IMG/VR virus record: IMGVR_UViG_3300042475_002348
Location: 1-48,200 of that record
Reading direction: 5' to 3' (one strand)
DNA length: 48,200 bases
Source of the DNA: a virus
The notes under the pieces were generated by a model that was not told the DNA's origin, searched no databases, and saw nothing but the letters and a program-made list of their open reading frames with translations. Position 1 is the stretch's first letter. The number at the start of each line of letters is the position of its first letter. Shown piece by piece: positions 1 to 48,200 of this stretch. The translations under genes and the position numbers were made by a program.

Positions 1-124
1 CTTACCTGGAAGCCTGGAAGTGAATGCTGCTCCAACTGCCTTAAGTTTTGAGTCATACTTAAAGAGCTTTCTGAAAGCTGCAGCGATGACTTCTTTTTTC
101 TTTTCCACATCAAGAGTCAGTTCT
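1..124. repeat. Terminal direct repeat, left copy
   Basis: Bases 1-124 are identical to 48077-48200. The giant gene on the minus strand keeps its reading frame through the join, so the repeat is the overlap of a closed circular assembly or true terminal redundancy. The unique length is then 48,076 bp. The sequence alone cannot separate an assembler overlap from a physical repeat. Confidence 0.95.
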
Positions 125-3100
125 GCTTCGGCGTTAGTGACTTCGGCATTGTATGAACCTAATGTGGACTTAGCAAAATCTGCATCCGAAGCGAACAGTG
201 ATTGAAACTCGGAGACTACATTTCTAAGACCGATAAAATAGTTGCCTACGATATTATCTTCTGCCCTTGTTGGGTCAGACGCTTTTACAGGCCCTACTTC
301 TGCGATGATGTTTGCACCTATTTCAGCTCGAGCTGCTTTGCGACCTGCCAGCTCAACTGTCTTAGACTTTACTGCAGCATGGTTAACTAAGCGAAGGACT
401 TGACCTAATGCCAGGTAGCCTCCGACTGTCATAGTGTTTTGATCTTTTCCTGCAGCTTCGATCATGTAGTTTGAAACACTTTCATTAATTGCATCAAGTG
501 TTGATTCGTCGATTCCTGTAAGGTCGATGCCTTCGACTTCTGTAATGAATGGTGGTTTCTTGCCAAGCTTAGTGGCCGCCAGAAACTCGAGCCCGTAGCG
601 CATGATGCGAGTATCTTTTCTCTTGGCAATGGTAGAGTCGCGCATGAACGCCACATACTTCTTGATCGTCTGATCAACCTTCGCCATCTGCTTCATAGCA
701 ATCAGTGCTTGGCGGTAAGCATAGAACTGTTCTGCTTCGCTCGACTTAGCAAGGAATGCAGCTTCAAAGTCACCTGCCACAAACTGCTTAGCAGCTTCAC
801 GCCCAAGTGTGTTGGATGCTCGAAGGAACTTACCTGCACTAAATCCGCTGCGTGGGGAGTTACCTACAAGTATTGCGCCTTTGCCTTTAAGCTCGTCAGC
901 GACCAGCTTATTCTTAATATTCGCAGGGCCTGCGACTCCTTTGATCATCTGCTTCAAAGTGCCTAGGTACTTATCTGCCATGATACGGAATTCATCGGCA
1001 AGCAGGCGCTCACGCCCATACTTATTAACAGCTTCGACTGCTGCCTCATGAATATCTTTGTCGGATCTCATGACAGGGAATCGCTCATTGATCAATTCGT
1101 TTGCTCGCATCTCAATAACTTCATCGCGCTTTCCTGCCTGAATCATCTGGTTCAAGAAGCCATCAGGACTTGTAATGCCAAGCATGTAGAGAAGTTCCTG
1201 AGCGTCGAGTCCGCCCTTCTTTGCAGGTTCTACAAACACTGAAGGAACCATGTCTTTTAATTGTTGTGCTCTTGCCTCGTCACCATCAGCAAAGACTCTG
1301 GTAAAAGAAGAGAATGAAATCCTTGGAGAGTCGCCACCGTTTTGTTTCCATCTCGCATAAGCTTCTTGGAAATACTTAAGTAAAACAAATGGCCCTTGAG
1401 TATCTACTTCCGCAGTGGCGTCGTCGTAAATCTGATCGATTGCTTTATCAATTGCAGCTTCACGCTCGCGCACACTCATGTTGAATATCTTTCCATAAAA
1501 GTTTGCTACGGACTCAGAGAGTGCCAGGCGATAAGTATCACGATACTCGTCGCCTTTCTTTCCTAGAATATCTAGGTTGGGAAGTGCCGGAGGAAACGCT
1601 GTGTAGAGTTCATCTTGTTGTGCATTGGTCGCGTCGATCAACACCTCAAAGAGACGTTCAACTTGTGGCGATATTTTAAGTGCAGGGTATTGAGGATAGG
1701 TCTTACCAACTAGGAAAGCTATCTTAGTCATGTACTTACGGAAAGATTCCATCAATCGACGAATGCGATTGTTCTCAAACTTTCCGTCCATCAAGTACAT
1801 TTCTGCAGTCTGAGCAAAAGTCTCTTGGAGTTTTTCTTGCTCAATAAATGACGTACTTAATAGCTCGCCCACGTCCTTAAGACCCAAGAGATCGGCGGCG
1901 TCAAGCATTGCTTGCCAGTATTCTTTCTGATCAGCATTCATTGTTTCAGGGTCAAGAGCTGCCATGAACGTGTAGTCCTCTGACATCTCAAACAACCACG
2001 AATGACTGATTTCATGAATCAGTGTTTTGTTTGTGGCCCGTTCTGTAAATAAGACTTTGTATGGCCCTTGAGTTTCTGAGGCGGAGATAAACCTTCCGCC
2101 TTCAAACTCATTTTTACTTATACCAATCTTAATTCGAGACATTACTTGATCTATTGCTTGGTTCAGAACCCTTGCCCTACGAGCTACGTGACGGTACTGA
2201 AGCTCTGCTATGAAATCAACATAGGCTTGATCTATCTGTTTAGCGCCTTTAGTGACTGTACGTAAACGCTTCTGAATGCTGGAGAAAGCTTTACGGCTTG
2301 CCTCATCTCGGAAACGGTTCTTGATGTCTACTGGACGCATCTGTGCGCTAGTGACTGCTCCTGTCTCAGGGTCAACCGTTTCCACCATCTGATCAACGGT
2401 AGGAATGTTTTCATCTTCGATGATCTCATCCTCGATGATCTCAGTCATTGATTCTGGAACATCTTCTCCGTTGATGGTCTCAAAGAAAGCAAAAGGGTTC
2501 TTCTTGATTTCGTCCAATGTCTGAGCTGCTTCGATGGCACTAGCTTCATTGTCGTTGATGTGAACTAGCTCGTCGATGTCAGCAAACTCTTGAGTGTTGA
2601 CTGCCCATGTACCCATAGGAATGGAGATAGGAGTCGATGTGCCTTTGGCGTTTTGGTATTGGTCGTAATACTCATTGCCCATCTGGGACATGAGAGTCGC
2701 TGCATCTGTGCCTTTACCTTGAAGGTATTCTTCTAGAACTTCCGGTGTGATCCAGACTGTTCCTTGACTTGCTGCCTCGTCGAGGTCGCTGGCCAGTACG
2801 GTTTCATCTTGATCTTCTGGCGCGCCAGGAACTAAAGCTTCTTGCTTCTGGGGCTTAGTCGCTTGGTTTACTAGGTCACTTGTCGCTGCGGCATCCTTTG
2901 CCTCCACCGGGCCCATCTTGGCGCGAAGCTCTTGGAGTGTATTAAAATCGTCTACCGCAGACATCGCTTGCTTGACTGTGTTTACTGTCTGCTTAGCTTG
3001 CTCAATCGCTGTAGCGCCTGTTAAACGTGCACCACCCATAAGCCCTGCGCTCATGCCTTCTACAACTGCTTCACCTGCGTTCTTAAACGTCTTAGTAATT

Positions 3101-4833
3101 GAAGCCTCGCCGCCTACTACATCTGCAGCTTGACGTGCTGCCAGCTCAGAACCGGCTTCGACTCCGACCTGTGCACCTAATCCTTTGGCAGTTTCTTTGG
3201 CTACGGCTTTCACGCCCGCTGAAGGGTCAAGCTTAGTAGCGAACTTTCCGGCCAAACGACTTAGTAGATAATCGGCGGCACCAAGAGTCACACCGTATGT
3301 AGGAGCTTGAAGTTTAATTTTCTTTAAGAACTTTGGATCTGACATGGCCAGATCGTAGTCCACGATTCCAGTCGCCTTGTCCGTGTAGCCTTCTTTGAGT
3401 GCTTCATCTATATAAGCGCCAAAGCTGTAGAAACCTACTGCTGCCGCAGAGCCTGACTTATATCCGGCGAATGCACCTGCTGCAGTACCGAAAGGAAGCG
3501 GAGTTAAAAACCCTGCTCCTGCTCCTGCCGCTGCACCTGCAGCTCCACCGACTGCTCCTGCTATTCCTGAGCCGCCTGTAGCTTCTGCCATAAACTGGAC
3601 AAGACCTTCAGGATTTTTAATCATTGATTCAAATGCGTTCATTACTGAGGCAAATGATTCATCCGTCCCGTCGTAGACCTTTTTAAGACCTGCTATGGTG
3701 TTAGCGTAGTTGCGATCGTCTTCATCAATGAATTGCTTGACTGCTTCGCCTAGCTGCTCAAACTTACCTGGTATTTCACCTACTGCTCTTTGGATATTTC
3801 TTGAAGCTACACTCTGACGGGCAGTCTTCTCGGCTACAATCTCTTTATCTAGGATTCGTAGCGCATTCTGTGTTTGTTGCTTCGGTGCTGTTCCGTACAG
3901 GAACTGTGCCCAAAGCGCACCTTTCTCAATGTCGGATTCAGTCGTGCTGCCGTAAGACTTAAGCATGTCTTTGACGCCGAATGGTTTAGCCGCTGATTCG
4001 AGCTGCATCGCCCATGGGCCCTTCTCTTTGAGAAGAACATAGTTGTCCGGATTCGACGCCCACGTAGATACTATGGGAAAGTTCTTGGCTATGTCATCAA
4101 ACTGCGTCTCGATAGCAATGGACTTGGCATCCTTAATCTCTAATAAAGATCGAGCTTCTGCTTCGTTTAATACTGTCGTTTTTGATAGATTACTAGCTGC
4201 TTGCTTTACCACAAGTTCTTCAGGGTCGCTGATCTCAGAAGAGTTAAAAAGACCGCTGACTGCAGAAGCCACGCGATCAACAACTGATACCGGTTGAGAG
4301 TTGATCTCGTTTATAGCATCAGCGAGTCCATCGTCTTCTACACTAGAGTTTAAATCTGCAAGTGCGGCATCAAAGCCATCGGACTCTTCTGCTTGCATAC
4401 CTTGCTGGCCCGCTCGCCACATGGCAAGACGTGCATCTTTTCTTCTCACAAGAGCAGGAAGCTCCTCGCCTTGAGATGTAGTCATCTTGGCAATCGATGC
4501 CTCGATTTCTTCTCTTGTCCCGTTGTTGAGAAGATTAATAGTTCCATCTTTCTCCATCGTCCCTATGCCTTGGTTGTATTCCAAGTCCATAATGACGTCC
4601 CATTCGTTCTCACTCCAGTCCTTACGGGTAAGCTTTGCCTCAAGGTTTCTTTTGCCCTCGGCGAGTCTTTCATCTAGACGACGTTCAGCCGCTTCGACTG
4701 ACATGGGTTTTGATTTGTCTGCATATCGATCTCCGTAACCAATGGCGGGGACACCTCTGTCATCGTATGGATCTGCAGAGAATCCTTCAGCTTCGCGGAT
4801 ATGTTTCTTTAGTCTTTCTGTAGGCTGGTACAT
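1..4833 (-). CDS. Giant internal virion/ejection protein, N-terminal 1611 codons (GH24 lysozyme plus zincin)
   Basis: This is the first part of a 2219-residue protein that runs off position 1 and continues at 48076-46250 in the same frame. The ATG at 4833 has GAGGAG five bases upstream. Residues 1-150 look like a GH24 (T4-type) lysozyme: the catalytic pair is E16 (in AEG) and D25 (in YDDRG), spaced as in T4 lysozyme, but the usual Thr is Ala30 (PAIGYG). Residues about 410-470 are Gly/Ala-rich and could enter a membrane. H940-E-I-S-H944 is an HExxH zincin motif, followed by a downstream ETFAQTAE helix that may give the third ligand. The gene follows two smaller internal-protein genes, the position of T7 gp16. 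I infer that it is ejected into the host envelope and degrades peptidoglycan. The zincin substrate is unknown; it could process the protein itself or a host target. Confidence 0.85.
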   Translation of the reverse strand, partial: MYQPTERLKKHIREAEGFSADPYDDRGVPAIGYGDRYADKSKPMSVEAAERRLDERLAEGKRNLEAKLTRKDWSENEWDVIMDLEYNQGIGTMEKDGTINLLNNGTREEIEASIAKMTTSQGEELPALVRRKDARLAMWRAGQQGMQAEESDGFDAALADLNSSVEDDGLADAINEINSQPVSVVDRVASAVSGLFNSSEISDPEELVVKQAASNLSKTTVLNEAEARSLLEIKDAKSIAIETQFDDIAKNFPIVSTWASNPDNYVLLKEKGPWAMQLESAAKPFGVKDMLKSYGSTTESDIEKGALWAQFLYGTAPKQQTQNALRILDKEIVAEKTARQSVASRNIQRAVGEIPGKFEQLGEAVKQFIDEDDRNYANTIAGLKKVYDGTDESFASVMNAFESMIKNPEGLVQFMAEATGGSGIAGAVGGAAGAAAGAGAGFLTPLPFGTAAGAFAGYKSGSAAAVGFYSFGAYIDEALKEGYTDKATGIVDYDLAMSDPKFLKKIKLQAPTYGVTLGAADYLLSRLAGKFATKLDPSAGVKAVAKETAKGLGAQVGVEAGSELAARQAADVVGGEASITKTFKNAGEAVVEGMSAGLMGGARLTGATAIEQAKQTVNTVKQAMSAVDDFNTLQELRAKMGPVEAKDAAATSDLVNQATKPQKQEALVPGAPEDQDETVLASDLDEAASQGTVWITPEVLEEYLQGKGTDAATLMSQMGNEYYDQYQNAKGTSTPISIPMGTWAVNTQEFADIDELVHINDNEASAIEAAQTLDEIKKNPFAFFETINGEDVPESMTEIIEDEIIEDENIPTVDQMVETVDPETGAVTSAQMRPVDIKNRFRDEASRKAFSSIQKRLRTVTKGAKQIDQAYVDFIAELQYRHVARRARVLNQAIDQVMSRIKIGISKNEFEGGRFISASETQGPYKVLFTERATNKTLIHEISHSWLFEMSEDYTFMAALDPETMNADQKEYWQAMLDAADLLGLKDVGELLSTSFIEQEKLQETFAQTAEMYLMDGKFENNRIRRLMESFRKYMTKIAFLVGKTYPQYPALKISPQVERLFEVLIDATNAQQDELYTAFPPALPNLDILGKKGDEYRDTYRLALSESVANFYGKIFNMSVREREAAIDKAIDQIYDDATAEVDTQGPFVLLKYFQEAYARWKQNGGDSPRISFSSFTRVFADGDEARAQQLKDMVPSVFVEPAKKGGLDAQELLYMLGITSPDGFLNQMIQAGKRDEVIEMRANELINERFPVMRSDKDIHEAAVEAVNKYGRERLLADEFRIMADKYLGTLKQMIKGVAGPANIKNKLVADELKGKGAILVGNSPRSGFSAGKFLRASNTLGREAAKQFVAGDFEAAFLAKSSEAEQFYAYRQALIAMKQMAKVDQTIKKYVAFMRDSTIAKRKDTRIMRYGLEFLAATKLGKKPPFITEVEGIDLTGIDESTLDAINESVSNYMIEAAGKDQNTMTVGGYLALGQVLRLVNHAAVKSKTVELAGRKAARAEIGANIIAEVGPVKASDPTRAEDNIVGNYFIGLRNVVSEFQSLFASDADFAKSTLGSYNAEVTNAEAELTLDVEKKKEVIAAAFRKLFKYDSKLKAVGAAFTSRLPGK

Positions 4834-4841
4834 GGCACTCC

Positions 4842-6554
4842 TCAACGTGCTTTAGGCTTGGTCAAGTCTGCTTTTACGCGACTCTTTAAGATGGCACGAA
4901 TCTCGTCGTCCGTCCTATTCACTCCTGGTTTTAAATTCGATCTTACTGCCTGAATCCAAGAAGGGTGAACATCGTCAGCATTCTCCTCGACTGGTTTAGT
5001 TAGAGATTCGTTAAGCTCTTTATCATCAAGAAGCCCCCATAGGTTTCCGAACGATGAAGGAGCAGGACGAATACCGTTCTGGTAAAGATCAGTTTTAATT
5101 TGCTTGCGAAGCTCAGGTAGAGTGATACGAGGATTAACATCAAGAATATTCTCTTTGAGCCTGTCTATCATCTCGCCGACTTTCTTCTCTTTATCTAGAT
5201 AGTCTCCTGGAAGATCACGGCTAAACTCTGCAAGGAAGCCATCACGAATATCCATAAAGGACTTCTCGGTAGCGTAACGTGCTTTGTCTGCTTCGCTTCG
5301 ATCTTTGTTGATTGCCGATCTTTGTAGTGACTCCCAAGGAGAGAGGTCTTTAGCTGAGATGTCGAGACGATCTTCAGAGAAGTCGTACTCTCTGATCTCG
5401 TCAGGAGACATCGTATTAAATTTGTTTTTAAGCTCGTTGAGCTTTTTGGTGTCTGTTACCACGGTTCTGTTTTCGGCTAAGCTCTTGGCGTAGTTAATTA
5501 GCTTTGAGCGCATTTCAATCGGAAGATCGGCTGCCTCTTCGACGAGTTCAGATACTGGAACCTTTCCTGCTTTTTTTGAAAGCTCGTTGATCTTTGCCTT
5601 CTGTGCTGTCTCGCGAGCTTTTTTAGCTTGAGCAACCTGAAGGTTATTGAACTGAATTGCTTCTTTAGTTACAGCATCGTTTGTTGAGTTGGCCTGAATA
5701 AATCTGGCCTGCGCTGCCTCGTCATCAGGGAACTGAAGCTGAGCTTGCTCTGCTAGTCCTGACGCAAGTTTTGTCTCACCTCGACGTACGGCGAGGGTCA
5801 GAGATTCCTGTGCTTTCTTTTGGTCTGCTGGCTGAAACTGTCCACTGTATTTTTCGGTGAGCGATTTAGCTACATCGAATCGACCTACGGCAATCTGCTG
5901 TTGAACTGAGCGAAGAATGGTTTCTGATACTGCATTCTTTTGGTATTGCTCGATGACCTCGCCTGCCGTGAGACCATCGCCTAGATCACGCTTAGGATCA
6001 CTCCCGTACATGGTCATCGCCGCTTTCTGAGCGTCGAGGGATACTTCTGCTAAGTTCTGGTTGAACTTAATCGGATTACCTGAGTTCTCGATAGACTCGT
6101 TTACCCTCGCAGCCGTTCGCTGTTTAAGTGTGTCTGACTCTAGCGCGCGAGCTTGCTGTGCCTCGTAGTTGTAGGCAAAGCTGTTGAACTTATTCATCAG
6201 CTCAGGAGTCGTAGTAGCTAGTCTGTCTTTGAATGCTGGTGGAACTTTATCTAGTCTCTGCTCGGCACGTTTGCGGAGCTGCTCACGAACTTTAGGCCCT
6301 TGGTCTAGAGCATTGGCTCCCTTCTGACGAGCAAGCTCTGCCTGGGCAGCAATGCGGTCTTCTTCGTTCTGAACTTCAAGGTTGGCCCTGGCCAATTGAA
6401 ACGCTCTCTCGTCAGCTTCCTGAGAAGCATCTAAGGTCTGAGCTGCTGCACGAATAAAATTATTGTTTACCGGATTCACGCCTCCACGGAGTTCTGTACC
6501 TCCGATTGGACGGAGTTGTGGGCGAGCAATGTCTTGTGGTGATCTTAATCCCAT
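4842..6554 (-). CDS. Internal virion protein (T7 gp15 position)
   Basis: A 570-residue, highly charged, almost wholly helical protein with long Q/A/E/K stretches and no membrane segment. Its ATG overlaps the stop of the preceding gene (TAATG), so translation is coupled. It lies between a 240-aa protein and the giant lysozyme protein. That is the gp14-gp15-gp16 order of T7-like phages, whose products form the internal core and ejection channel. Assignment rests on position and composition, not on a recognised motif. Confidence 0.65.
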   Translation of the reverse strand: MGLRSPQDIARPQLRPIGGTELRGGVNPVNNNFIRAAAQTLDASQEADERAFQLARANLEVQNEEDRIAAQAELARQKGANALDQGPKVREQLRKRAEQRLDKVPPAFKDRLATTTPELMNKFNSFAYNYEAQQARALESDTLKQRTAARVNESIENSGNPIKFNQNLAEVSLDAQKAAMTMYGSDPKRDLGDGLTAGEVIEQYQKNAVSETILRSVQQQIAVGRFDVAKSLTEKYSGQFQPADQKKAQESLTLAVRRGETKLASGLAEQAQLQFPDDEAAQARFIQANSTNDAVTKEAIQFNNLQVAQAKKARETAQKAKINELSKKAGKVPVSELVEEAADLPIEMRSKLINYAKSLAENRTVVTDTKKLNELKNKFNTMSPDEIREYDFSEDRLDISAKDLSPWESLQRSAINKDRSEADKARYATEKSFMDIRDGFLAEFSRDLPGDYLDKEKKVGEMIDRLKENILDVNPRITLPELRKQIKTDLYQNGIRPAPSSFGNLWGLLDDKELNESLTKPVEENADDVHPSWIQAVRSNLKPGVNRTDDEIRAILKSRVKADLTKPKAR

Positions 6555-7276
6555 TAGATAAATGCTCCGGCTGCCTGCGCTCCAAAGGTCAACGCAGATG
6601 ATATGTATTGTTGATCGCGGTTTATGCGAGCGGTATCAAGCTGATAGTCGACAGCGATCTCTTCCAGTTTAAATCCAAGTGCCTCTCTCATTGCATTGGC
6701 CTCCACAATCGCCGCATTCTGCTCTGCCATGCCTTCATATGACTGAACAATTCTTTGTGCACCTGCACCTTGAACATCTTGACCTTGTGCAGCAAGCGCA
6801 AGAAGTGCGTCTTCTCCGGCGTCTCTACCCTCTGATTGTGTATCGAAAGCGGCTTGGCGTCCACGATAAAGCGCATCTGCCGCCTGATTCCTCGATTGAA
6901 TAATGGCAAAGCGCGCTTGACCCTCTACGTTACGGTACTGAGTGGAGGCATTCATGATGTCTAGCCCGAACTGCGCGCCAGCTAATGCGAGCTGAGCGTT
7001 ACGTGCCGAGGTACGGTTTTCTTCATTAATGGTGGTAAGAGTCGTGCGATTAAGCTCACCTTCAGTTTGAATAGTTCTTTCTAGGGATGACGGCTGAACA
7101 CTGTCACCGCCCTGGATTCTTTGGTTTAGGGAGTCGTTAATGTTACTTCGAGGCAGGCGAACAGTCGCTCTTGGATTAGCTCTGATAGGAGATATTGCTT
7201 CAACATCGATGACAGGTTCTTCTCGGACAGTTCCGCCTATGAGAGTATTCGCTGATCCGATGCTTCTAAAACCCAT
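6554..7276 (-). CDS. Internal virion protein (T7 gp14 position)
   Basis: A 240-residue protein with a disordered, Arg/Pro-rich first 60 residues, then Ala/Gln-rich helix (about 80-220) and a short hydrophobic end (ALTFGAQAAGAFI). A GGAGAA ribosome site precedes the ATG. Small size, composition and place directly after tail tubular protein B match the first of the three T7-type internal proteins, which form part of the envelope channel during ejection. No diagnostic motif is visible. Confidence 0.6.
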   Translation of the reverse strand: MGFRSIGSANTLIGGTVREEPVIDVEAISPIRANPRATVRLPRSNINDSLNQRIQGGDSVQPSSLERTIQTEGELNRTTLTTINEENRTSARNAQLALAGAQFGLDIMNASTQYRNVEGQARFAIIQSRNQAADALYRGRQAAFDTQSEGRDAGEDALLALAAQGQDVQGAGAQRIVQSYEGMAEQNAAIVEANAMREALGFKLEEIAVDYQLDTARINRDQQYISSALTFGAQAAGAFI

Positions 7277-7277
7277 A

Positions 7278-9914
7278 TCATTCTCCTGCTAGTCCTTTAG
7301 GATACAATGCAACAATGGTCATCGGAAGCGCGTCCACCTGAACCACGCGAACACGTCCTGGGCGAGTCCACTCAGAAGGTATGGTTACAATCTCCTGATC
7401 AGTTCGAGGAACGTCACTCATGTCTACATCATTCTCAAGGATTTCTGTGCGCTCTGCAAGCTGATCCAGAGAGCGGTTCGGCATTCCGAAGAAACCTTTC
7501 TGAGTATTGTAGTAAGCTACTCCGACTGCATTAATGATCTTGTGGGCATCACTTAACGTGCGATTGTCTTGAGCTTCGATGTCCAAAGTCTCGAGGTCGT
7601 TCGTGTATGGAAGCCCTATGACTCCCCAAGAGAAATACTCTGGAAGGTTGGTTGTCGCTGCACCTGTGATAACAGTGTCTGCCATGTTCGGGTTATTCGG
7701 CGAGGATATGAGCTGCCCATCCATATAAACCGAGAGCTCTTTAGTCTGCAGATACGCAGGACATGCAAACGTATTGTACGCCAGAAGCCATCGAGTTTGT
7801 TTTGCTAGCTTGTCTGAAGGGTTCAGTGCCTCGACGTCCCGAAGCTGAGCAGGAATGTCAGTAGTGAAATATCCTTCGTAAGCATTGTCAAAAGCTCCCC
7901 CTGGAGGAGTGCCTGTGCCTGTGCTGATAAATTGAATGAACTTTTCATTCCCGTTTTCATCGTCGTAGTAGACGTGCATACGATTGCCTGGGGATCCTAA
8001 ATTAGTAATAACCTCTGTTGAGGCCAAAAGAATCGGATCTCCGGCAAGCCACGTAGTTCCGTCTTGAATGTTTATCCTTGCTCCATCGACGGCTGCGGCT
8101 GCTCCGGCAGGAAGAATCTGCCCTGCCAGGCGACGGTAAATGCCATTAGGAGTCTTCGTTAAACGCTCTCCCCATGTCTTGGCGGCATCAGCGTAAATGA
8201 ATCCTGGCTTAAGTTGATCTTCTCTGTACGCTAGTCGCTCAGTGTATCGGACTCCGTCACGGATAATGTATGCCATGAGTGCGTCATAGTCTGGGTCTAG
8301 TCTTTCTGAAGAAATGCTTTGAGGAACATGTGCCACGTATTCGCGCTTAACACGTTTAGTAAATATGTTCTCGATGTAGCCATCGGTTTCAATCAAAGAG
8401 AATCCTGCAGCTTCTGAGGTCATGGTAATGCGAACAAGCTTTCCATCTCTACGACATAGGTAGACCGTGTCCTCTCTGCCACCTGTGACTTCCATCGTAT
8501 GAATATCTACTTCAAGAAGATGTTCGGAGAGCCCCGAGATTTCGTACACGACAAGGTTTCCATCTAGACCAAATTCAATCGCCATCAATTTCGTGTGATC
8601 GAAGTTTAAGTAATACCCTCTACGACCTTTTACTTTAGGCTCTACTGTGCGCGAACAACCTTCAGAGGATACTTCAAGAGGATTAACCTGAAGCGGAGTA
8701 ATTCCCCCCTCCTGCCCTCCACGAATGACGTAGCAGGATTTCTCTGTCATAACAATAAGTCTTTCCATCGCTAACTGAGCGACGATTCCTGTGTTGTCTG
8801 TGACAGGAACTGTGAATTGAAAAGCCCCTGTATTGTTGAACACAATAGGCATTTTTATTTGTTCTGGCGCTCCAAGCTTTGATGCCCCTATGTCTCCTGG
8901 AAGAAGATTAGTGGCAATCGCCGGATCATAGCTCATGAACAAACGCTGCTGATAGTAGCTCGCAGTCTTGCATCCTGAAAGACCAGGAATGAACAAATCG
9001 ATTCCTCCACCCAAAAGAGAGTTGTCTTCTGGAGGGCCGATAGATGGATCGTCTGCCCCATAATCGTCAAATGCAATAGACGCAGTTCCATTATTTTTTA
9101 CTCTGCCTGCAAGCTTAAAGAATCCTGTCCCTCTGCCCGCTGCTCGGTATATGTTGAAAAATCTTATGCGATCTGTTGCTGCAGATACCGTCACTGTAAT
9201 TGCTAAACTGACCGACACTGTAGCCGTAGGGTAGCAAAGAGTAGAAGGGAAAGTAGCAGCGTTAGCTATAGCCCCTGATTGAATACTGTTAGACACATAT
9301 TCATCTCCATTATCGTCCACTCCAGTAACAAGGTATGTGACAGGGAGATAAGGTGCGCCTGAATGATTAACGGTGAACGACGACGATAGCGTGAACGCGG
9401 GAGTCAAGGCGTTCCCGAAAGTTCCTATGACTTCTTCAGACTCCATATCAAAATAGAGGTTTACTGAAAATTCGCCTGTCACAGGATCGGTATCTAAAAT
9501 AAGAGATGGAGTTATCAATATAGAATCTTTAAGCATTGTGAAACGGATTTTCTCCGGCTCAATCCCTTCTACTAAAACGAAAGATGTTATACCTAAACAG
9601 TCAACGCCGTTTAAATAGAATGATGGGACTCCGGCATCCACGTAGTATTCAAGAGTTTGAACTTCTTGCGCAAAGTGATTATAGAAAGTAAAAGAAACTA
9701 TGCCTGGCTGACCACCATCGACAGGTATGTCTTCTTGAAACGCATGGGTCCCTTCACTGATAAACCCTGGACGATTGGCAATACCACCTTCATTGAGCAC
9801 ATAAAAGTTTCTAAGCTTCGATAGTGCAGACGCATACATCGCTTCGTTTGAGCGGTATTGCTGTGTAGGTGAAACCTCACCATGCTGGAAAGATAGTTGT
9901 TTTCCTGAAGCCAT
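7278..9914 (-). CDS. Tail tubular protein B (T7 gp12-like nozzle protein)
   Basis: An 878-residue protein. The opening (KQLSFQHGEVSPTQQYRSN, then LRNFYVLNEGGIANRPGF) is the hallmark start of podovirus tubular B/stabilisation proteins, which form the tail nozzle below the connector. The rest is beta-rich, as in the family's propeller fold. Length is in the usual range. It directly follows tail tubular A, the conserved order in T7-type and BPP-1-type tails. The initiation region has only a weak AGGAT ribosome site. Confidence 0.85.
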   Translation of the reverse strand: MASGKQLSFQHGEVSPTQQYRSNEAMYASALSKLRNFYVLNEGGIANRPGFISEGTHAFQEDIPVDGGQPGIVSFTFYNHFAQEVQTLEYYVDAGVPSFYLNGVDCLGITSFVLVEGIEPEKIRFTMLKDSILITPSLILDTDPVTGEFSVNLYFDMESEEVIGTFGNALTPAFTLSSSFTVNHSGAPYLPVTYLVTGVDDNGDEYVSNSIQSGAIANAATFPSTLCYPTATVSVSLAITVTVSAATDRIRFFNIYRAAGRGTGFFKLAGRVKNNGTASIAFDDYGADDPSIGPPEDNSLLGGGIDLFIPGLSGCKTASYYQQRLFMSYDPAIATNLLPGDIGASKLGAPEQIKMPIVFNNTGAFQFTVPVTDNTGIVAQLAMERLIVMTEKSCYVIRGGQEGGITPLQVNPLEVSSEGCSRTVEPKVKGRRGYYLNFDHTKLMAIEFGLDGNLVVYEISGLSEHLLEVDIHTMEVTGGREDTVYLCRRDGKLVRITMTSEAAGFSLIETDGYIENIFTKRVKREYVAHVPQSISSERLDPDYDALMAYIIRDGVRYTERLAYREDQLKPGFIYADAAKTWGERLTKTPNGIYRRLAGQILPAGAAAAVDGARINIQDGTTWLAGDPILLASTEVITNLGSPGNRMHVYYDDENGNEKFIQFISTGTGTPPGGAFDNAYEGYFTTDIPAQLRDVEALNPSDKLAKQTRWLLAYNTFACPAYLQTKELSVYMDGQLISSPNNPNMADTVITGAATTNLPEYFSWGVIGLPYTNDLETLDIEAQDNRTLSDAHKIINAVGVAYYNTQKGFFGMPNRSLDQLAERTEILENDVDMSDVPRTDQEIVTIPSEWTRPGRVRVVQVDALPMTIVALYPKGLAGE

Positions 9915-9926
9915 ATATGAATCCTA

Positions 9927-10562
9927 TCACTGAAACCGAGACATCACAAAGGGGTTTGGCGCATTGTCCATCTGAGGCTGAGTCCCCTCGTCTTGCGCCA
10001 TACCCAAAGTAATCTCGTCGGCAAGGTCGCGCGCTAGTGAGTCGCGGATCTTAGGGAAGTTGTTTGTGATAAGCATAGGAGCAATGTCCCACGCAAGCTG
10101 AGCTGAAAGTGCACGTCCAAAGTAAACAGGAACCTGATTGTCCACAGGAACTCGAACCGTATAACGAGCGTGAGCATCGACGATGTTTGTGACTATCTTA
10201 ATCGATGAGCTTGAATAGATCGTTTGGAACTTAGCTTTCTGAACCTCATAAAGATTCAGGTTGGTGAAGATTCCTCCTGACGCAATTTCTCTTATGACAA
10301 GAGCATCGGCAGGAGCTTCATATTTATACTTGAATCCCATAAAGCCAAAGTTTGCATCTGTTTCAAGGAGGTTCAATCCTTGAAAGTAAGTGGCGAACTT
10401 CCATTCGTGCTTCTGCAAAAGAGTGTCGAGAGACATCTGATACATACGACGAATGATCTTCGCCTGCGTAGAATTGTCTGTGTCAAAATCTGTGATGGCG
10501 ATGTTGAGAGAGACACCTAGTCTTCCTAGCGCGAGGTTCGCAATGTCTGTTTTTTGCAGCAT
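9927..10562 (-). CDS. Tail tubular protein A (T7 gp11-like gatekeeper)
   Basis: A 211-residue protein. Its start (LQKTDIANLALGRLGV), the following RRMYQMSLDTLLQKHEWKFAT segment and the YEAPADALVIREI segment are typical of the gp11/gp4 adaptor family, which binds under the portal and closes the tail. GGAGG lies in a good position before the ATG. Gene order portal-scaffold-capsid-adaptor-nozzle supports the call. Confidence 0.85.
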   Translation of the reverse strand: MLQKTDIANLALGRLGVSLNIAITDFDTDNSTQAKIIRRMYQMSLDTLLQKHEWKFATYFQGLNLLETDANFGFMGFKYKYEAPADALVIREIASGGIFTNLNLYEVQKAKFQTIYSSSSIKIVTNIVDAHARYTVRVPVDNQVPVYFGRALSAQLAWDIAPMLITNNFPKIRDSLARDLADEITLGMAQDEGTQPQMDNAPNPFVMSRFQ

Positions 10563-10586
10563 GTACGAACCTCCATCGAAGGATTA

Positions 10587-10898
10587 TTAAACTAGGTCTT
10601 CAGATTCGTCTGCACCGTTAAGGTCAGTCACGCCTGCTTTTTTTGCTTCTTTAATATCGACCGGACGAACCCAAAGAGGCAAGCGGCCATTCTTTAAGTT
10701 GTGGTTGAAAACAAAAACTTCACCCGACTTAATGATGCGAGCGTTATCGTGATTTCCTAAATCGGCGTAATAGCCGTCAGAAATGGCCACTACTTTTAAA
10801 CCTTTAATAGGCTTAAGAGCTGTTTTTTTGATTTTTTCTAAAAGCTCTTGGCCTTCAGGAGATAGGACGACTTCTTTTTCTTTGGTGCTTTTGAACAT
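10587..10898 (-). CDS. Conserved virion-cluster protein, 103 aa, function unknown
   Basis: I do not recognise the fold. The protein has a charged N-terminus (FKSTKEKEVVLSPEGQELL), a central beta-looking segment (LKVVAISDGYYADLG) and an acidic C-terminus ending S-E-D-L-V. It sits between the cement protein and the tail adaptor, where small head-completion proteins are often found. A hairpin terminator separates it from the capsid and cement genes, so it is probably expressed at a lower level. The end loosely resembles the I-D-D-L-I tails found elsewhere in this genome. Confidence 0.7.
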   Translation of the reverse strand: MFKSTKEKEVVLSPEGQELLEKIKKTALKPIKGLKVVAISDGYYADLGNHDNARIIKSGEVFVFNHNLKNGRLPLWVRPVDIKEAKKAGVTDLNGADESEDLV

Positions 10899-10921
10899 TT
10901 GATTCCCCTCACGAATAGAAA

Positions 10922-10947
10922 GAGCAGGGATTTTTAGGCCCCTGCTC
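10922..10947 (-). terminator. Intrinsic terminator or attenuator after the capsid/cement genes
   Basis: A perfect 8-bp GC-rich stem (GAGCAGGG with CCCTGCTC) has a 10-base loop and is followed on the minus strand by TTTCTATT. It lies in the gap between the cement gene and the 103-aa gene. Partial termination here would give higher messenger levels for capsid and cement proteins than for the tail genes. Confidence 0.75.
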
Positions 10948-10953
10948 CGTTAA

Positions 10954-11391
10954 TTAGCCTCTGTAAGCTGCGTCAACTGCTGCCACGATTCCTGCTGTCA
11001 CTTGACCCGCTGTCGCGTTAGATCCGCCAACAGTGTAGTTGATGCGGATAAAGCGATAGATGTTGTTACGAGGAAGCTCTACCAATGGGCGGTAGATAAA
11101 ACCTGCAACAAGAGAAGCTAATGGAATCGCCGGAGTTACTGCAAGAGTTACCGGAGAAGTGAAAGCTTCATCTACCGAGCCTTGAACCGTAAAGGTCAAC
11201 GAGGTCAAAGTGGCAAAGTTCTGCACAACTTGAATGAGCAAAGGGATGCAGTCACCCTTGTTGTTACGGAGAAGCTGTACGTTGCCGTAAGCAGCTCTGC
11301 CTGGAGCGCCCAAATCGATCACGTTAGTCGAAACCGCAGAAGCAGTAATCGCCTGAGCATTTGAGAAAATTGCGTTAAGATCCAAAATCAT
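10954..11391 (-). CDS. Capsid cement/decoration protein, Bbp16-like
   Basis: A 145-residue protein with no charged tails, rich in V, A, T and I, with segments such as VIDLGAP and LLIQVVQNF. It looks like an all-beta jelly-roll. It immediately follows the major capsid gene, the position of the Bordetella phage BPP-1 cement protein, and its composition and length fit the Bbp16-type family known to me. The ribosome site lies in a small hairpin just upstream. The family assignment is from memory of sequence style and context, hence moderate certainty. Confidence 0.65.
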   Translation of the reverse strand: MILDLNAIFSNAQAITASAVSTNVIDLGAPGRAAYGNVQLLRNNKGDCIPLLIQVVQNFATLTSLTFTVQGSVDEAFTSPVTLAVTPAIPLASLVAGFIYRPLVELPRNNIYRFIRINYTVGGSNATAGQVTAGIVAAVDAAYRG

Positions 11392-11394
11392 ATC

Positions 11395-11408
11395 AAACCT
11401 CTAGGTTT
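11395..11408 (-). promoter_or_regulatory. Hairpin that may cover the cement gene ribosome site
   Basis: On the minus strand the leader of the cement gene contains AAACC-TAGA-GGTTT, a 5-bp stem with a tetraloop. The AGAGG ribosome site falls in the loop and 3' arm, five bases before the ATG. It could tune cement protein translation to the amount of capsid protein, but a 5-bp A/T-rich stem is weak. Confidence 0.3.
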
Positions 11409-11424
11409 AAAGTTTTACTTTCTA

Positions 11425-12438
11425 CTACGGAACTGTTGCTTCAGTGTTCAAGAGTGCGTCACATTCATGAATCGGAATACCACGGAACTGCAACACTTCT
11501 TTTGCGTTAGGGCCAGTAGTGTCTGGACCCAAGAACAAATTGATGTTGGTCTTCTTGCGAGCTTGGTAATCCAAGAACTTCACGATAGTCGTGTTCGCAT
11601 AGAAGTATGTTTTACCGATATTTAAACGGCGACCTTTGTGACGGTAGTAAGCCTCAGTCATCAAATCCACAATGTAAGCACCTGTTGCAGCATCAGTGGT
11701 CAACTCTGAAACATCAATGTTACAGATACGAACAATGTACTGCCAGTTACGAACTGAGAGACCGAAGTGAGCTGAGAACTCTTCGCGGTAAGCGAAGTAA
11801 GTGTTGCCTGAAGCATCAGCTACCGGAACAAGACCGCGATCTTTACGATCGACGCCTGCCATGTAGCCTTTTGGATAGATCAAGTGGTTAGCATTCTTGC
11901 CCCAAGTGATCAACCAGATTGAAGCGTTATCAGAACCTGAACCGCCGCCTTTGATGATCTGGTTTCCGTTTTCAGCCGTTGAAAGGTTGAAACGAGGAGA
12001 AAGACCCATTGGCTTTGAAGGATCCAAAGATGAATCATGGTAGAAGATCGCAGTCGCCATCTCTTGGGCCATGGCCTCAAGGTGGTCGTTAGCTTCGTCC
12101 ATGCGCATTGAAGCTTTGTCTTCGGCTTTTTCAAAGATGTCAACCAAGCGTTGGTCAACTTGAGAAGCAGACTGAACCATACCAGTGGTATCGATCACAG
12201 TTTGCTTAGAACCTTTTGAAGCTTGGATACCTTGGTACAACTTAGTCCAAGTGACCGAAGGAAGACCTGTCTTCATGATCGTCTTATGACGAGTACCGTC
12301 GTTACACGGGAACGCCGGAGCGTCCATCAAGATTGGGTTTAATGCCACAAGAAGATTGATGACATCTGAAGCATCTTTGTTCTCAGGCATCTGAGCGAGA
12401 TCAAGAAGCGTAGGGTACAAAGTGTTAAGCGTGGCCAT
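11425..12438 (-). CDS. Major capsid protein (HK97-fold, podovirus type)
   Basis: A 337-residue protein. Visible family traits are the N-terminal TLLDLAQMPENKD, the E-loop-like KTIMKTGLPSVTWTKLYQG region, the repeated mention of bound hosts of conserved W/Y segments (VRNWQYIVRICNID) and the C-terminal RGIPIHECDALLNTE domain. These features match the capsid proteins of BPP-1-like phages. It lies between scaffold and cement protein genes. GAGAGG precedes the ATG by eight bases. It forms the procapsid shell together with the scaffold. Confidence 0.9.
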   Translation of the reverse strand: MATLNTLYPTLLDLAQMPENKDASDVINLLVALNPILMDAPAFPCNDGTRHKTIMKTGLPSVTWTKLYQGIQASKGSKQTVIDTTGMVQSASQVDQRLVDIFEKAEDKASMRMDEANDHLEAMAQEMATAIFYHDSSLDPSKPMGLSPRFNLSTAENGNQIIKGGGSGSDNASIWLITWGKNANHLIYPKGYMAGVDRKDRGLVPVADASGNTYFAYREEFSAHFGLSVRNWQYIVRICNIDVSELTTDAATGAYIVDLMTEAYYRHKGRRLNIGKTYFYANTTIVKFLDYQARKKTNINLFLGPDTTGPNAKEVLQFRGIPIHECDALLNTEATVP

Positions 12439-12471
12439 AACTAAATCCTCTCATGTTTTGAGTTCAATATG

Positions 12472-12503
12472 ATTATCGTGAGGCACAATCTTTTTTGCGT
12501 CAA
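12472..12503 (-). promoter_or_regulatory. Possible capsid gene promoter
   Basis: The 73-base gap between scaffold and capsid genes holds a good -10 hexamer (GATAAT, 12472-12477) and a TTGACG -35-like hexamer (12498-12503) on the minus strand. The spacer is 20 bases, longer than optimal, so this is a weak call. A promoter here would explain separate high-level capsid expression ending at the terminator at 10922-10947. Confidence 0.3.
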
Positions 12504-12511
12504 CAAGTATT

Positions 12512-13207
12512 TTACTTTTTCTCAAACATTGAGGGGTACATTCTTTCAAGTTGATTAGGTTCTGCCTTCGCTGGGGTCGTCCCACCCTGGCGAGTAAGGT
12601 CACTATTCTCCTCTACCGGAGCTAATGCTTGACCAATTCGCACAAGAAATTTAGCTAAATGGATATTCGACCCACCTTGAGGAGTGTTCAGATATTCAAT
12701 AAGCTTCTCGTCCCCGAATGAAGTGAGTGCTCTGTTGATGTGTTGATCTGTGATTGCTCGCTTTTCACCTACAAAATCAGGGTCAGAGTTCATGGTTTTT
12801 AGGTCTTCTTGAAACCTCGACTCCCACTTTCCTTCGCCTGCTTTAAGAGCGTTTGCCACTACTTTCTCACGGGACTCCACCAGTTTTTGTGCTTGCTCTT
12901 TGCTTAGCCCTAGTTCCGATGCAGTTTGAGCTAGTTCATCCAAGTCCGCTTGAGTAAGAAGAGATCCCTCTTTTACTTCAATTTCATACTCTTCATCTTG
13001 AACTGCTTCTGTCGTTTCTTTACCTGCTTCTGCAGCAGGCTTTTCTTCTGTGGGTTTTTCTGCCGGAGCGGGGATCGTCGTGTCTTCAGGTTTGACCTCT
13101 ACTTTAGAGTCCGGTGACGTGACCGAGGGTGGTGTCGATGTAGGTTCGACTTTCGTTTCCGGTAATGTAGTCGTCGATGGTTCCGGCGTTACTGTTGTTT
13201 CGCTCAT
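12512..13207 (-). CDS. Scaffolding protein
   Basis: A 231-residue acidic protein. The first 80 residues are a low-complexity T/P/E/V tract and the rest is predicted helix (QADLDELAQTASELGLSKEQAQKLVE). This disordered-plus-coil design, directly before the capsid gene, is typical of podovirus scaffolds that guide capsid assembly and leave the head. The ATG has GGAGAG upstream. Its first 104 bases overlap the end of the Bbp19-like gene in another frame. Confidence 0.8.
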   Translation of the reverse strand: MSETTVTPEPSTTTLPETKVEPTSTPPSVTSPDSKVEVKPEDTTIPAPAEKPTEEKPAAEAGKETTEAVQDEEYEIEVKEGSLLTQADLDELAQTASELGLSKEQAQKLVESREKVVANALKAGEGKWESRFQEDLKTMNSDPDFVGEKRAITDQHINRALTSFGDEKLIEYLNTPQGGSNIHLAKFLVRIGQALAPVEENSDLTRQGGTTPAKAEPNQLERMYPSMFEKK

Positions 13208-13472
13208 CTAATCTCTCCTCATTGAGTGTTCTCTGATGCTCTGTTTGCATCAGCATGTAACTGTCGGGTACATGTTGCGTTATTAAATCTGTTATGAAAA
13301 GTCCTACCTGTCTGCGACCTATCTGGCGAAAAGCTATATGGCCATCGCCGACGATGTCGTGAAACATTTTGCACTCACTCAGCAATCTCCAAACAAAACG
13401 TCTGCCTTGTTCGGTAGACATTACCCATTCAAGGTCATGCCGTTGCTGCGCCTCTTTGATATCCTTGTTCAT
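13104..13472 (-). CDS. Bbp19-like virion-cluster protein
   Basis: A 122-residue protein. The segment WVMSTEQGRRFVWRLLSECK followed by GRRQVGLFITDLI is the pattern I associate with the Bbp19-like family, found between portal and scaffold genes in BPP-1-like podoviruses. Its function is not established. The ATG follows the portal stop by six bases. The last 35 codons overlap the scaffold gene out of frame, which is unusual for two structural genes and suggests coupled translation. Confidence 0.65.
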   Translation of the reverse strand: MNKDIKEAQQRHDLEWVMSTEQGRRFVWRLLSECKMFHDIVGDGHIAFRQIGRRQVGLFITDLITQHVPDSYMLMQTEHQRTLNEERLDERNNSNAGTIDDYITGNESRTYIDTTLGHVTGL

Positions 13473-13477
13473 GAACC

Positions 13478-15226
13478 CTATACTTGTGAGGCCTGTAAAT
13501 AAGTATCAAGCATTGAGCCCTCACCAATCTTTGCTTGAGACAAGTCCTTAACCGTCGCCGCCGCTGCCTGCTCCTTAGATATCATCGCCTGTTGCTGGGC
13601 TTGCATTGCCGCCATCTGACGACGCTGCTGGAACTCTTCTTCAGGAACTAAGACTTCAGGATTAACCGCGATAGTGTGTGCGTAAACATCGATCATCTTA
13701 GCACCGTTGATCTTCTGAAGCAAAGTAGGATCTTGAAGCCCTGCCGCAGTATTAGTCACAAACGCATTGAACCTCTCGATAGAGTTCATGTCTGCCACTT
13801 TGGCGGCTTGTGCTAATGCAGAGATGTATTCGGGACGAATCTGTTTGCCTTGCAGCTCTCTAGGCTTTTGAGGTAGGCGACCGGCATCCCCTAGAATGAT
13901 CTGGGCAATTTCAATCACCTTCGACGATAAGTCTTGGTCAAGCTGACTCATTACCGGTGCAAGGTTAGATAGACGCTCTGCTGCTCTCTCATCTGTTTCA
14001 CGAGCAGATACGTGAGTCTTCACTTCCCCTAAAGAAAAGGTAAGGAACATGTTAACGTAGTAGGCTTCTTGAATAGCTTGCTTAACTTCAGCTTGCTTAT
14101 TGATAAGCTCTACGACTTTAGGGTCAACTTCGAATGCTGGTTTAAAACTGGCCACTGAGCCCGCATCATCCACATAGGTCATGCCACCTGGAAGGATAGT
14201 CGAACCGTGACGACGAAGGCTTGCAGGCCCTACCATCGCTGGACGCAAGAGCTTATCAATAGCTTCAAAGCGCCCTTCTTCCATTTTTTGCAAGGAGAGA
14301 ATGTCGCCCATGGCAATTTCACCGGGCCCTTGAACACCAAAGTCAGACCCTGGACGCACTTCCCATCGAGGGATAATAACAGGGAAATAGTTGAACCCTT
14401 GCACTCTTACGAATGGATTAAGGTTACTTTTCGCCTGCTCATTTCTAAATCCATTTGACAACTGAGGAGGAAGGTTGTTCCCTGCCGACTGGACATATGT
14501 GTAAGAGTAAAACTTCTTCTCGAACCCTGTGCCTCTGTAGCCTGTGTTCGGAGCAATCAGGTTAGTCAGAACAATCGTCTCGACATAACGAGCAGCATCC
14601 CATTGCTCTTTTACCCATGGTGGAATATTTGACCAATCAATCTGACCTGTCGGAGAAAGCTTGGCGTAATTCTGCACCACCTCTCTGACAGTCATTGAAA
14701 AGTCACGATAAAAAATTTCAGGATCACCCTCGTTATTGCAGGAGAACGAGTACGTACCTACCTGAAACGGATAGAAGTAAAAGCCATAGCGAGGATGCGG
14801 AAGCATCGCAAACGCCGAGTTCGAGAAAATACCCAAGTCTTTGTAGACCGAAGACATTACTCGATAGAAGTTTGAAACCTGTAAGTGCGAACTGATCACG
14901 TTACGAGTGTTGTGAAAATAGTTTTGAATGTTTGTGATACTAGAAATCTTCGGGTCGTTTGTGGTCAAGTTAAACCAAGGACGCACCTGAGGAGTCGCCC
15001 CATTGTTCATGCCTGCCTGGAAAATGCGAAGTGCGCGACCAGCTTCATTGTCAATGATCTTAAAATCTTTACGTGTATTATCGTTCTTAGCATTATCCGG
15101 ATTCATGGTGAATCGACCTGGATCCAAGAACATCGCAAGCGTATCCCATCGAGGCGTTGTTCGCCCTAGGTTATCGCGCAAGCGATTGCGCAACGACACG
15201 ACTTCCGAATAGTTCATCTGAGTCAT
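13478..15226 (-). CDS. Portal protein (T7-type head-tail connector)
   Basis: A 582-residue protein of normal size for the T7-type connector family. The N-terminus (SLRNRLRDNLGRTTPRWDTL), the GNDPEI-like core region and the Q/A-rich C-terminal helix with QRRQMAAMQAQQQ match that family. It forms the dodecameric ring at the packaging vertex, through which TerL moves DNA. It is placed after the terminase genes and before scaffold and capsid. The ATG overlaps the preceding stop by four bases. Confidence 0.9.
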   Translation of the reverse strand: MTQMNYSEVVSLRNRLRDNLGRTTPRWDTLAMFLDPGRFTMNPDNAKNDNTRKDFKIIDNEAGRALRIFQAGMNNGATPQVRPWFNLTTNDPKISSITNIQNYFHNTRNVISSHLQVSNFYRVMSSVYKDLGIFSNSAFAMLPHPRYGFYFYPFQVGTYSFSCNNEGDPEIFYRDFSMTVREVVQNYAKLSPTGQIDWSNIPPWVKEQWDAARYVETIVLTNLIAPNTGYRGTGFEKKFYSYTYVQSAGNNLPPQLSNGFRNEQAKSNLNPFVRVQGFNYFPVIIPRWEVRPGSDFGVQGPGEIAMGDILSLQKMEEGRFEAIDKLLRPAMVGPASLRRHGSTILPGGMTYVDDAGSVASFKPAFEVDPKVVELINKQAEVKQAIQEAYYVNMFLTFSLGEVKTHVSARETDERAAERLSNLAPVMSQLDQDLSSKVIEIAQIILGDAGRLPQKPRELQGKQIRPEYISALAQAAKVADMNSIERFNAFVTNTAAGLQDPTLLQKINGAKMIDVYAHTIAVNPEVLVPEEEFQQRRQMAAMQAQQQAMISKEQAAAATVKDLSQAKIGEGSMLDTYLQASQV

Positions 15227-15585
15227 GATTTCTTCTTTTTCTTGACTTTCATTATCCGACGAACTGCCTGCTCGCCAGATTCTTTAGGGCCCATCGATTT
15301 TCCATACCCGCCGATTCTTTCATCGTAAATGTCTGCACCACCTGGAACTTTAGCTTTCGATGCTGATGGACCTTTAGCAACCACCCCACCCATCTCTGGC
15401 TGAGTCGCAGTAAGACCCGCAGACATCTCTGCTTGACGCGCCGTCATAATCTCACGCATCTGAACTTGCTGGGCAAGCGTTGGTTTCTGAAACTCAGGTG
15501 ATCTTGCAGAAGCCCCCATAGGCATCGAGGATGTGTTGGCCGTCAGGTCTTTGCGCTTCTTCTTTGCCACTTTAGCTTTCAACAT
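15223..15585 (-). CDS. Small basic protein upstream of the portal gene
   Basis: A 120-residue, Lys-rich protein with basic ends (KAKVAKKKRK and VKKKKKS) and a low-complexity middle. I choose the ATG at 15585 because AGAGG lies five bases before it; a GTG six bases upstream is possible. Small basic proteins in this place occur in many podoviruses, but I know no proven role. Binding DNA or packaging with it is an inference from charge. Confidence 0.65.
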   Translation of the reverse strand: MLKAKVAKKKRKDLTANTSSMPMGASARSPEFQKPTLAQQVQMREIMTARQAEMSAGLTATQPEMGGVVAKGPSASKAKVPGGADIYDERIGGYGKSMGPKESGEQAVRRIMKVKKKKKS

Positions 15586-15594
15586 AGACACCTC

Positions 15595-16056
15595 TTAAAA
15601 TGTTCCTGCGGAACCGTTGTTTGATGATTGTGCTGCCGTACCTATAAGCCCCGATTGCGGAACTGTTCCCGCTGCCGTACGTGCTTGATTCGTCGCTCGG
15701 CGCGCTGCTGGTGTCAGCATAGCATTATCTGCCTGCTGCTTACGACCAAACTCGCGCATTACTTGCATAACTCGAGCTTTTTCTGCTCTGCGTTGCGCTT
15801 CTTGTTGCGCCTTTTCTTGGTTCTTTTGCTGTCTAGATCCTAGGAACCCACCGATTAAGAAGCCTGCTCCTGCTCCTACTGCCGTTCCAAATCCTGGCAT
15901 CGCCGCTGTTCCAATCGCAGCGCCTGTTCCTGCACCTGCAACGCCGCCAGAAATGAAACCTTCGTTCATTCCCTCACGATTAATCGCAGTGCCAATAAAC
16001 GCGCCCGAAGTCCCGCCTACTGCCCCGCCATATATTGCACCTGCATCTAGTTGCAT
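15595..16056 (-). CDS. Glycine-zipper protein, possible membrane-active ejection factor
   Basis: A 153-residue protein whose first 80 residues are Gly/Ala-rich with GxxxG spacing (GAVGGTSGAFIGTA, then GAGTGAAIGTAAMPGFGTAVGAGAGFLIGGFLG). A long charged helix (residues 75-105) and a polar tail follow. Two zipper segments of this type can insert into membranes. It lies between TerL and portal genes in a virion cluster, so a small ejection protein is more likely than a holin; both remain possible. Confidence 0.6.
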   Translation of the reverse strand: MQLDAGAIYGGAVGGTSGAFIGTAINREGMNEGFISGGVAGAGTGAAIGTAAMPGFGTAVGAGAGFLIGGFLGSRQQKNQEKAQQEAQRRAEKARVMQVMREFGRKQQADNAMLTPAARRATNQARTAAGTVPQSGLIGTAAQSSNNGSAGTF

Positions 16057-16063
16057 AAATCAC

Positions 16064-17659
16064 CTATGATCTATGATTTGACGCCCTAACTGAATATTTG
16101 TCAATATCTATTGGATTTCCCAAGTGTTTAGGCGCATTTGCTTCCTCATAAAGCCGCATGATCTCCCACGATGGAAGACCTTCGGTAGCTTGCTGGGTCA
16201 ATGCGCCATTACGCATATTACCAGTGGGCATCTCCACATCTGCAAATGTCTGAGCAAGTGCGTCAGCTCTATCAGGACTGCGCCCTAATCGACTGCGAAT
16301 TTGATCTTTCTCTTCAAGCCTAAAAGTCCCGCCATGGAACATGAGCTTTGGCATTTGAAGTTCTTCTGCTAGCATCGGGTCGTCAGGTAGCTTGCCACCT
16401 TTACGAACCCAATCACGCATCCTCACCCACATCTCTGTGCGCTTATTAAAGTAGCGTCGGTCTTGTGCCTTAGCATTATAGACTACCGGCGTCACGTCTA
16501 CTGAAGGGAACATGCTCAATGAGTCCACGACGGATCCACCATATCCCCCTGTGTTATCGACAAATATACGCTCCACTCCAAGTTCCTCAACCATCAGAAC
16601 CGCTTTACCTGCAAGTTCAGGCCCCATAACATCGCTGGATACTAGGTCTAACGGATAACCCATCAGACCTTTGCGACGAGCAAAGCACGTTGAGTCCTTA
16701 CCACCTCGAGATACGTCGATTCCTAATCTCATTTGAGACATAGAGACATCCCCTTCTTTCACCACTCGTTCCATCGAATCTCTGATCTCTTGATCGGTAA
16801 GAAGCTGGTTTGAAGATGAATCAGGATATTCAGCGAAGATAGTGATTTTAACCCATGGATGATCGCGTCCATACTTTTGAATCTCTGCACGAGCAAAGTC
16901 AACGGAGACTCTTGGAGCTCGCTTAGGGTCATCAGGGTCTGAGGTCACGCGATAGACTTTCCATCGGTCTCCTTCAAGTCCTTTGTAGGCACGATAGATA
17001 GTCCCTCTAGGTTCTTCAGGGTTAGCAGATACCAAAATTCGTGCGCGCTTCGTATCGGAGTCACCGGAACTCAAGGCAGCATCTGCCGTCGATAGAATAG
17101 AATCAGGAATCATACCTGCTTCGTCGATGGTAAACATGACAAAGTCGGCATGGTGTCCGGCGAGGGCAGAAGCTAATTGGGTGTCGTCTGCTTGTTTTGG
17201 GAAAGATCGGGCATCGATGAAAGAGAAACCTTCCTGCCCTTTCAAACGAATCTTGTCGTAACCTTCGATAAGAGAAGCCGCAAGTAGAGGGGAGTCTAGT
17301 CGCATCTTTAAGAGTTCCGCCCAAAGGTTTGCCATCAAGTGATCTTTCGTGATCGACAGGCAGGCAACCTTCGGTCGATAGCCCGTAATCATGAAGTGAT
17401 GAGTCATTAACGCAAGGAGCCAAGTTTTACCAGGACCCTTCGAGGCAAGCATGGCGACTCGCGGATGTTTCACATACAAGTCCATGACCTCGCGCTGCCA
17501 CTCGTAAGGAGTCACATCAAGCACGTCTCGAGCAAATATACTTGGACGATCCCTCCACAAACGGATTAGATCAGACGGCATGAGGTTACTTGGCTTCTTC
17601 AAAAGCCGCTGAACATTCGCCCCTTCGATTGCCGAAGTTTCTGGAAGAATCAAACTCAT
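16064..17659 (-). CDS. Terminase large subunit (TerL)
   Basis: A 531-residue packaging motor. The ATPase has Walker A SKGPGKT at 73-79, Walker B FTIDE at 176-180 and a coupling motif SAN at 211-213. The nuclease domain shows the acidic residues D315 (GIDVSRGG), D368 (IFVDNTGGYGG) and a late Asp in GRSPDRADAL. This is the Terminase_6/RNase H type. Its start overlaps the TerS stop by four bases. It cuts concatemers and pumps DNA through the portal. It does not end in the I-D-D-L-I tail, unlike its partner TerS. Confidence 0.93.
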   Translation of the reverse strand: MSLILPETSAIEGANVQRLLKKPSNLMPSDLIRLWRDRPSIFARDVLDVTPYEWQREVMDLYVKHPRVAMLASKGPGKTWLLALMTHHFMITGYRPKVACLSITKDHLMANLWAELLKMRLDSPLLAASLIEGYDKIRLKGQEGFSFIDARSFPKQADDTQLASALAGHHADFVMFTIDEAGMIPDSILSTADAALSSGDSDTKRARILVSANPEEPRGTIYRAYKGLEGDRWKVYRVTSDPDDPKRAPRVSVDFARAEIQKYGRDHPWVKITIFAEYPDSSSNQLLTDQEIRDSMERVVKEGDVSMSQMRLGIDVSRGGKDSTCFARRKGLMGYPLDLVSSDVMGPELAGKAVLMVEELGVERIFVDNTGGYGGSVVDSLSMFPSVDVTPVVYNAKAQDRRYFNKRTEMWVRMRDWVRKGGKLPDDPMLAEELQMPKLMFHGGTFRLEEKDQIRSRLGRSPDRADALAQTFADVEMPTGNMRNGALTQQATEGLPSWEIMRLYEEANAPKHLGNPIDIDKYSVRASNHRS

Positions 17660-18237
17660 ATCAAGTCTTCGATGGCAGAATTGTCTAACTCGTTTTCATC
17701 CGCGATGTCGTGAATTTGATCAAGCTCTGTAGGTTCGGGAAGTAGTGCGTTTGATTTTTTAATTACGTTGTACTCAGCTTCGATTTCCTCGACTGACCGA
17801 TTGGACTTAAGTGATTGCTGAACCAAGTCAGTAATCGTCACGTTTCCAGACACATCGAGTTTATCGATGAACATACCGTCAGACTTACCTAGAAGCTCAG
17901 TCGCTTTGAGCCGCGCTTGAATAGGAATATTCTCTTTGGGCTTAGGCACGTTGGTGACAGGATCAAATTCTTCGACAGCAAAGGGATCCTGATTTTTAAC
18001 GATGTCACTCCAAAATGTTTGAAGGTCTTCTCTGTCCATCTTCAATTTTTTAGCTTTATCCATAAAAAAGTCTCGGTGTTTAAGTGCTTCGAGTACGAGC
18101 GGCTCTTTGAGCAGCTTCTCCGCTTGATGTCGAAGGTAAGAGTCTGTTCCGTTATAACCCGCTAAACGCATGGCCTTAACTTCATCTCCCACATACGCTT
18201 CGATAAAAAGTCTGTGTTTAGGGTTTAGTGTCCTCAT
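17656..18237 (-). CDS. Terminase small subunit (TerS)
   Basis: A 193-residue protein. Residues 1-50 show the Terminase_2-type helix-turn-helix (PKHRLFIEAYVGD, KAMRLAGYNG, QAEKLLKEPLVLEAL). It recognises the packaging site and starts cleavage with TerL. It is the first gene of the late block, next to the large intergenic region where the packaging site probably lies. GAAGG is only one base from the ATG and a promoter-like element ends just before it, so the message may be leaderless. The last residues, S-A-I-E-D-L-I, match the tail shared by early DNA-metabolism proteins. Confidence 0.88.
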   Translation of the reverse strand: MRTLNPKHRLFIEAYVGDEVKAMRLAGYNGTDSYLRHQAEKLLKEPLVLEALKHRDFFMDKAKKLKMDREDLQTFWSDIVKNQDPFAVEEFDPVTNVPKPKENIPIQARLKATELLGKSDGMFIDKLDVSGNVTITDLVQQSLKSNRSVEEIEAEYNVIKKSNALLPEPTELDQIHDIADENELDNSAIEDLI

Positions 18238-18244
18238 GCCTTCG

Positions 18245-18273
18245 ATGGTAATGGTCTTTTAAGTCTGTGTCAA
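18245..18273 (-). promoter_or_regulatory. Candidate late-operon promoter before TerS
   Basis: On the minus strand TTGACA (18268-18273) is followed after exactly 17 bases by TACCAT (18245-18250), which matches TATAAT at four of six positions. The predicted start lies at or within a few bases of the TerS ATG at 18237, implying a leaderless or very short-leader message. The consensus -35 and ideal spacer support it; the -10 is modest. Confidence 0.45.
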
Positions 18274-18794
18274 AAAGCAACGGTAGATTCAGCGTCCATG
18301 CTTGTGTCTACCGCTACCCACACACGATTCGAGAGACAGAACCGATACCTCGATTTTGGCAGGGTCTAATGGGATTCGTCGATTGCTGTTGTATGTTATT
18401 TTCTTACCGCTTTAAATCGATTCTAAACGCTTCGACTGGCAAGGGTTGTCTAGGTAGTGGGTTAGGGGGCTGGAGCTGCGAGGGCTTCGATTACAGGGGT
18501 TCCTGGAGATTTGGCAACGTGTGGGTTGTTGGATGCTAGCGTTTGGCGGTAATGCGGCTAGTCGTTTTTGGAGTCTGGTTGTTGTGCGGCAGGTCTAATT
18601 AAACCCTTATGCCTCCAGTTAATCCCTTAACTCAATGCGTTGAAAAATCTCAAAAATTTGTGACGGGGTGGGTATACACCACGCCCACCACGCGAAAAGG
18701 GGGAACGGGGTACTCGTCGCGCACCACACTCTCCCCGATCGCTATGCCCTTGGTGTCACCATGCTCGCCATGCCTACGACTGCCATGGTGTGAT

Positions 18795-18890
18795 GAGACA
18801 CTGAGACACTGAGACACTGAGACACTGAGACACTGAGGCACTGAGACACTGAGACACTGAGACACTGAGACACTGAGACACTGAGACACT
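18795..18890. repeat. Octanucleotide tandem array, 12 copies
   Basis: Twelve head-to-tail copies of GAGACACT span 96 bases. Eleven are perfect and the sixth (18835-18842) is GAGGCACT. The array is entirely in non-coding DNA. The short minus-strand frame across it encodes only a low-complexity S/V/Q/C/L repeat, so coding is unlikely. Copy number may vary by slippage. Confidence 0.95.
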
Positions 18891-19060
18891 AAGAACTTCA
18901 CTCTCCATGAATACCTTGGCGCTTGACGCTCGCAGCGCCTCGCGCTCCCCTCGATTGTCAAGAAAAAGAAGTGGCTTGGAGAGTTTGTGGTTGTGATGCT
19001 TGGCGTTTTGTGCGCCACGATGTTATTGACTTGGTGTGACTTAAAGCATGAGAGTTAAAG

Positions 19061-19138
19061 CGCGCTAAATCGCTGAGTATTTTGTTACGCTACGATCGAA
19101 AATAATGTTAAGACCCATAAAATTCTGAATTTAGCGCG
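19061..19138. repeat. 10-bp perfect inverted repeat
   Basis: CGCGCTAAAT at 19061-19070 is the exact reverse complement of ATTTAGCGCG at 19129-19138, with 58 bases between. The left arm also contains the palindrome AGCGCGCT. It could bind one dimeric regulator at two places or form a loop near the origin. Confidence 0.7.
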
Positions 19139-19147
19139 GTGCCAGCT

Positions 19148-19164
19148 ATGACGCACTGCGTCAT
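19148..19164. promoter_or_regulatory. 17-bp palindrome, operator-like
   Basis: ATGACGCA-C-TGCGTCAT is a perfect palindrome with one central base. The half-site ATGACGCA occurs again at 19447-19454, just upstream of the first direct repeat. This looks like the operator of a small dimeric repressor; the Cro-like protein encoded at 34373-34642 is a candidate. It borders the AT-rich tract. Confidence 0.55.
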
Positions 19165-19460
19165 AATATTTTAAAATTTATAAATAATATAGATATAATC
19201 TTATAAACATATTTCTTTATTCCTTTATGATTGCAGAGACTTAACCCAAAAACATCCCAAAAATCCCTATATAAAATGTTACAAAATCTTGAAAATGCGC
19301 TATGCAGCTCGTACTAGTTATCTAACGAACTTATTGATTTTATTGGATTTATAACGCGCCAAGCATTTTCAAATCGCTGTAACGGCCCAAACCCTCTCGC
19401 AATGCCTCTTTTATCGAGTAATTTTATTTATAGGCAATTTTTACCCATGACGCACCGTAT

Positions 19461-19602
19461 AAACAGTTAAACCATGCTAAAAAAGCAGTCTCACACTTGA
19501 CAACACCACAGCTCTTGAATTATTCTACCATCGAGGTAAGCGCGCACCGATAAGGCGCTTAAGGTTTTAATTAACCATAAAACAGTTAAACCACGCTAAA
19601 AA
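19461..19602. repeat. Pair of 23-bp direct repeats (iteron-like)
   Basis: The copies at 19461-19483 and 19580-19602 (AAACAGTTAAACCA then T or C, then GCTAAAAA) are identical at 22 of 23 positions and 119 bases apart. The first lies just before a TTGACA hexamer and the second lies just before the first early gene. They may be early-promoter operators or replication-initiator sites. Confidence 0.75.
19497..19526 (+). promoter_or_regulatory. Candidate early-operon promoter
   Basis: TTGACA at 19497-19502 is followed after 18 bases by TATTCT at 19521-19526 (four of six matches to TATAAT). Transcription would start about 90 bases before the first early gene. A second possible -10, TAGAAT at 19614-19619, lies five bases before that gene's ATG and has no clear -35. 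I cannot tell which is used. Confidence 0.4.
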
Positions 19603-19623
19603 CAGCGTAAAAGTAGAATAATC

Positions 19624-20040
19624 ATGGCCCGCAACAAACACGCTAAACTATCTACTCGCGCCAAGCGCATACCTAAACTGACCAAGATACCGACTAAGTA
19701 TCTTCAGGAAATCGTCGATAATGGCGAGCGTATGCAAACTGATCAAGCACGTTACGACTATGGTGCAGCCTTCACCATCGAAGACGTTCAGGCCGTACTG
19801 CACCAGCGCCAAGACATCAAACGCGCCAAGCAACTAGCGCGCCACGAGCGCCTAGAATCACTCTCTCACTGCGCCTCATGTGGCATCCTTAAAACGCCTC
19901 AGAACACCGGAATGCAAGGGACCTCGATGCGTCCCACTTGCCGCGCTTGTACTGCTTTAAAACGCAAGCAAGAGCGCCAAGCACGTAAAGGCAACACGAC
20001 GGCAAGTGATACCACGATGGAGAGTGAGCTACCGTTTTAA
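19624..20040 (+). CDS. Zinc-finger protein, first early gene
   Basis: A 138-residue basic protein. C83-x2-C86 and C106-x2-C109 form a four-cysteine zinc site, followed by a Lys/Arg-rich stretch (ALKRKQERQARKG), so nucleic-acid binding is likely. It ends E-S-E-L-P-F, an acidic-hydrophobic tip very like the C-terminus of bacterial SSB. There is no ribosome site before the ATG, and TAGAAT lies five bases upstream, so a leaderless message is possible. The exact role is unknown; being first in the operon suggests an immediate-early regulator or host-takeover protein. Confidence 0.8.
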   Translation: MARNKHAKLSTRAKRIPKLTKIPTKYLQEIVDNGERMQTDQARYDYGAAFTIEDVQAVLHQRQDIKRAKQLARHERLESLSHCASCGILKTPQNTGMQGTSMRPTCRACTALKRKQERQARKGNTTASDTTMESELPF

Positions 20041-20045
20041 TAATC

Positions 20046-20141
20046 GTGGGCGGCAACGCTTACCCTCGAATGACCAAAGAATTTAACAACCTCGACGGCA
20101 ATAATGCCCTAGAGAGAACCCGCAAGGAGATACCGCAATGA
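20046..20141 (+). CDS. Possible 31-aa leader peptide
   Basis: A short frame begins at a GTG five bases after the preceding stop (or at an in-frame ATG at 20070) and its stop overlaps the next ATG as ATGA. No ribosome site is visible. It fits the coupled layout of this operon but may be chance. Confidence 0.25.
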   Translation: MGGNAYPRMTKEFNNLDGNNALERTRKEIPQ

Positions 20142-20983
20142 AACTGCAAAAAGAACTATTTATCAGAGCGCATCAATGGACTAGCTTTAGTCCAGAAAAG
20201 CGAGGCGAGCGCCTTTACTCTGACATGTCACAAATGCTAGCGAGTGACCTCGCAGAACTAGGTGAAAAGTCAGGCAATTATGCTGCTAAATTCGAAGCGC
20301 GCCTAGCTTTATACCTCCACAGAAAGTCACGAACGGCCAGTGCTATGATTGCTGGACCTGCGAAATTCCCTTTTGCTTCAAACGCAAAAAAGATGGATAG
20401 TGAAATGCGCGCATGGGATGACCTCATGAAGTGGCGTGAAAGATACATCAAGGCAGTAAATAGAGAGCGCACCAAGTCCCCCGAAGAAGAAATTGACTCA
20501 ACACTCGCAGAAATTGACCGTATGACTACTGCTCACGCACTATTGAAGCAGTGTAATAAGCTTAAAACGATAGAAGAACGTAAAGCATTCTTGGTTGAGA
20601 ATCATCAGTCATTTAAAGGAATTGTTAGTGCTCGCACTGATATTACCGAAGAACTAAAAACGCAGCACTGGACGCTAACATACCTCAATCGACGCATAAA
20701 AGAGCGTCAAAGCAAGCTAGAAACGATGAGAGCGCGCATTGAGCGCAAAGCGACCTTCGAACCTATCCAATTCGAAGGTGGAAGCATAACCATTGAAGAA
20801 GATCGCGTAATGATTAAGCACGACGCAAAGCCAAGCCGTGAAGTAATCGACGCTATTAAGGCGCGTGGTTTTAGATGGTCCCCAAACTTTACAGCGTGGG
20901 TAAGAAAGCACACTGCCCAAGCTATCTACGACGCTCAAAACATCATCAAGGAAACGACTAAAAACAATGAGGTGACAGCATGA
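20138..20983 (+). CDS. Polyvalent-associated-domain protein, function unknown
   Basis: A 281-residue protein, helical up to about residue 215 and rich in K, E and R. The C-terminal domain has the pattern REVIDAIKARGFRWSPNFTAWVRK followed by TAQAI. I know this RGFRWSP-x-AW element from large proteins of phages and conjugative elements, where it sits next to DNA-modification or antirestriction domains. No catalytic motif is seen. A protective role for incoming DNA is only a guess. AAGGAG precedes the ATG. Confidence 0.75.
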   Translation: MKLQKELFIRAHQWTSFSPEKRGERLYSDMSQMLASDLAELGEKSGNYAAKFEARLALYLHRKSRTASAMIAGPAKFPFASNAKKMDSEMRAWDDLMKWRERYIKAVNRERTKSPEEEIDSTLAEIDRMTTAHALLKQCNKLKTIEERKAFLVENHQSFKGIVSARTDITEELKTQHWTLTYLNRRIKERQSKLETMRARIERKATFEPIQFEGGSITIEEDRVMIKHDAKPSREVIDAIKARGFRWSPNFTAWVRKHTAQAIYDAQNIIKETTKNNEVTA

Positions 20984-21246
20984 AACCTATGTTTGAGCTG
21001 GATAGCTACGAAAATTGTCACAGCGACTTTAACTTTGAAAAGCTTAAGAGACTGCTAAAAGAAGATAAATTGCATCCAATGTTTGAGGGAAAGCACATCA
21101 CGCCTCATGGCTGCTGCGATGCTGTCGAGTTTTTCGGCAATTTCATCCATCATTCTTTTGTCTTTCGATTTTCCACCAGGAAAAAATCGTTGATTTCAGA
21201 ACTAACAAATTTAATCGAAGCAAATTTAAAAAAGGACATGCCATGA
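20980..21246 (+). CDS. Hypothetical early protein, 88 aa
   Basis: Not recognised. The start overlaps the preceding stop (ATGA). Small soluble protein with several His, Phe and Cys residues (HGCCDAVEFFGNFIHHSFVF) and a charged C-terminal helix. Confidence 0.6.
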   Translation: MKPMFELDSYENCHSDFNFEKLKRLLKEDKLHPMFEGKHITPHGCCDAVEFFGNFIHHSFVFRFSTRKKSLISELTNLIEANLKKDMP

Positions 21247-21596
21247 AAACAATTGAACTAAACGATACAAAACAAGCTTGCTATGACTTGCGAGTAAACT
21301 ACAAAGGAACTCGCAAACGTGCACGAAAGATCGAGAATCATTCAATTAAGTTAATCGAAGGCGTGGAGTTGTCCGAGATCGTGGGAGCGGATGGAGAGCT
21401 TAAACATGAAGCGCACGTCGAACTTATCCGCTTAGCGACTAAGGCAGTCAAAGAGCACGCAAAGCTATGCAAAGACATCACTGTCCGCTGCGATTATGTG
21501 ACTCGCTCAAAAGAAGGTGGATTCATTAGCACAGAATTTGAGCCATTCGGGGACAATCATATTCGCTTTACCTTTCCTTTTCAGTGGGAGGTGTAA
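21243..21596 (+). CDS. Hypothetical early protein, 117 aa
   Basis: Not recognised. It is coupled to the previous gene by an ATGA overlap. Alternating basic and hydrophobic residues and a final aromatic strand (IRFTFPFQWEV) suggest a small alpha/beta protein. No motif gives a function. Confidence 0.65.
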   Translation: MKTIELNDTKQACYDLRVNYKGTRKRARKIENHSIKLIEGVELSEIVGADGELKHEAHVELIRLATKAVKEHAKLCKDITVRCDYVTRSKEGGFISTEFEPFGDNHIRFTFPFQWEV

Positions 21597-21598
21597 CC

Positions 21599-21892
21599 AT
21601 GAACAAGCAGATAACTGCGATATACATAAGTTTCACCGGAACTAAGCCACGCAAAAGAAAGCCACAGCGCCAAGTTGTTAAGGTAGGACAATTCGACGGC
21701 CATAAATTGCTATCACCCGACGAGCTTAACGATTGGGAGCGCAAAGCATGGGCGGCAATCGAAGCATCCGGTATCAAGCGCACCACGATCAACGCAGTGT
21801 TAAACATTCACCACGCGCATGAAGACGGTGAAATGGTTTTCACTCCACTATTTCCAAAACAGCAGCAAATTTTAATGAAGGAACTTTTATGA
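21599..21892 (+). CDS. Hypothetical early protein, 97 aa
   Basis: Not recognised. I choose the ATG at 21599 because GGGAGG lies upstream, although the frame is open for five more codons. Basic N-terminus (TGTKPRKRKPQRQVVKV) and helical C-terminus. The stop overlaps the next start. Confidence 0.65.
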   Translation: MNKQITAIYISFTGTKPRKRKPQRQVVKVGQFDGHKLLSPDELNDWERKAWAAIEASGIKRTTINAVLNIHHAHEDGEMVFTPLFPKQQQILMKELL

Positions 21893-22086
21893 AACTCAGC
21901 AAAGAACTAAAAGCCAAGCGCGCCAAGTACGTTGATTACTGCATGAATAACCCATGCTTATCTCATGACGTTGATTACGGCACCAAGGCGCAGAGGCTGG
22001 ACTGGCATAGAAAAAACACAGCATCGATGACAGAGAAAGAACTTGATGACGAGCTAAAACATATAGCAGAAATGGAAGTGAAGTAA
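21889..22086 (+). CDS. Hypothetical early protein, 65 aa
   Basis: Not recognised. Charged, Lys/Asp/Glu-rich protein with two Cys residues (YCMNNPCLS). It is coupled to both neighbours by stop-start overlaps (ATGA and TAATG). Confidence 0.6.
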   Translation: MKLSKELKAKRAKYVDYCMNNPCLSHDVDYGTKAQRLDWHRKNTASMTEKELDDELKHIAEMEVK

Positions 22087-22172
22087 TGATAACCACCACA
22101 ATAATTTTTAAAATCTTAATAGTCGCAGCTTTTTGTGTATTAATTTCAACACTAGGAGATTCAAACAAATGA
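22086..22172 (+). CDS. 28-aa hydrophobic membrane peptide
   Basis: The ATG overlaps the stop of the previous gene (TAATG) and the stop overlaps the next ATG (ATGA). The product begins MITTTIIFKILIVAAFCVLI, a single membrane-spanning segment with a short polar end. Double coupling and a clean hydrophobic segment support a real gene. The ribosome site for the next gene (AGGAGA) lies inside it. Its role is unknown. Confidence 0.55.
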   Translation: MITTTIIFKILIVAAFCVLISTLGDSNK

Positions 22173-22429
22173 ATAAAAAAGCAATGATCGAAGAGGTATG
22201 TCAGTACGTACTCGATCAAAAACATGAACGCGAAGACCTAATAGACCGCATGTATCACAATGCCAAAGAGTGGCAGAAAGATGGAAGCTCAAAAGCGCAG
22301 ATACGCGCAGAACTAAAAGACCAAGCACCTAACAGTATCTTTTATATCGCTATGGTTTTAGCTCATGGCAAACGTGCAGCTAACATGTCGTATAGAGGCT
22401 GCATCATCGAAGCATTGGAGAAGCTATGA
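22169..22429 (+). CDS. Hypothetical early protein, 86 aa
   Basis: Not recognised. The ATG at 22169 has AGGAG eight bases upstream and is preferred over an in-frame GTG at 22133, which has none. All-helical, charged protein (EVCQYVLDQKHEREDLIDRMY). Confidence 0.65.
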   Translation: MNKKAMIEEVCQYVLDQKHEREDLIDRMYHNAKEWQKDGSSKAQIRAELKDQAPNSIFYIAMVLAHGKRAANMSYRGCIIEALEKL

Positions 22430-22638
22430 GTAACAAAAAAGAGCAATACAAAAAGTTATGTGAATCTCTTGTTGCACGAATGGTCGGAAACTTCCCTGGA
22501 TTGCGTGAAATCAATTCAATGAAAGGTTATGAAGTTAACGGAGCCGATCTTTGCGAGTGGATATCTAATGAGATTCATTACTTAGAGGAAACACAAAAAG
22601 AGCAATTTCTTCAATCATACTATCGGAGAAACCAATGA
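22426..22638 (+). CDS. Hypothetical early protein, 70 aa
   Basis: Not recognised. Coupled by ATGA overlaps on both sides. Small helical protein with two Cys residues; no known motif. Confidence 0.6.
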   Translation: MSNKKEQYKKLCESLVARMVGNFPGLREINSMKGYEVNGADLCEWISNEIHYLEETQKEQFLQSYYRRNQ

Positions 22639-22838
22639 GCTTAAGACAAACTAACGGCTACTTGCGCGAATTGTACTTAGAATATTACAACAACTACCTG
22701 ACCATAGAAAAGTTCGCGGATCACAACCAAATGGAGATCGAGGACATGCGTAAAATCCTTGCCCTTGGCAAGCGATTGCACAAAGAGCACGTCGATCTGC
22801 TAACAGGTAAGGTTAAAACTAAACAGGAGACCAAATGA
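22635..22838 (+). CDS. Conserved phage protein of unknown function, 67 aa
   Basis: The central pattern YLEYYNNYLTIEKFADHNQM followed by a Leu/Gly/Lys helix resembles a small family common in phages and prophages of Proteobacteria. It looks like a two-helix unit with a helix-turn-helix-like spacing. Function is not known to me. Confidence 0.65.
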   Translation: MSLRQTNGYLRELYLEYYNNYLTIEKFADHNQMEIEDMRKILALGKRLHKEHVDLLTGKVKTKQETK

Positions 22839-23200
22839 ATTTTTTAGCTGAAACCATCGGGGCAATAACAGATTCAGGGCATGCACCAGAAGATATATCT
22901 TTCATAGGTTCCATCGAATCAGGGCACTCCTGCACATGGCCAGAGTTTAAAGAGCTTGCGGATTTTGAATACGACAGCGGCTATGGAGCGCAGAAAGTTG
23001 CAACTGATCTCAAGATTATTTTCCTGGATGGGTCTTCTATGTGGAGACACGAGTATGACGGGTCTGAATGGTGGATGTATCAGAAAAAACTTGCAACTCC
23101 CCAGGAACTAAAAACCATTAAAAGTCTTCAAGTTCACGGCAGCATGGTAGGATGGGAAACCCTTGAAAGTATTAACGAGTATTCGGAGGAGCAGCCATGA
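22835..23200 (+). CDS. Conserved phage protein of unknown function, 121 aa
   Basis: The order SCTWPEFKELADFEYDSGYG, a beta segment (LKIIFLDGSSMWRHEYDGSEWW) and an aromatic end is a pattern I have seen in hypothetical proteins of unrelated phages, where the middle reads ADFEYDSGFG and YDGSEWW. It appears to be a compact alpha/beta domain. No function is known to me. Confidence 0.7.
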   Translation: MNFLAETIGAITDSGHAPEDISFIGSIESGHSCTWPEFKELADFEYDSGYGAQKVATDLKIIFLDGSSMWRHEYDGSEWWMYQKKLATPQELKTIKSLQVHGSMVGWETLESINEYSEEQP

Positions 23201-23433
23201 ACTATGGCACAGCGAATTCAATCCACTACTATCGACGAGTTGTAACAACACTCATAAGAGAAGTGGATGCAAAGGCACCAGTGGAAGTGAAGGATAGTAA
23301 TGAGTGGAGCGCCATGGTTGACAAGTTTTGGGATGCTTGCGATGCTCAGAATCTGAGGGATATTGAACAATCACATAGACATATTAAAAAATGGCACCGC
23401 CAAGTGTTAGGTGCCGTGCAAACAACTAAATAG
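23197..23433 (+). CDS. Hypothetical early protein, 78 aa
   Basis: Not recognised. ATGA-coupled to the previous gene. Helical protein with several Trp and His residues toward the C-terminus (HRHIKKWHRQVLG). Confidence 0.6.
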   Translation: MNYGTANSIHYYRRVVTTLIREVDAKAPVEVKDSNEWSAMVDKFWDACDAQNLRDIEQSHRHIKKWHRQVLGAVQTTK

Positions 23434-23441
23434 GAGTTTTT

Positions 23442-23885
23442 ATGAGCGAAGATACTAAAATTAAAGATGTGCCAGTTTCACTTCCAGACGGCACACCTGT
23501 CACTTTAGGGATGACAATATACACAGTAAAAAAGAACGATATAAGCAGCTACGAGCGAGGCAGAGAAGTGATCAAAACGTGGTCTGGCGATGTGGCAGTC
23601 AAGCTTATAGAGAATAAGGTCATATCCGTTAATCAATCATCGACGGCCAGAACATTTACTGTCAGATCAGATCGCGGTTGTGAACAGACATATTCAGTCA
23701 GAAACAATTGTTTGCCTGATTTGTTCGGAAAGAAGTCAGCAGCTTTAGATAAAATGAAAGAGTTTCACAATCAAGACATTGAAAAGATTCAAGTGAAACT
23801 GCAAAGACTTGAACAACATTACGCAGAAACAAAAAATAAATACGTAACAACTATTAAAAAGCTTAAAGCTGCTAAAATTAGCTAA
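23442..23885 (+). CDS. Hypothetical early protein with C-terminal coiled coil, 147 aa
   Basis: Residues 1-95 look beta-rich (LPDGTPVTLGMTIYTVKK); residues 98-147 are a heptad-like helix (EKIQVKLQRLEQHYAETKNKY), probably an oligomerisation coil. AGGAG lies eight bases before the ATG. No family recognised. Confidence 0.7.
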   Translation: MSEDTKIKDVPVSLPDGTPVTLGMTIYTVKKNDISSYERGREVIKTWSGDVAVKLIENKVISVNQSSTARTFTVRSDRGCEQTYSVRNNCLPDLFGKKSAALDKMKEFHNQDIEKIQVKLQRLEQHYAETKNKYVTTIKKLKAAKIS

Positions 23886-23898
23886 TAACGAGGGATTA

Positions 23899-24075
23899 AT
23901 GGAAATTTTAATTATTGCATTTTTGGCGATGGGTACAGTCGGAGCTGTCAGTCTCAAGAACGATGCTGATAAGCGTGGGTACATAACTTACGGTGAGAAA
24001 CAGACACGCCTGATCCAGCAGACTAGAGAAGTTGTGGAGAAGACGAAAGTCATTAAAGAGTGGAGTGAACAATGA
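23899..24075 (+). CDS. Small membrane-anchored protein, 58 aa
   Basis: The frame begins MEILIIAFLAMGTVGAVSL, one membrane segment, followed by a charged helix. GAGGG lies upstream and the stop overlaps the next ATG as ATGA. Size, coupling and hydrophobic N-terminus support a real gene; role unknown. Confidence 0.6.
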   Translation: MEILIIAFLAMGTVGAVSLKNDADKRGYITYGEKQTRLIQQTREVVEKTKVIKEWSEQ

Positions 24076-24398
24076 GCTTTAAAACACAGAAAGAAATTTG
24101 GGAAGCGTTAATTTCCCAGAAAAAGATTACCCATAAAGAGTGGAGAGATTTGTTTTTACAAATGGATGCAGGGTTCATTGTTGACGTCGACGGTGATCGC
24201 TACCACGATTACTTTGATCACCCATCCGACTGGTCACTCTACGAAGAACCCAAGAAGATGAAGACTGTGACGCTTTATCGGTACACTTATCAAGAGCTGG
24301 GGCGTGTTTTTCAAACACCATGGAGATCAATGCCTTTTGACTCTAATCTCAAGCTTCTAAAAACAGAATCAAAAACTTTAGAAGTCGAGGACGTATGA
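24072..24398 (+). CDS. Hypothetical early protein, 108 aa
   Basis: Not recognised. Trp- and acid-rich (IVDVDGDRYHDYFDHPSDWSLYEEP). A repeated small phage theme of a short helix pair followed by a beta hairpin is suggested. ATGA overlaps on both sides. Confidence 0.65.
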   Translation: MSFKTQKEIWEALISQKKITHKEWRDLFLQMDAGFIVDVDGDRYHDYFDHPSDWSLYEEPKKMKTVTLYRYTYQELGRVFQTPWRSMPFDSNLKLLKTESKTLEVEDV

Positions 24399-24967
24399 CA
24401 CCAGATAAAATCGAAGAGGGATTCACGGAGTGGGCAAAGTTTCTTGAGGATGATCACGCTGGATATATTTATTCAGAGCAAGCATGGCAAGCCTGCGCAG
24501 AATGGATGCTGAGTCAGGCGAGCAGCAAGAACCTAAGAGATATGTCTGAATTGTATGCTTCCGTTGTAGACCAAATCAAAGAGAAGGGCGCATCCCTGGT
24601 TCCCGAAGATATTTGCAATGCCTTCGTAGATGGGTATCAACAGGCTCGCCTTTCCAGCGCCAAAGACTTTGAAAAAGAAGTTACCAATCGTGTCCATAAA
24701 GCGATGGATGGAATGGGCGCTGAGATTGCGGAAAATAAACACCATTTTGATGTTTTAAAAGATGATCATGCGATACTTACTTCTGAAATAGCCGAACTAC
24801 AATCCAAGCTTCAATACAATCAAGAATGGTTTAATGAGGCACAAGAAAGAATCAAGGCACTAGAGGGTGAGCTATTAAAAGCTTTCCCAATGATTAAGTT
24901 TTTACATGACTACACTGAGAGATTTCCATTCGCCACAAAACTCGTTAGCAAAAAAGAATCAACATGA
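24395..24967 (+). CDS. Coiled-coil early protein, 190 aa
   Basis: Residues 5-40 (FTEWAKFLEDDHAGYIYSEQ, then AWQACAEWML) match a short element common at the N-termini of phage accessory proteins. Residues 85-175 form a long charged helix with heptads. The middle (NAFVDGYQQARLSSAKDFEK) resembles the GF-x-AG helix of the next two genes. Function unknown. Confidence 0.65.
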   Translation: MTPDKIEEGFTEWAKFLEDDHAGYIYSEQAWQACAEWMLSQASSKNLRDMSELYASVVDQIKEKGASLVPEDICNAFVDGYQQARLSSAKDFEKEVTNRVHKAMDGMGAEIAENKHHFDVLKDDHAILTSEIAELQSKLQYNQEWFNEAQERIKALEGELLKAFPMIKFLHDYTERFPFATKLVSKKEST

Positions 24968-25236
24968 AACCTGAAACCGTCAAAGACAGAGCACGCCAGG
25001 CTTACCTAGATCAACAGACTCAGGACTCTGAAGGTGGTTGTGGTGAGTATATTGGGTTTATTTATGGGTTTATAGCTGGTGAAGAATCGGCGAAAGAAAA
25101 AATCACCAAGCTACGCGAAGTGCTTGAAATGGTCGAGGATAATTCAAAGATAACTGAAGTTATGCATAGTGACGCTTGGACACTAGAATATTTAGCCGAG
25201 AGAGCAAGAGAAGTTTTAAATAAGGAGAAAGAATGA
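24964..25236 (+). CDS. Hypothetical early protein, 90 aa (paralogue of the next gene)
   Basis: Shares a plan with its downstream neighbour: a GFIYGFIAGEESAKEK helix, then ITKLREVLE, then a final helix with LAERAREVL. ATGA-coupled on both sides. No known family. The likeness points to local duplication and divergence. Confidence 0.65.
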   Translation: MKPETVKDRARQAYLDQQTQDSEGGCGEYIGFIYGFIAGEESAKEKITKLREVLEMVEDNSKITEVMHSDAWTLEYLAERAREVLNKEKE

Positions 25237-25583
25237 GCGAAACAGCAGAAATGCCGATCATGGACAATGAGTGTCCCTTTAGGCATGAATTAAACCCGTA
25301 TAATAATCTTGGAGATAGCACAGCAAGAACAAACTATTTTATTTTTCAAGCTGGAATGAAGGCAGGATTTCGTGAAGCAGAAGAAGAACTTACCAAGCTA
25401 CGCGCCTTTGTGAAAGATACCAAAATTATGGCGGAGTTTTATGCCGCTCGATGGGAAAGAATCTACACGCCAGACGGAGTAATGGTTAGACCAGCCGATT
25501 CTACTGGCGCATTTGAGGATAGGTTCGAGCGCGCCAGAGAATTTTTATTCAAGCATAGCGAATTAATTAAGGGGGAAGCGTGA
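25233..25583 (+). CDS. Hypothetical early protein, 116 aa (paralogue of the previous gene)
   Basis: The order FQAGMKAGFREAEEELTKLRAFV then a final FERAREFL helix repeats the plan of the 90-aa gene before it, with about 25 extra residues in the middle. TGA overlaps the GTG start of the next gene. Function unknown. Confidence 0.65.
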   Translation: MSETAEMPIMDNECPFRHELNPYNNLGDSTARTNYFIFQAGMKAGFREAEEELTKLRAFVKDTKIMAEFYAARWERIYTPDGVMVRPADSTGAFEDRFERAREFLFKHSELIKGEA

Positions 25584-25800
25584 GAGATATTTTTACTAAT
25601 CCCCAACTTGTTTTTTACTCCCATAGATTTGATAATTTAATGATTTTTACTTGCGAAAATCTTTTTATACTAGCAACGATAGAAGGGAGTAATGGGCGCA
25701 AGATGTTAACGTCTTATGATTTTGCCTTGACGGAGTATCAACTAGAGTTAATTGGTGAATTTTAACACCCGCCCATAGTGGCGAATTAATTAAGGGGGAA
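25558..25800 (+). repeat. 20-bp repeated gene-start segment, two copies
   Basis: GCGAATTAATTAAGGGGGAA occurs at 25558-25577 and 25781-25800. Both copies lie directly before a GTG start and carry the AAGGGGG ribosome site. The second copy is joined to the 24-bp box at 25763. This looks like duplication of a translation-initiation module. Confidence 0.85.
25580..25765 (+). CDS. Hypothetical early protein, 61 aa
   Basis: Starts at GTG with AAGGGGG upstream and overlaps the previous stop (GTGA). Hydrophobic and aromatic (FYSHRFDNLMIFTCENLFIL). Not recognised. Confidence 0.55.
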   Translation: MRDIFTNPQLVFYSHRFDNLMIFTCENLFILATIEGSNGRKMLTSYDFALTEYQLELIGEF

Positions 25801-26033
25801 ATGTGAGTTATAAAGAATGCTTTAAAGAGATTGAGGATGAAATGAAGCACCTATATGCTTTGAATCTTAAGCAAGCCATTATGATTAAAAGAAGAGATAC
25901 GGTTATTAATTCAATCTTTAAAGATTCGTGTGAGTCAGCAAAGGGCACTGTTTTAAATAATGTTAAAGCTAAAATAATGAGACACTTAAAAGATGTGAGC
26001 AAGGGTAAATAACACCCGCCCATAGTGGCGAAT
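25763..26033 (+). repeat. 24-bp intergenic box, two copies
   Basis: TAACACCCGCCCATAGTGGC followed by GAAT occurs identically at 25763-25786 and 26010-26033. Each copy begins with the TAA stop of a gene and contains the small hairpin CGCC-CATAGT-GGCG just before the next ribosome site. The spacing between stop and next gene is thus standardised. Confidence 0.9.
25803..26012 (+). CDS. Hypothetical early protein, 69 aa
   Basis: GTG start with AAGGGGG upstream, from the repeated start segment. Lys-rich helical protein (basic, KAKIMRHLKDVSKGK at the end). Not recognised. Confidence 0.55.
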   Translation: MSYKECFKEIEDEMKHLYALNLKQAIMIKRRDTVINSIFKDSCESAKGTVLNNVKAKIMRHLKDVSKGK

Positions 26034-26048
26034 AAAGGAGAGGGTTTT

Positions 26049-26249
26049 ATGTTTATCTATTCCATTGGAGACATAATTACTGGAACAATATTAGCTTTAT
26101 TACTAAGCATCCTCATCGGTACTTGGTTTTTTAAAACTATCAAGGCGGCGGTTTGTAGCCACAAAAGAACCTACGAAAACGGACTGAGCCTTGACGAGAT
26201 TTGTCGAGATTGCGGCAAGAATCTTGGCTTTGTTGGGCGCGACAAATGA
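26049..26249 (+). CDS. Small membrane protein with Cys pair, 66 aa
   Basis: I choose the ATG at 26049, which has GGAGAGG upstream, over an in-frame start eight codons earlier. Residues 5-32 are one membrane segment (ITGTILALLLSILIGTWFF). A cytoplasmic-type tail has C-S-H and C-R-D-C residues that could hold a metal. Similar single-pass Cys-tail proteins are common in phages; role unknown. Its stop overlaps the next ATG. Confidence 0.6.
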   Translation: MFIYSIGDIITGTILALLLSILIGTWFFKTIKAAVCSHKRTYENGLSLDEICRDCGKNLGFVGRDK

Positions 26250-26494
26250 AAGACTCACAAAGATTCGCCGAAGAGAAAGCAGAAGAGTACGCCAGCAAAC
26301 GAGCGAGTAAAGAGACCGACTACACTCGATACGCAGAACTCTACAACGCGCACTATGCAGGCGTGATCTACTGGACTGCTGAGCTGATCCATTTAAGAGA
26401 AGTTTTAAAGGTTCAAGGCAAAGAGATCAAGAAAGAAATTAAACTCGCCGATACGGTACCTGCGACGGTCGAAACAATCGAGGACTTGATATGA
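26246..26494 (+). CDS. 82-aa helical protein with I-E-D-L-I tail
   Basis: The ATG at 26246 overlaps the preceding stop (ATGA). The body is a charged helical hairpin (AEEKAEEYASKRASKETD and ELIHLREVLKVQGKE). The last residues, V-E-T-I-E-D-L-I, match the shared tail. The next gene overlaps by four bases and ends with the same peptide. Possible adaptor or cofactor of the replication module. Confidence 0.7.
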   Translation: MKDSQRFAEEKAEEYASKRASKETDYTRYAELYNAHYAGVIYWTAELIHLREVLKVQGKEIKKEIKLADTVPATVETIEDLI

Positions 26495-27165
26495 TCTTTA
26501 AAAAGCTTAGCGATGTTCACATGATGAGCGAGAAAGCGGCCCAACGTCAGGAGATGCTCAGAACCTTAGAAGCCTCCGATTTCTATCAGGCAAAAATGGT
26601 TTTGAAAAACATTGCACTCGATGAGTCCACCACGTACGACATGCAGAAGATAATTAAAAGGCATTTGAACCTGGTAGTAAAAAGAAAGAAGAAATCCGTT
26701 GATGTATATGGCGTACCTATAACCTTGGACAGACTACTTGCTTTATCTTGCACTTCACTGTGGACTTTCAGAGCAAGCATATTTTCTAAGGCGTTTGCTT
26801 TTAGCGGTGGGTTTTCCAGCGAAGGGCTTCTTCTTCAAATTGCCGCAGACAACATGGCACTAAGAGATGTGACGAAAGAGAGCAACCTTAAAACGTATCG
26901 AAGACACCTTAGTCTTCTGCTTCGATGCGGTGGGTTTAAGAATGGCGTGGAGCGAAAGAAAATGTGTAGCTCAGACATCAGCACGACCGGAAGGGTTTGG
27001 TATCTGCCTAAAAACATAATGCACTCTACTGCCGATGAGCTGATAGATAGCGCCGAGTTCATCATGTCCCAAGCGGAAACACTTGACCGAACGGAATCAG
27101 GAAAGGAACTTAGAGAGATCGAAAAAACCGTAGAACAAAACACAGTCATTGAGGACTTGATATAA
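26491..27165 (+). CDS. 224-aa replication-module protein, possible winged helix
   Basis: No known family recognised. Residues about 145-185 (TYRRHLSLLLRCGGFKNG ... GRVWYLPKN) look like a winged-helix DNA-binding unit with a beta wing. A flexible acidic stretch leads to the terminal V-I-E-D-L-I. It is directly before and coupled to the SNF2 helicase gene (TAATG). A loader or DNA-binding partner of the helicase is plausible but unproven. Confidence 0.7.
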   Translation: MIFKKLSDVHMMSEKAAQRQEMLRTLEASDFYQAKMVLKNIALDESTTYDMQKIIKRHLNLVVKRKKKSVDVYGVPITLDRLLALSCTSLWTFRASIFSKAFAFSGGFSSEGLLLQIAADNMALRDVTKESNLKTYRRHLSLLLRCGGFKNGVERKKMCSSDISTTGRVWYLPKNIMHSTADELIDSAEFIMSQAETLDRTESGKELREIEKTVEQNTVIEDLI

Positions 27166-28529
27166 TGTACACACCAAGAGCGCACCAAATCGAAGGAATG
27201 GATTTCCATCGTGCTAGTCAATTTATGGGCAGCCTTATATGGCACGGCATGGGACTAGGTAAGTCGAGTCTTGCACTCTGGCTTGCTGAAGAACACATAG
27301 GCCGTCTAAAAAAGCTAGGCGTAAAGACCCCAAAGTTTGTTGTCTTCTGTCCTAAATCAGCACTACCTACCTGGAGAGCTGAGTGCCGCAAGTTCACTCC
27401 GAGTCTTTATCGTGACATGATTCTGTTTCCCTACTCGCAGATGAACAAAGCGATCCGCATGGTTGACTACATCGACGCTCGCATGATTGCCTTCGACGAG
27501 TCTCACTATCTTAAATCACCAAGTACCAATAGAGTCAAAGGACTCTCCGAGTTCCTAAGACGCATGGGTAAGATGTCAGGAAAGTTTGAGCATGGGCGCA
27601 TGTTGTTTCTCACAGGTACTCCAATGCCTAATAACGCTGCAGAAATCTATTCTACATGGGCAATAGCGACTGCCCCAAACGTAACAACAGCAGCGGACAG
27701 GTTACTCGACGAGGTTAAGTTTGATCTGTGGCGCAACACATACACGAGAGTCGAAGTAAAGACCTGGAAGATTGGAAAGAACAAAAGTCCTGAGAATCAA
27801 AGACGTGGAGTCGCTAAGACCTTCCAAGGAGTGGATAACTCCGAACAGTTCGCACAATTAATAGGCCCTATCACTCACTTCAAACGAGTCGAAGACTGTA
27901 TTGATCTGCCAGAGAAACAAGAAGTCATGGTGGATCTTGGATTACCGGACGATAAACTCCTGGCAAACGCTAGCCTTGAGCAGCCAGAAGCGTACATGGC
28001 GCTATTAGAAAGACTCAGCCGCGCTAAGACTCCGCACATGATCGAGTGGGTCAAGGACTTTTTGGAAGGAACTCAAGAACAATTAGTCGTCTTTGCCACG
28101 CACGTATTCGCCTTGAGAGCACTTCAGGATGCCTTCCCTAATCACGTCAAGCTCATCATCGGAGAGCTGTCTACCGGCGAAAGAACACGCCATTTGACTG
28201 AGTTTCAGAACTCGAAGTTCAGGGTGCTAGCACTAAGCTATCAGTGTGGATCTGAATCATTGAACCTACAGAACGCTAGCAAAGCGTTATACCTAGGCTA
28301 CCCATGGACAGATGGAAAGTTGAAGCAAGCGATGGCACGTATCTATCGCCAAGGACAGAAGAACGCTACGATGCACTATTTCTTAACGAGCGGTGAGTGC
28401 GATCAGCGCATCCTTCGATTGGTTCGCACGAAAGAAGAAGCCACTAACACTGTAGAAAATCTACTGCTTACCCAAGAAATAAAGCAAACTTTGCCTAAAG
28501 AAACTTTTAGTATTGACGATCTGATTTAA
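27165..28529 (+). CDS. SNF2-family helicase/translocase
   Basis: A 454-residue, single-unit superfamily 2 ATPase. Walker A GMGLGKS is at 28-34, DESH (motif II) at 111-114, TGTPMPN (motif III) near 150 and RIYRQGQ (motif VI) at 392-398. Phage SNF2 proteins of this size accompany DUF2800, DUF2815 and VapE-type primases and are thought to remodel DNA during replication or recombination. The end, F-S-I-D-D-L-I, carries the shared tail after about 45 residues of linker. Confidence 0.9.
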   Translation: MYTPRAHQIEGMDFHRASQFMGSLIWHGMGLGKSSLALWLAEEHIGRLKKLGVKTPKFVVFCPKSALPTWRAECRKFTPSLYRDMILFPYSQMNKAIRMVDYIDARMIAFDESHYLKSPSTNRVKGLSEFLRRMGKMSGKFEHGRMLFLTGTPMPNNAAEIYSTWAIATAPNVTTAADRLLDEVKFDLWRNTYTRVEVKTWKIGKNKSPENQRRGVAKTFQGVDNSEQFAQLIGPITHFKRVEDCIDLPEKQEVMVDLGLPDDKLLANASLEQPEAYMALLERLSRAKTPHMIEWVKDFLEGTQEQLVVFATHVFALRALQDAFPNHVKLIIGELSTGERTRHLTEFQNSKFRVLALSYQCGSESLNLQNASKALYLGYPWTDGKLKQAMARIYRQGQKNATMHYFLTSGECDQRILRLVRTKEEATNTVENLLLTQEIKQTLPKETFSIDDLI

Positions 28530-28559
28530 CCTGTTAATCTTTTAACTGAGGGACTTTTC

Positions 28560-29837
28560 ATGACAATTAAAATTCATCCACAGCTTACAGGCTTTGTACG
28601 CCCGTCGGATCACAGTAAGTTTTCACCTTCTGCTGCAGACCGATGGATGGCTTGTCCAGCGAGCATCCAACTCTCCGAAGGTATTCCTGAAGAGAAGTCC
28701 GAATACTCGGAGCAAGGAACTCTTGCCCACTCAGTATGCGAAGCGATGTTCGACCACGAACATTTCATGATCGACATGCCGGTCGAGCTTCAAGCTCAAC
28801 TAATGGCATGGGAATCGACGCATCCTGGAGATGTCCCTGAGATGTATGACTGTGCTCAGACCTACGTGGACTGTGTGTCTTCATGGCTTAATAACAAGGA
28901 AGCTATTGGCGATGTGCTTTGGTATGGCCTTGAGAAAGGTGTGCCAGTATTCCCTGAGAAAGGATGCTTCGGTACTGGTGACTGTGTGATCGTCGGAACT
29001 AAGGCCGCGGTGATCATCGATTATAAACATGGCAGAGGAAAGAACGTACAGGCAGATGCTTTGCAACTCAGAGTCTATGCCGCAGGAGTCCTTCGCCATT
29101 TAGACAACCTCCCTGAAGGTTACGGAGTATATTCTGTGGTAGTACAACCTCGAACCGACCCAACACCAAAGACACATTTCTATCCTGCAGCACAGATACA
29201 TCAGTTCCTTGGAGAAATCTGGAGCGCCATTATCGCAACAGAGCAGCCCAACCTTGAACCAAAAGACGGAGGTCATTGCTTCTGGTGTCCTGCTAAAAGA
29301 ACTAAAGACCTGATGAAGAAGTGCCCGACTCAGATGATCTTGCCGGTTAATGCGGCCAAAGAGAACTTTGAGAAATACCTCTCCGATATGAACGCTCCAG
29401 TTGAGAAACTCGGAGTCGCTAATCCTAAGCGTGATGAGGCGATGATGAAGATCATCTCTCTCATGCCACTCCTCGAATCTATTCGTGATTCGGCAGTTGA
29501 AGAGTTTCAATACCGCTTAGAGCAAGGCGAAGCTATCGCAGGACTGCAACTTGTAGAGAAGATCGGCAATAGAACTTTTGGTAAAGCACCAGATGATCAG
29601 ATCGCTGAGGTCTTGAAGCAGAAATATCCAAAGCTTGATCCTTGGAGAATTATTCCGGAGAAGAAAACAATTCGTACCATTGGCGACATTGAGAAAGAAG
29701 TCGGCAAGGGTGCACTGGATACTGTGACTCAAAGAACTATTAAAAAAGAAGTGAAAATATTAGACGCTAAGGCGTTAGAAGTAATGGGCAATCTCGCGCA
29801 TTATGGAAACTTGTCAACATCGAAGGAGATCGTATGA
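28560..29837 (+). CDS. DUF2800 PD-(D/E)XK nuclease with Fe-S cysteines
   Basis: A 425-residue Cas4/RecB-like nuclease. The opening FSPSAADRWMACPAS is typical. The active site shows D141 (GTGDC), D154 and K156 (IIDYKHGRG). C32 with C240, C243 and C255 gives the four-cysteine pattern that holds a 4Fe-4S cluster in Cas4 and AddB. It probably resects DNA ends for recombination-dependent replication. GAGGGA precedes the ATG. It ends S-K-E-I-V and lacks the shared tail. Confidence 0.88.
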   Translation: MTIKIHPQLTGFVRPSDHSKFSPSAADRWMACPASIQLSEGIPEEKSEYSEQGTLAHSVCEAMFDHEHFMIDMPVELQAQLMAWESTHPGDVPEMYDCAQTYVDCVSSWLNNKEAIGDVLWYGLEKGVPVFPEKGCFGTGDCVIVGTKAAVIIDYKHGRGKNVQADALQLRVYAAGVLRHLDNLPEGYGVYSVVVQPRTDPTPKTHFYPAAQIHQFLGEIWSAIIATEQPNLEPKDGGHCFWCPAKRTKDLMKKCPTQMILPVNAAKENFEKYLSDMNAPVEKLGVANPKRDEAMMKIISLMPLLESIRDSAVEEFQYRLEQGEAIAGLQLVEKIGNRTFGKAPDDQIAEVLKQKYPKLDPWRIIPEKKTIRTIGDIEKEVGKGALDTVTQRTIKKEVKILDAKALEVMGNLAHYGNLSTSKEIV

Positions 29838-30508
29838 CACCTGATCAAGAGAAAGAATTTTTCCGCAAGCATGTGTTTACCCTTAAAGGTCGCATCTTGC
29901 ATCCGGCATTGCTTAAGCCTATGCCTAACAAAGAAGGAACTCGCGTTAACTTTAACGTGCAGGCAATCTTTAAGCCTGAAGACAACGCACAGGAAATTGC
30001 ACGTCTTGGTGCATTCATTAAGCAAGTTTACGACACGTTCTATCCTGGCTTCCCGATTCAGAACTGGGTTAATCCCTTGAAGAAGTATGAGACGTACATT
30101 CGTCAAGACGGTCGCCCAAACGCAGAGTATTTGAAAGGTCATTACTGGGTTAACGCTGCTTCAGGTAAAGACGTTCCTCCTCAAGTCTATAAGCAGGGCC
30201 CTATGGGAATGGTGCTTTTGACTGAAGCTGACCAAGCTGAAGTTTACTCAGGACGCAACGCGGTCGTGAACATTTCTTTCTACCGTATTAAGTCGCAGAA
30301 GCATGGCCTATCGACGAACATCAATGGCGTATTGCTTCTTGAAGGTGGCGAGAAAGTTCAAGGTGCAGGAAGCTTTGACCCGAACAGAGCGTTTGGATCT
30401 TTCATGCAAGACATGGGCATGAACGTGCCGGTCACGAACACTCCAAGCAATGATCCGTTTGGCAATTCAGGTAACAACTCGGGCAGCAATGGCCCTTCAT
30501 TTATTTAA
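29834..30508 (+). CDS. DUF2815 single-strand DNA-binding protein
   Basis: A 224-residue protein of the DUF2815 family, linked to the T7 gp2.5/OB-fold group. Family traits include VFTLKGRILHPALLKP near the start and the KGHYWVNAASG and VNISFYRI strands. After residue 190 a G/N/S/P-rich flexible linker ends G-P-S-F-I. This is the layout of SSB proteins, in which the tip recruits partners. The ATG overlaps the nuclease stop (ATGA). Confidence 0.85.
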   Translation: MTPDQEKEFFRKHVFTLKGRILHPALLKPMPNKEGTRVNFNVQAIFKPEDNAQEIARLGAFIKQVYDTFYPGFPIQNWVNPLKKYETYIRQDGRPNAEYLKGHYWVNAASGKDVPPQVYKQGPMGMVLLTEADQAEVYSGRNAVVNISFYRIKSQKHGLSTNINGVLLLEGGEKVQGAGSFDPNRAFGSFMQDMGMNVPVTNTPSNDPFGNSGNNSGSNGPSFI

Positions 30509-30519
30509 GGAGATATCAG

Positions 30520-30996
30520 ATGTATAAGTTTTCAGCAGAATTTGAAACGATTAAAGAACTCGCCGACTTTGTGAATGGCATTCAAGGTGGCGTTCCTGCC
30601 GCTGCGACTGTAGAGCAAGCAGCTCCTACTACAAAAGCTAAGGCAAAGAAAGAGAAGGAAGCTCCAGCTCCTTTGACTGCCGCTGCTCCTGAAGCACCAT
30701 TCGTGCCAAAGGCAGAAGTCAAAGCTTCTGAAGTTGTAGTTGAGAAGACTCCAGTAGTCGCTCAGCCTGCAGCACAAGATAGCGCGATCATGGTTGAAGA
30801 AATCAAAGCAATCGTAGCAGGATTGAAAGCTAAAGGTACTAACGACGATCAGCTCAAAGCAGTCTTCTCTGGTATCTTTGCTCAGCTAGGATTGCCTCAA
30901 GGTGTCCCTGTCAGCAAGCTTGAGAACGATCAGATCACACGTTTCTTAATGGCGCTCAAGGATCACGCAGCTCCAAAAGAGAATAGCTTTATTTAA
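30520..30996 (+). CDS. 158-aa protein with Pro/Ala linker and S-F-I tail
   Basis: Short N-terminal domain (residues 1-25), a long A/P/K/E-rich linker (26-90), then a helical C-terminal domain (IMVEEIKAIVAGLKAKG, TRFLMALKDH) and the end E-N-S-F-I. GGAGAT lies before the ATG. It is between SSB and a secreted protease. Two small domains on a tether, ending like the SSB, suggest a scaffold or accessory factor; no family recognised. Confidence 0.75.
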   Translation: MYKFSAEFETIKELADFVNGIQGGVPAAATVEQAAPTTKAKAKKEKEAPAPLTAAAPEAPFVPKAEVKASEVVVEKTPVVAQPAAQDSAIMVEEIKAIVAGLKAKGTNDDQLKAVFSGIFAQLGLPQGVPVSKLENDQITRFLMALKDHAAPKENSFI

Positions 30997-31041
30997 TAGG
31001 TGCGCGGGGTGAAAGCCCCGCTCTCTTTTCACGGAGGATTT

Positions 31042-31692
31042 ATGAAACTTTTTAATATGTTTATTCTTAGTGCTCTCTTAATGAGTTTCGCCCTCGATGC
31101 CGTATCTCAAGAAGTTTCTCCTGCCTCCAACCTAGACGCTCCAGCACCTCCGAGTTTTATCGAGTTTGTTAAGAGTTCTTTTGGCGTTCACCGCAAGGTG
31201 AGCTTTGTCAGACTGTCAGGCTTTAGTTCTCTTGAGATTCAGCGACTTACTCACATCGCAGCTAACGTAGAGAAGATTATTAATAGTTCAGAGATCACTG
31301 ATCTTCTTAGTGCTCATGTGGTTGTGCCATATAAGAAAGAGCCGGTAGCTTTCTGGGATATTAATGAACCTTTGAAACTTACCTGGCGTGATGCTTGGGC
31401 AATCACTATGCGCTCCGACTGGGACATGGACTACGAAGGTTACAGCTCGTGGCGCTCGACGGTCGGGTATACCTACGCGAACGTGAAGTGGATCAAGCTC
31501 AACAAGTCTCACTCAAACTTTAGGCACGACCATTTAATTGCACAGAACTTTTGTCATGAGTTTGGAGGGCACAAGCGTGGCTTTCGTCATGCCTCTAATC
31601 ACGACATCTATCGTCCGTACTCATACCCTTATGCGCTAGGGAAAATATGCGCAGACCTTTACATCAAACAATTTAAACCTTGGAAGAAATAG
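31042..31692 (+). CDS. Secreted metzincin-like metalloprotease
   Basis: A 216-residue protein. The ATG at 31042 has GGAGG upstream. Residues 1-22 are a Sec signal peptide (KLFNMFILSALLMSFALDAVSQ). The active-site motif is H172-E-F-G-G-H177-K-R-G180-F-R-H183: the metzincin HExxHxxGxxH with one extra residue between the first two His. A conserved IYRPYSYPYALG segment follows. It should act in the periplasm or outside the cell. Finding it between replication genes is unusual; it may help release, exclude other phages, or change the cell surface. Confidence 0.75.
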   Translation: MKLFNMFILSALLMSFALDAVSQEVSPASNLDAPAPPSFIEFVKSSFGVHRKVSFVRLSGFSSLEIQRLTHIAANVEKIINSSEITDLLSAHVVVPYKKEPVAFWDINEPLKLTWRDAWAITMRSDWDMDYEGYSSWRSTVGYTYANVKWIKLNKSHSNFRHDHLIAQNFCHEFGGHKRGFRHASNHDIYRPYSYPYALGKICADLYIKQFKPWKK

Positions 31693-31700
31693 GAGATACC

Positions 31701-32354
31701 ATGCAGATCGAAGAAGGAAAGTTTTACAGAAGTCATGATGGTCAAGTGTTGCGCTGTCTTCGCGTGACTCCGAAGATCACATCGTTTGCGCATCAAGAGA
31801 CTGCTGCTTTAGAGGGCCCAACAGAATCTATAAGCACATTCATCACCGAAGCTAAGCTTGAAGAGATCACAGAGACAGAATACGCTCGAGGCGTTCTTGC
31901 TTGGGGGGCGGCTAAAGGCGACAGTGAGAATTTCAAGGCACAATTTGAAGAGATTAAAGATATTGCCAAGCCTATCATCCACGCTAAGTTCCAAGAGTAC
32001 GGAGGCTACAAAGACTTTGATCTTAAGACTGAAGAGATGACAGAGAAAGAACTTGCCGAAGCTACTCGCAAGACAGAAGACAATGCCGCTCCGATTGCTA
32101 TTGTTTTCAAAGCAGAAACTTTGATCGAACCACTAACTACTATTCGCTCTATGATCGAAGGTCTTCAAGCATTCCAAGAAAAGCATTGGTGTGTTGAAGT
32201 TCGTAACGCCATCATCGATCTTGAGAACGCTCATGGCTGGTTGACTGAACGTCAGGCGAGAAAGAAAGATCAGGCAATCGCAGGACAGGAAAACCCTGAC
32301 AATCAAGTGCTGCTTGATAACGTATTACCTATCACACCGGAAAGCGCATACTAA
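31701..32354 (+). CDS. Hypothetical replication-module protein, 217 aa
   Basis: Not recognised. The ATG at 31701 has AGGAG upstream and is preferred over one seven codons earlier. The N-terminus (KFYRSHDGQVLRCLRVT) looks like a small beta barrel. The rest is helical and acidic. It abuts the polymerase gene with no gap. Confidence 0.7.
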   Translation: MQIEEGKFYRSHDGQVLRCLRVTPKITSFAHQETAALEGPTESISTFITEAKLEEITETEYARGVLAWGAAKGDSENFKAQFEEIKDIAKPIIHAKFQEYGGYKDFDLKTEEMTEKELAEATRKTEDNAAPIAIVFKAETLIEPLTTIRSMIEGLQAFQEKHWCVEVRNAIIDLENAHGWLTERQARKKDQAIAGQENPDNQVLLDNVLPITPESAY

Positions 32355-34364
32355 ATGAACCTGATCGACACGTTTATAGATTTCGAAACGCGTAGCCGTG
32401 CTGACATAAAGAAAGTTGGCACGGTGAACTATGCGACTCACCCGAGCACTGAAGCTACGTTACTCACGTATGCTTTCGGTCGCTCAGGTTCTATTAAAGT
32501 TTGGAAGCGTGGCGACCCGATACCTGCTGACCTAATCGATGTTATGGTCAATCCGCACAAGTATAGAATGATTGCCCATAACATCTTTTTCGATTACTTA
32601 ATCTGGACGATGGTGTTCTCTAAGCTATTGCCTGCTCATCATGTGTTCAAGCGCCCTGAGATTCAGAACCTTGAAGACAACATGGCACTGACATCTTACT
32701 TCCGTGTAGGTGCAGGACTCGACGCTGCGGCAGCAATGCTCCGACTGCCTTACTCAAAAGATAAAGAAGGTCGGCGCTTGATGCTTAAGCAGTGCGCACC
32801 AAACGCTAAGACAGGACAATTCGTAGAGCTCACGCCTGAAGAGATGACTTCGTTTATTAATTACGGTGTGACCGATACTCGCCTACTTCGTGATATTTAC
32901 TACATGATACCTAAGCTTCCAGCTAACGAGCGATGGGCATGGGAGTGGACGTTTAGACGTAACTGTCGCGGCGTACGTGTAGACATGGAATTGGTGAGAG
33001 AGATGGATGCCATCATCCAAGAAACAATGCCTGCCCTAACGGCAGAGTTTGAGCATTGGACTTGTGGGCAGGCACAGATAAACTCTCCGGTTAAATGCCT
33101 GCCATGGTTCAGACAGTTCTGGCCATGGATTGATAACATGCAGGCAGATACTATCCGAGACATGATGGCAGAAGATCGCCAAGTTCCTCCTCATGCTAGA
33201 CGTGCACTGGAGTTGAAAGAGCTGGCAGGATCCACCTCGATTGCTAAGGTGCAAGTCGCTATTAGAGAAGCTTATAATGGAAAGATATTCGGACTCTACG
33301 CCTACGGACATGCGCAAACTCGACGTTGGGCAGGACGTGGCATTCAGATTCAAAACTTCCCCCGACCTGATCAGAAACCTTATGACCCTATCATCAAAGA
33401 TTTAAACGTCATCGATCTTGCAACCGAGTTCAGACGCAGAAAGAACCTAGGACTTAAAGACCCTATCGGCTTTGTAAAGAATCACCTTCGACGTATATGG
33501 CTTGCCGATCCAGGTAAAGAATTTATTTGCGGTGACTTCTCTAAGATCGAACCGACTGTGCTGTACTGGCTGGTCGGCAAGGGCCCAATACCGCCGAAGT
33601 GGTATGAAGAGATGGCCGCTGCGATCTTTAGTAAACCTGTATCGGAAATATCAAAGGACAGCGAAGAACGCCAGTTAGGTAAAGCTGCTGCGCTAGGAGC
33701 AGGGTACGGCATGGGGCCACCAAAATTTAAGGCAGACGTTTACAAAAAAGAAGCCATGGTCATCACTGAAGAGATGGCAAAAATATCAATAGATACTTAC
33801 CGCCGAGTGAACCACGAGATCGTGGCACTATGGGGTGATCTTGAAAGCGCATTTAAGAAAGCTATCATGGGACACTCAAGCATGTTGTGTAATGGAAAGA
33901 TTCACGTCACTCCGATGCAACACCCATGGAAAGGTGTGCAGATTAGACTGCCTTCAGGCAATCACCTGTACTACCACTACGCTCACCTTAAAGAAGAACC
34001 AGTGCTCTACAAAGAAGGTGAGTTCGCCGGTCAGCCTATCGTTCGTAACGGTCGTCCAGTTACCCGCGAGGTTATGATCTATATGGACAACGAGCAAGGA
34101 AGATTCGAGGCTAAGAAAGTTTACGGTGGATTACTCACCGAGCACGTCACGTCCTGCACTGCCAGAGACATTATGGTTCCTGCCATGTGGAGATTAGAAC
34201 AAGCAGGATTCGACGTTACCGGAACTATCCACGATGAACTATGGGCACAGGCAGAGCCTGGACGCAAGGAAGAGTTTGAAAGAATCATGTGTATTAACCC
34301 GTCTTGGTGCAAAGATATGCAGATCAGTGCTGGACTTGAATGCGGTGTTCGCTATCTTAAGTAA
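32355..34364 (+). CDS. Family A DNA polymerase with 3'-5' exonuclease
   Basis: A 669-residue replicative polymerase. Exonuclease residues are D9 and E11 (IDFETRS), D80 (AHNIFFD) and Y170/D174. Polymerase motif A has D394 (CGDFSKIEP), motif B is RQLGKAAALGAGYG (439-452) and motif C is HDE at 626-628. This is the phage type that travels with DUF2800, DUF2815 and VapE-like primases. It starts right after the upstream stop with no clear ribosome site, so coupling is likely. It ends V-R-Y-L-K without the shared tail. Confidence 0.92.
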   Translation: MNLIDTFIDFETRSRADIKKVGTVNYATHPSTEATLLTYAFGRSGSIKVWKRGDPIPADLIDVMVNPHKYRMIAHNIFFDYLIWTMVFSKLLPAHHVFKRPEIQNLEDNMALTSYFRVGAGLDAAAAMLRLPYSKDKEGRRLMLKQCAPNAKTGQFVELTPEEMTSFINYGVTDTRLLRDIYYMIPKLPANERWAWEWTFRRNCRGVRVDMELVREMDAIIQETMPALTAEFEHWTCGQAQINSPVKCLPWFRQFWPWIDNMQADTIRDMMAEDRQVPPHARRALELKELAGSTSIAKVQVAIREAYNGKIFGLYAYGHAQTRRWAGRGIQIQNFPRPDQKPYDPIIKDLNVIDLATEFRRRKNLGLKDPIGFVKNHLRRIWLADPGKEFICGDFSKIEPTVLYWLVGKGPIPPKWYEEMAAAIFSKPVSEISKDSEERQLGKAAALGAGYGMGPPKFKADVYKKEAMVITEEMAKISIDTYRRVNHEIVALWGDLESAFKKAIMGHSSMLCNGKIHVTPMQHPWKGVQIRLPSGNHLYYHYAHLKEEPVLYKEGEFAGQPIVRNGRPVTREVMIYMDNEQGRFEAKKVYGGLLTEHVTSCTARDIMVPAMWRLEQAGFDVTGTIHDELWAQAEPGRKEEFERIMCINPSWCKDMQISAGLECGVRYLK

Positions 34365-34372
34365 GGAGAATT

Positions 34373-34642
34373 ATGGAAAAGCATAAAGATAAATTTTATT
34401 TTGCGGTGGGTAAGCTCTTGACCCAAACAATGAAGGAACGCAAACTAACTATTCCGGCGATAAAGAGGGCCTCCGGTCTTCAGTACACGACGATTAAAAG
34501 AATGATGAACGGCGATGGATTCATGTTCCATCAAATCGTCGCTCTTGCTGACGCACTGAAACTGGAAGTTTCCACTATCGCAGAATACGCATTGAACTAT
34601 GAGGGATCACATGACACGCAAGAAATCGACGACCTCATCTGA
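34373..34642 (+). CDS. Cro/CI-like helix-turn-helix regulator
   Basis: An 89-residue protein with an XRE-type fold: helices 2-3 are LTIPAIKRASGLQYTTIKRM and a fifth helix covers VSTIAEYAL. It probably represses or tunes an operator in the divergent control region. AAGGAG precedes the ATG. It ends T-Q-E-I-D-D-L-I, the shared tail, which is rare for a Cro-like protein. The tail codons overlap the nuclease gene start out of frame. Confidence 0.82.
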   Translation: MEKHKDKFYFAVGKLLTQTMKERKLTIPAIKRASGLQYTTIKRMMNGDGFMFHQIVALADALKLEVSTIAEYALNYEGSHDTQEIDDLI

Positions 34643-35162
34643 GGAGAAGGCAGAGAAGCCTAAGAAAAAGATTAATGGAGCGAAGAAAGGTAAAACATTC
34701 GAAAGAGAGGTAGCAAATCTAATAGGGCATATCTTTCCTGAAGCAGCCAGACACCTCGAGTATCAAGCATCCAGAGTAATCGGAGCTGACCTCGATGGTA
34801 CTGATCGCTTCTTATTCCAGCTTAAGAACCATCAGAACTATTGTTCGATTGGAACGATTAGAGAAGTTCATAAACAAAACGAAACAGATATTCCTGTTCT
34901 TGTTACTAAAGGTAACAGGATGGAGACCATGGCCGTACTCCCATTTCGGGATTTTGTCACCCTCCTTGAGGTGGTGTACGGCCTCTCTTCTAGATGGGAA
35001 GTCGCTGCGACTCAGCAGCATATCAAGACATCCCTATCTGGGAAAAAGGTGATTGAAGTGGAATACCTGGAGCCTGACGAAGTCGTGTTTGTAGAGGAGA
35101 GCGGAAACAAAAAGCTTCTCCATCTAGTGGAACAAACTGCCTGCATCGACGATTTAATTTAA
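34611..35162 (+). CDS. PD-(D/E)XK nuclease, resolvase-like
   Basis: A 183-residue protein from the ATG at 34611, which has GAGGG five bases upstream; an earlier in-frame ATG lies at 34599. A Lys-rich N-terminus leads into KKGKTFEREVANLIG, then GADLDGTDRFLFQLKN, the acid-acid-QxK order of Hjc-like and related nucleases (E31 or E33, D60/D62, Q70, K72). Resolving recombination or replication junctions is likely. It ends A-C-I-D-D-L-I. Confidence 0.8.
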   Translation: MTRKKSTTSSEEKAEKPKKKINGAKKGKTFEREVANLIGHIFPEAARHLEYQASRVIGADLDGTDRFLFQLKNHQNYCSIGTIREVHKQNETDIPVLVTKGNRMETMAVLPFRDFVTLLEVVYGLSSRWEVAATQQHIKTSLSGKKVIEVEYLEPDEVVFVEESGNKKLLHLVEQTACIDDLI

Positions 35163-35174
35163 CTTTAACCACGG

Positions 35175-37256
35175 GTGACACCAGTGAAAGACTTACAAGC
35201 AATTCGTTTTATTAGAGGGACAAAAGTTTCTCACGACTATTCAGGAACAGACGTAAACACCTTCTCCTACAGAGAACTTGTGTCTCGAAACATCGAGTGT
35301 ATCGGTATTCCTGCCAGGCAGAACGGACTTCTGATCATCGACATTGATGTTGCAGGGCCATCACATCAGCAAGACGGACGCGAATGGTGGAAAGCTTTTC
35401 TCAAAGAGAAGAACCTTCTAACCCCTACCTACACAGTGCGCTCCCCGTCTGGAGGCTACCATTTCTATTACCGACTTCCCGAATGGATTAACCCTGACAC
35501 CTTCACGCCTCCAAGTCAGCTCGCTCCTGGAGTCGATATAAAATATAACGGATGGGTAGGTGCTCCTCCTTCACCAGGGTATGACATCGAGTACGGAACC
35601 CTCGCCGATATTATAGATGCACCACGCTCTCTTCTTGATTACATCGCCGATCTCATTAACGATCGTCCGATGAAGACTTTCGATGGTCTGACTATTCCAG
35701 AGATGCACCGACCATTTACTCCTAAGCAGATCGAAGACCTGAGAGGAAAGCTTGAGTGGATGAAACAAAACGCAACGCTGAGTTACTCTGAGTGGCGGGA
35801 CGGTTTGTTCGCTATGAAAGCAGGAATCGAAGATTATGATGTGCTTAATGAGTTCATCGATCTTTGGACTATGGGCAAATCTTATCAGCCAGGCGATGAG
35901 CACAAAGCTCGAGACATCGTAGAGAAAGCAAGTGCCCAAGGTGGCGTAGGCCCTGGAACTTTACTGAACCTATGTCAGCAGCACATGCAAATGCACAAGA
36001 CTGTCTCAGCCGAAACACCTTTCACTGTTCAAGAAATTCTTGATCGCTCCGGTGTTCAGCTAACCTTTGATAAGTCAGGCATGGTGCAGGTCTATCCATC
36101 AGAGAACAATGCGGCTGATCTAATCGCAGCTATTTTTGATGTGAAGGATCTTTACCACGATGTTAGACAAGACCTCTACATATTCAAAGGTCATCCCTCT
36201 TCGGACGTTGATATTGTGAATAAGCTTATACCTATGATCCAGAGCCCTCACGAAGGTCTAGGATTGCAGAAGCTTAAGAAAGGTTTGATTGCCCATGGAC
36301 TTGATATCCTCATGTCTAGAAGGCAAGTAGACCCTCATAAGCAGTATCTCCTAGGGCTAACATGGGATGGCGTACCTCGAGTGGAAAACTTCTTTACTCG
36401 GTACTGCGGTGTCACAGATAAAGAATATGTGCGCATCGTGTCTAAGAACTTTTGGGTGAGCCTTGCTGCTCGTGGCGTCAGACCTGGTAGTAAGGTGGAC
36501 AGCATGGTGGTGCTTGAAGGGCAAGAAGGAATTAATAAATCGTCGTTGATTGAAGCTATTGCAGGTGAATACGCCTACGCGCCGGATAGCCGTGATGGAT
36601 TGGAGAACCTGGACATACTTCGACAGATGCACCAATCGGTGATTACCGAGCTTCCTGAGCTTATGGGAATACTGCATCAGCCTGCCGAAAAGGTTAAGGC
36701 GTTTCTCTCTAACCGCTGTGATACTATTCGTGCCTTGTTTGCCAAGAAAGCCATGAAGAATATGAGGGGGTTCATATTTGTAGGGACGACGAACTCTTCT
36801 CGTTATCTTTCTAAAGCTGCGGGACTGCGGCGTTTCTGGCCCATAAGAATACCTAACTCGAAGCGTGTGGATCTTGCTGCGGTTAAGAGCGACCGCGATC
36901 AGTTGTATGCTGAGGCCGTACATTTGTTTAAGAACGGGGTGGAGTGGTGGCATGTACCGAGCGACATGCTTGAGGCAGAGACTGGATTGCGTGTGACTCA
37001 GGAGCCTTTGGTGGGCCCGATAAAAGATATGGCGCACAGATTTGGCGCAGGCTGGACGATCTCTGAGATTTACACTGAGCTCTCTAGTAGAGGCTTTATG
37101 AAGTCAGGCCTTGATAATCAAAGTGTGGAAAGGATTGAGCATTCGCTTCGATTGGCAGGCTGCATAGAAATCGACGACCCCCGAGGTATTGTATGGAAAA
37201 AGCCCTTCGATACTTCGATGTTTGAGTCTAGTCAAGGGATTGAGAGTTTTATCTGA
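35175..37256 (+). CDS. Primase-helicase (Prim-Pol plus VapE/D5-type ATPase)
   Basis: A 693-residue fusion. The primase-polymerase domain has D56 and D58 (IIDID) and H96 (GGYHFYY). A PriCT-2-like segment (185-270) follows. The VapE ATPase has Walker A GQEGINKS at 449-456, with Asn where Gly is usual, and the RRFWPI signature near 555. It should prime and unwind DNA at the fork. GTG at 35175 is the longest start; GTG at 35184 is also possible. The end is G-I-E-S-F-I, like the SSB end. Confidence 0.9.
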   Translation: MTPVKDLQAIRFIRGTKVSHDYSGTDVNTFSYRELVSRNIECIGIPARQNGLLIIDIDVAGPSHQQDGREWWKAFLKEKNLLTPTYTVRSPSGGYHFYYRLPEWINPDTFTPPSQLAPGVDIKYNGWVGAPPSPGYDIEYGTLADIIDAPRSLLDYIADLINDRPMKTFDGLTIPEMHRPFTPKQIEDLRGKLEWMKQNATLSYSEWRDGLFAMKAGIEDYDVLNEFIDLWTMGKSYQPGDEHKARDIVEKASAQGGVGPGTLLNLCQQHMQMHKTVSAETPFTVQEILDRSGVQLTFDKSGMVQVYPSENNAADLIAAIFDVKDLYHDVRQDLYIFKGHPSSDVDIVNKLIPMIQSPHEGLGLQKLKKGLIAHGLDILMSRRQVDPHKQYLLGLTWDGVPRVENFFTRYCGVTDKEYVRIVSKNFWVSLAARGVRPGSKVDSMVVLEGQEGINKSSLIEAIAGEYAYAPDSRDGLENLDILRQMHQSVITELPELMGILHQPAEKVKAFLSNRCDTIRALFAKKAMKNMRGFIFVGTTNSSRYLSKAAGLRRFWPIRIPNSKRVDLAAVKSDRDQLYAEAVHLFKNGVEWWHVPSDMLEAETGLRVTQEPLVGPIKDMAHRFGAGWTISEIYTELSSRGFMKSGLDNQSVERIEHSLRLAGCIEIDDPRGIVWKKPFDTSMFESSQGIESFI

Positions 37257-37510
37257 TGGCGACCGCATGAAGTTTCTCTGTTGATCTGAGGGAATCGGAA
37301 CAGATACTTGCTCCATGTGGTCAGATAAAAACTAACATAAGCTTTCTATTGATACAAGAAAAGTGAATTGATTTACACTAAAAACTCATACCAACCACAA
37401 GACTGGTTCTTGCAGGGGTTGCCGAGCAATGGTGTCATTTCTGCTAGACTGAATGCAGTCCTGAAGCCGGCCAGGAGTCTCCTTAACCTATGGCCCGTAG
37501 GTCAATTGAG
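37257..37510. other. Intergenic region between converging operons
   Basis: No gene is seen. Several small hairpins occur between 37395 and 37500 (AACCA/TGGTT, TTGC/GCAA, GACTG/CAGTC, CCTG/CAGG), but none has a U-tract, so no clear terminator is visible on either strand. TTGATA at about 37348 and TACACT at about 37374 could be a weak plus-strand promoter for a small RNA. This is uncertain. Confidence 0.4.
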
Positions 37511-37918
37511 TCAGGGCAATTTTCTAAACTGATCGAGCGTAAAGTTCGGGCAGGACTTACCTTTGTTAAACTCTCGGTGAAGCTTAACATCATTCCAGGT
37601 TAAGTGGTATTTCTTGAGCAGTTTCTCGACGAGTCTTCGACCTGCTTCGAACTGAGGGGAATCAAAATTTTTAAATGTTCGCCCAGAAAAACAAATACCG
37701 AGAGTATAGGCATTGTGCATTTCAACATGTGCACCCACTTGATGTTCTGGACGGCCAGACATTACTAGCCCTTTGCGGGTGATGAAGTAATGATAGCCTA
37801 CATCAGCAAACCCCCGAGCGAGATGCCATTGGCGAATCACTTCGATGTTATCGTGGGCTTCAACGTCGGAGTCGCTGCAATGTAGAACGATAGTTTTAAT
37901 CCGTCGAAGGGTGGTCAT
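37511..37918 (-). CDS. N-acetylmuramoyl-L-alanine amidase (endolysin)
   Basis: A 135-residue Amidase_2 enzyme of the T7 lysozyme type. Zinc ligands are H13 (VLHCS), H114 and C123; Y42 (GYHYFI) and K121 (GKSCP) match the T7 catalytic residues. The H114-C123 spacing is one residue longer than in T7. It cuts the amide bond of peptidoglycan at lysis. T7 lysozyme also inhibits T7 RNA polymerase, but no such polymerase gene is seen here. No signal peptide, so a holin is needed. Coupled to the upstream gene by TAATG. Confidence 0.9.
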   Translation of the reverse strand: MTTLRRIKTIVLHCSDSDVEAHDNIEVIRQWHLARGFADVGYHYFITRKGLVMSGRPEHQVGAHVEMHNAYTLGICFSGRTFKNFDSPQFEAGRRLVEKLLKKYHLTWNDVKLHREFNKGKSCPNFTLDQFRKLP

Positions 37919-38178
37919 TACTTAATTCCTATGAAGGCCAAGAACCGTAGCCACACCACCATCAGCCACGAAATCTGATCCACATCTTCTGGTTTAATCT
38001 GACTGTCCACGAACGAAGCAAATTTTTCATCCAGGCCCTCAGCCTCTAGGTTCCTTAGAATATCTGCCTGATCAGCGGGAGCAGTTCTTGTGCTGGTCTC
38101 GCCTTCTGAATTGCAATACGATACCGCAATACAAAGGTTGCCATCCTCATCTAGGTAGTAGCATTCACCTGTTTTCAT
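37918..38178 (-). CDS. Small protein with C-terminal membrane segment, 86 aa
   Basis: Residues 1-65 are acidic and soluble; the last 17 (SWLMVVWLRFLAFIGIK) form a short hydrophobic tail. It lies between a tail protein gene and the amidase with overlaps on both sides. A lysis accessory or unusual holin is possible; no family recognised. Confidence 0.6.
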   Translation of the reverse strand: MKTGECYYLDEDGNLCIAVSYCNSEGETSTRTAPADQADILRNLEAEGLDEKFASFVDSQIKPEDVDQISWLMVVWLRFLAFIGIK

Positions 38179-40100
38179 TTACCCACCGCCTTAAGAGTTA
38201 GTTCTGCAAGAGTGATTCCTGTTCCCGCCGCGGAAACAATAGCCCGCGCAAATTTCCATTGCTCGTTAGCAACCTTAGTATGAGCAATGCCTACCGAAGT
38301 TGTTAAGGTGTTGCCGGTTGTGTGCCAGTTTACGTTATCGTCCGAGAACTGAAGTGTAATTGTTGCGGGCGTTGTTTGAGCAGTACAGCGAATGAAGATG
38401 TTGAAGTCCTGGCAACCCTCCACTAATAGTGCTGGTGAAGTTGAGCTGAGTGTATTCGGAACTATTGTTCTATTAATTAGCTGAACAATTTTACTTGCTG
38501 GATTCGATAGTTGAATACGGTTAATGGCGCGAGTAAACGACGGCGTAGTACCCCCTACAGTCTGAACATATCTTATGCGCGTCCCTTCCATTCTGATTAT
38601 CGGACTACGATACATACCCACAGCAGTAATGCGAGGGAAGTCGTATACCTTGAACCAGTTGGTTCCGTTGTCGTCTGACTCCTCAATAGAAACATCGAGT
38701 GTTGGGTTTGTTCCGCTCACGGCAGTCACCGGAATATTCACCTGATACGACAAGCCACCAGTCGGTGTAGTTGTTGCCGTAGTTGTAGTTGTAGTTAGTG
38801 CCGCCGAGCCAACGTCTGCCACAGTTGCGTTAATTGCACTGACTGCGTTCACGTTCCACGTGCCCGACTGAGTAACAGGTTGTGCTGAGGCAAAGACAGT
38901 AGGCATCGGAGTGTTTAGGGACTGCGGCTTGATATTATGAATTGAAACCGACTGAGGGACATAGTTCTCAATCGAAACAAAGCCAATTGTCCAGGTTGTA
39001 GTTGACGCTGGCGCAGTCGATCCGTTGAGCACCCTAATCTGAAGTCTCAAATCTGTCTCTTGCGCAGGAATATTCTCCACGCGTGAAGCCCTTGTCACGG
39101 CCTGCGTACCTGTGGCCGAAGCCACAAGTTGATCCATCAATGTCGTTGTGCCGTCTTCTGATTGAATTATTCCAGCGTGTCCAGGGGAGGCCGTTGTGTT
39201 GATTGTGGCCGTCGTAAATCCTGAGTTCCACCCACGCCTCTGAGCATCGAAATCAACGCTGGTCGCGGTAGTGCCTTGGTAGCGCGCTTGGTAGTAGTTC
39301 CATCCGAAAAGTGAAACTGTGCCCGAACCAGATGCAGGCCATCCCGCTACGGTAAAGGTTACGTTATTACCCGAAACCGATGCAATTGCATACCTTCCAG
39401 GGATTGCACCCGCTACGCCGGAAATAATGCCGACATATATTGACTGCCCGACGTTTTGAGATGTGAAAGTATTATTCGGAATTGTCACAGTAATCGACGT
39501 GGCAGAGTTTACTGTCAGCGCCAGACCGTCTCCGATGACATCAACCAGCTCGACAAAAAAGTTTTGGTTTGCAATTCGCTGAGAGAGAATTGTCTTCCAG
39601 CGCATAATAAGAGAATCAGAGAATACTTCGTTCGATCTAATTACGGTCTCAGCATTAGCGGTCGTGCCTGAGGTAATAACTAAATTTCCCGCTGACTGCG
39701 AAACTGCCTGTCCCGCACCAGTTTGTAAGAGTGTAAAAAATTCTGAGTTAACACCCGAGGCAATTACGCTCGCAAAAGTTGTGCGCCATTTTTTTAGCGG
39801 CAGCGGGCGGATTGGTACATACTCATCATTTTGAGATGGCAGTGATGACTTGCCTATGTCATACAATACTTGAAGAACATCGCCCGAAGACTGCGTAGAA
39901 GTATCAAACTCAAGAGTTAAAATATTATTTGTGAATGAAGTAAAGCCAAGCCCCGACTTGCCTGTGGCATAGATCACTTGACCGCGAGTCATGTTGATAA
40001 CCGCCATCAACTTAGGCAACGAAAACCCTTCCATAGTAGAAAAGTTTAGCGTTCTGGCCGCAGGAACAAAGACGGGAGAGAAGTCGATTATCTGTTTCAT
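38175..40100 (-). CDS. Tail appendage/structural protein, 641 aa
   Basis: Beta-rich, T/S/V/N-rich protein with little charge, typical of phage appendages. The N-terminus (EGFSLPKLMAVINMTRGQVIYATG) may bind the tail. Several beta-sandwich-like repeats follow (TPTFASAQPVTQSGTWNVNA; SVSIHNIKPQSLNTP). It is separated from the main fibre by five other late genes. Receptor or surface binding is inferred from composition. Confidence 0.7.
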   Translation of the reverse strand: MKQIIDFSPVFVPAARTLNFSTMEGFSLPKLMAVINMTRGQVIYATGKSGLGFTSFTNNILTLEFDTSTQSSGDVLQVLYDIGKSSLPSQNDEYVPIRPLPLKKWRTTFASVIASGVNSEFFTLLQTGAGQAVSQSAGNLVITSGTTANAETVIRSNEVFSDSLIMRWKTILSQRIANQNFFVELVDVIGDGLALTVNSATSITVTIPNNTFTSQNVGQSIYVGIISGVAGAIPGRYAIASVSGNNVTFTVAGWPASGSGTVSLFGWNYYQARYQGTTATSVDFDAQRRGWNSGFTTATINTTASPGHAGIIQSEDGTTTLMDQLVASATGTQAVTRASRVENIPAQETDLRLQIRVLNGSTAPASTTTWTIGFVSIENYVPQSVSIHNIKPQSLNTPMPTVFASAQPVTQSGTWNVNAVSAINATVADVGSAALTTTTTTATTTPTGGLSYQVNIPVTAVSGTNPTLDVSIEESDDNGTNWFKVYDFPRITAVGMYRSPIIRMEGTRIRYVQTVGGTTPSFTRAINRIQLSNPASKIVQLINRTIVPNTLSSTSPALLVEGCQDFNIFIRCTAQTTPATITLQFSDDNVNWHTTGNTLTTSVGIAHTKVANEQWKFARAIVSAAGTGITLAELTLKAVGK

Positions 40101-40103
40101 AGC

Positions 40104-40403
40104 TTATCCAAAGATTAAAGCGTTAATAAAAGATTCCGTGTCCACGTAACTTTTGTTTGCCGCGTGACCATTAGCAGTCGGAGCAATCGTGGTAAGCGCA
40201 CCTGTCATTGTGTCTCCGGCCTTATTTACTTTTAAATCAAGTGCCGCTTGTTGAAGGGCACTTACAGGTTTATTGGCATCGCTGGTGTTGTCAACATTAC
40301 TGAGGCCAATGTTCACTTTGGTCAAAACTACGTCGCCTGTCTGGCCGTTTACTGAAGTGACGCTGCCAGCACTGCCCTCCGAAGGTATCTGGACAAAGCT
40401 CAT
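40104..40403 (-). CDS. Short tail-fibre-like protein, 99 aa
   Basis: Contains the fibre signature NGQTGDVVLTKVNIGLSNVDN followed by a coil and KAGDTMTGALTT, elements found near trimeric fibre stems and chaperone-type ends. A 99-residue stand-alone version is short, so it may be a minor tip protein or a separated fibre piece. Confidence 0.7.
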   Translation of the reverse strand: MSFVQIPSEGSAGSVTSVNGQTGDVVLTKVNIGLSNVDNTSDANKPVSALQQAALDLKVNKAGDTMTGALTTIAPTANGHAANKSYVDTESFINALIFG

Positions 40404-40750
40404 GTAAACCTCAAGTTAGCAGTGATCGAAGTGACTGTCCCTGTTCCTGACGTTCTTCGATAGACAATTCTCACCCACTTATAAAAAGGTGTCCGAATAT
40501 TAAACAGGCTTGATCCTGCGGCGGTTACAGGGTCGTTGCCAATGTCAACCCAAGAAGATGAATCAATATCTCCGGGCCTGTTGGTGACGGCACCCGACGC
40601 TTGAATAACAAGCGTTCCAGTAGGTGATCCTGTATATATGGCCTGAACGCTTATGCCTATGTAAGCCGCCACGTTGATGGGAGGAGCTTCAAAGTCGGCC
40701 CCCATACTGGAATTAGTGAGCAGGACAACATCGTCGGTTCTAAAAGACAT
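40400..40750 (-). CDS. Tail-associated beta protein, 116 aa
   Basis: Low-charge beta-sandwich-like sequence (GISVQAIYTGSPTGTLVIQASG, then FYKWVRIVYRRTSGTGTVTS). The pattern of a strand, aromatic W-V and an R-I-V-Y strand recurs in the neighbouring 641-aa protein. ATGA overlap with the next gene. Probably a small appendage protein. Confidence 0.65.
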   Translation of the reverse strand: MSFRTDDVVLLTNSSMGADFEAPPINVAAYIGISVQAIYTGSPTGTLVIQASGAVTNRPGDIDSSSWVDIGNDPVTAAGSSLFNIRTPFYKWVRIVYRRTSGTGTVTSITANLRFT

Positions 40751-40801
40751 GAATCACCTCTTTGATAGAGGATACTTGGAATAAATAATCAGTGCAAGAA
40801 T

Positions 40802-41104
40802 TTAAGGCTTCTGCCTTCGCACTAGTACCCAATCACCACCTTTAAGCTGTGCTTGGGCCTCTACGTCCTCACCACTAATCTTAACCTCGACAGGCTCCCA
40901 ACGGCGGCAAATACCAAGGAAGGTACTAGCGCATCGACGGTAAGGGTAGGTGAATCCTATCAGCTTTCCTGACTCGTCCCAATCAGGAATCAGAGTGTCC
41001 ATTCTGTCCAAGGTTATTGGCAAAGGTTTCGGCGATGATGCGCAGCTCCCGACTGATATTGTCAAGAGCAAGCTGAGAGCGGTCACTGCGATTGAATTCC
41101 TCAT
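40802..41104 (-). CDS. Lipoprotein, possible Rz1-like outer spanin
   Basis: A 100-residue protein with a lipoprotein signal peptide (ALSLLLTISVGSC; Cys21 lipid-attached). The mature part is Pro-rich at first (SSPKPLP) and short. It begins out of frame inside the preceding 76-aa gene, overlapping it by 122 bases, the layout of Rz/Rz1 pairs. It would sit in the outer membrane and act in the last lysis step. The mature part is longer than most Rz1 proteins, so the call is tentative. Confidence 0.6.
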   Translation of the reverse strand: MRNSIAVTALSLLLTISVGSCASSPKPLPITLDRMDTLIPDWDESGKLIGFTYPYRRCASTFLGICRRWEPVEVKISGEDVEAQAQLKGGDWVLVRRQKP

Positions 41105-41213
41105 ACCATTCCTTCTTTAATTTGATCACACGGTCAAGGTACTTGCGCCCCTCTTTGGTATTCCAGAGTTTTAATCCTTGCTCCAAAACAGAGAGCGCAA
41201 GTTTGAAATCCAT
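40983..41213 (-). CDS. 76-aa helical protein overlapping the lipoprotein gene
   Basis: A charged coil (KEGRKYLDRVIKLKKEWYEEF) with only a weakly hydrophobic start, no clear membrane segment. Position and overlap are those of an inner spanin (Rz), but the missing anchor argues against that. It could be a cytoplasmic partner, and the upstream 104-aa membrane-coil protein may be the true Rz counterpart. Confidence 0.55.
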   Translation of the reverse strand: MDFKLALSVLEQGLKLWNTKEGRKYLDRVIKLKKEWYEEFNRSDRSQLALDNISRELRIIAETFANNLGQNGHSDS

Positions 41214-41215
41214 GA

Positions 41216-41482
41216 CTACTCTTCTTTCTTCGAGTTGATGATTGACTTAGCAATCTTCGCACCGCCGAGTGCAGCAGTCTCATAGAATGCTTCGTGCTTC
41301 ACTTCATCGCTGATCTTCTGAGCGCCATCAACAGCTACCATCAACTTAGGAAGTGATGAACCTGCAATCTCAACGATTGGCTTCTTGGCAAGGATCTCGC
41401 TGACCAAATGCTCGAGTGCTTCGAACACTTCGAATGATTCTTTAGTTACTTCAACTTCAACTTTCTTTAGTTCTACAGACAT
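41216..41482 (-). CDS. Hypothetical late protein, 88 aa
   Basis: Not recognised. Helical, with an acidic N-terminus (KKVEVEVTKESFEVFEAL) and an Ala/Gly/Lys-rich C-terminus (LGGAKIAKSIINSKKEE). GGAGG-type ribosome site upstream. Located in the probable lysis group. Confidence 0.65.
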   Translation of the reverse strand: MSVELKKVEVEVTKESFEVFEALEHLVSEILAKKPIVEIAGSSLPKLMVAVDGAQKISDEVKHEAFYETAALGGAKIAKSIINSKKEE

Positions 41483-41514
41483 GATTCCCTCCTAGGGATT
41501 GGTTAGCCTTAAGT

Positions 41515-41829
41515 TTATTTCCGCTCTAGAAGCCTGTCAATTTTCCCATCCATCCGATCAACTTTCTTATCTACACTGTTGAAATGGTACTCCATATACT
41601 TCATGGCTGTGTCATGCTTAGACTCTACATTCTTGATTTGTGGGGCCACAACATCTATGGCTATAGCGCGCATCTCCCACTGAAGGTATCGTATGCCCGC
41701 GTAGATCGTCGTTAATACCAGACCACCCCATTTGACTCCGTTCCACATCCAACGTAACACCATTGCAAGAGGATTGAATTTAGATTTAAAACTCTCCAAT
41801 TTCTCTTTAATAGTGTTAAGTGGTGTCAT
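41515..41829 (-). CDS. Membrane plus coiled-coil protein, candidate holin or Rz
   Basis: A 104-residue protein. Residues 20-50 contain one long hydrophobic segment (VKWGGLVLTTIYAGIRYLQW); residues 62-104 form a charged coil (HFNSVDKKVDRMDGKIDRLL). The layout is that of an inner spanin or a single-pass holin. It is four genes before the lipoprotein gene. The stop-start overlap couples it to the secreted fibre-like gene. Confidence 0.6.
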   Translation of the reverse strand: MTPLNTIKEKLESFKSKFNPLAMVLRWMWNGVKWGGLVLTTIYAGIRYLQWEMRAIAIDVVAPQIKNVESKHDTAMKYMEYHFNSVDKKVDRMDGKIDRLLERK

Positions 41830-43721
41830 GGCGCTAGGCCTTCACATTTAAGCTTCACATACGCATCCGAGGAAGCAGCATCACTTGTTGCAAGATTTAA
41901 AGTTGCCCCACCACTTGAATTTGTTGACCATGTACTGTCGCCCGCAGCAAGGTAAAACCTGCAAAGCTTTGCCGTATCAACCGTGGTATCATAAGCCTCA
42001 CACTTACAGTCAAGAAAGGATGAGTTTGAGAATGTTCCACTCGCCAAAACCATGTCTGTGTAAACCCCTGCCCCTGACCTAGTGGGCGGCGAAAAAACCC
42101 CACAAGAATCATAAACCTCTACACATGTTCCCGTGGTGCATTCTGTAGGCGCTGCTAATGTCGCACTCGCTCCACCAAAGGCATAGTAACAAGTCTTGGG
42201 CTTATCTACGTTTGGCACCCTCATCATCTCTGCAAAGGTTCCTGTGATCATTGATTCAGAAATGCCAACGATAGGCAAGGAGACTGTGATTACTCCATAG
42301 TCACCTGACGCCCACGTCATTGGCACCGCCTGAGTAACCACACCGTTAGCAGTTACATATGTTCCCCCCGCTTCGTTTACAATGACGACAATCGCGGTAG
42401 TCGAAGAGTAGCCTGCATAACAGTTAAAAGCTGCAGGAGCGGCATCTCTCAAGATACACTGCTCTGTCGGTAGTGCTGTATAGTTAGTCCCGGACGTTAA
42501 CTTGCTTGTATCTATAACCCACGAGTTTGGAAGGTTAAGCGTAAGAGACGCTGAAGTCGGAGCACCAGAAGTGTTCCACTGATACTGAATCTCTGCCATG
42601 CCGTTATTGATTCGATACTTACCTGTGTAGGTTGTATTAGTAACCCAAGAACCCGTAGGCGTAAAGTTTGTCCAGCCATTAGCGATACTTTGCTTAGAGT
42701 AGATAGTCTGAGGGGGCGGTGAATACCAAAGCCTAAAGAAGGCGTTACCCGTACCTGTCGCCGAGCCTGCGATTGTTAATGAGCCTGAGCTTGATTTGCC
42801 ATAAAGCTCAAAAGTCTTGGAACCACCTTGAAAGTTTGGATAGACACATTTAACAACTGCGATTCTATAGCCTGTTTCGCTTCTTACGATGGACTCAGCG
42901 ATACATTGGGATGTCCCGTCGAAAATATTCAAATAGCCATCAGCGGCAGCACCACTCAAGACCGGAACCATGAACTCAGCGATCAAATCCCCCGCAGGAA
43001 GATTTGTAACTGTCTGCTCTAAATTGTTTGCATCAGTCGTGGCCCACGTACCTTTTCTAGAAAGAGTAACTGTTGGCCCTGTACAGTCCGTGTCGTCTGT
43101 AAACGCTCCATAGTTAGTATTTGTTCTGGCCGGGGTACACCCAGCGTTTGCCCAATAGGACTCTCCGATAAGTTGGTATTGACTCATTTGCGGCATCATC
43201 GTAGCAGGCATACGACCTATGAATGCCGCATCTGCACAGAAAGTCCCGGTTACGTTGCCGGTAGTTCTAGCGCGAAGACCGTGTGAAGTAGAACCAAAAA
43301 CAAAAGGAGAAACTAGTTGAAGATCCCAGTTTACAGTAGGAGATGTTGTGGCAGTGGAGCAGCTATTTTCGTCCACGACTCCGTTAATTACTGAGCAAAG
43401 CTGGACGCCTGCAAATGTTGAGTAGATGTCTAGTAAAGAAACACCCTGACCTCTAAGCACTCCTGCTTTGTTCGTGGTTGATATGTCCAACGATAGAGGT
43501 GCCGCAGTGATTGTCTGACATCCGGCAAGAGTCCCCTCGGACGCACCGTTCAATGCGGTTGCAGTTAAAGCCGAACCTCCACTCCACCCACGCTTACCAT
43601 TCTCAAAGCCCGGATTCTCTAAAAGATTCCCTTGAGTAAGGTATTGCTTTTGGGCATCTGTAAACTGCCCGAGCGCCAAGTTAGTAGAGAATAAAAGCAG
43701 TAGCAGTAAAAAGGTTTTCAT
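41826..43721 (-). CDS. Exported fibre-like protein with Cys-rich C-terminus
   Basis: A 631-residue protein starting with a Sec signal peptide (MKTFLLLLLLFSTNLALGQ, likely cut after Ala-Leu-Gly). Residues about 35-60 (NLLENPGFENGKRGWSGG) open a carbohydrate-binding-like sandwich. A fibre-type domain (TNTTYTGKYRINNGMAEI) lies near 360. The last 110 residues have about ten cysteines (ECTTGTC, CKCEAYD), suggesting disulfides outside the cytoplasm. A signal peptide is unexpected for a virion protein assembled in the cytoplasm, so surface display in the infected cell is a real option. Confidence 0.75.
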   Translation of the reverse strand: MKTFLLLLLLFSTNLALGQFTDAQKQYLTQGNLLENPGFENGKRGWSGGSALTATALNGASEGTLAGCQTITAAPLSLDISTTNKAGVLRGQGVSLLDIYSTFAGVQLCSVINGVVDENSCSTATTSPTVNWDLQLVSPFVFGSTSHGLRARTTGNVTGTFCADAAFIGRMPATMMPQMSQYQLIGESYWANAGCTPARTNTNYGAFTDDTDCTGPTVTLSRKGTWATTDANNLEQTVTNLPAGDLIAEFMVPVLSGAAADGYLNIFDGTSQCIAESIVRSETGYRIAVVKCVYPNFQGGSKTFELYGKSSSGSLTIAGSATGTGNAFFRLWYSPPPQTIYSKQSIANGWTNFTPTGSWVTNTTYTGKYRINNGMAEIQYQWNTSGAPTSASLTLNLPNSWVIDTSKLTSGTNYTALPTEQCILRDAAPAAFNCYAGYSSTTAIVVIVNEAGGTYVTANGVVTQAVPMTWASGDYGVITVSLPIVGISESMITGTFAEMMRVPNVDKPKTCYYAFGGASATLAAPTECTTGTCVEVYDSCGVFSPPTRSGAGVYTDMVLASGTFSNSSFLDCKCEAYDTTVDTAKLCRFYLAAGDSTWSTNSSGGATLNLATSDAASSDAYVKLKCEGLAP

Positions 43722-43729
43722 CGATGCTC

Positions 43730-44443
43730 CTATAGTCCGAAGTCTAATCTGAAAGAGTCCTCTACAAATGAAACTTCTCCTAGCGGGTTAGTCTCATCTG
43801 CTGGATCTCTATAAATCTGTATGCGTATAAAATCGCCTGGCGCCACAGCTTCCAACCCAATCTCACCAATGGCACTGCACAGGTCAACATCCCCGATTTC
43901 TGCTAGTTCTTGAGAGATTGCAGGAACAGTGATTTCCACGTTTGTCGAGTCGTGGACTTCGCTGAAAGCGCCAACCACAAATCCTGTGCGTATCAGTGTT
44001 GTTTGTGCCTGGAGAAGGAAAGTGCCGGATGTGTCAGCCGAAAAACAGAGCCCACCTTTCGCAAATATTTGAGTCCCCGGAACGTAGTCATCAGGTACTC
44101 TAATCATCTGTGAGAACATAGACGTCGTGTCTTCAGTGGCAAAGTCGAGAACTCGAAGGCCATCAGAAATTCGACGAACTGGTGCTAATGTGTTGGCAGT
44201 CCAGATAAAAGCACCCGCGCCTCCACCCCCACCTCCACCACCCTTAAGCTCCACCCAGTCTCCATTGGTGACTCCACCTACAAGCTGGTAGTTCTTCTGA
44301 TCGGCAAGTACATAGCACTGCATGCCCTCATACCGACGTAAGGTGGCAATTGCATCCCTCGCCGTAATGTTGGCAGCGATAATTCGATCATCGAGGGCGA
44401 GACCAGTGCTGACTGTAAAATCGGAGCCTAGTGAAATACCCAT
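43730..44443 (-). CDS. Tail-fibre-associated protein, 237 aa
   Basis: N-terminal domain (residues 1-70) with the element YEGMQCYVLADQKNYQLVGG seen in fibre-associated proteins, an eight-Gly linker near residue 72, and a beta-rich C-terminal domain (about 85-237). It follows the main tail fibre gene, so it may be a fibre-tip adaptor or receptor-binding module. Not recognised beyond that. Confidence 0.65.
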   Translation of the reverse strand: MGISLGSDFTVSTGLALDDRIIAANITARDAIATLRRYEGMQCYVLADQKNYQLVGGVTNGDWVELKGGGGGGGGAGAFIWTANTLAPVRRISDGLRVLDFATEDTTSMFSQMIRVPDDYVPGTQIFAKGGLCFSADTSGTFLLQAQTTLIRTGFVVGAFSEVHDSTNVEITVPAISQELAEIGDVDLCSAIGEIGLEAVAPGDFIRIQIYRDPADETNPLGEVSFVEDSFRLDFGL

Positions 44444-44447
44444 GCTA

Positions 44448-46253
44448 TTACCTTATGAAAGTATAGTTAGTCGTCACGCCCGACGATACGTTATTAAATT
44501 CGTAGATGCGGTAACTCTGCGCTGAAGCATCAAGTCCAGTAATGTTCTCGGTACGAAGCGTCCAACCGCTGAAAGTTTCAAATCCGTTTTCATCCAAGAT
44601 CGAAGTAAGCGCACCGTAAGAAGCAGGGTACGCAAAGTAGAACACTTGCCCAGGTGTAGTGGTGAACACTTTGTTAAGTGATGCCGTCGATACCCGGATA
44701 TCCTTGGTCATCGCAGCAACTTGAGCCGCTGTTCTGCCAGGTAAACCAGTGCCAAAATAGTATGGATATACAAACGTAAAGCTCACAGTGTTCGATTGCT
44801 GAGTTGTTGGGCCTCCGCTTGTGCCGTCATCCGTGGCCCTCGCAAAGAAGCTGACGTTATCTGAGAACGGAACAGAGTCCACGTAAACCTCTGCACCACC
44901 ACCAGGAAAGTTGGCCGGGTTATTCTCTGCGATCTCTACGCCCGCCCTAAAGAACTCTACTCTGGCGATGTTGTCTGAGCGACGAGTTGTTGTAGCAGTC
45001 AGTGTAGTAGAGGCGACAGAAGCACCCTTTTCACGAACAGTTCCAGAACCTGAAGCTGCCAAAGAAACTAAAGGACCCAAATAAGAGAATTGGAAAATGT
45101 ATAAGAGAGCGTTACGGATTGAAGTCAAATTAAGAGTCGCTGAATATCGAGCAGAGAAACCCGCAAAAACCCCTGACTCCCACAAGGCTTCAGAGCCGTC
45201 ATTTGCCAAGTAGTCCCCTGCGTTTCCTGAAGCAGGTAGGGAGCCTCCACCGTTAGTCACACCGATGAACTTCTTCGTCCAGTCAGTGGCCACTGTAGCG
45301 CTAGGGCTAAAAATAACTGCAATCCCTGAAGGAAGCAGCCAGTTCGGCGCACCGTCAATCGTCTCGGCACCATCTGGTAATATCGTAACCGTGTTACCCG
45401 ATGTATCTGTACGAACAAACTGAACTTTAAATCCACCAGGATATGTGGCGATCGCATTAAATTGAATTGTAATGTTACCATCTTCCGCATCGACGAAAAC
45501 AATCTTACTTCCATAAGTTGGCTGATCCACCGTTATAGGAGAATCAAGATCATTGACGTTTACGCTACCGTCAAACAATAGAAGTTGTGCTTGCTCGGCG
45601 GCTTCTGCGGCTTCTAGTGCGGCGGCTTCGGAGGCATCGGCGGCCACTTCAGCTTCACCCTCACTGACTAGCGCGGCTGCTGCGGCTGCGATTGCTGCTG
45701 CCTCCGCGTTGAATAAAGCCTCCGCTGTTGGGCCATAAGAAAAGCCGTCACCATCAGGATTAACCTGGAGAAGCTTGTCTTCGTTTCCAGTGAGAGGAGG
45801 AAGAGCTACATCGATGCCTTCGTCTGCATCAACATCAGAAATTTTAATTGCGTTAGAGGCCTTGTAATCTATGGCCTTCGACGCCATCGATAGTCTATCG
45901 AATTCCTTCTCTATGCCTTTAAGGCTAAGCGCATTGAGATTGTTGAGAGACAAAGGGTTAAAAGCATCTGAGTTGAACTTGATGAAAAGAGTCCAGCCTG
46001 TAGCTAAGAAAGCTCCTGTCATCCAATCTTGTGAACCGGCGACGAGGGTCAGAAGTGCATTCGTGTTAGGTATGCCCACAGAGCTAAGAGTGAAATCGGA
46101 AGTAAGATCCAACGTATGACGAATTCCATCTTCGTCCTCCACTTGAGCAATAATGTTTGCGACTTCGAATGTTTGGAAAGTAATAGGGAAAGTGCTGTCA
46201 GTACCATCCCCTGGATACTTCAACACTACATCGACGTTTGCTGGAATAGTCAT
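44448..46253 (-). CDS. Tail fibre protein (T7 gp17-type N-terminus)
   Basis: A 601-residue protein. Residues 1-150 match the T7 tail-fibre attachment domain (VLKYPGDGTDSTFPITFQTF, then FDRLSMASKAI). An Ala/Glu-rich coil (180-230) forms the stalk. The C-terminal half is beta-rich and should contact the host receptor. Its ATG overlaps the stop of the giant internal protein (ATGA), keeping the T7 order gp14-15-16-17. Confidence 0.88.
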   Translation of the reverse strand: MTIPANVDVVLKYPGDGTDSTFPITFQTFEVANIIAQVEDEDGIRHTLDLTSDFTLSSVGIPNTNALLTLVAGSQDWMTGAFLATGWTLFIKFNSDAFNPLSLNNLNALSLKGIEKEFDRLSMASKAIDYKASNAIKISDVDADEGIDVALPPLTGNEDKLLQVNPDGDGFSYGPTAEALFNAEAAAIAAAAAALVSEGEAEVAADASEAAALEAAEAAEQAQLLLFDGSVNVNDLDSPITVDQPTYGSKIVFVDAEDGNITIQFNAIATYPGGFKVQFVRTDTSGNTVTILPDGAETIDGAPNWLLPSGIAVIFSPSATVATDWTKKFIGVTNGGGSLPASGNAGDYLANDGSEALWESGVFAGFSARYSATLNLTSIRNALLYIFQFSYLGPLVSLAASGSGTVREKGASVASTTLTATTTRRSDNIARVEFFRAGVEIAENNPANFPGGGAEVYVDSVPFSDNVSFFARATDDGTSGGPTTQQSNTVSFTFVYPYYFGTGLPGRTAAQVAAMTKDIRVSTASLNKVFTTTPGQVFYFAYPASYGALTSILDENGFETFSGWTLRTENITGLDASAQSYRIYEFNNVSSGVTTNYTFIR

Positions 46254-48200
46254 CGGCTTTCCCTTTTAAGTGCTTCAAGTTGGCGTCTTCTTAAACGCTT
46301 CAATGCTTTTTGTTCACCCCGATCTGGTTCACTAAATGATAGCCCTTTTCCGACTACAGTGAAAGCAGGATGAACAATAAAACCTAAACTATTGAATAAT
46401 GATTTGACCTCATAAGGTGTCATGTCAACACCTTCTAGCCCACGATCTGCAGCTTTTGCAGCTACAGGGAGCTGGTTTAGCTGTTCGAGAATGGGGCTCA
46501 ATGCCACTCTTGGGCCTGTAATCGGCGAGGTTATCACTCTACCAAGGACAGGGATCGCCGTATCAATTGCCTCGGTGAATATCCGAGCGCCCATGTCATC
46601 CATAAAGTATCTTTGGCCCTTCCTCATTTTCTTCTCATCGTCCTCGTCGTCACTCATCTCAGCTAAAAGAGAGTTGAGAACTCCGGTCATGCCAATAGTA
46701 AAGAAACCTAAAGTGGCCACTGCTATGATCTTCTGTCTCATCGAGTCGTCGCGCAAAAGGATGTTTCCATAACGCTGATTCATGGCAATCGGGTAGGTCG
46801 AAAGTGTAGTGAACAAACGGAAAAGCTCGCTGCCATATTGGATATTAGCGAGCGAAGAAACTGTGTTAGCACCTTGAGTGTTTTGAACAAGGTTATCAGC
46901 GTAGGCCACAGCTTGCTTCTCGGTCATGTCTTTCTCGTCTAGCCCGTACTGATATGCTGCCATCCAAGAAGGAATATCAACCATGTTCTGCATCATCTGA
47001 AGCGGAAGGTAGTTGTACTGTTTAATCTTGGCATCCGTCCAAGTCACCCAATCGAAGTTCTTCTCAAGCTCAGTATATGACTCAATAAGTGCCATGGTGC
47101 TCGTCTTAAGACGCTGCTGCATGTACTTCGATTTGCCTTCTACAAAGCCTCTCACTTCAATCGGAGCGGCTGCAAACTTGCTTACCTGTACTGAGGTTCT
47201 AGTCGCTCCGACTTCTGCTGCCACTGAGCCCAAACCTGTAGTCTGGCGCAGAATAGTTTTCCAGTTAAGGAAGTAGAAACCAATGGCGACACGTTGTCTG
47301 AGCGTTCTAGCAACAGCACTCATCGCAGACACAATGCTGCCCTTAGCAACAGGAGGAGAGTATTGCTGAAGCTTCACACGATCAAACCAAGGACGGATCT
47401 GAACCTCGTACATACCTGGACGACGTGCCTCGATGGCATTCTTTACTTCAGGAAGGTTAAGCACAGAGGCAAAATCGTAGAGCGGCTTTCTCATGTATGC
47501 CACATTTGCCACGCCCGTAAGCGCCATGACCACCTTGCTCAAATCTAAATCCACCGCAAAGGTATCTTCAGTTCTGTTTTTAGAGAACGCTGGATTAACC
47601 GTCGGAAAAAGAACTGAAACAGGGTAGAGCTCATTATCCACAGAGAGCTTATCGTCCACATTCTTCTTCATGTCTTTTGGCTTAAGAGGAACATAGCCTC
47701 CCTTGATTGTGCCAAGCTTAGTCTTAATTGCTTGCGGTGCGACATAGCCTAGTTCGATGCCATCTGTGTACCTTAAGACTTCTTTAGCTTTAGGGTAGAA
47801 ATCAGCAAATTGATCAAAGACTGTCTGCACAAAATCCATGTGATCTTGAGTGATCCTGCCCTCGTCGATCATGCGATCAATGAAAGCTAGATACTTCGAA
47901 TCGTCCAACATTCCGGTTTCAGGGTTTGGGTTTCCCCAGCCCATACCAACAATCATCTTTCTACGGCCCGATTCACTTCCTGCGTACAAGAGCGACTGCA
48001 GAACCTCGGCGATGTTAGTGAACTGATAATTCAATTCTTCTGAAAGAATTGGCTGCGTGAAAGGGTTAAGGCCTAACTTACCTGGAAGCCTGGAAGTGAA
48101 TGCTGCTCCAACTGCCTTAAGTTTTGAGTCATACTTAAAGAGCTTTCTGAAAGCTGCAGCGATGACTTCTTTTTTCTTTTCCACATCAAGAGTCAGTTCT
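46250..48200 (-). CDS. Giant internal virion/ejection protein, C-terminal part
   Basis: Continuation of the gene that starts at 4833; bases 48077-48200 repeat 1-124. The unique part here holds the last 609 codons. It is mainly helical. A hydrophobic segment at about residues 2061-2085 (VATLGFFTIGMTGVLNSLL) is followed by a very acidic stretch (MSDDEDDEKK) and a basic end (KRLRRRQLEALKRESR). This resembles the C-terminal half of large polyvalent virion proteins. A GTG near 48184 could look like a start but is internal to the longer frame. Confidence 0.85.
   Translation of the reverse strand, partial: ELTLDVEKKKEVIAAAFRKLFKYDSKLKAVGAAFTSRLPGKLGLNPFTQPILSEELNYQFTNIAEVLQSLLYAGSESGRRKMIVGMGWGNPNPETGMLDDSKYLAFIDRMIDEGRITQDHMDFVQTVFDQFADFYPKAKEVLRYTDGIELGYVAPQAIKTKLGTIKGGYVPLKPKDMKKNVDDKLSVDNELYPVSVLFPTVNPAFSKNRTEDTFAVDLDLSKVVMALTGVANVAYMRKPLYDFASVLNLPEVKNAIEARRPGMYEVQIRPWFDRVKLQQYSPPVAKGSIVSAMSAVARTLRQRVAIGFYFLNWKTILRQTTGLGSVAAEVGATRTSVQVSKFAAAPIEVRGFVEGKSKYMQQRLKTSTMALIESYTELEKNFDWVTWTDAKIKQYNYLPLQMMQNMVDIPSWMAAYQYGLDEKDMTEKQAVAYADNLVQNTQGANTVSSLANIQYGSELFRLFTTLSTYPIAMNQRYGNILLRDDSMRQKIIAVATLGFFTIGMTGVLNSLLAEMSDDEDDEKKMRKGQRYFMDDMGARIFTEAIDTAIPVLGRVITSPITGPRVALSPILEQLNQLPVAAKAADRGLEGVDMTPYEVKSLFNSLGFIVHPAFTVVGKGLSFSEPDRGEQKALKRLRRRQLEALKRESR
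48077..48200. repeat. Terminal direct repeat, right copy
   Basis: Identical to bases 1-124; see the left copy. It should be counted once when the genome is circularised. Confidence 0.95.

Follow-up and report, generated by a model that had tools for sequence, protein, structure and literature searches.

Why should proteins that act on phage DNA in quite different ways end in almost the same five residues? The question arises from the window analysed here, an IMG/VR virus record of 48,200 bases. In this DNA, the sequence-only reading had noticed six non-homologous proteins ending in I-(D/E)-D-L-I and three ending in S-F-I, and had proposed that a single hub protein, of host or phage, collects them. 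All C-termini it named were located in the window (it gave each as the end of the stop codon), and the penultimate codons differ between the tails, as it had stated. The gene calls are reliable at their stops, whereas starts may be misplaced. The features are as follows, with the z scores of tail co-variation that are described below.

17659..17673, minus strand: tail IEDLI of the terminase small subunit TerS (gene 17656-18237; TerS by PHROG phrog_51; z 5.8)
26477..26491, plus strand: tail IEDLI of an 82-aa protein (gene 26246-26494), 97 aa long if begun at an upstream TTG
27148..27162, plus strand: tail IEDLI of a 224-aa protein (gene 26491-27165; z 3.2)
28512..28526, plus strand: tail IDDLI of an SNF2-type helicase (gene 27165-28529; z 6.3)
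30491..30505, plus strand: tail GPSFI, second class, of a gp2.5/Enc34-type SSB (gene 29834-30508)
30979..30993, plus strand: tail ENSFI, second class, of a 158-aa protein (gene 30520-30996)
32355..34364, plus strand: family-A DNA polymerase, tail-less, ending RYLK; the best candidate for a putative receptor
34625..34639, plus strand: tail IDDLI of a Cro/C1-type HTH protein (gene 34373-34642; z 3.3)
35145..35159, plus strand: tail IDDLI of a PD-(D/E)XK / RusA-like nuclease (gene about 34599-35162; z 4.8)
37239..37253, plus strand: tail IESFI of a primase-helicase (gene 35175-37256, GTG start; z 5.2)

Pfam and PHROGs identify the carriers as a terminase small subunit, an SNF2-type helicase, a Cro/C1-type HTH protein, a PD-(D/E)XK/RusA-like nuclease and a primase-helicase of the Prim-Pol/VapE type; the 82-aa and 224-aa proteins have no match in either database. 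The same searches place the SSB in the Enc34/gp2.5 type and the DUF2800 protein among PD-(D/E)XK exonucleases. The window holds both a gp2.5-type SSB and a family-A polymerase without the tail.

Relatives were collected by a TerL search, which gave 40 contigs, and by a primase search, which added the near-complete G021 and the distant G022. The sample comprises the window and 13 gene-called records with the replication module (12 near-complete; G011 is a 25.6 kb fragment). Contigs L002 and L137 are near-identical to the window, as are G002 and G003 to G007, and are not independent of them; owing to kinship among the 14 genomes, the effective sample size is below 14. A search with the primase for a host among genome contigs returned no real relatives, and among the proteins checked from the nearest cultured phages by TerL (the Xanthomonas CP2 group) none share a tail.

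All 55 copies of TerS, SNF2 helicase, nuclease and primase in the 14 genomes bear the tail (14/14 for each of the last three; 13/13 for TerS, as the G008 contig stops just beyond TerL). It is also found on 10/10 Cro-like proteins and on 6/6 proteins at the position of the 224-aa protein, where the same-position proteins of five relatives bear the local tail type. Further partial contigs agree. The consensus of this main class is [L/I]-x-[D/S/T]-[L/F/Y]-[I/V/L]-COOH: positions -5, -2 and -1 are hydrophobic, -4 is mostly D, S, E or G, -3 is D, S or T, and -6 shows no preference. The pattern [ILMVFYWA]xx[LFYWIM][IVLM] closes 49 of 51 core-family members against 43 of 575 other genes (Fisher p about 1e-44; four core families in 13 genomes, G022 left out), which bears out an enrichment over chance ends. 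Both core copies outside the strict pattern (SYSFI in G011, EGKYL in G010) match their own genome's type. Several of the 43 non-core genes are further carriers. No such tails were found in G025, which is no more than a distant relative by its terminase and primase.

Alignments show that the conserved bodies stop short of the tail, and that the linker between them differs in length and sequence; the tail is appended to non-homologous proteins, as the sequence-only reading had supposed. The conditions that this reading had named for its own refutation do not hold: the tail is not missing from homologues, and it is more than each family's own normal end.

This co-variation is visible by eye. In G010, the tails are EGKYL (TerS), LARYL (SNF2), LSTYL (nuclease), MSQYL (primase) and IGKYL (224-aa position); as an exception, the Cro-like protein of this genome ends in LKHFI. 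In G016 they read WGDFV, IDEWV, VNDFI, YEAYV and FGDFI, in G011 YSSLI ends both TerS and SNF2, and the distant G022 has L-G-L on TerS, SNF2 and nuclease and GMNL on the primase. We quantified the similarity of same-genome tails of unrelated proteins against shuffles of genome labels inside families. The observed value is 13.04 versus 6.95 ± 0.51 expected (z 11.8), and z remains 9.3 without G022 and 7.6 without G022 and G010, the two genomes that deviate most. Although kinship leaves fewer independent genomes than the count suggests, ten control families with equal kinship give z -0.9 in the same shuffle. Upstream of the tail the signal fades, from z 2.4 to 3.1 at -10 to -6 to z 0.0 at -15 to -11. 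By family, z lies between 3.2 and 6.3 for six: TerS, SNF2, nuclease, primase, Cro-like and 224-aa position. This family-wise test shows no co-variation with the main tail for SSB, 158-aa protein, 103-aa protein, DUF2800, TerL or most virion proteins. The polymerase (z 2.4) and one virion family (z 2.0) have small positive values at strongly negative similarity, which we take as noise.

That the tails vary together from genome to genome implies a partner common to them. When the tags of six or more unrelated DNA-handling proteins change in concert, this is the signature of several enzymes sharing one putative socket in DNA replication and packaging, and we regard a shared docking tail as very probable.

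The S-F-I trio divides. The primase end IESFI is a real tail of the main class, where we place it because it co-varies with the I-(D/E)-D-L-I ends (z 5.2). The SFI ends of SSB and 158-aa protein do not follow the main class (z 0.5 and 1.4), and the last two residues of the 158-aa tail go with the SSB tail (z 3.3); judged from these ends, the two are a second tail class. Two other proteins proposed as members drop out: the zinc-finger protein ends in SELPF, which resembles the bacterial SSB tip, and SEDLV is conserved as the terminus of the virion-region family to which the 103-aa protein belongs (z 1.6, p 0.06). TerL of the window ends in NHRS. The DUF2800 end SKEIV was considered as a tail and ruled out, as homologues have other ends.

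Comparable docking systems are known. The analogy drawn earlier with the bacterial SSB tip (DDDIPF) is apt in that both are short acidic/hydrophobic free carboxyl ends for docking. There, however, one tip binds many partners, whereas here many proteins are tipped, and not with D-I-P-F. The tail consensus does not match the bacterial form, an acidic run followed by [IL]-P-F, and look-alikes of that form are limited to the zinc-finger family and one ORF of G009.

In T4, docking on the gp45 clamp is through hydrophobic/acidic C-termini, which gp43, gp55 and gp33 have in highly similar form and which can be exchanged between them (PMC2988020). The likeness extends to near-identical ends on unrelated proteins, to a single phage-encoded receptor in T4 and to a variable linker, there ahead of the gp55 epitope. 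In contrast to T4, where the polymerase is tailed, the polymerase of the studied family never is (RYLK in 13 of 14 genomes, RYGK in G022). No sliding clamp or clamp loader family was found among the replication proteins scanned, which cover part of the ORFs. The similarity is not generally kept in T4-related phages, whereas here it is kept in all genomes seen.

In T7, it is basic patches on the gp5 polymerase that receive the acidic tails of gp4 (PMC12593628). T7 shares with the studied family a similar acidic/hydrophobic tip on unrelated replication proteins (GDF on gp2.5, TDF on gp4), a tip-less family-A polymerase and a gp2.5-type SSB. We found two carriers in T7, whereas here TerS, SNF2 helicase, nuclease, HTH protein and small proteins join them; the acidic run of the studied family is short or absent, and its SSB tail is different and neutral. 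Primase and SSB tips of the T7 type are alike, but the SSB tail of the studied family does not co-vary with the primase's. Our tails are known from sequence, whereas their binding to a polymerase is extrapolated from T7.

Closer parallels come from Enc34-like phages (Casjensviridae) and other phages with gp2.5-type SSBs, which likewise bear genome-specific tails (DEV, DL, EL, DLV, DDLL) on several unrelated replication proteins. Enc34 has E-V ends on primase, ORF3, DUF2800, SSB and TerS; in SS2019XI, D-L closes primase, an ORF, DUF2800 and SSB; in FoX4, primase, DUF2800, SSB, a methyltransferase and TerS end in E/D-L; BPP-1 has DLV/DLI on DUF2800, SSB and a methyltransferase; and the Rhodoferax phage P26218 has D-D-L-L on SSB and two others. 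In such examples three to six proteins per phage share a tip, among them TerS, DUF2800 and methyltransferases, and primase and SSB tips are alike in Enc34, SS2019XI, FoX4 and RcSimone. Over 19 phages, several of them interrelated, 23 genes share the SSB tip versus 7.0 ± 2.9 expected (p 5e-5); the BPP-1 SSB was missed by the gene caller in this count, and its tip was read from annotation. Unlike in Enc34-like phages, SSB and DUF2800 do not take part in the studied family. Our literature search, mostly of papers open without subscription, found no published description of tip sharing in gp2.5-SSB phages.

Tail type tracks phage lineage rather than host. The P. aeruginosa phages AAT-1 (SFLD) and SS2019XI (DDDL) share one host and differ in their tails, whereas AAT-1, AXL_1, V45iii and Mallos, from four host genera, have similar ones. 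This favours a phage-encoded receptor, which we regard as probable. Of the proposed single hub, the common partner stands, and the choice between host and phage narrows towards the phage. The further suggestion that the ends are ligands of PDZ-like pockets found nothing in its favour; no PDZ family was detected among the window proteins scanned.

Which phage protein may this be? We propose that the tail serves docking as a short linear motif, with about five residues at the free carboxyl end that are presented on a variable and probably flexible linker. One receptor would take at least seven unrelated proteins (TerS, SNF2 helicase, nuclease, primase-helicase, HTH protein and two small proteins) and thereby gather replication, resolution and packaging factors at replicating phage DNA. 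The receptor should be common to all these phages, and intersection over lineages leaves the polymerase, which has no tail in any phage examined, and the SSB core. The former would act as gp5 does for the T7 tails, with the SSB core as next candidate. As a whole, we moderately favour the reading that the tail is specific to each phage and docks its carriers on one phage-encoded replisome receptor, with the polymerase as the likeliest; the polymerase in particular, argued from the T7 precedent, is a tentative choice that falls a little short of an even chance. The SSB tail does not follow the main class here, unlike in Enc34-type phages, which fits poorly with a simple T7-like polymerase hub. 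We know of no precedent for TerS or an HTH protein docking on a polymerase. In a weak structural test, AlphaFold2 was run on natural read-through chains, made of adjacent genes in one frame with the stop codon between them translated as a residue. In the polymerase-nuclease chain the tail reaches a pLDDT of about 55, and the preceding linker 30-40; the tail is not docked with confidence. In mirror-tree comparisons SSB, TerL, 158-aa protein, polymerase and portal all score fairly high, and the polymerase is not singled out.

Alternatively, the OB-fold core of the phage SSB could be the receptor, with partner tails mimicking the SSB's own C-terminal tail, which gp2.5-type SSBs pack on the OB domain. 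In crystals of Enc34 SSB, where the tail packs on a neighbouring SSB, as in those of other DUF2815 proteins and gp2.5, C-termini lie in a neighbour's groove (PMC5686142). In many phages other proteins carry the SSB tip, and the highest partial mirror-tree value belongs to SSB, 0.50 over the 14 genomes, although it falls to 0.21 without G010 and G022. In the equally weak read-through test of SSB and 158-aa protein, which covers only the second class, the 158-aa tail is not docked (pLDDT 38); a fold search with this model matches the SSB part to DUF2815/gp2.5 structures and finds no significant match for the 158-aa part. On ssDNA-bound SSB, moreover, the cleft would presumably be hidden. We consider an SSB receptor unlikely.

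A host receptor such as the beta sliding clamp is quite improbable. Clamp ligands likewise finish with motifs of the L-F or L-x-L type, and the pentapeptide of most genomes and the L-G-L of G022 recall the two forms of the clamp motif, QLxLF and QLxLxL. Clients of a clamp typically have a common tail, as in the T4 case (PMC2988020). However, the conserved glutamine at -5 or -6 is absent, with no glutamine preference anywhere from -8 to -5, and tail types switch between related genomes, differ among phages of one host species and persist in related phages of four host genera.

It is highly improbable that the tail is a degradation signal timing the removal of early proteins by a ClpXP- or Tsp-like route. 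The terminal residues are nonpolar and the carriers would mainly be early or replication proteins, but a host protease with fixed preferences would not select lineage-specific K-Y-L, E-W-V and L-G-L, and in cultured phages the abundant SSB has the same tip.

An origin at the DNA level, by ribosome-binding or stop/start overlap constraints or by recombinational copying of gene ends, is next to negligible: an ATGA overlap does follow some tails, in the window those at TerS/TerL and 82-aa/224-aa, but shared residues of same-genome tails use the same codon in 37.2% of cases (0.372) versus the 37.1% (0.371) that codon usage predicts, so the tails did not arise as DNA copies, and primase genes mostly lack a close downstream same-strand gene, so ribosome binding does not explain them. 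This analysis of codons and gene distances leads us to reject the ribosome-binding-site and gene-copying readings and supports the earlier claim that selection acts on the peptide.

Returning to the docking tail, a wider reading is that it belongs to a code private to phages with a family-A polymerase and a gp2.5-type SSB, independent of a clamp, with a phage-specific tag that co-evolves with its receptor until every phage lineage has a code to itself. To the replisome such a tag would bring helicases, primase and nucleases as well as methyltransferases, regulators and TerS, which initiates packaging. In our judgement this reading is evenly balanced between holding and failing.

A C-terminal tail on replication proteins for one receptor is of a kind already known from T4 and T7. 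As far as we found in the literature searched, what is new is how broad the set of carriers is (TerS, SNF2 helicase, nuclease, HTH protein, small unknown proteins), how invariant the tail is over a whole phage family, how tails switch in concert genome by genome, and how they recur in many phages with gp2.5-type SSBs. The tails offer a clear, quantifiable example of a viral short linear motif in concerted evolution, and those on TerS suggest that packaging is physically joined to replication. Because any small ORF with its genome's own tag is a candidate, they also open a sequence-only route to unknown replisome members, and since cultured phages have such tails too, the idea can be put to the test without delay. 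Private tags would, moreover, go some way towards explaining how replication modules stay together during phage recombination.

Ends specific to a single family contrast with the shared tail carried by TerS, the SNF2 helicase and other unrelated proteins. The small protein that adjoins TerL (window 15595-16056) terminates in G-T-F in nearly all genomes, and this is a conserved end of its own family. In the 103-aa virion-region family (window 10587-10898), x-L-V is the usual C-terminal end; it does not co-vary with the shared tail.

The gp2.5-type SSBs of the window (29834-30508) and its relatives have long, neutral C-terminal linkers rich in P, Q, N and G, and lack the acidic C-terminal tail found in the SSBs of phages Enc34 and T7. 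Ends resembling the bacterial SSB tip occur elsewhere, in the family of the following protein:

Window 19624-20040, zinc-finger protein with the C-terminal end SELPF.

Its counterparts in related virus genomes end in LSEIPF (G017), VAPF (G005) and QAPF (G007). An 85-aa ORF of G009 (L070:16656-16913, minus strand) ends in ADDIPF, which is a bacterial SSB tip. It is possible that all of these ends mimic the SSB tip of the host.

The divergent TerS and early operons are separated by a repeat-bearing region:

Window 18238-19623, noncoding gap between the two operons.
Window 18794-18894, repeat inside this gap, 12.6 copies of TGAGACAC.

The gap, which also contains several near-repeats (AAACAGTTAAACCAxGCTAAAAA), may be an origin or control region.

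Two proteins carry extra sequence. The TerL of G017 (L084:3500-6073, minus strand) is ∼330 aa longer than the TerL proteins of the other genomes, and since it matches homing-endonuclease models (Hom_end, LAGLIDADG) and, weakly, Hint models, the extra sequence is probably an intein. The ∼250-aa insertion in the G009 polymerase (L070:5324-8059, minus strand) has no Pfam match.

In Rhodoferax phage P26218, gp15 (L169:10603-11181) ends in VDDLL, the shared tail of that phage; it is annotated as terminase small subunit, while its model matches are to AAA and 5-hmdU DNA kinase. In five phages, the SSB tip (the last residues of the gp2.5-type SSB) is also found on a family of unassigned function (phrog_17205/38698/34102), encoded 3' of the helicase:

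L173:15452, family member with SSB tip.
L174:17698, family member with SSB tip.
L175:16496, family member with SSB tip.
L176:23663, family member with SSB tip.
L181:23498, family member with SSB tip.

This family is a candidate for an unrecognised member of the replisome.
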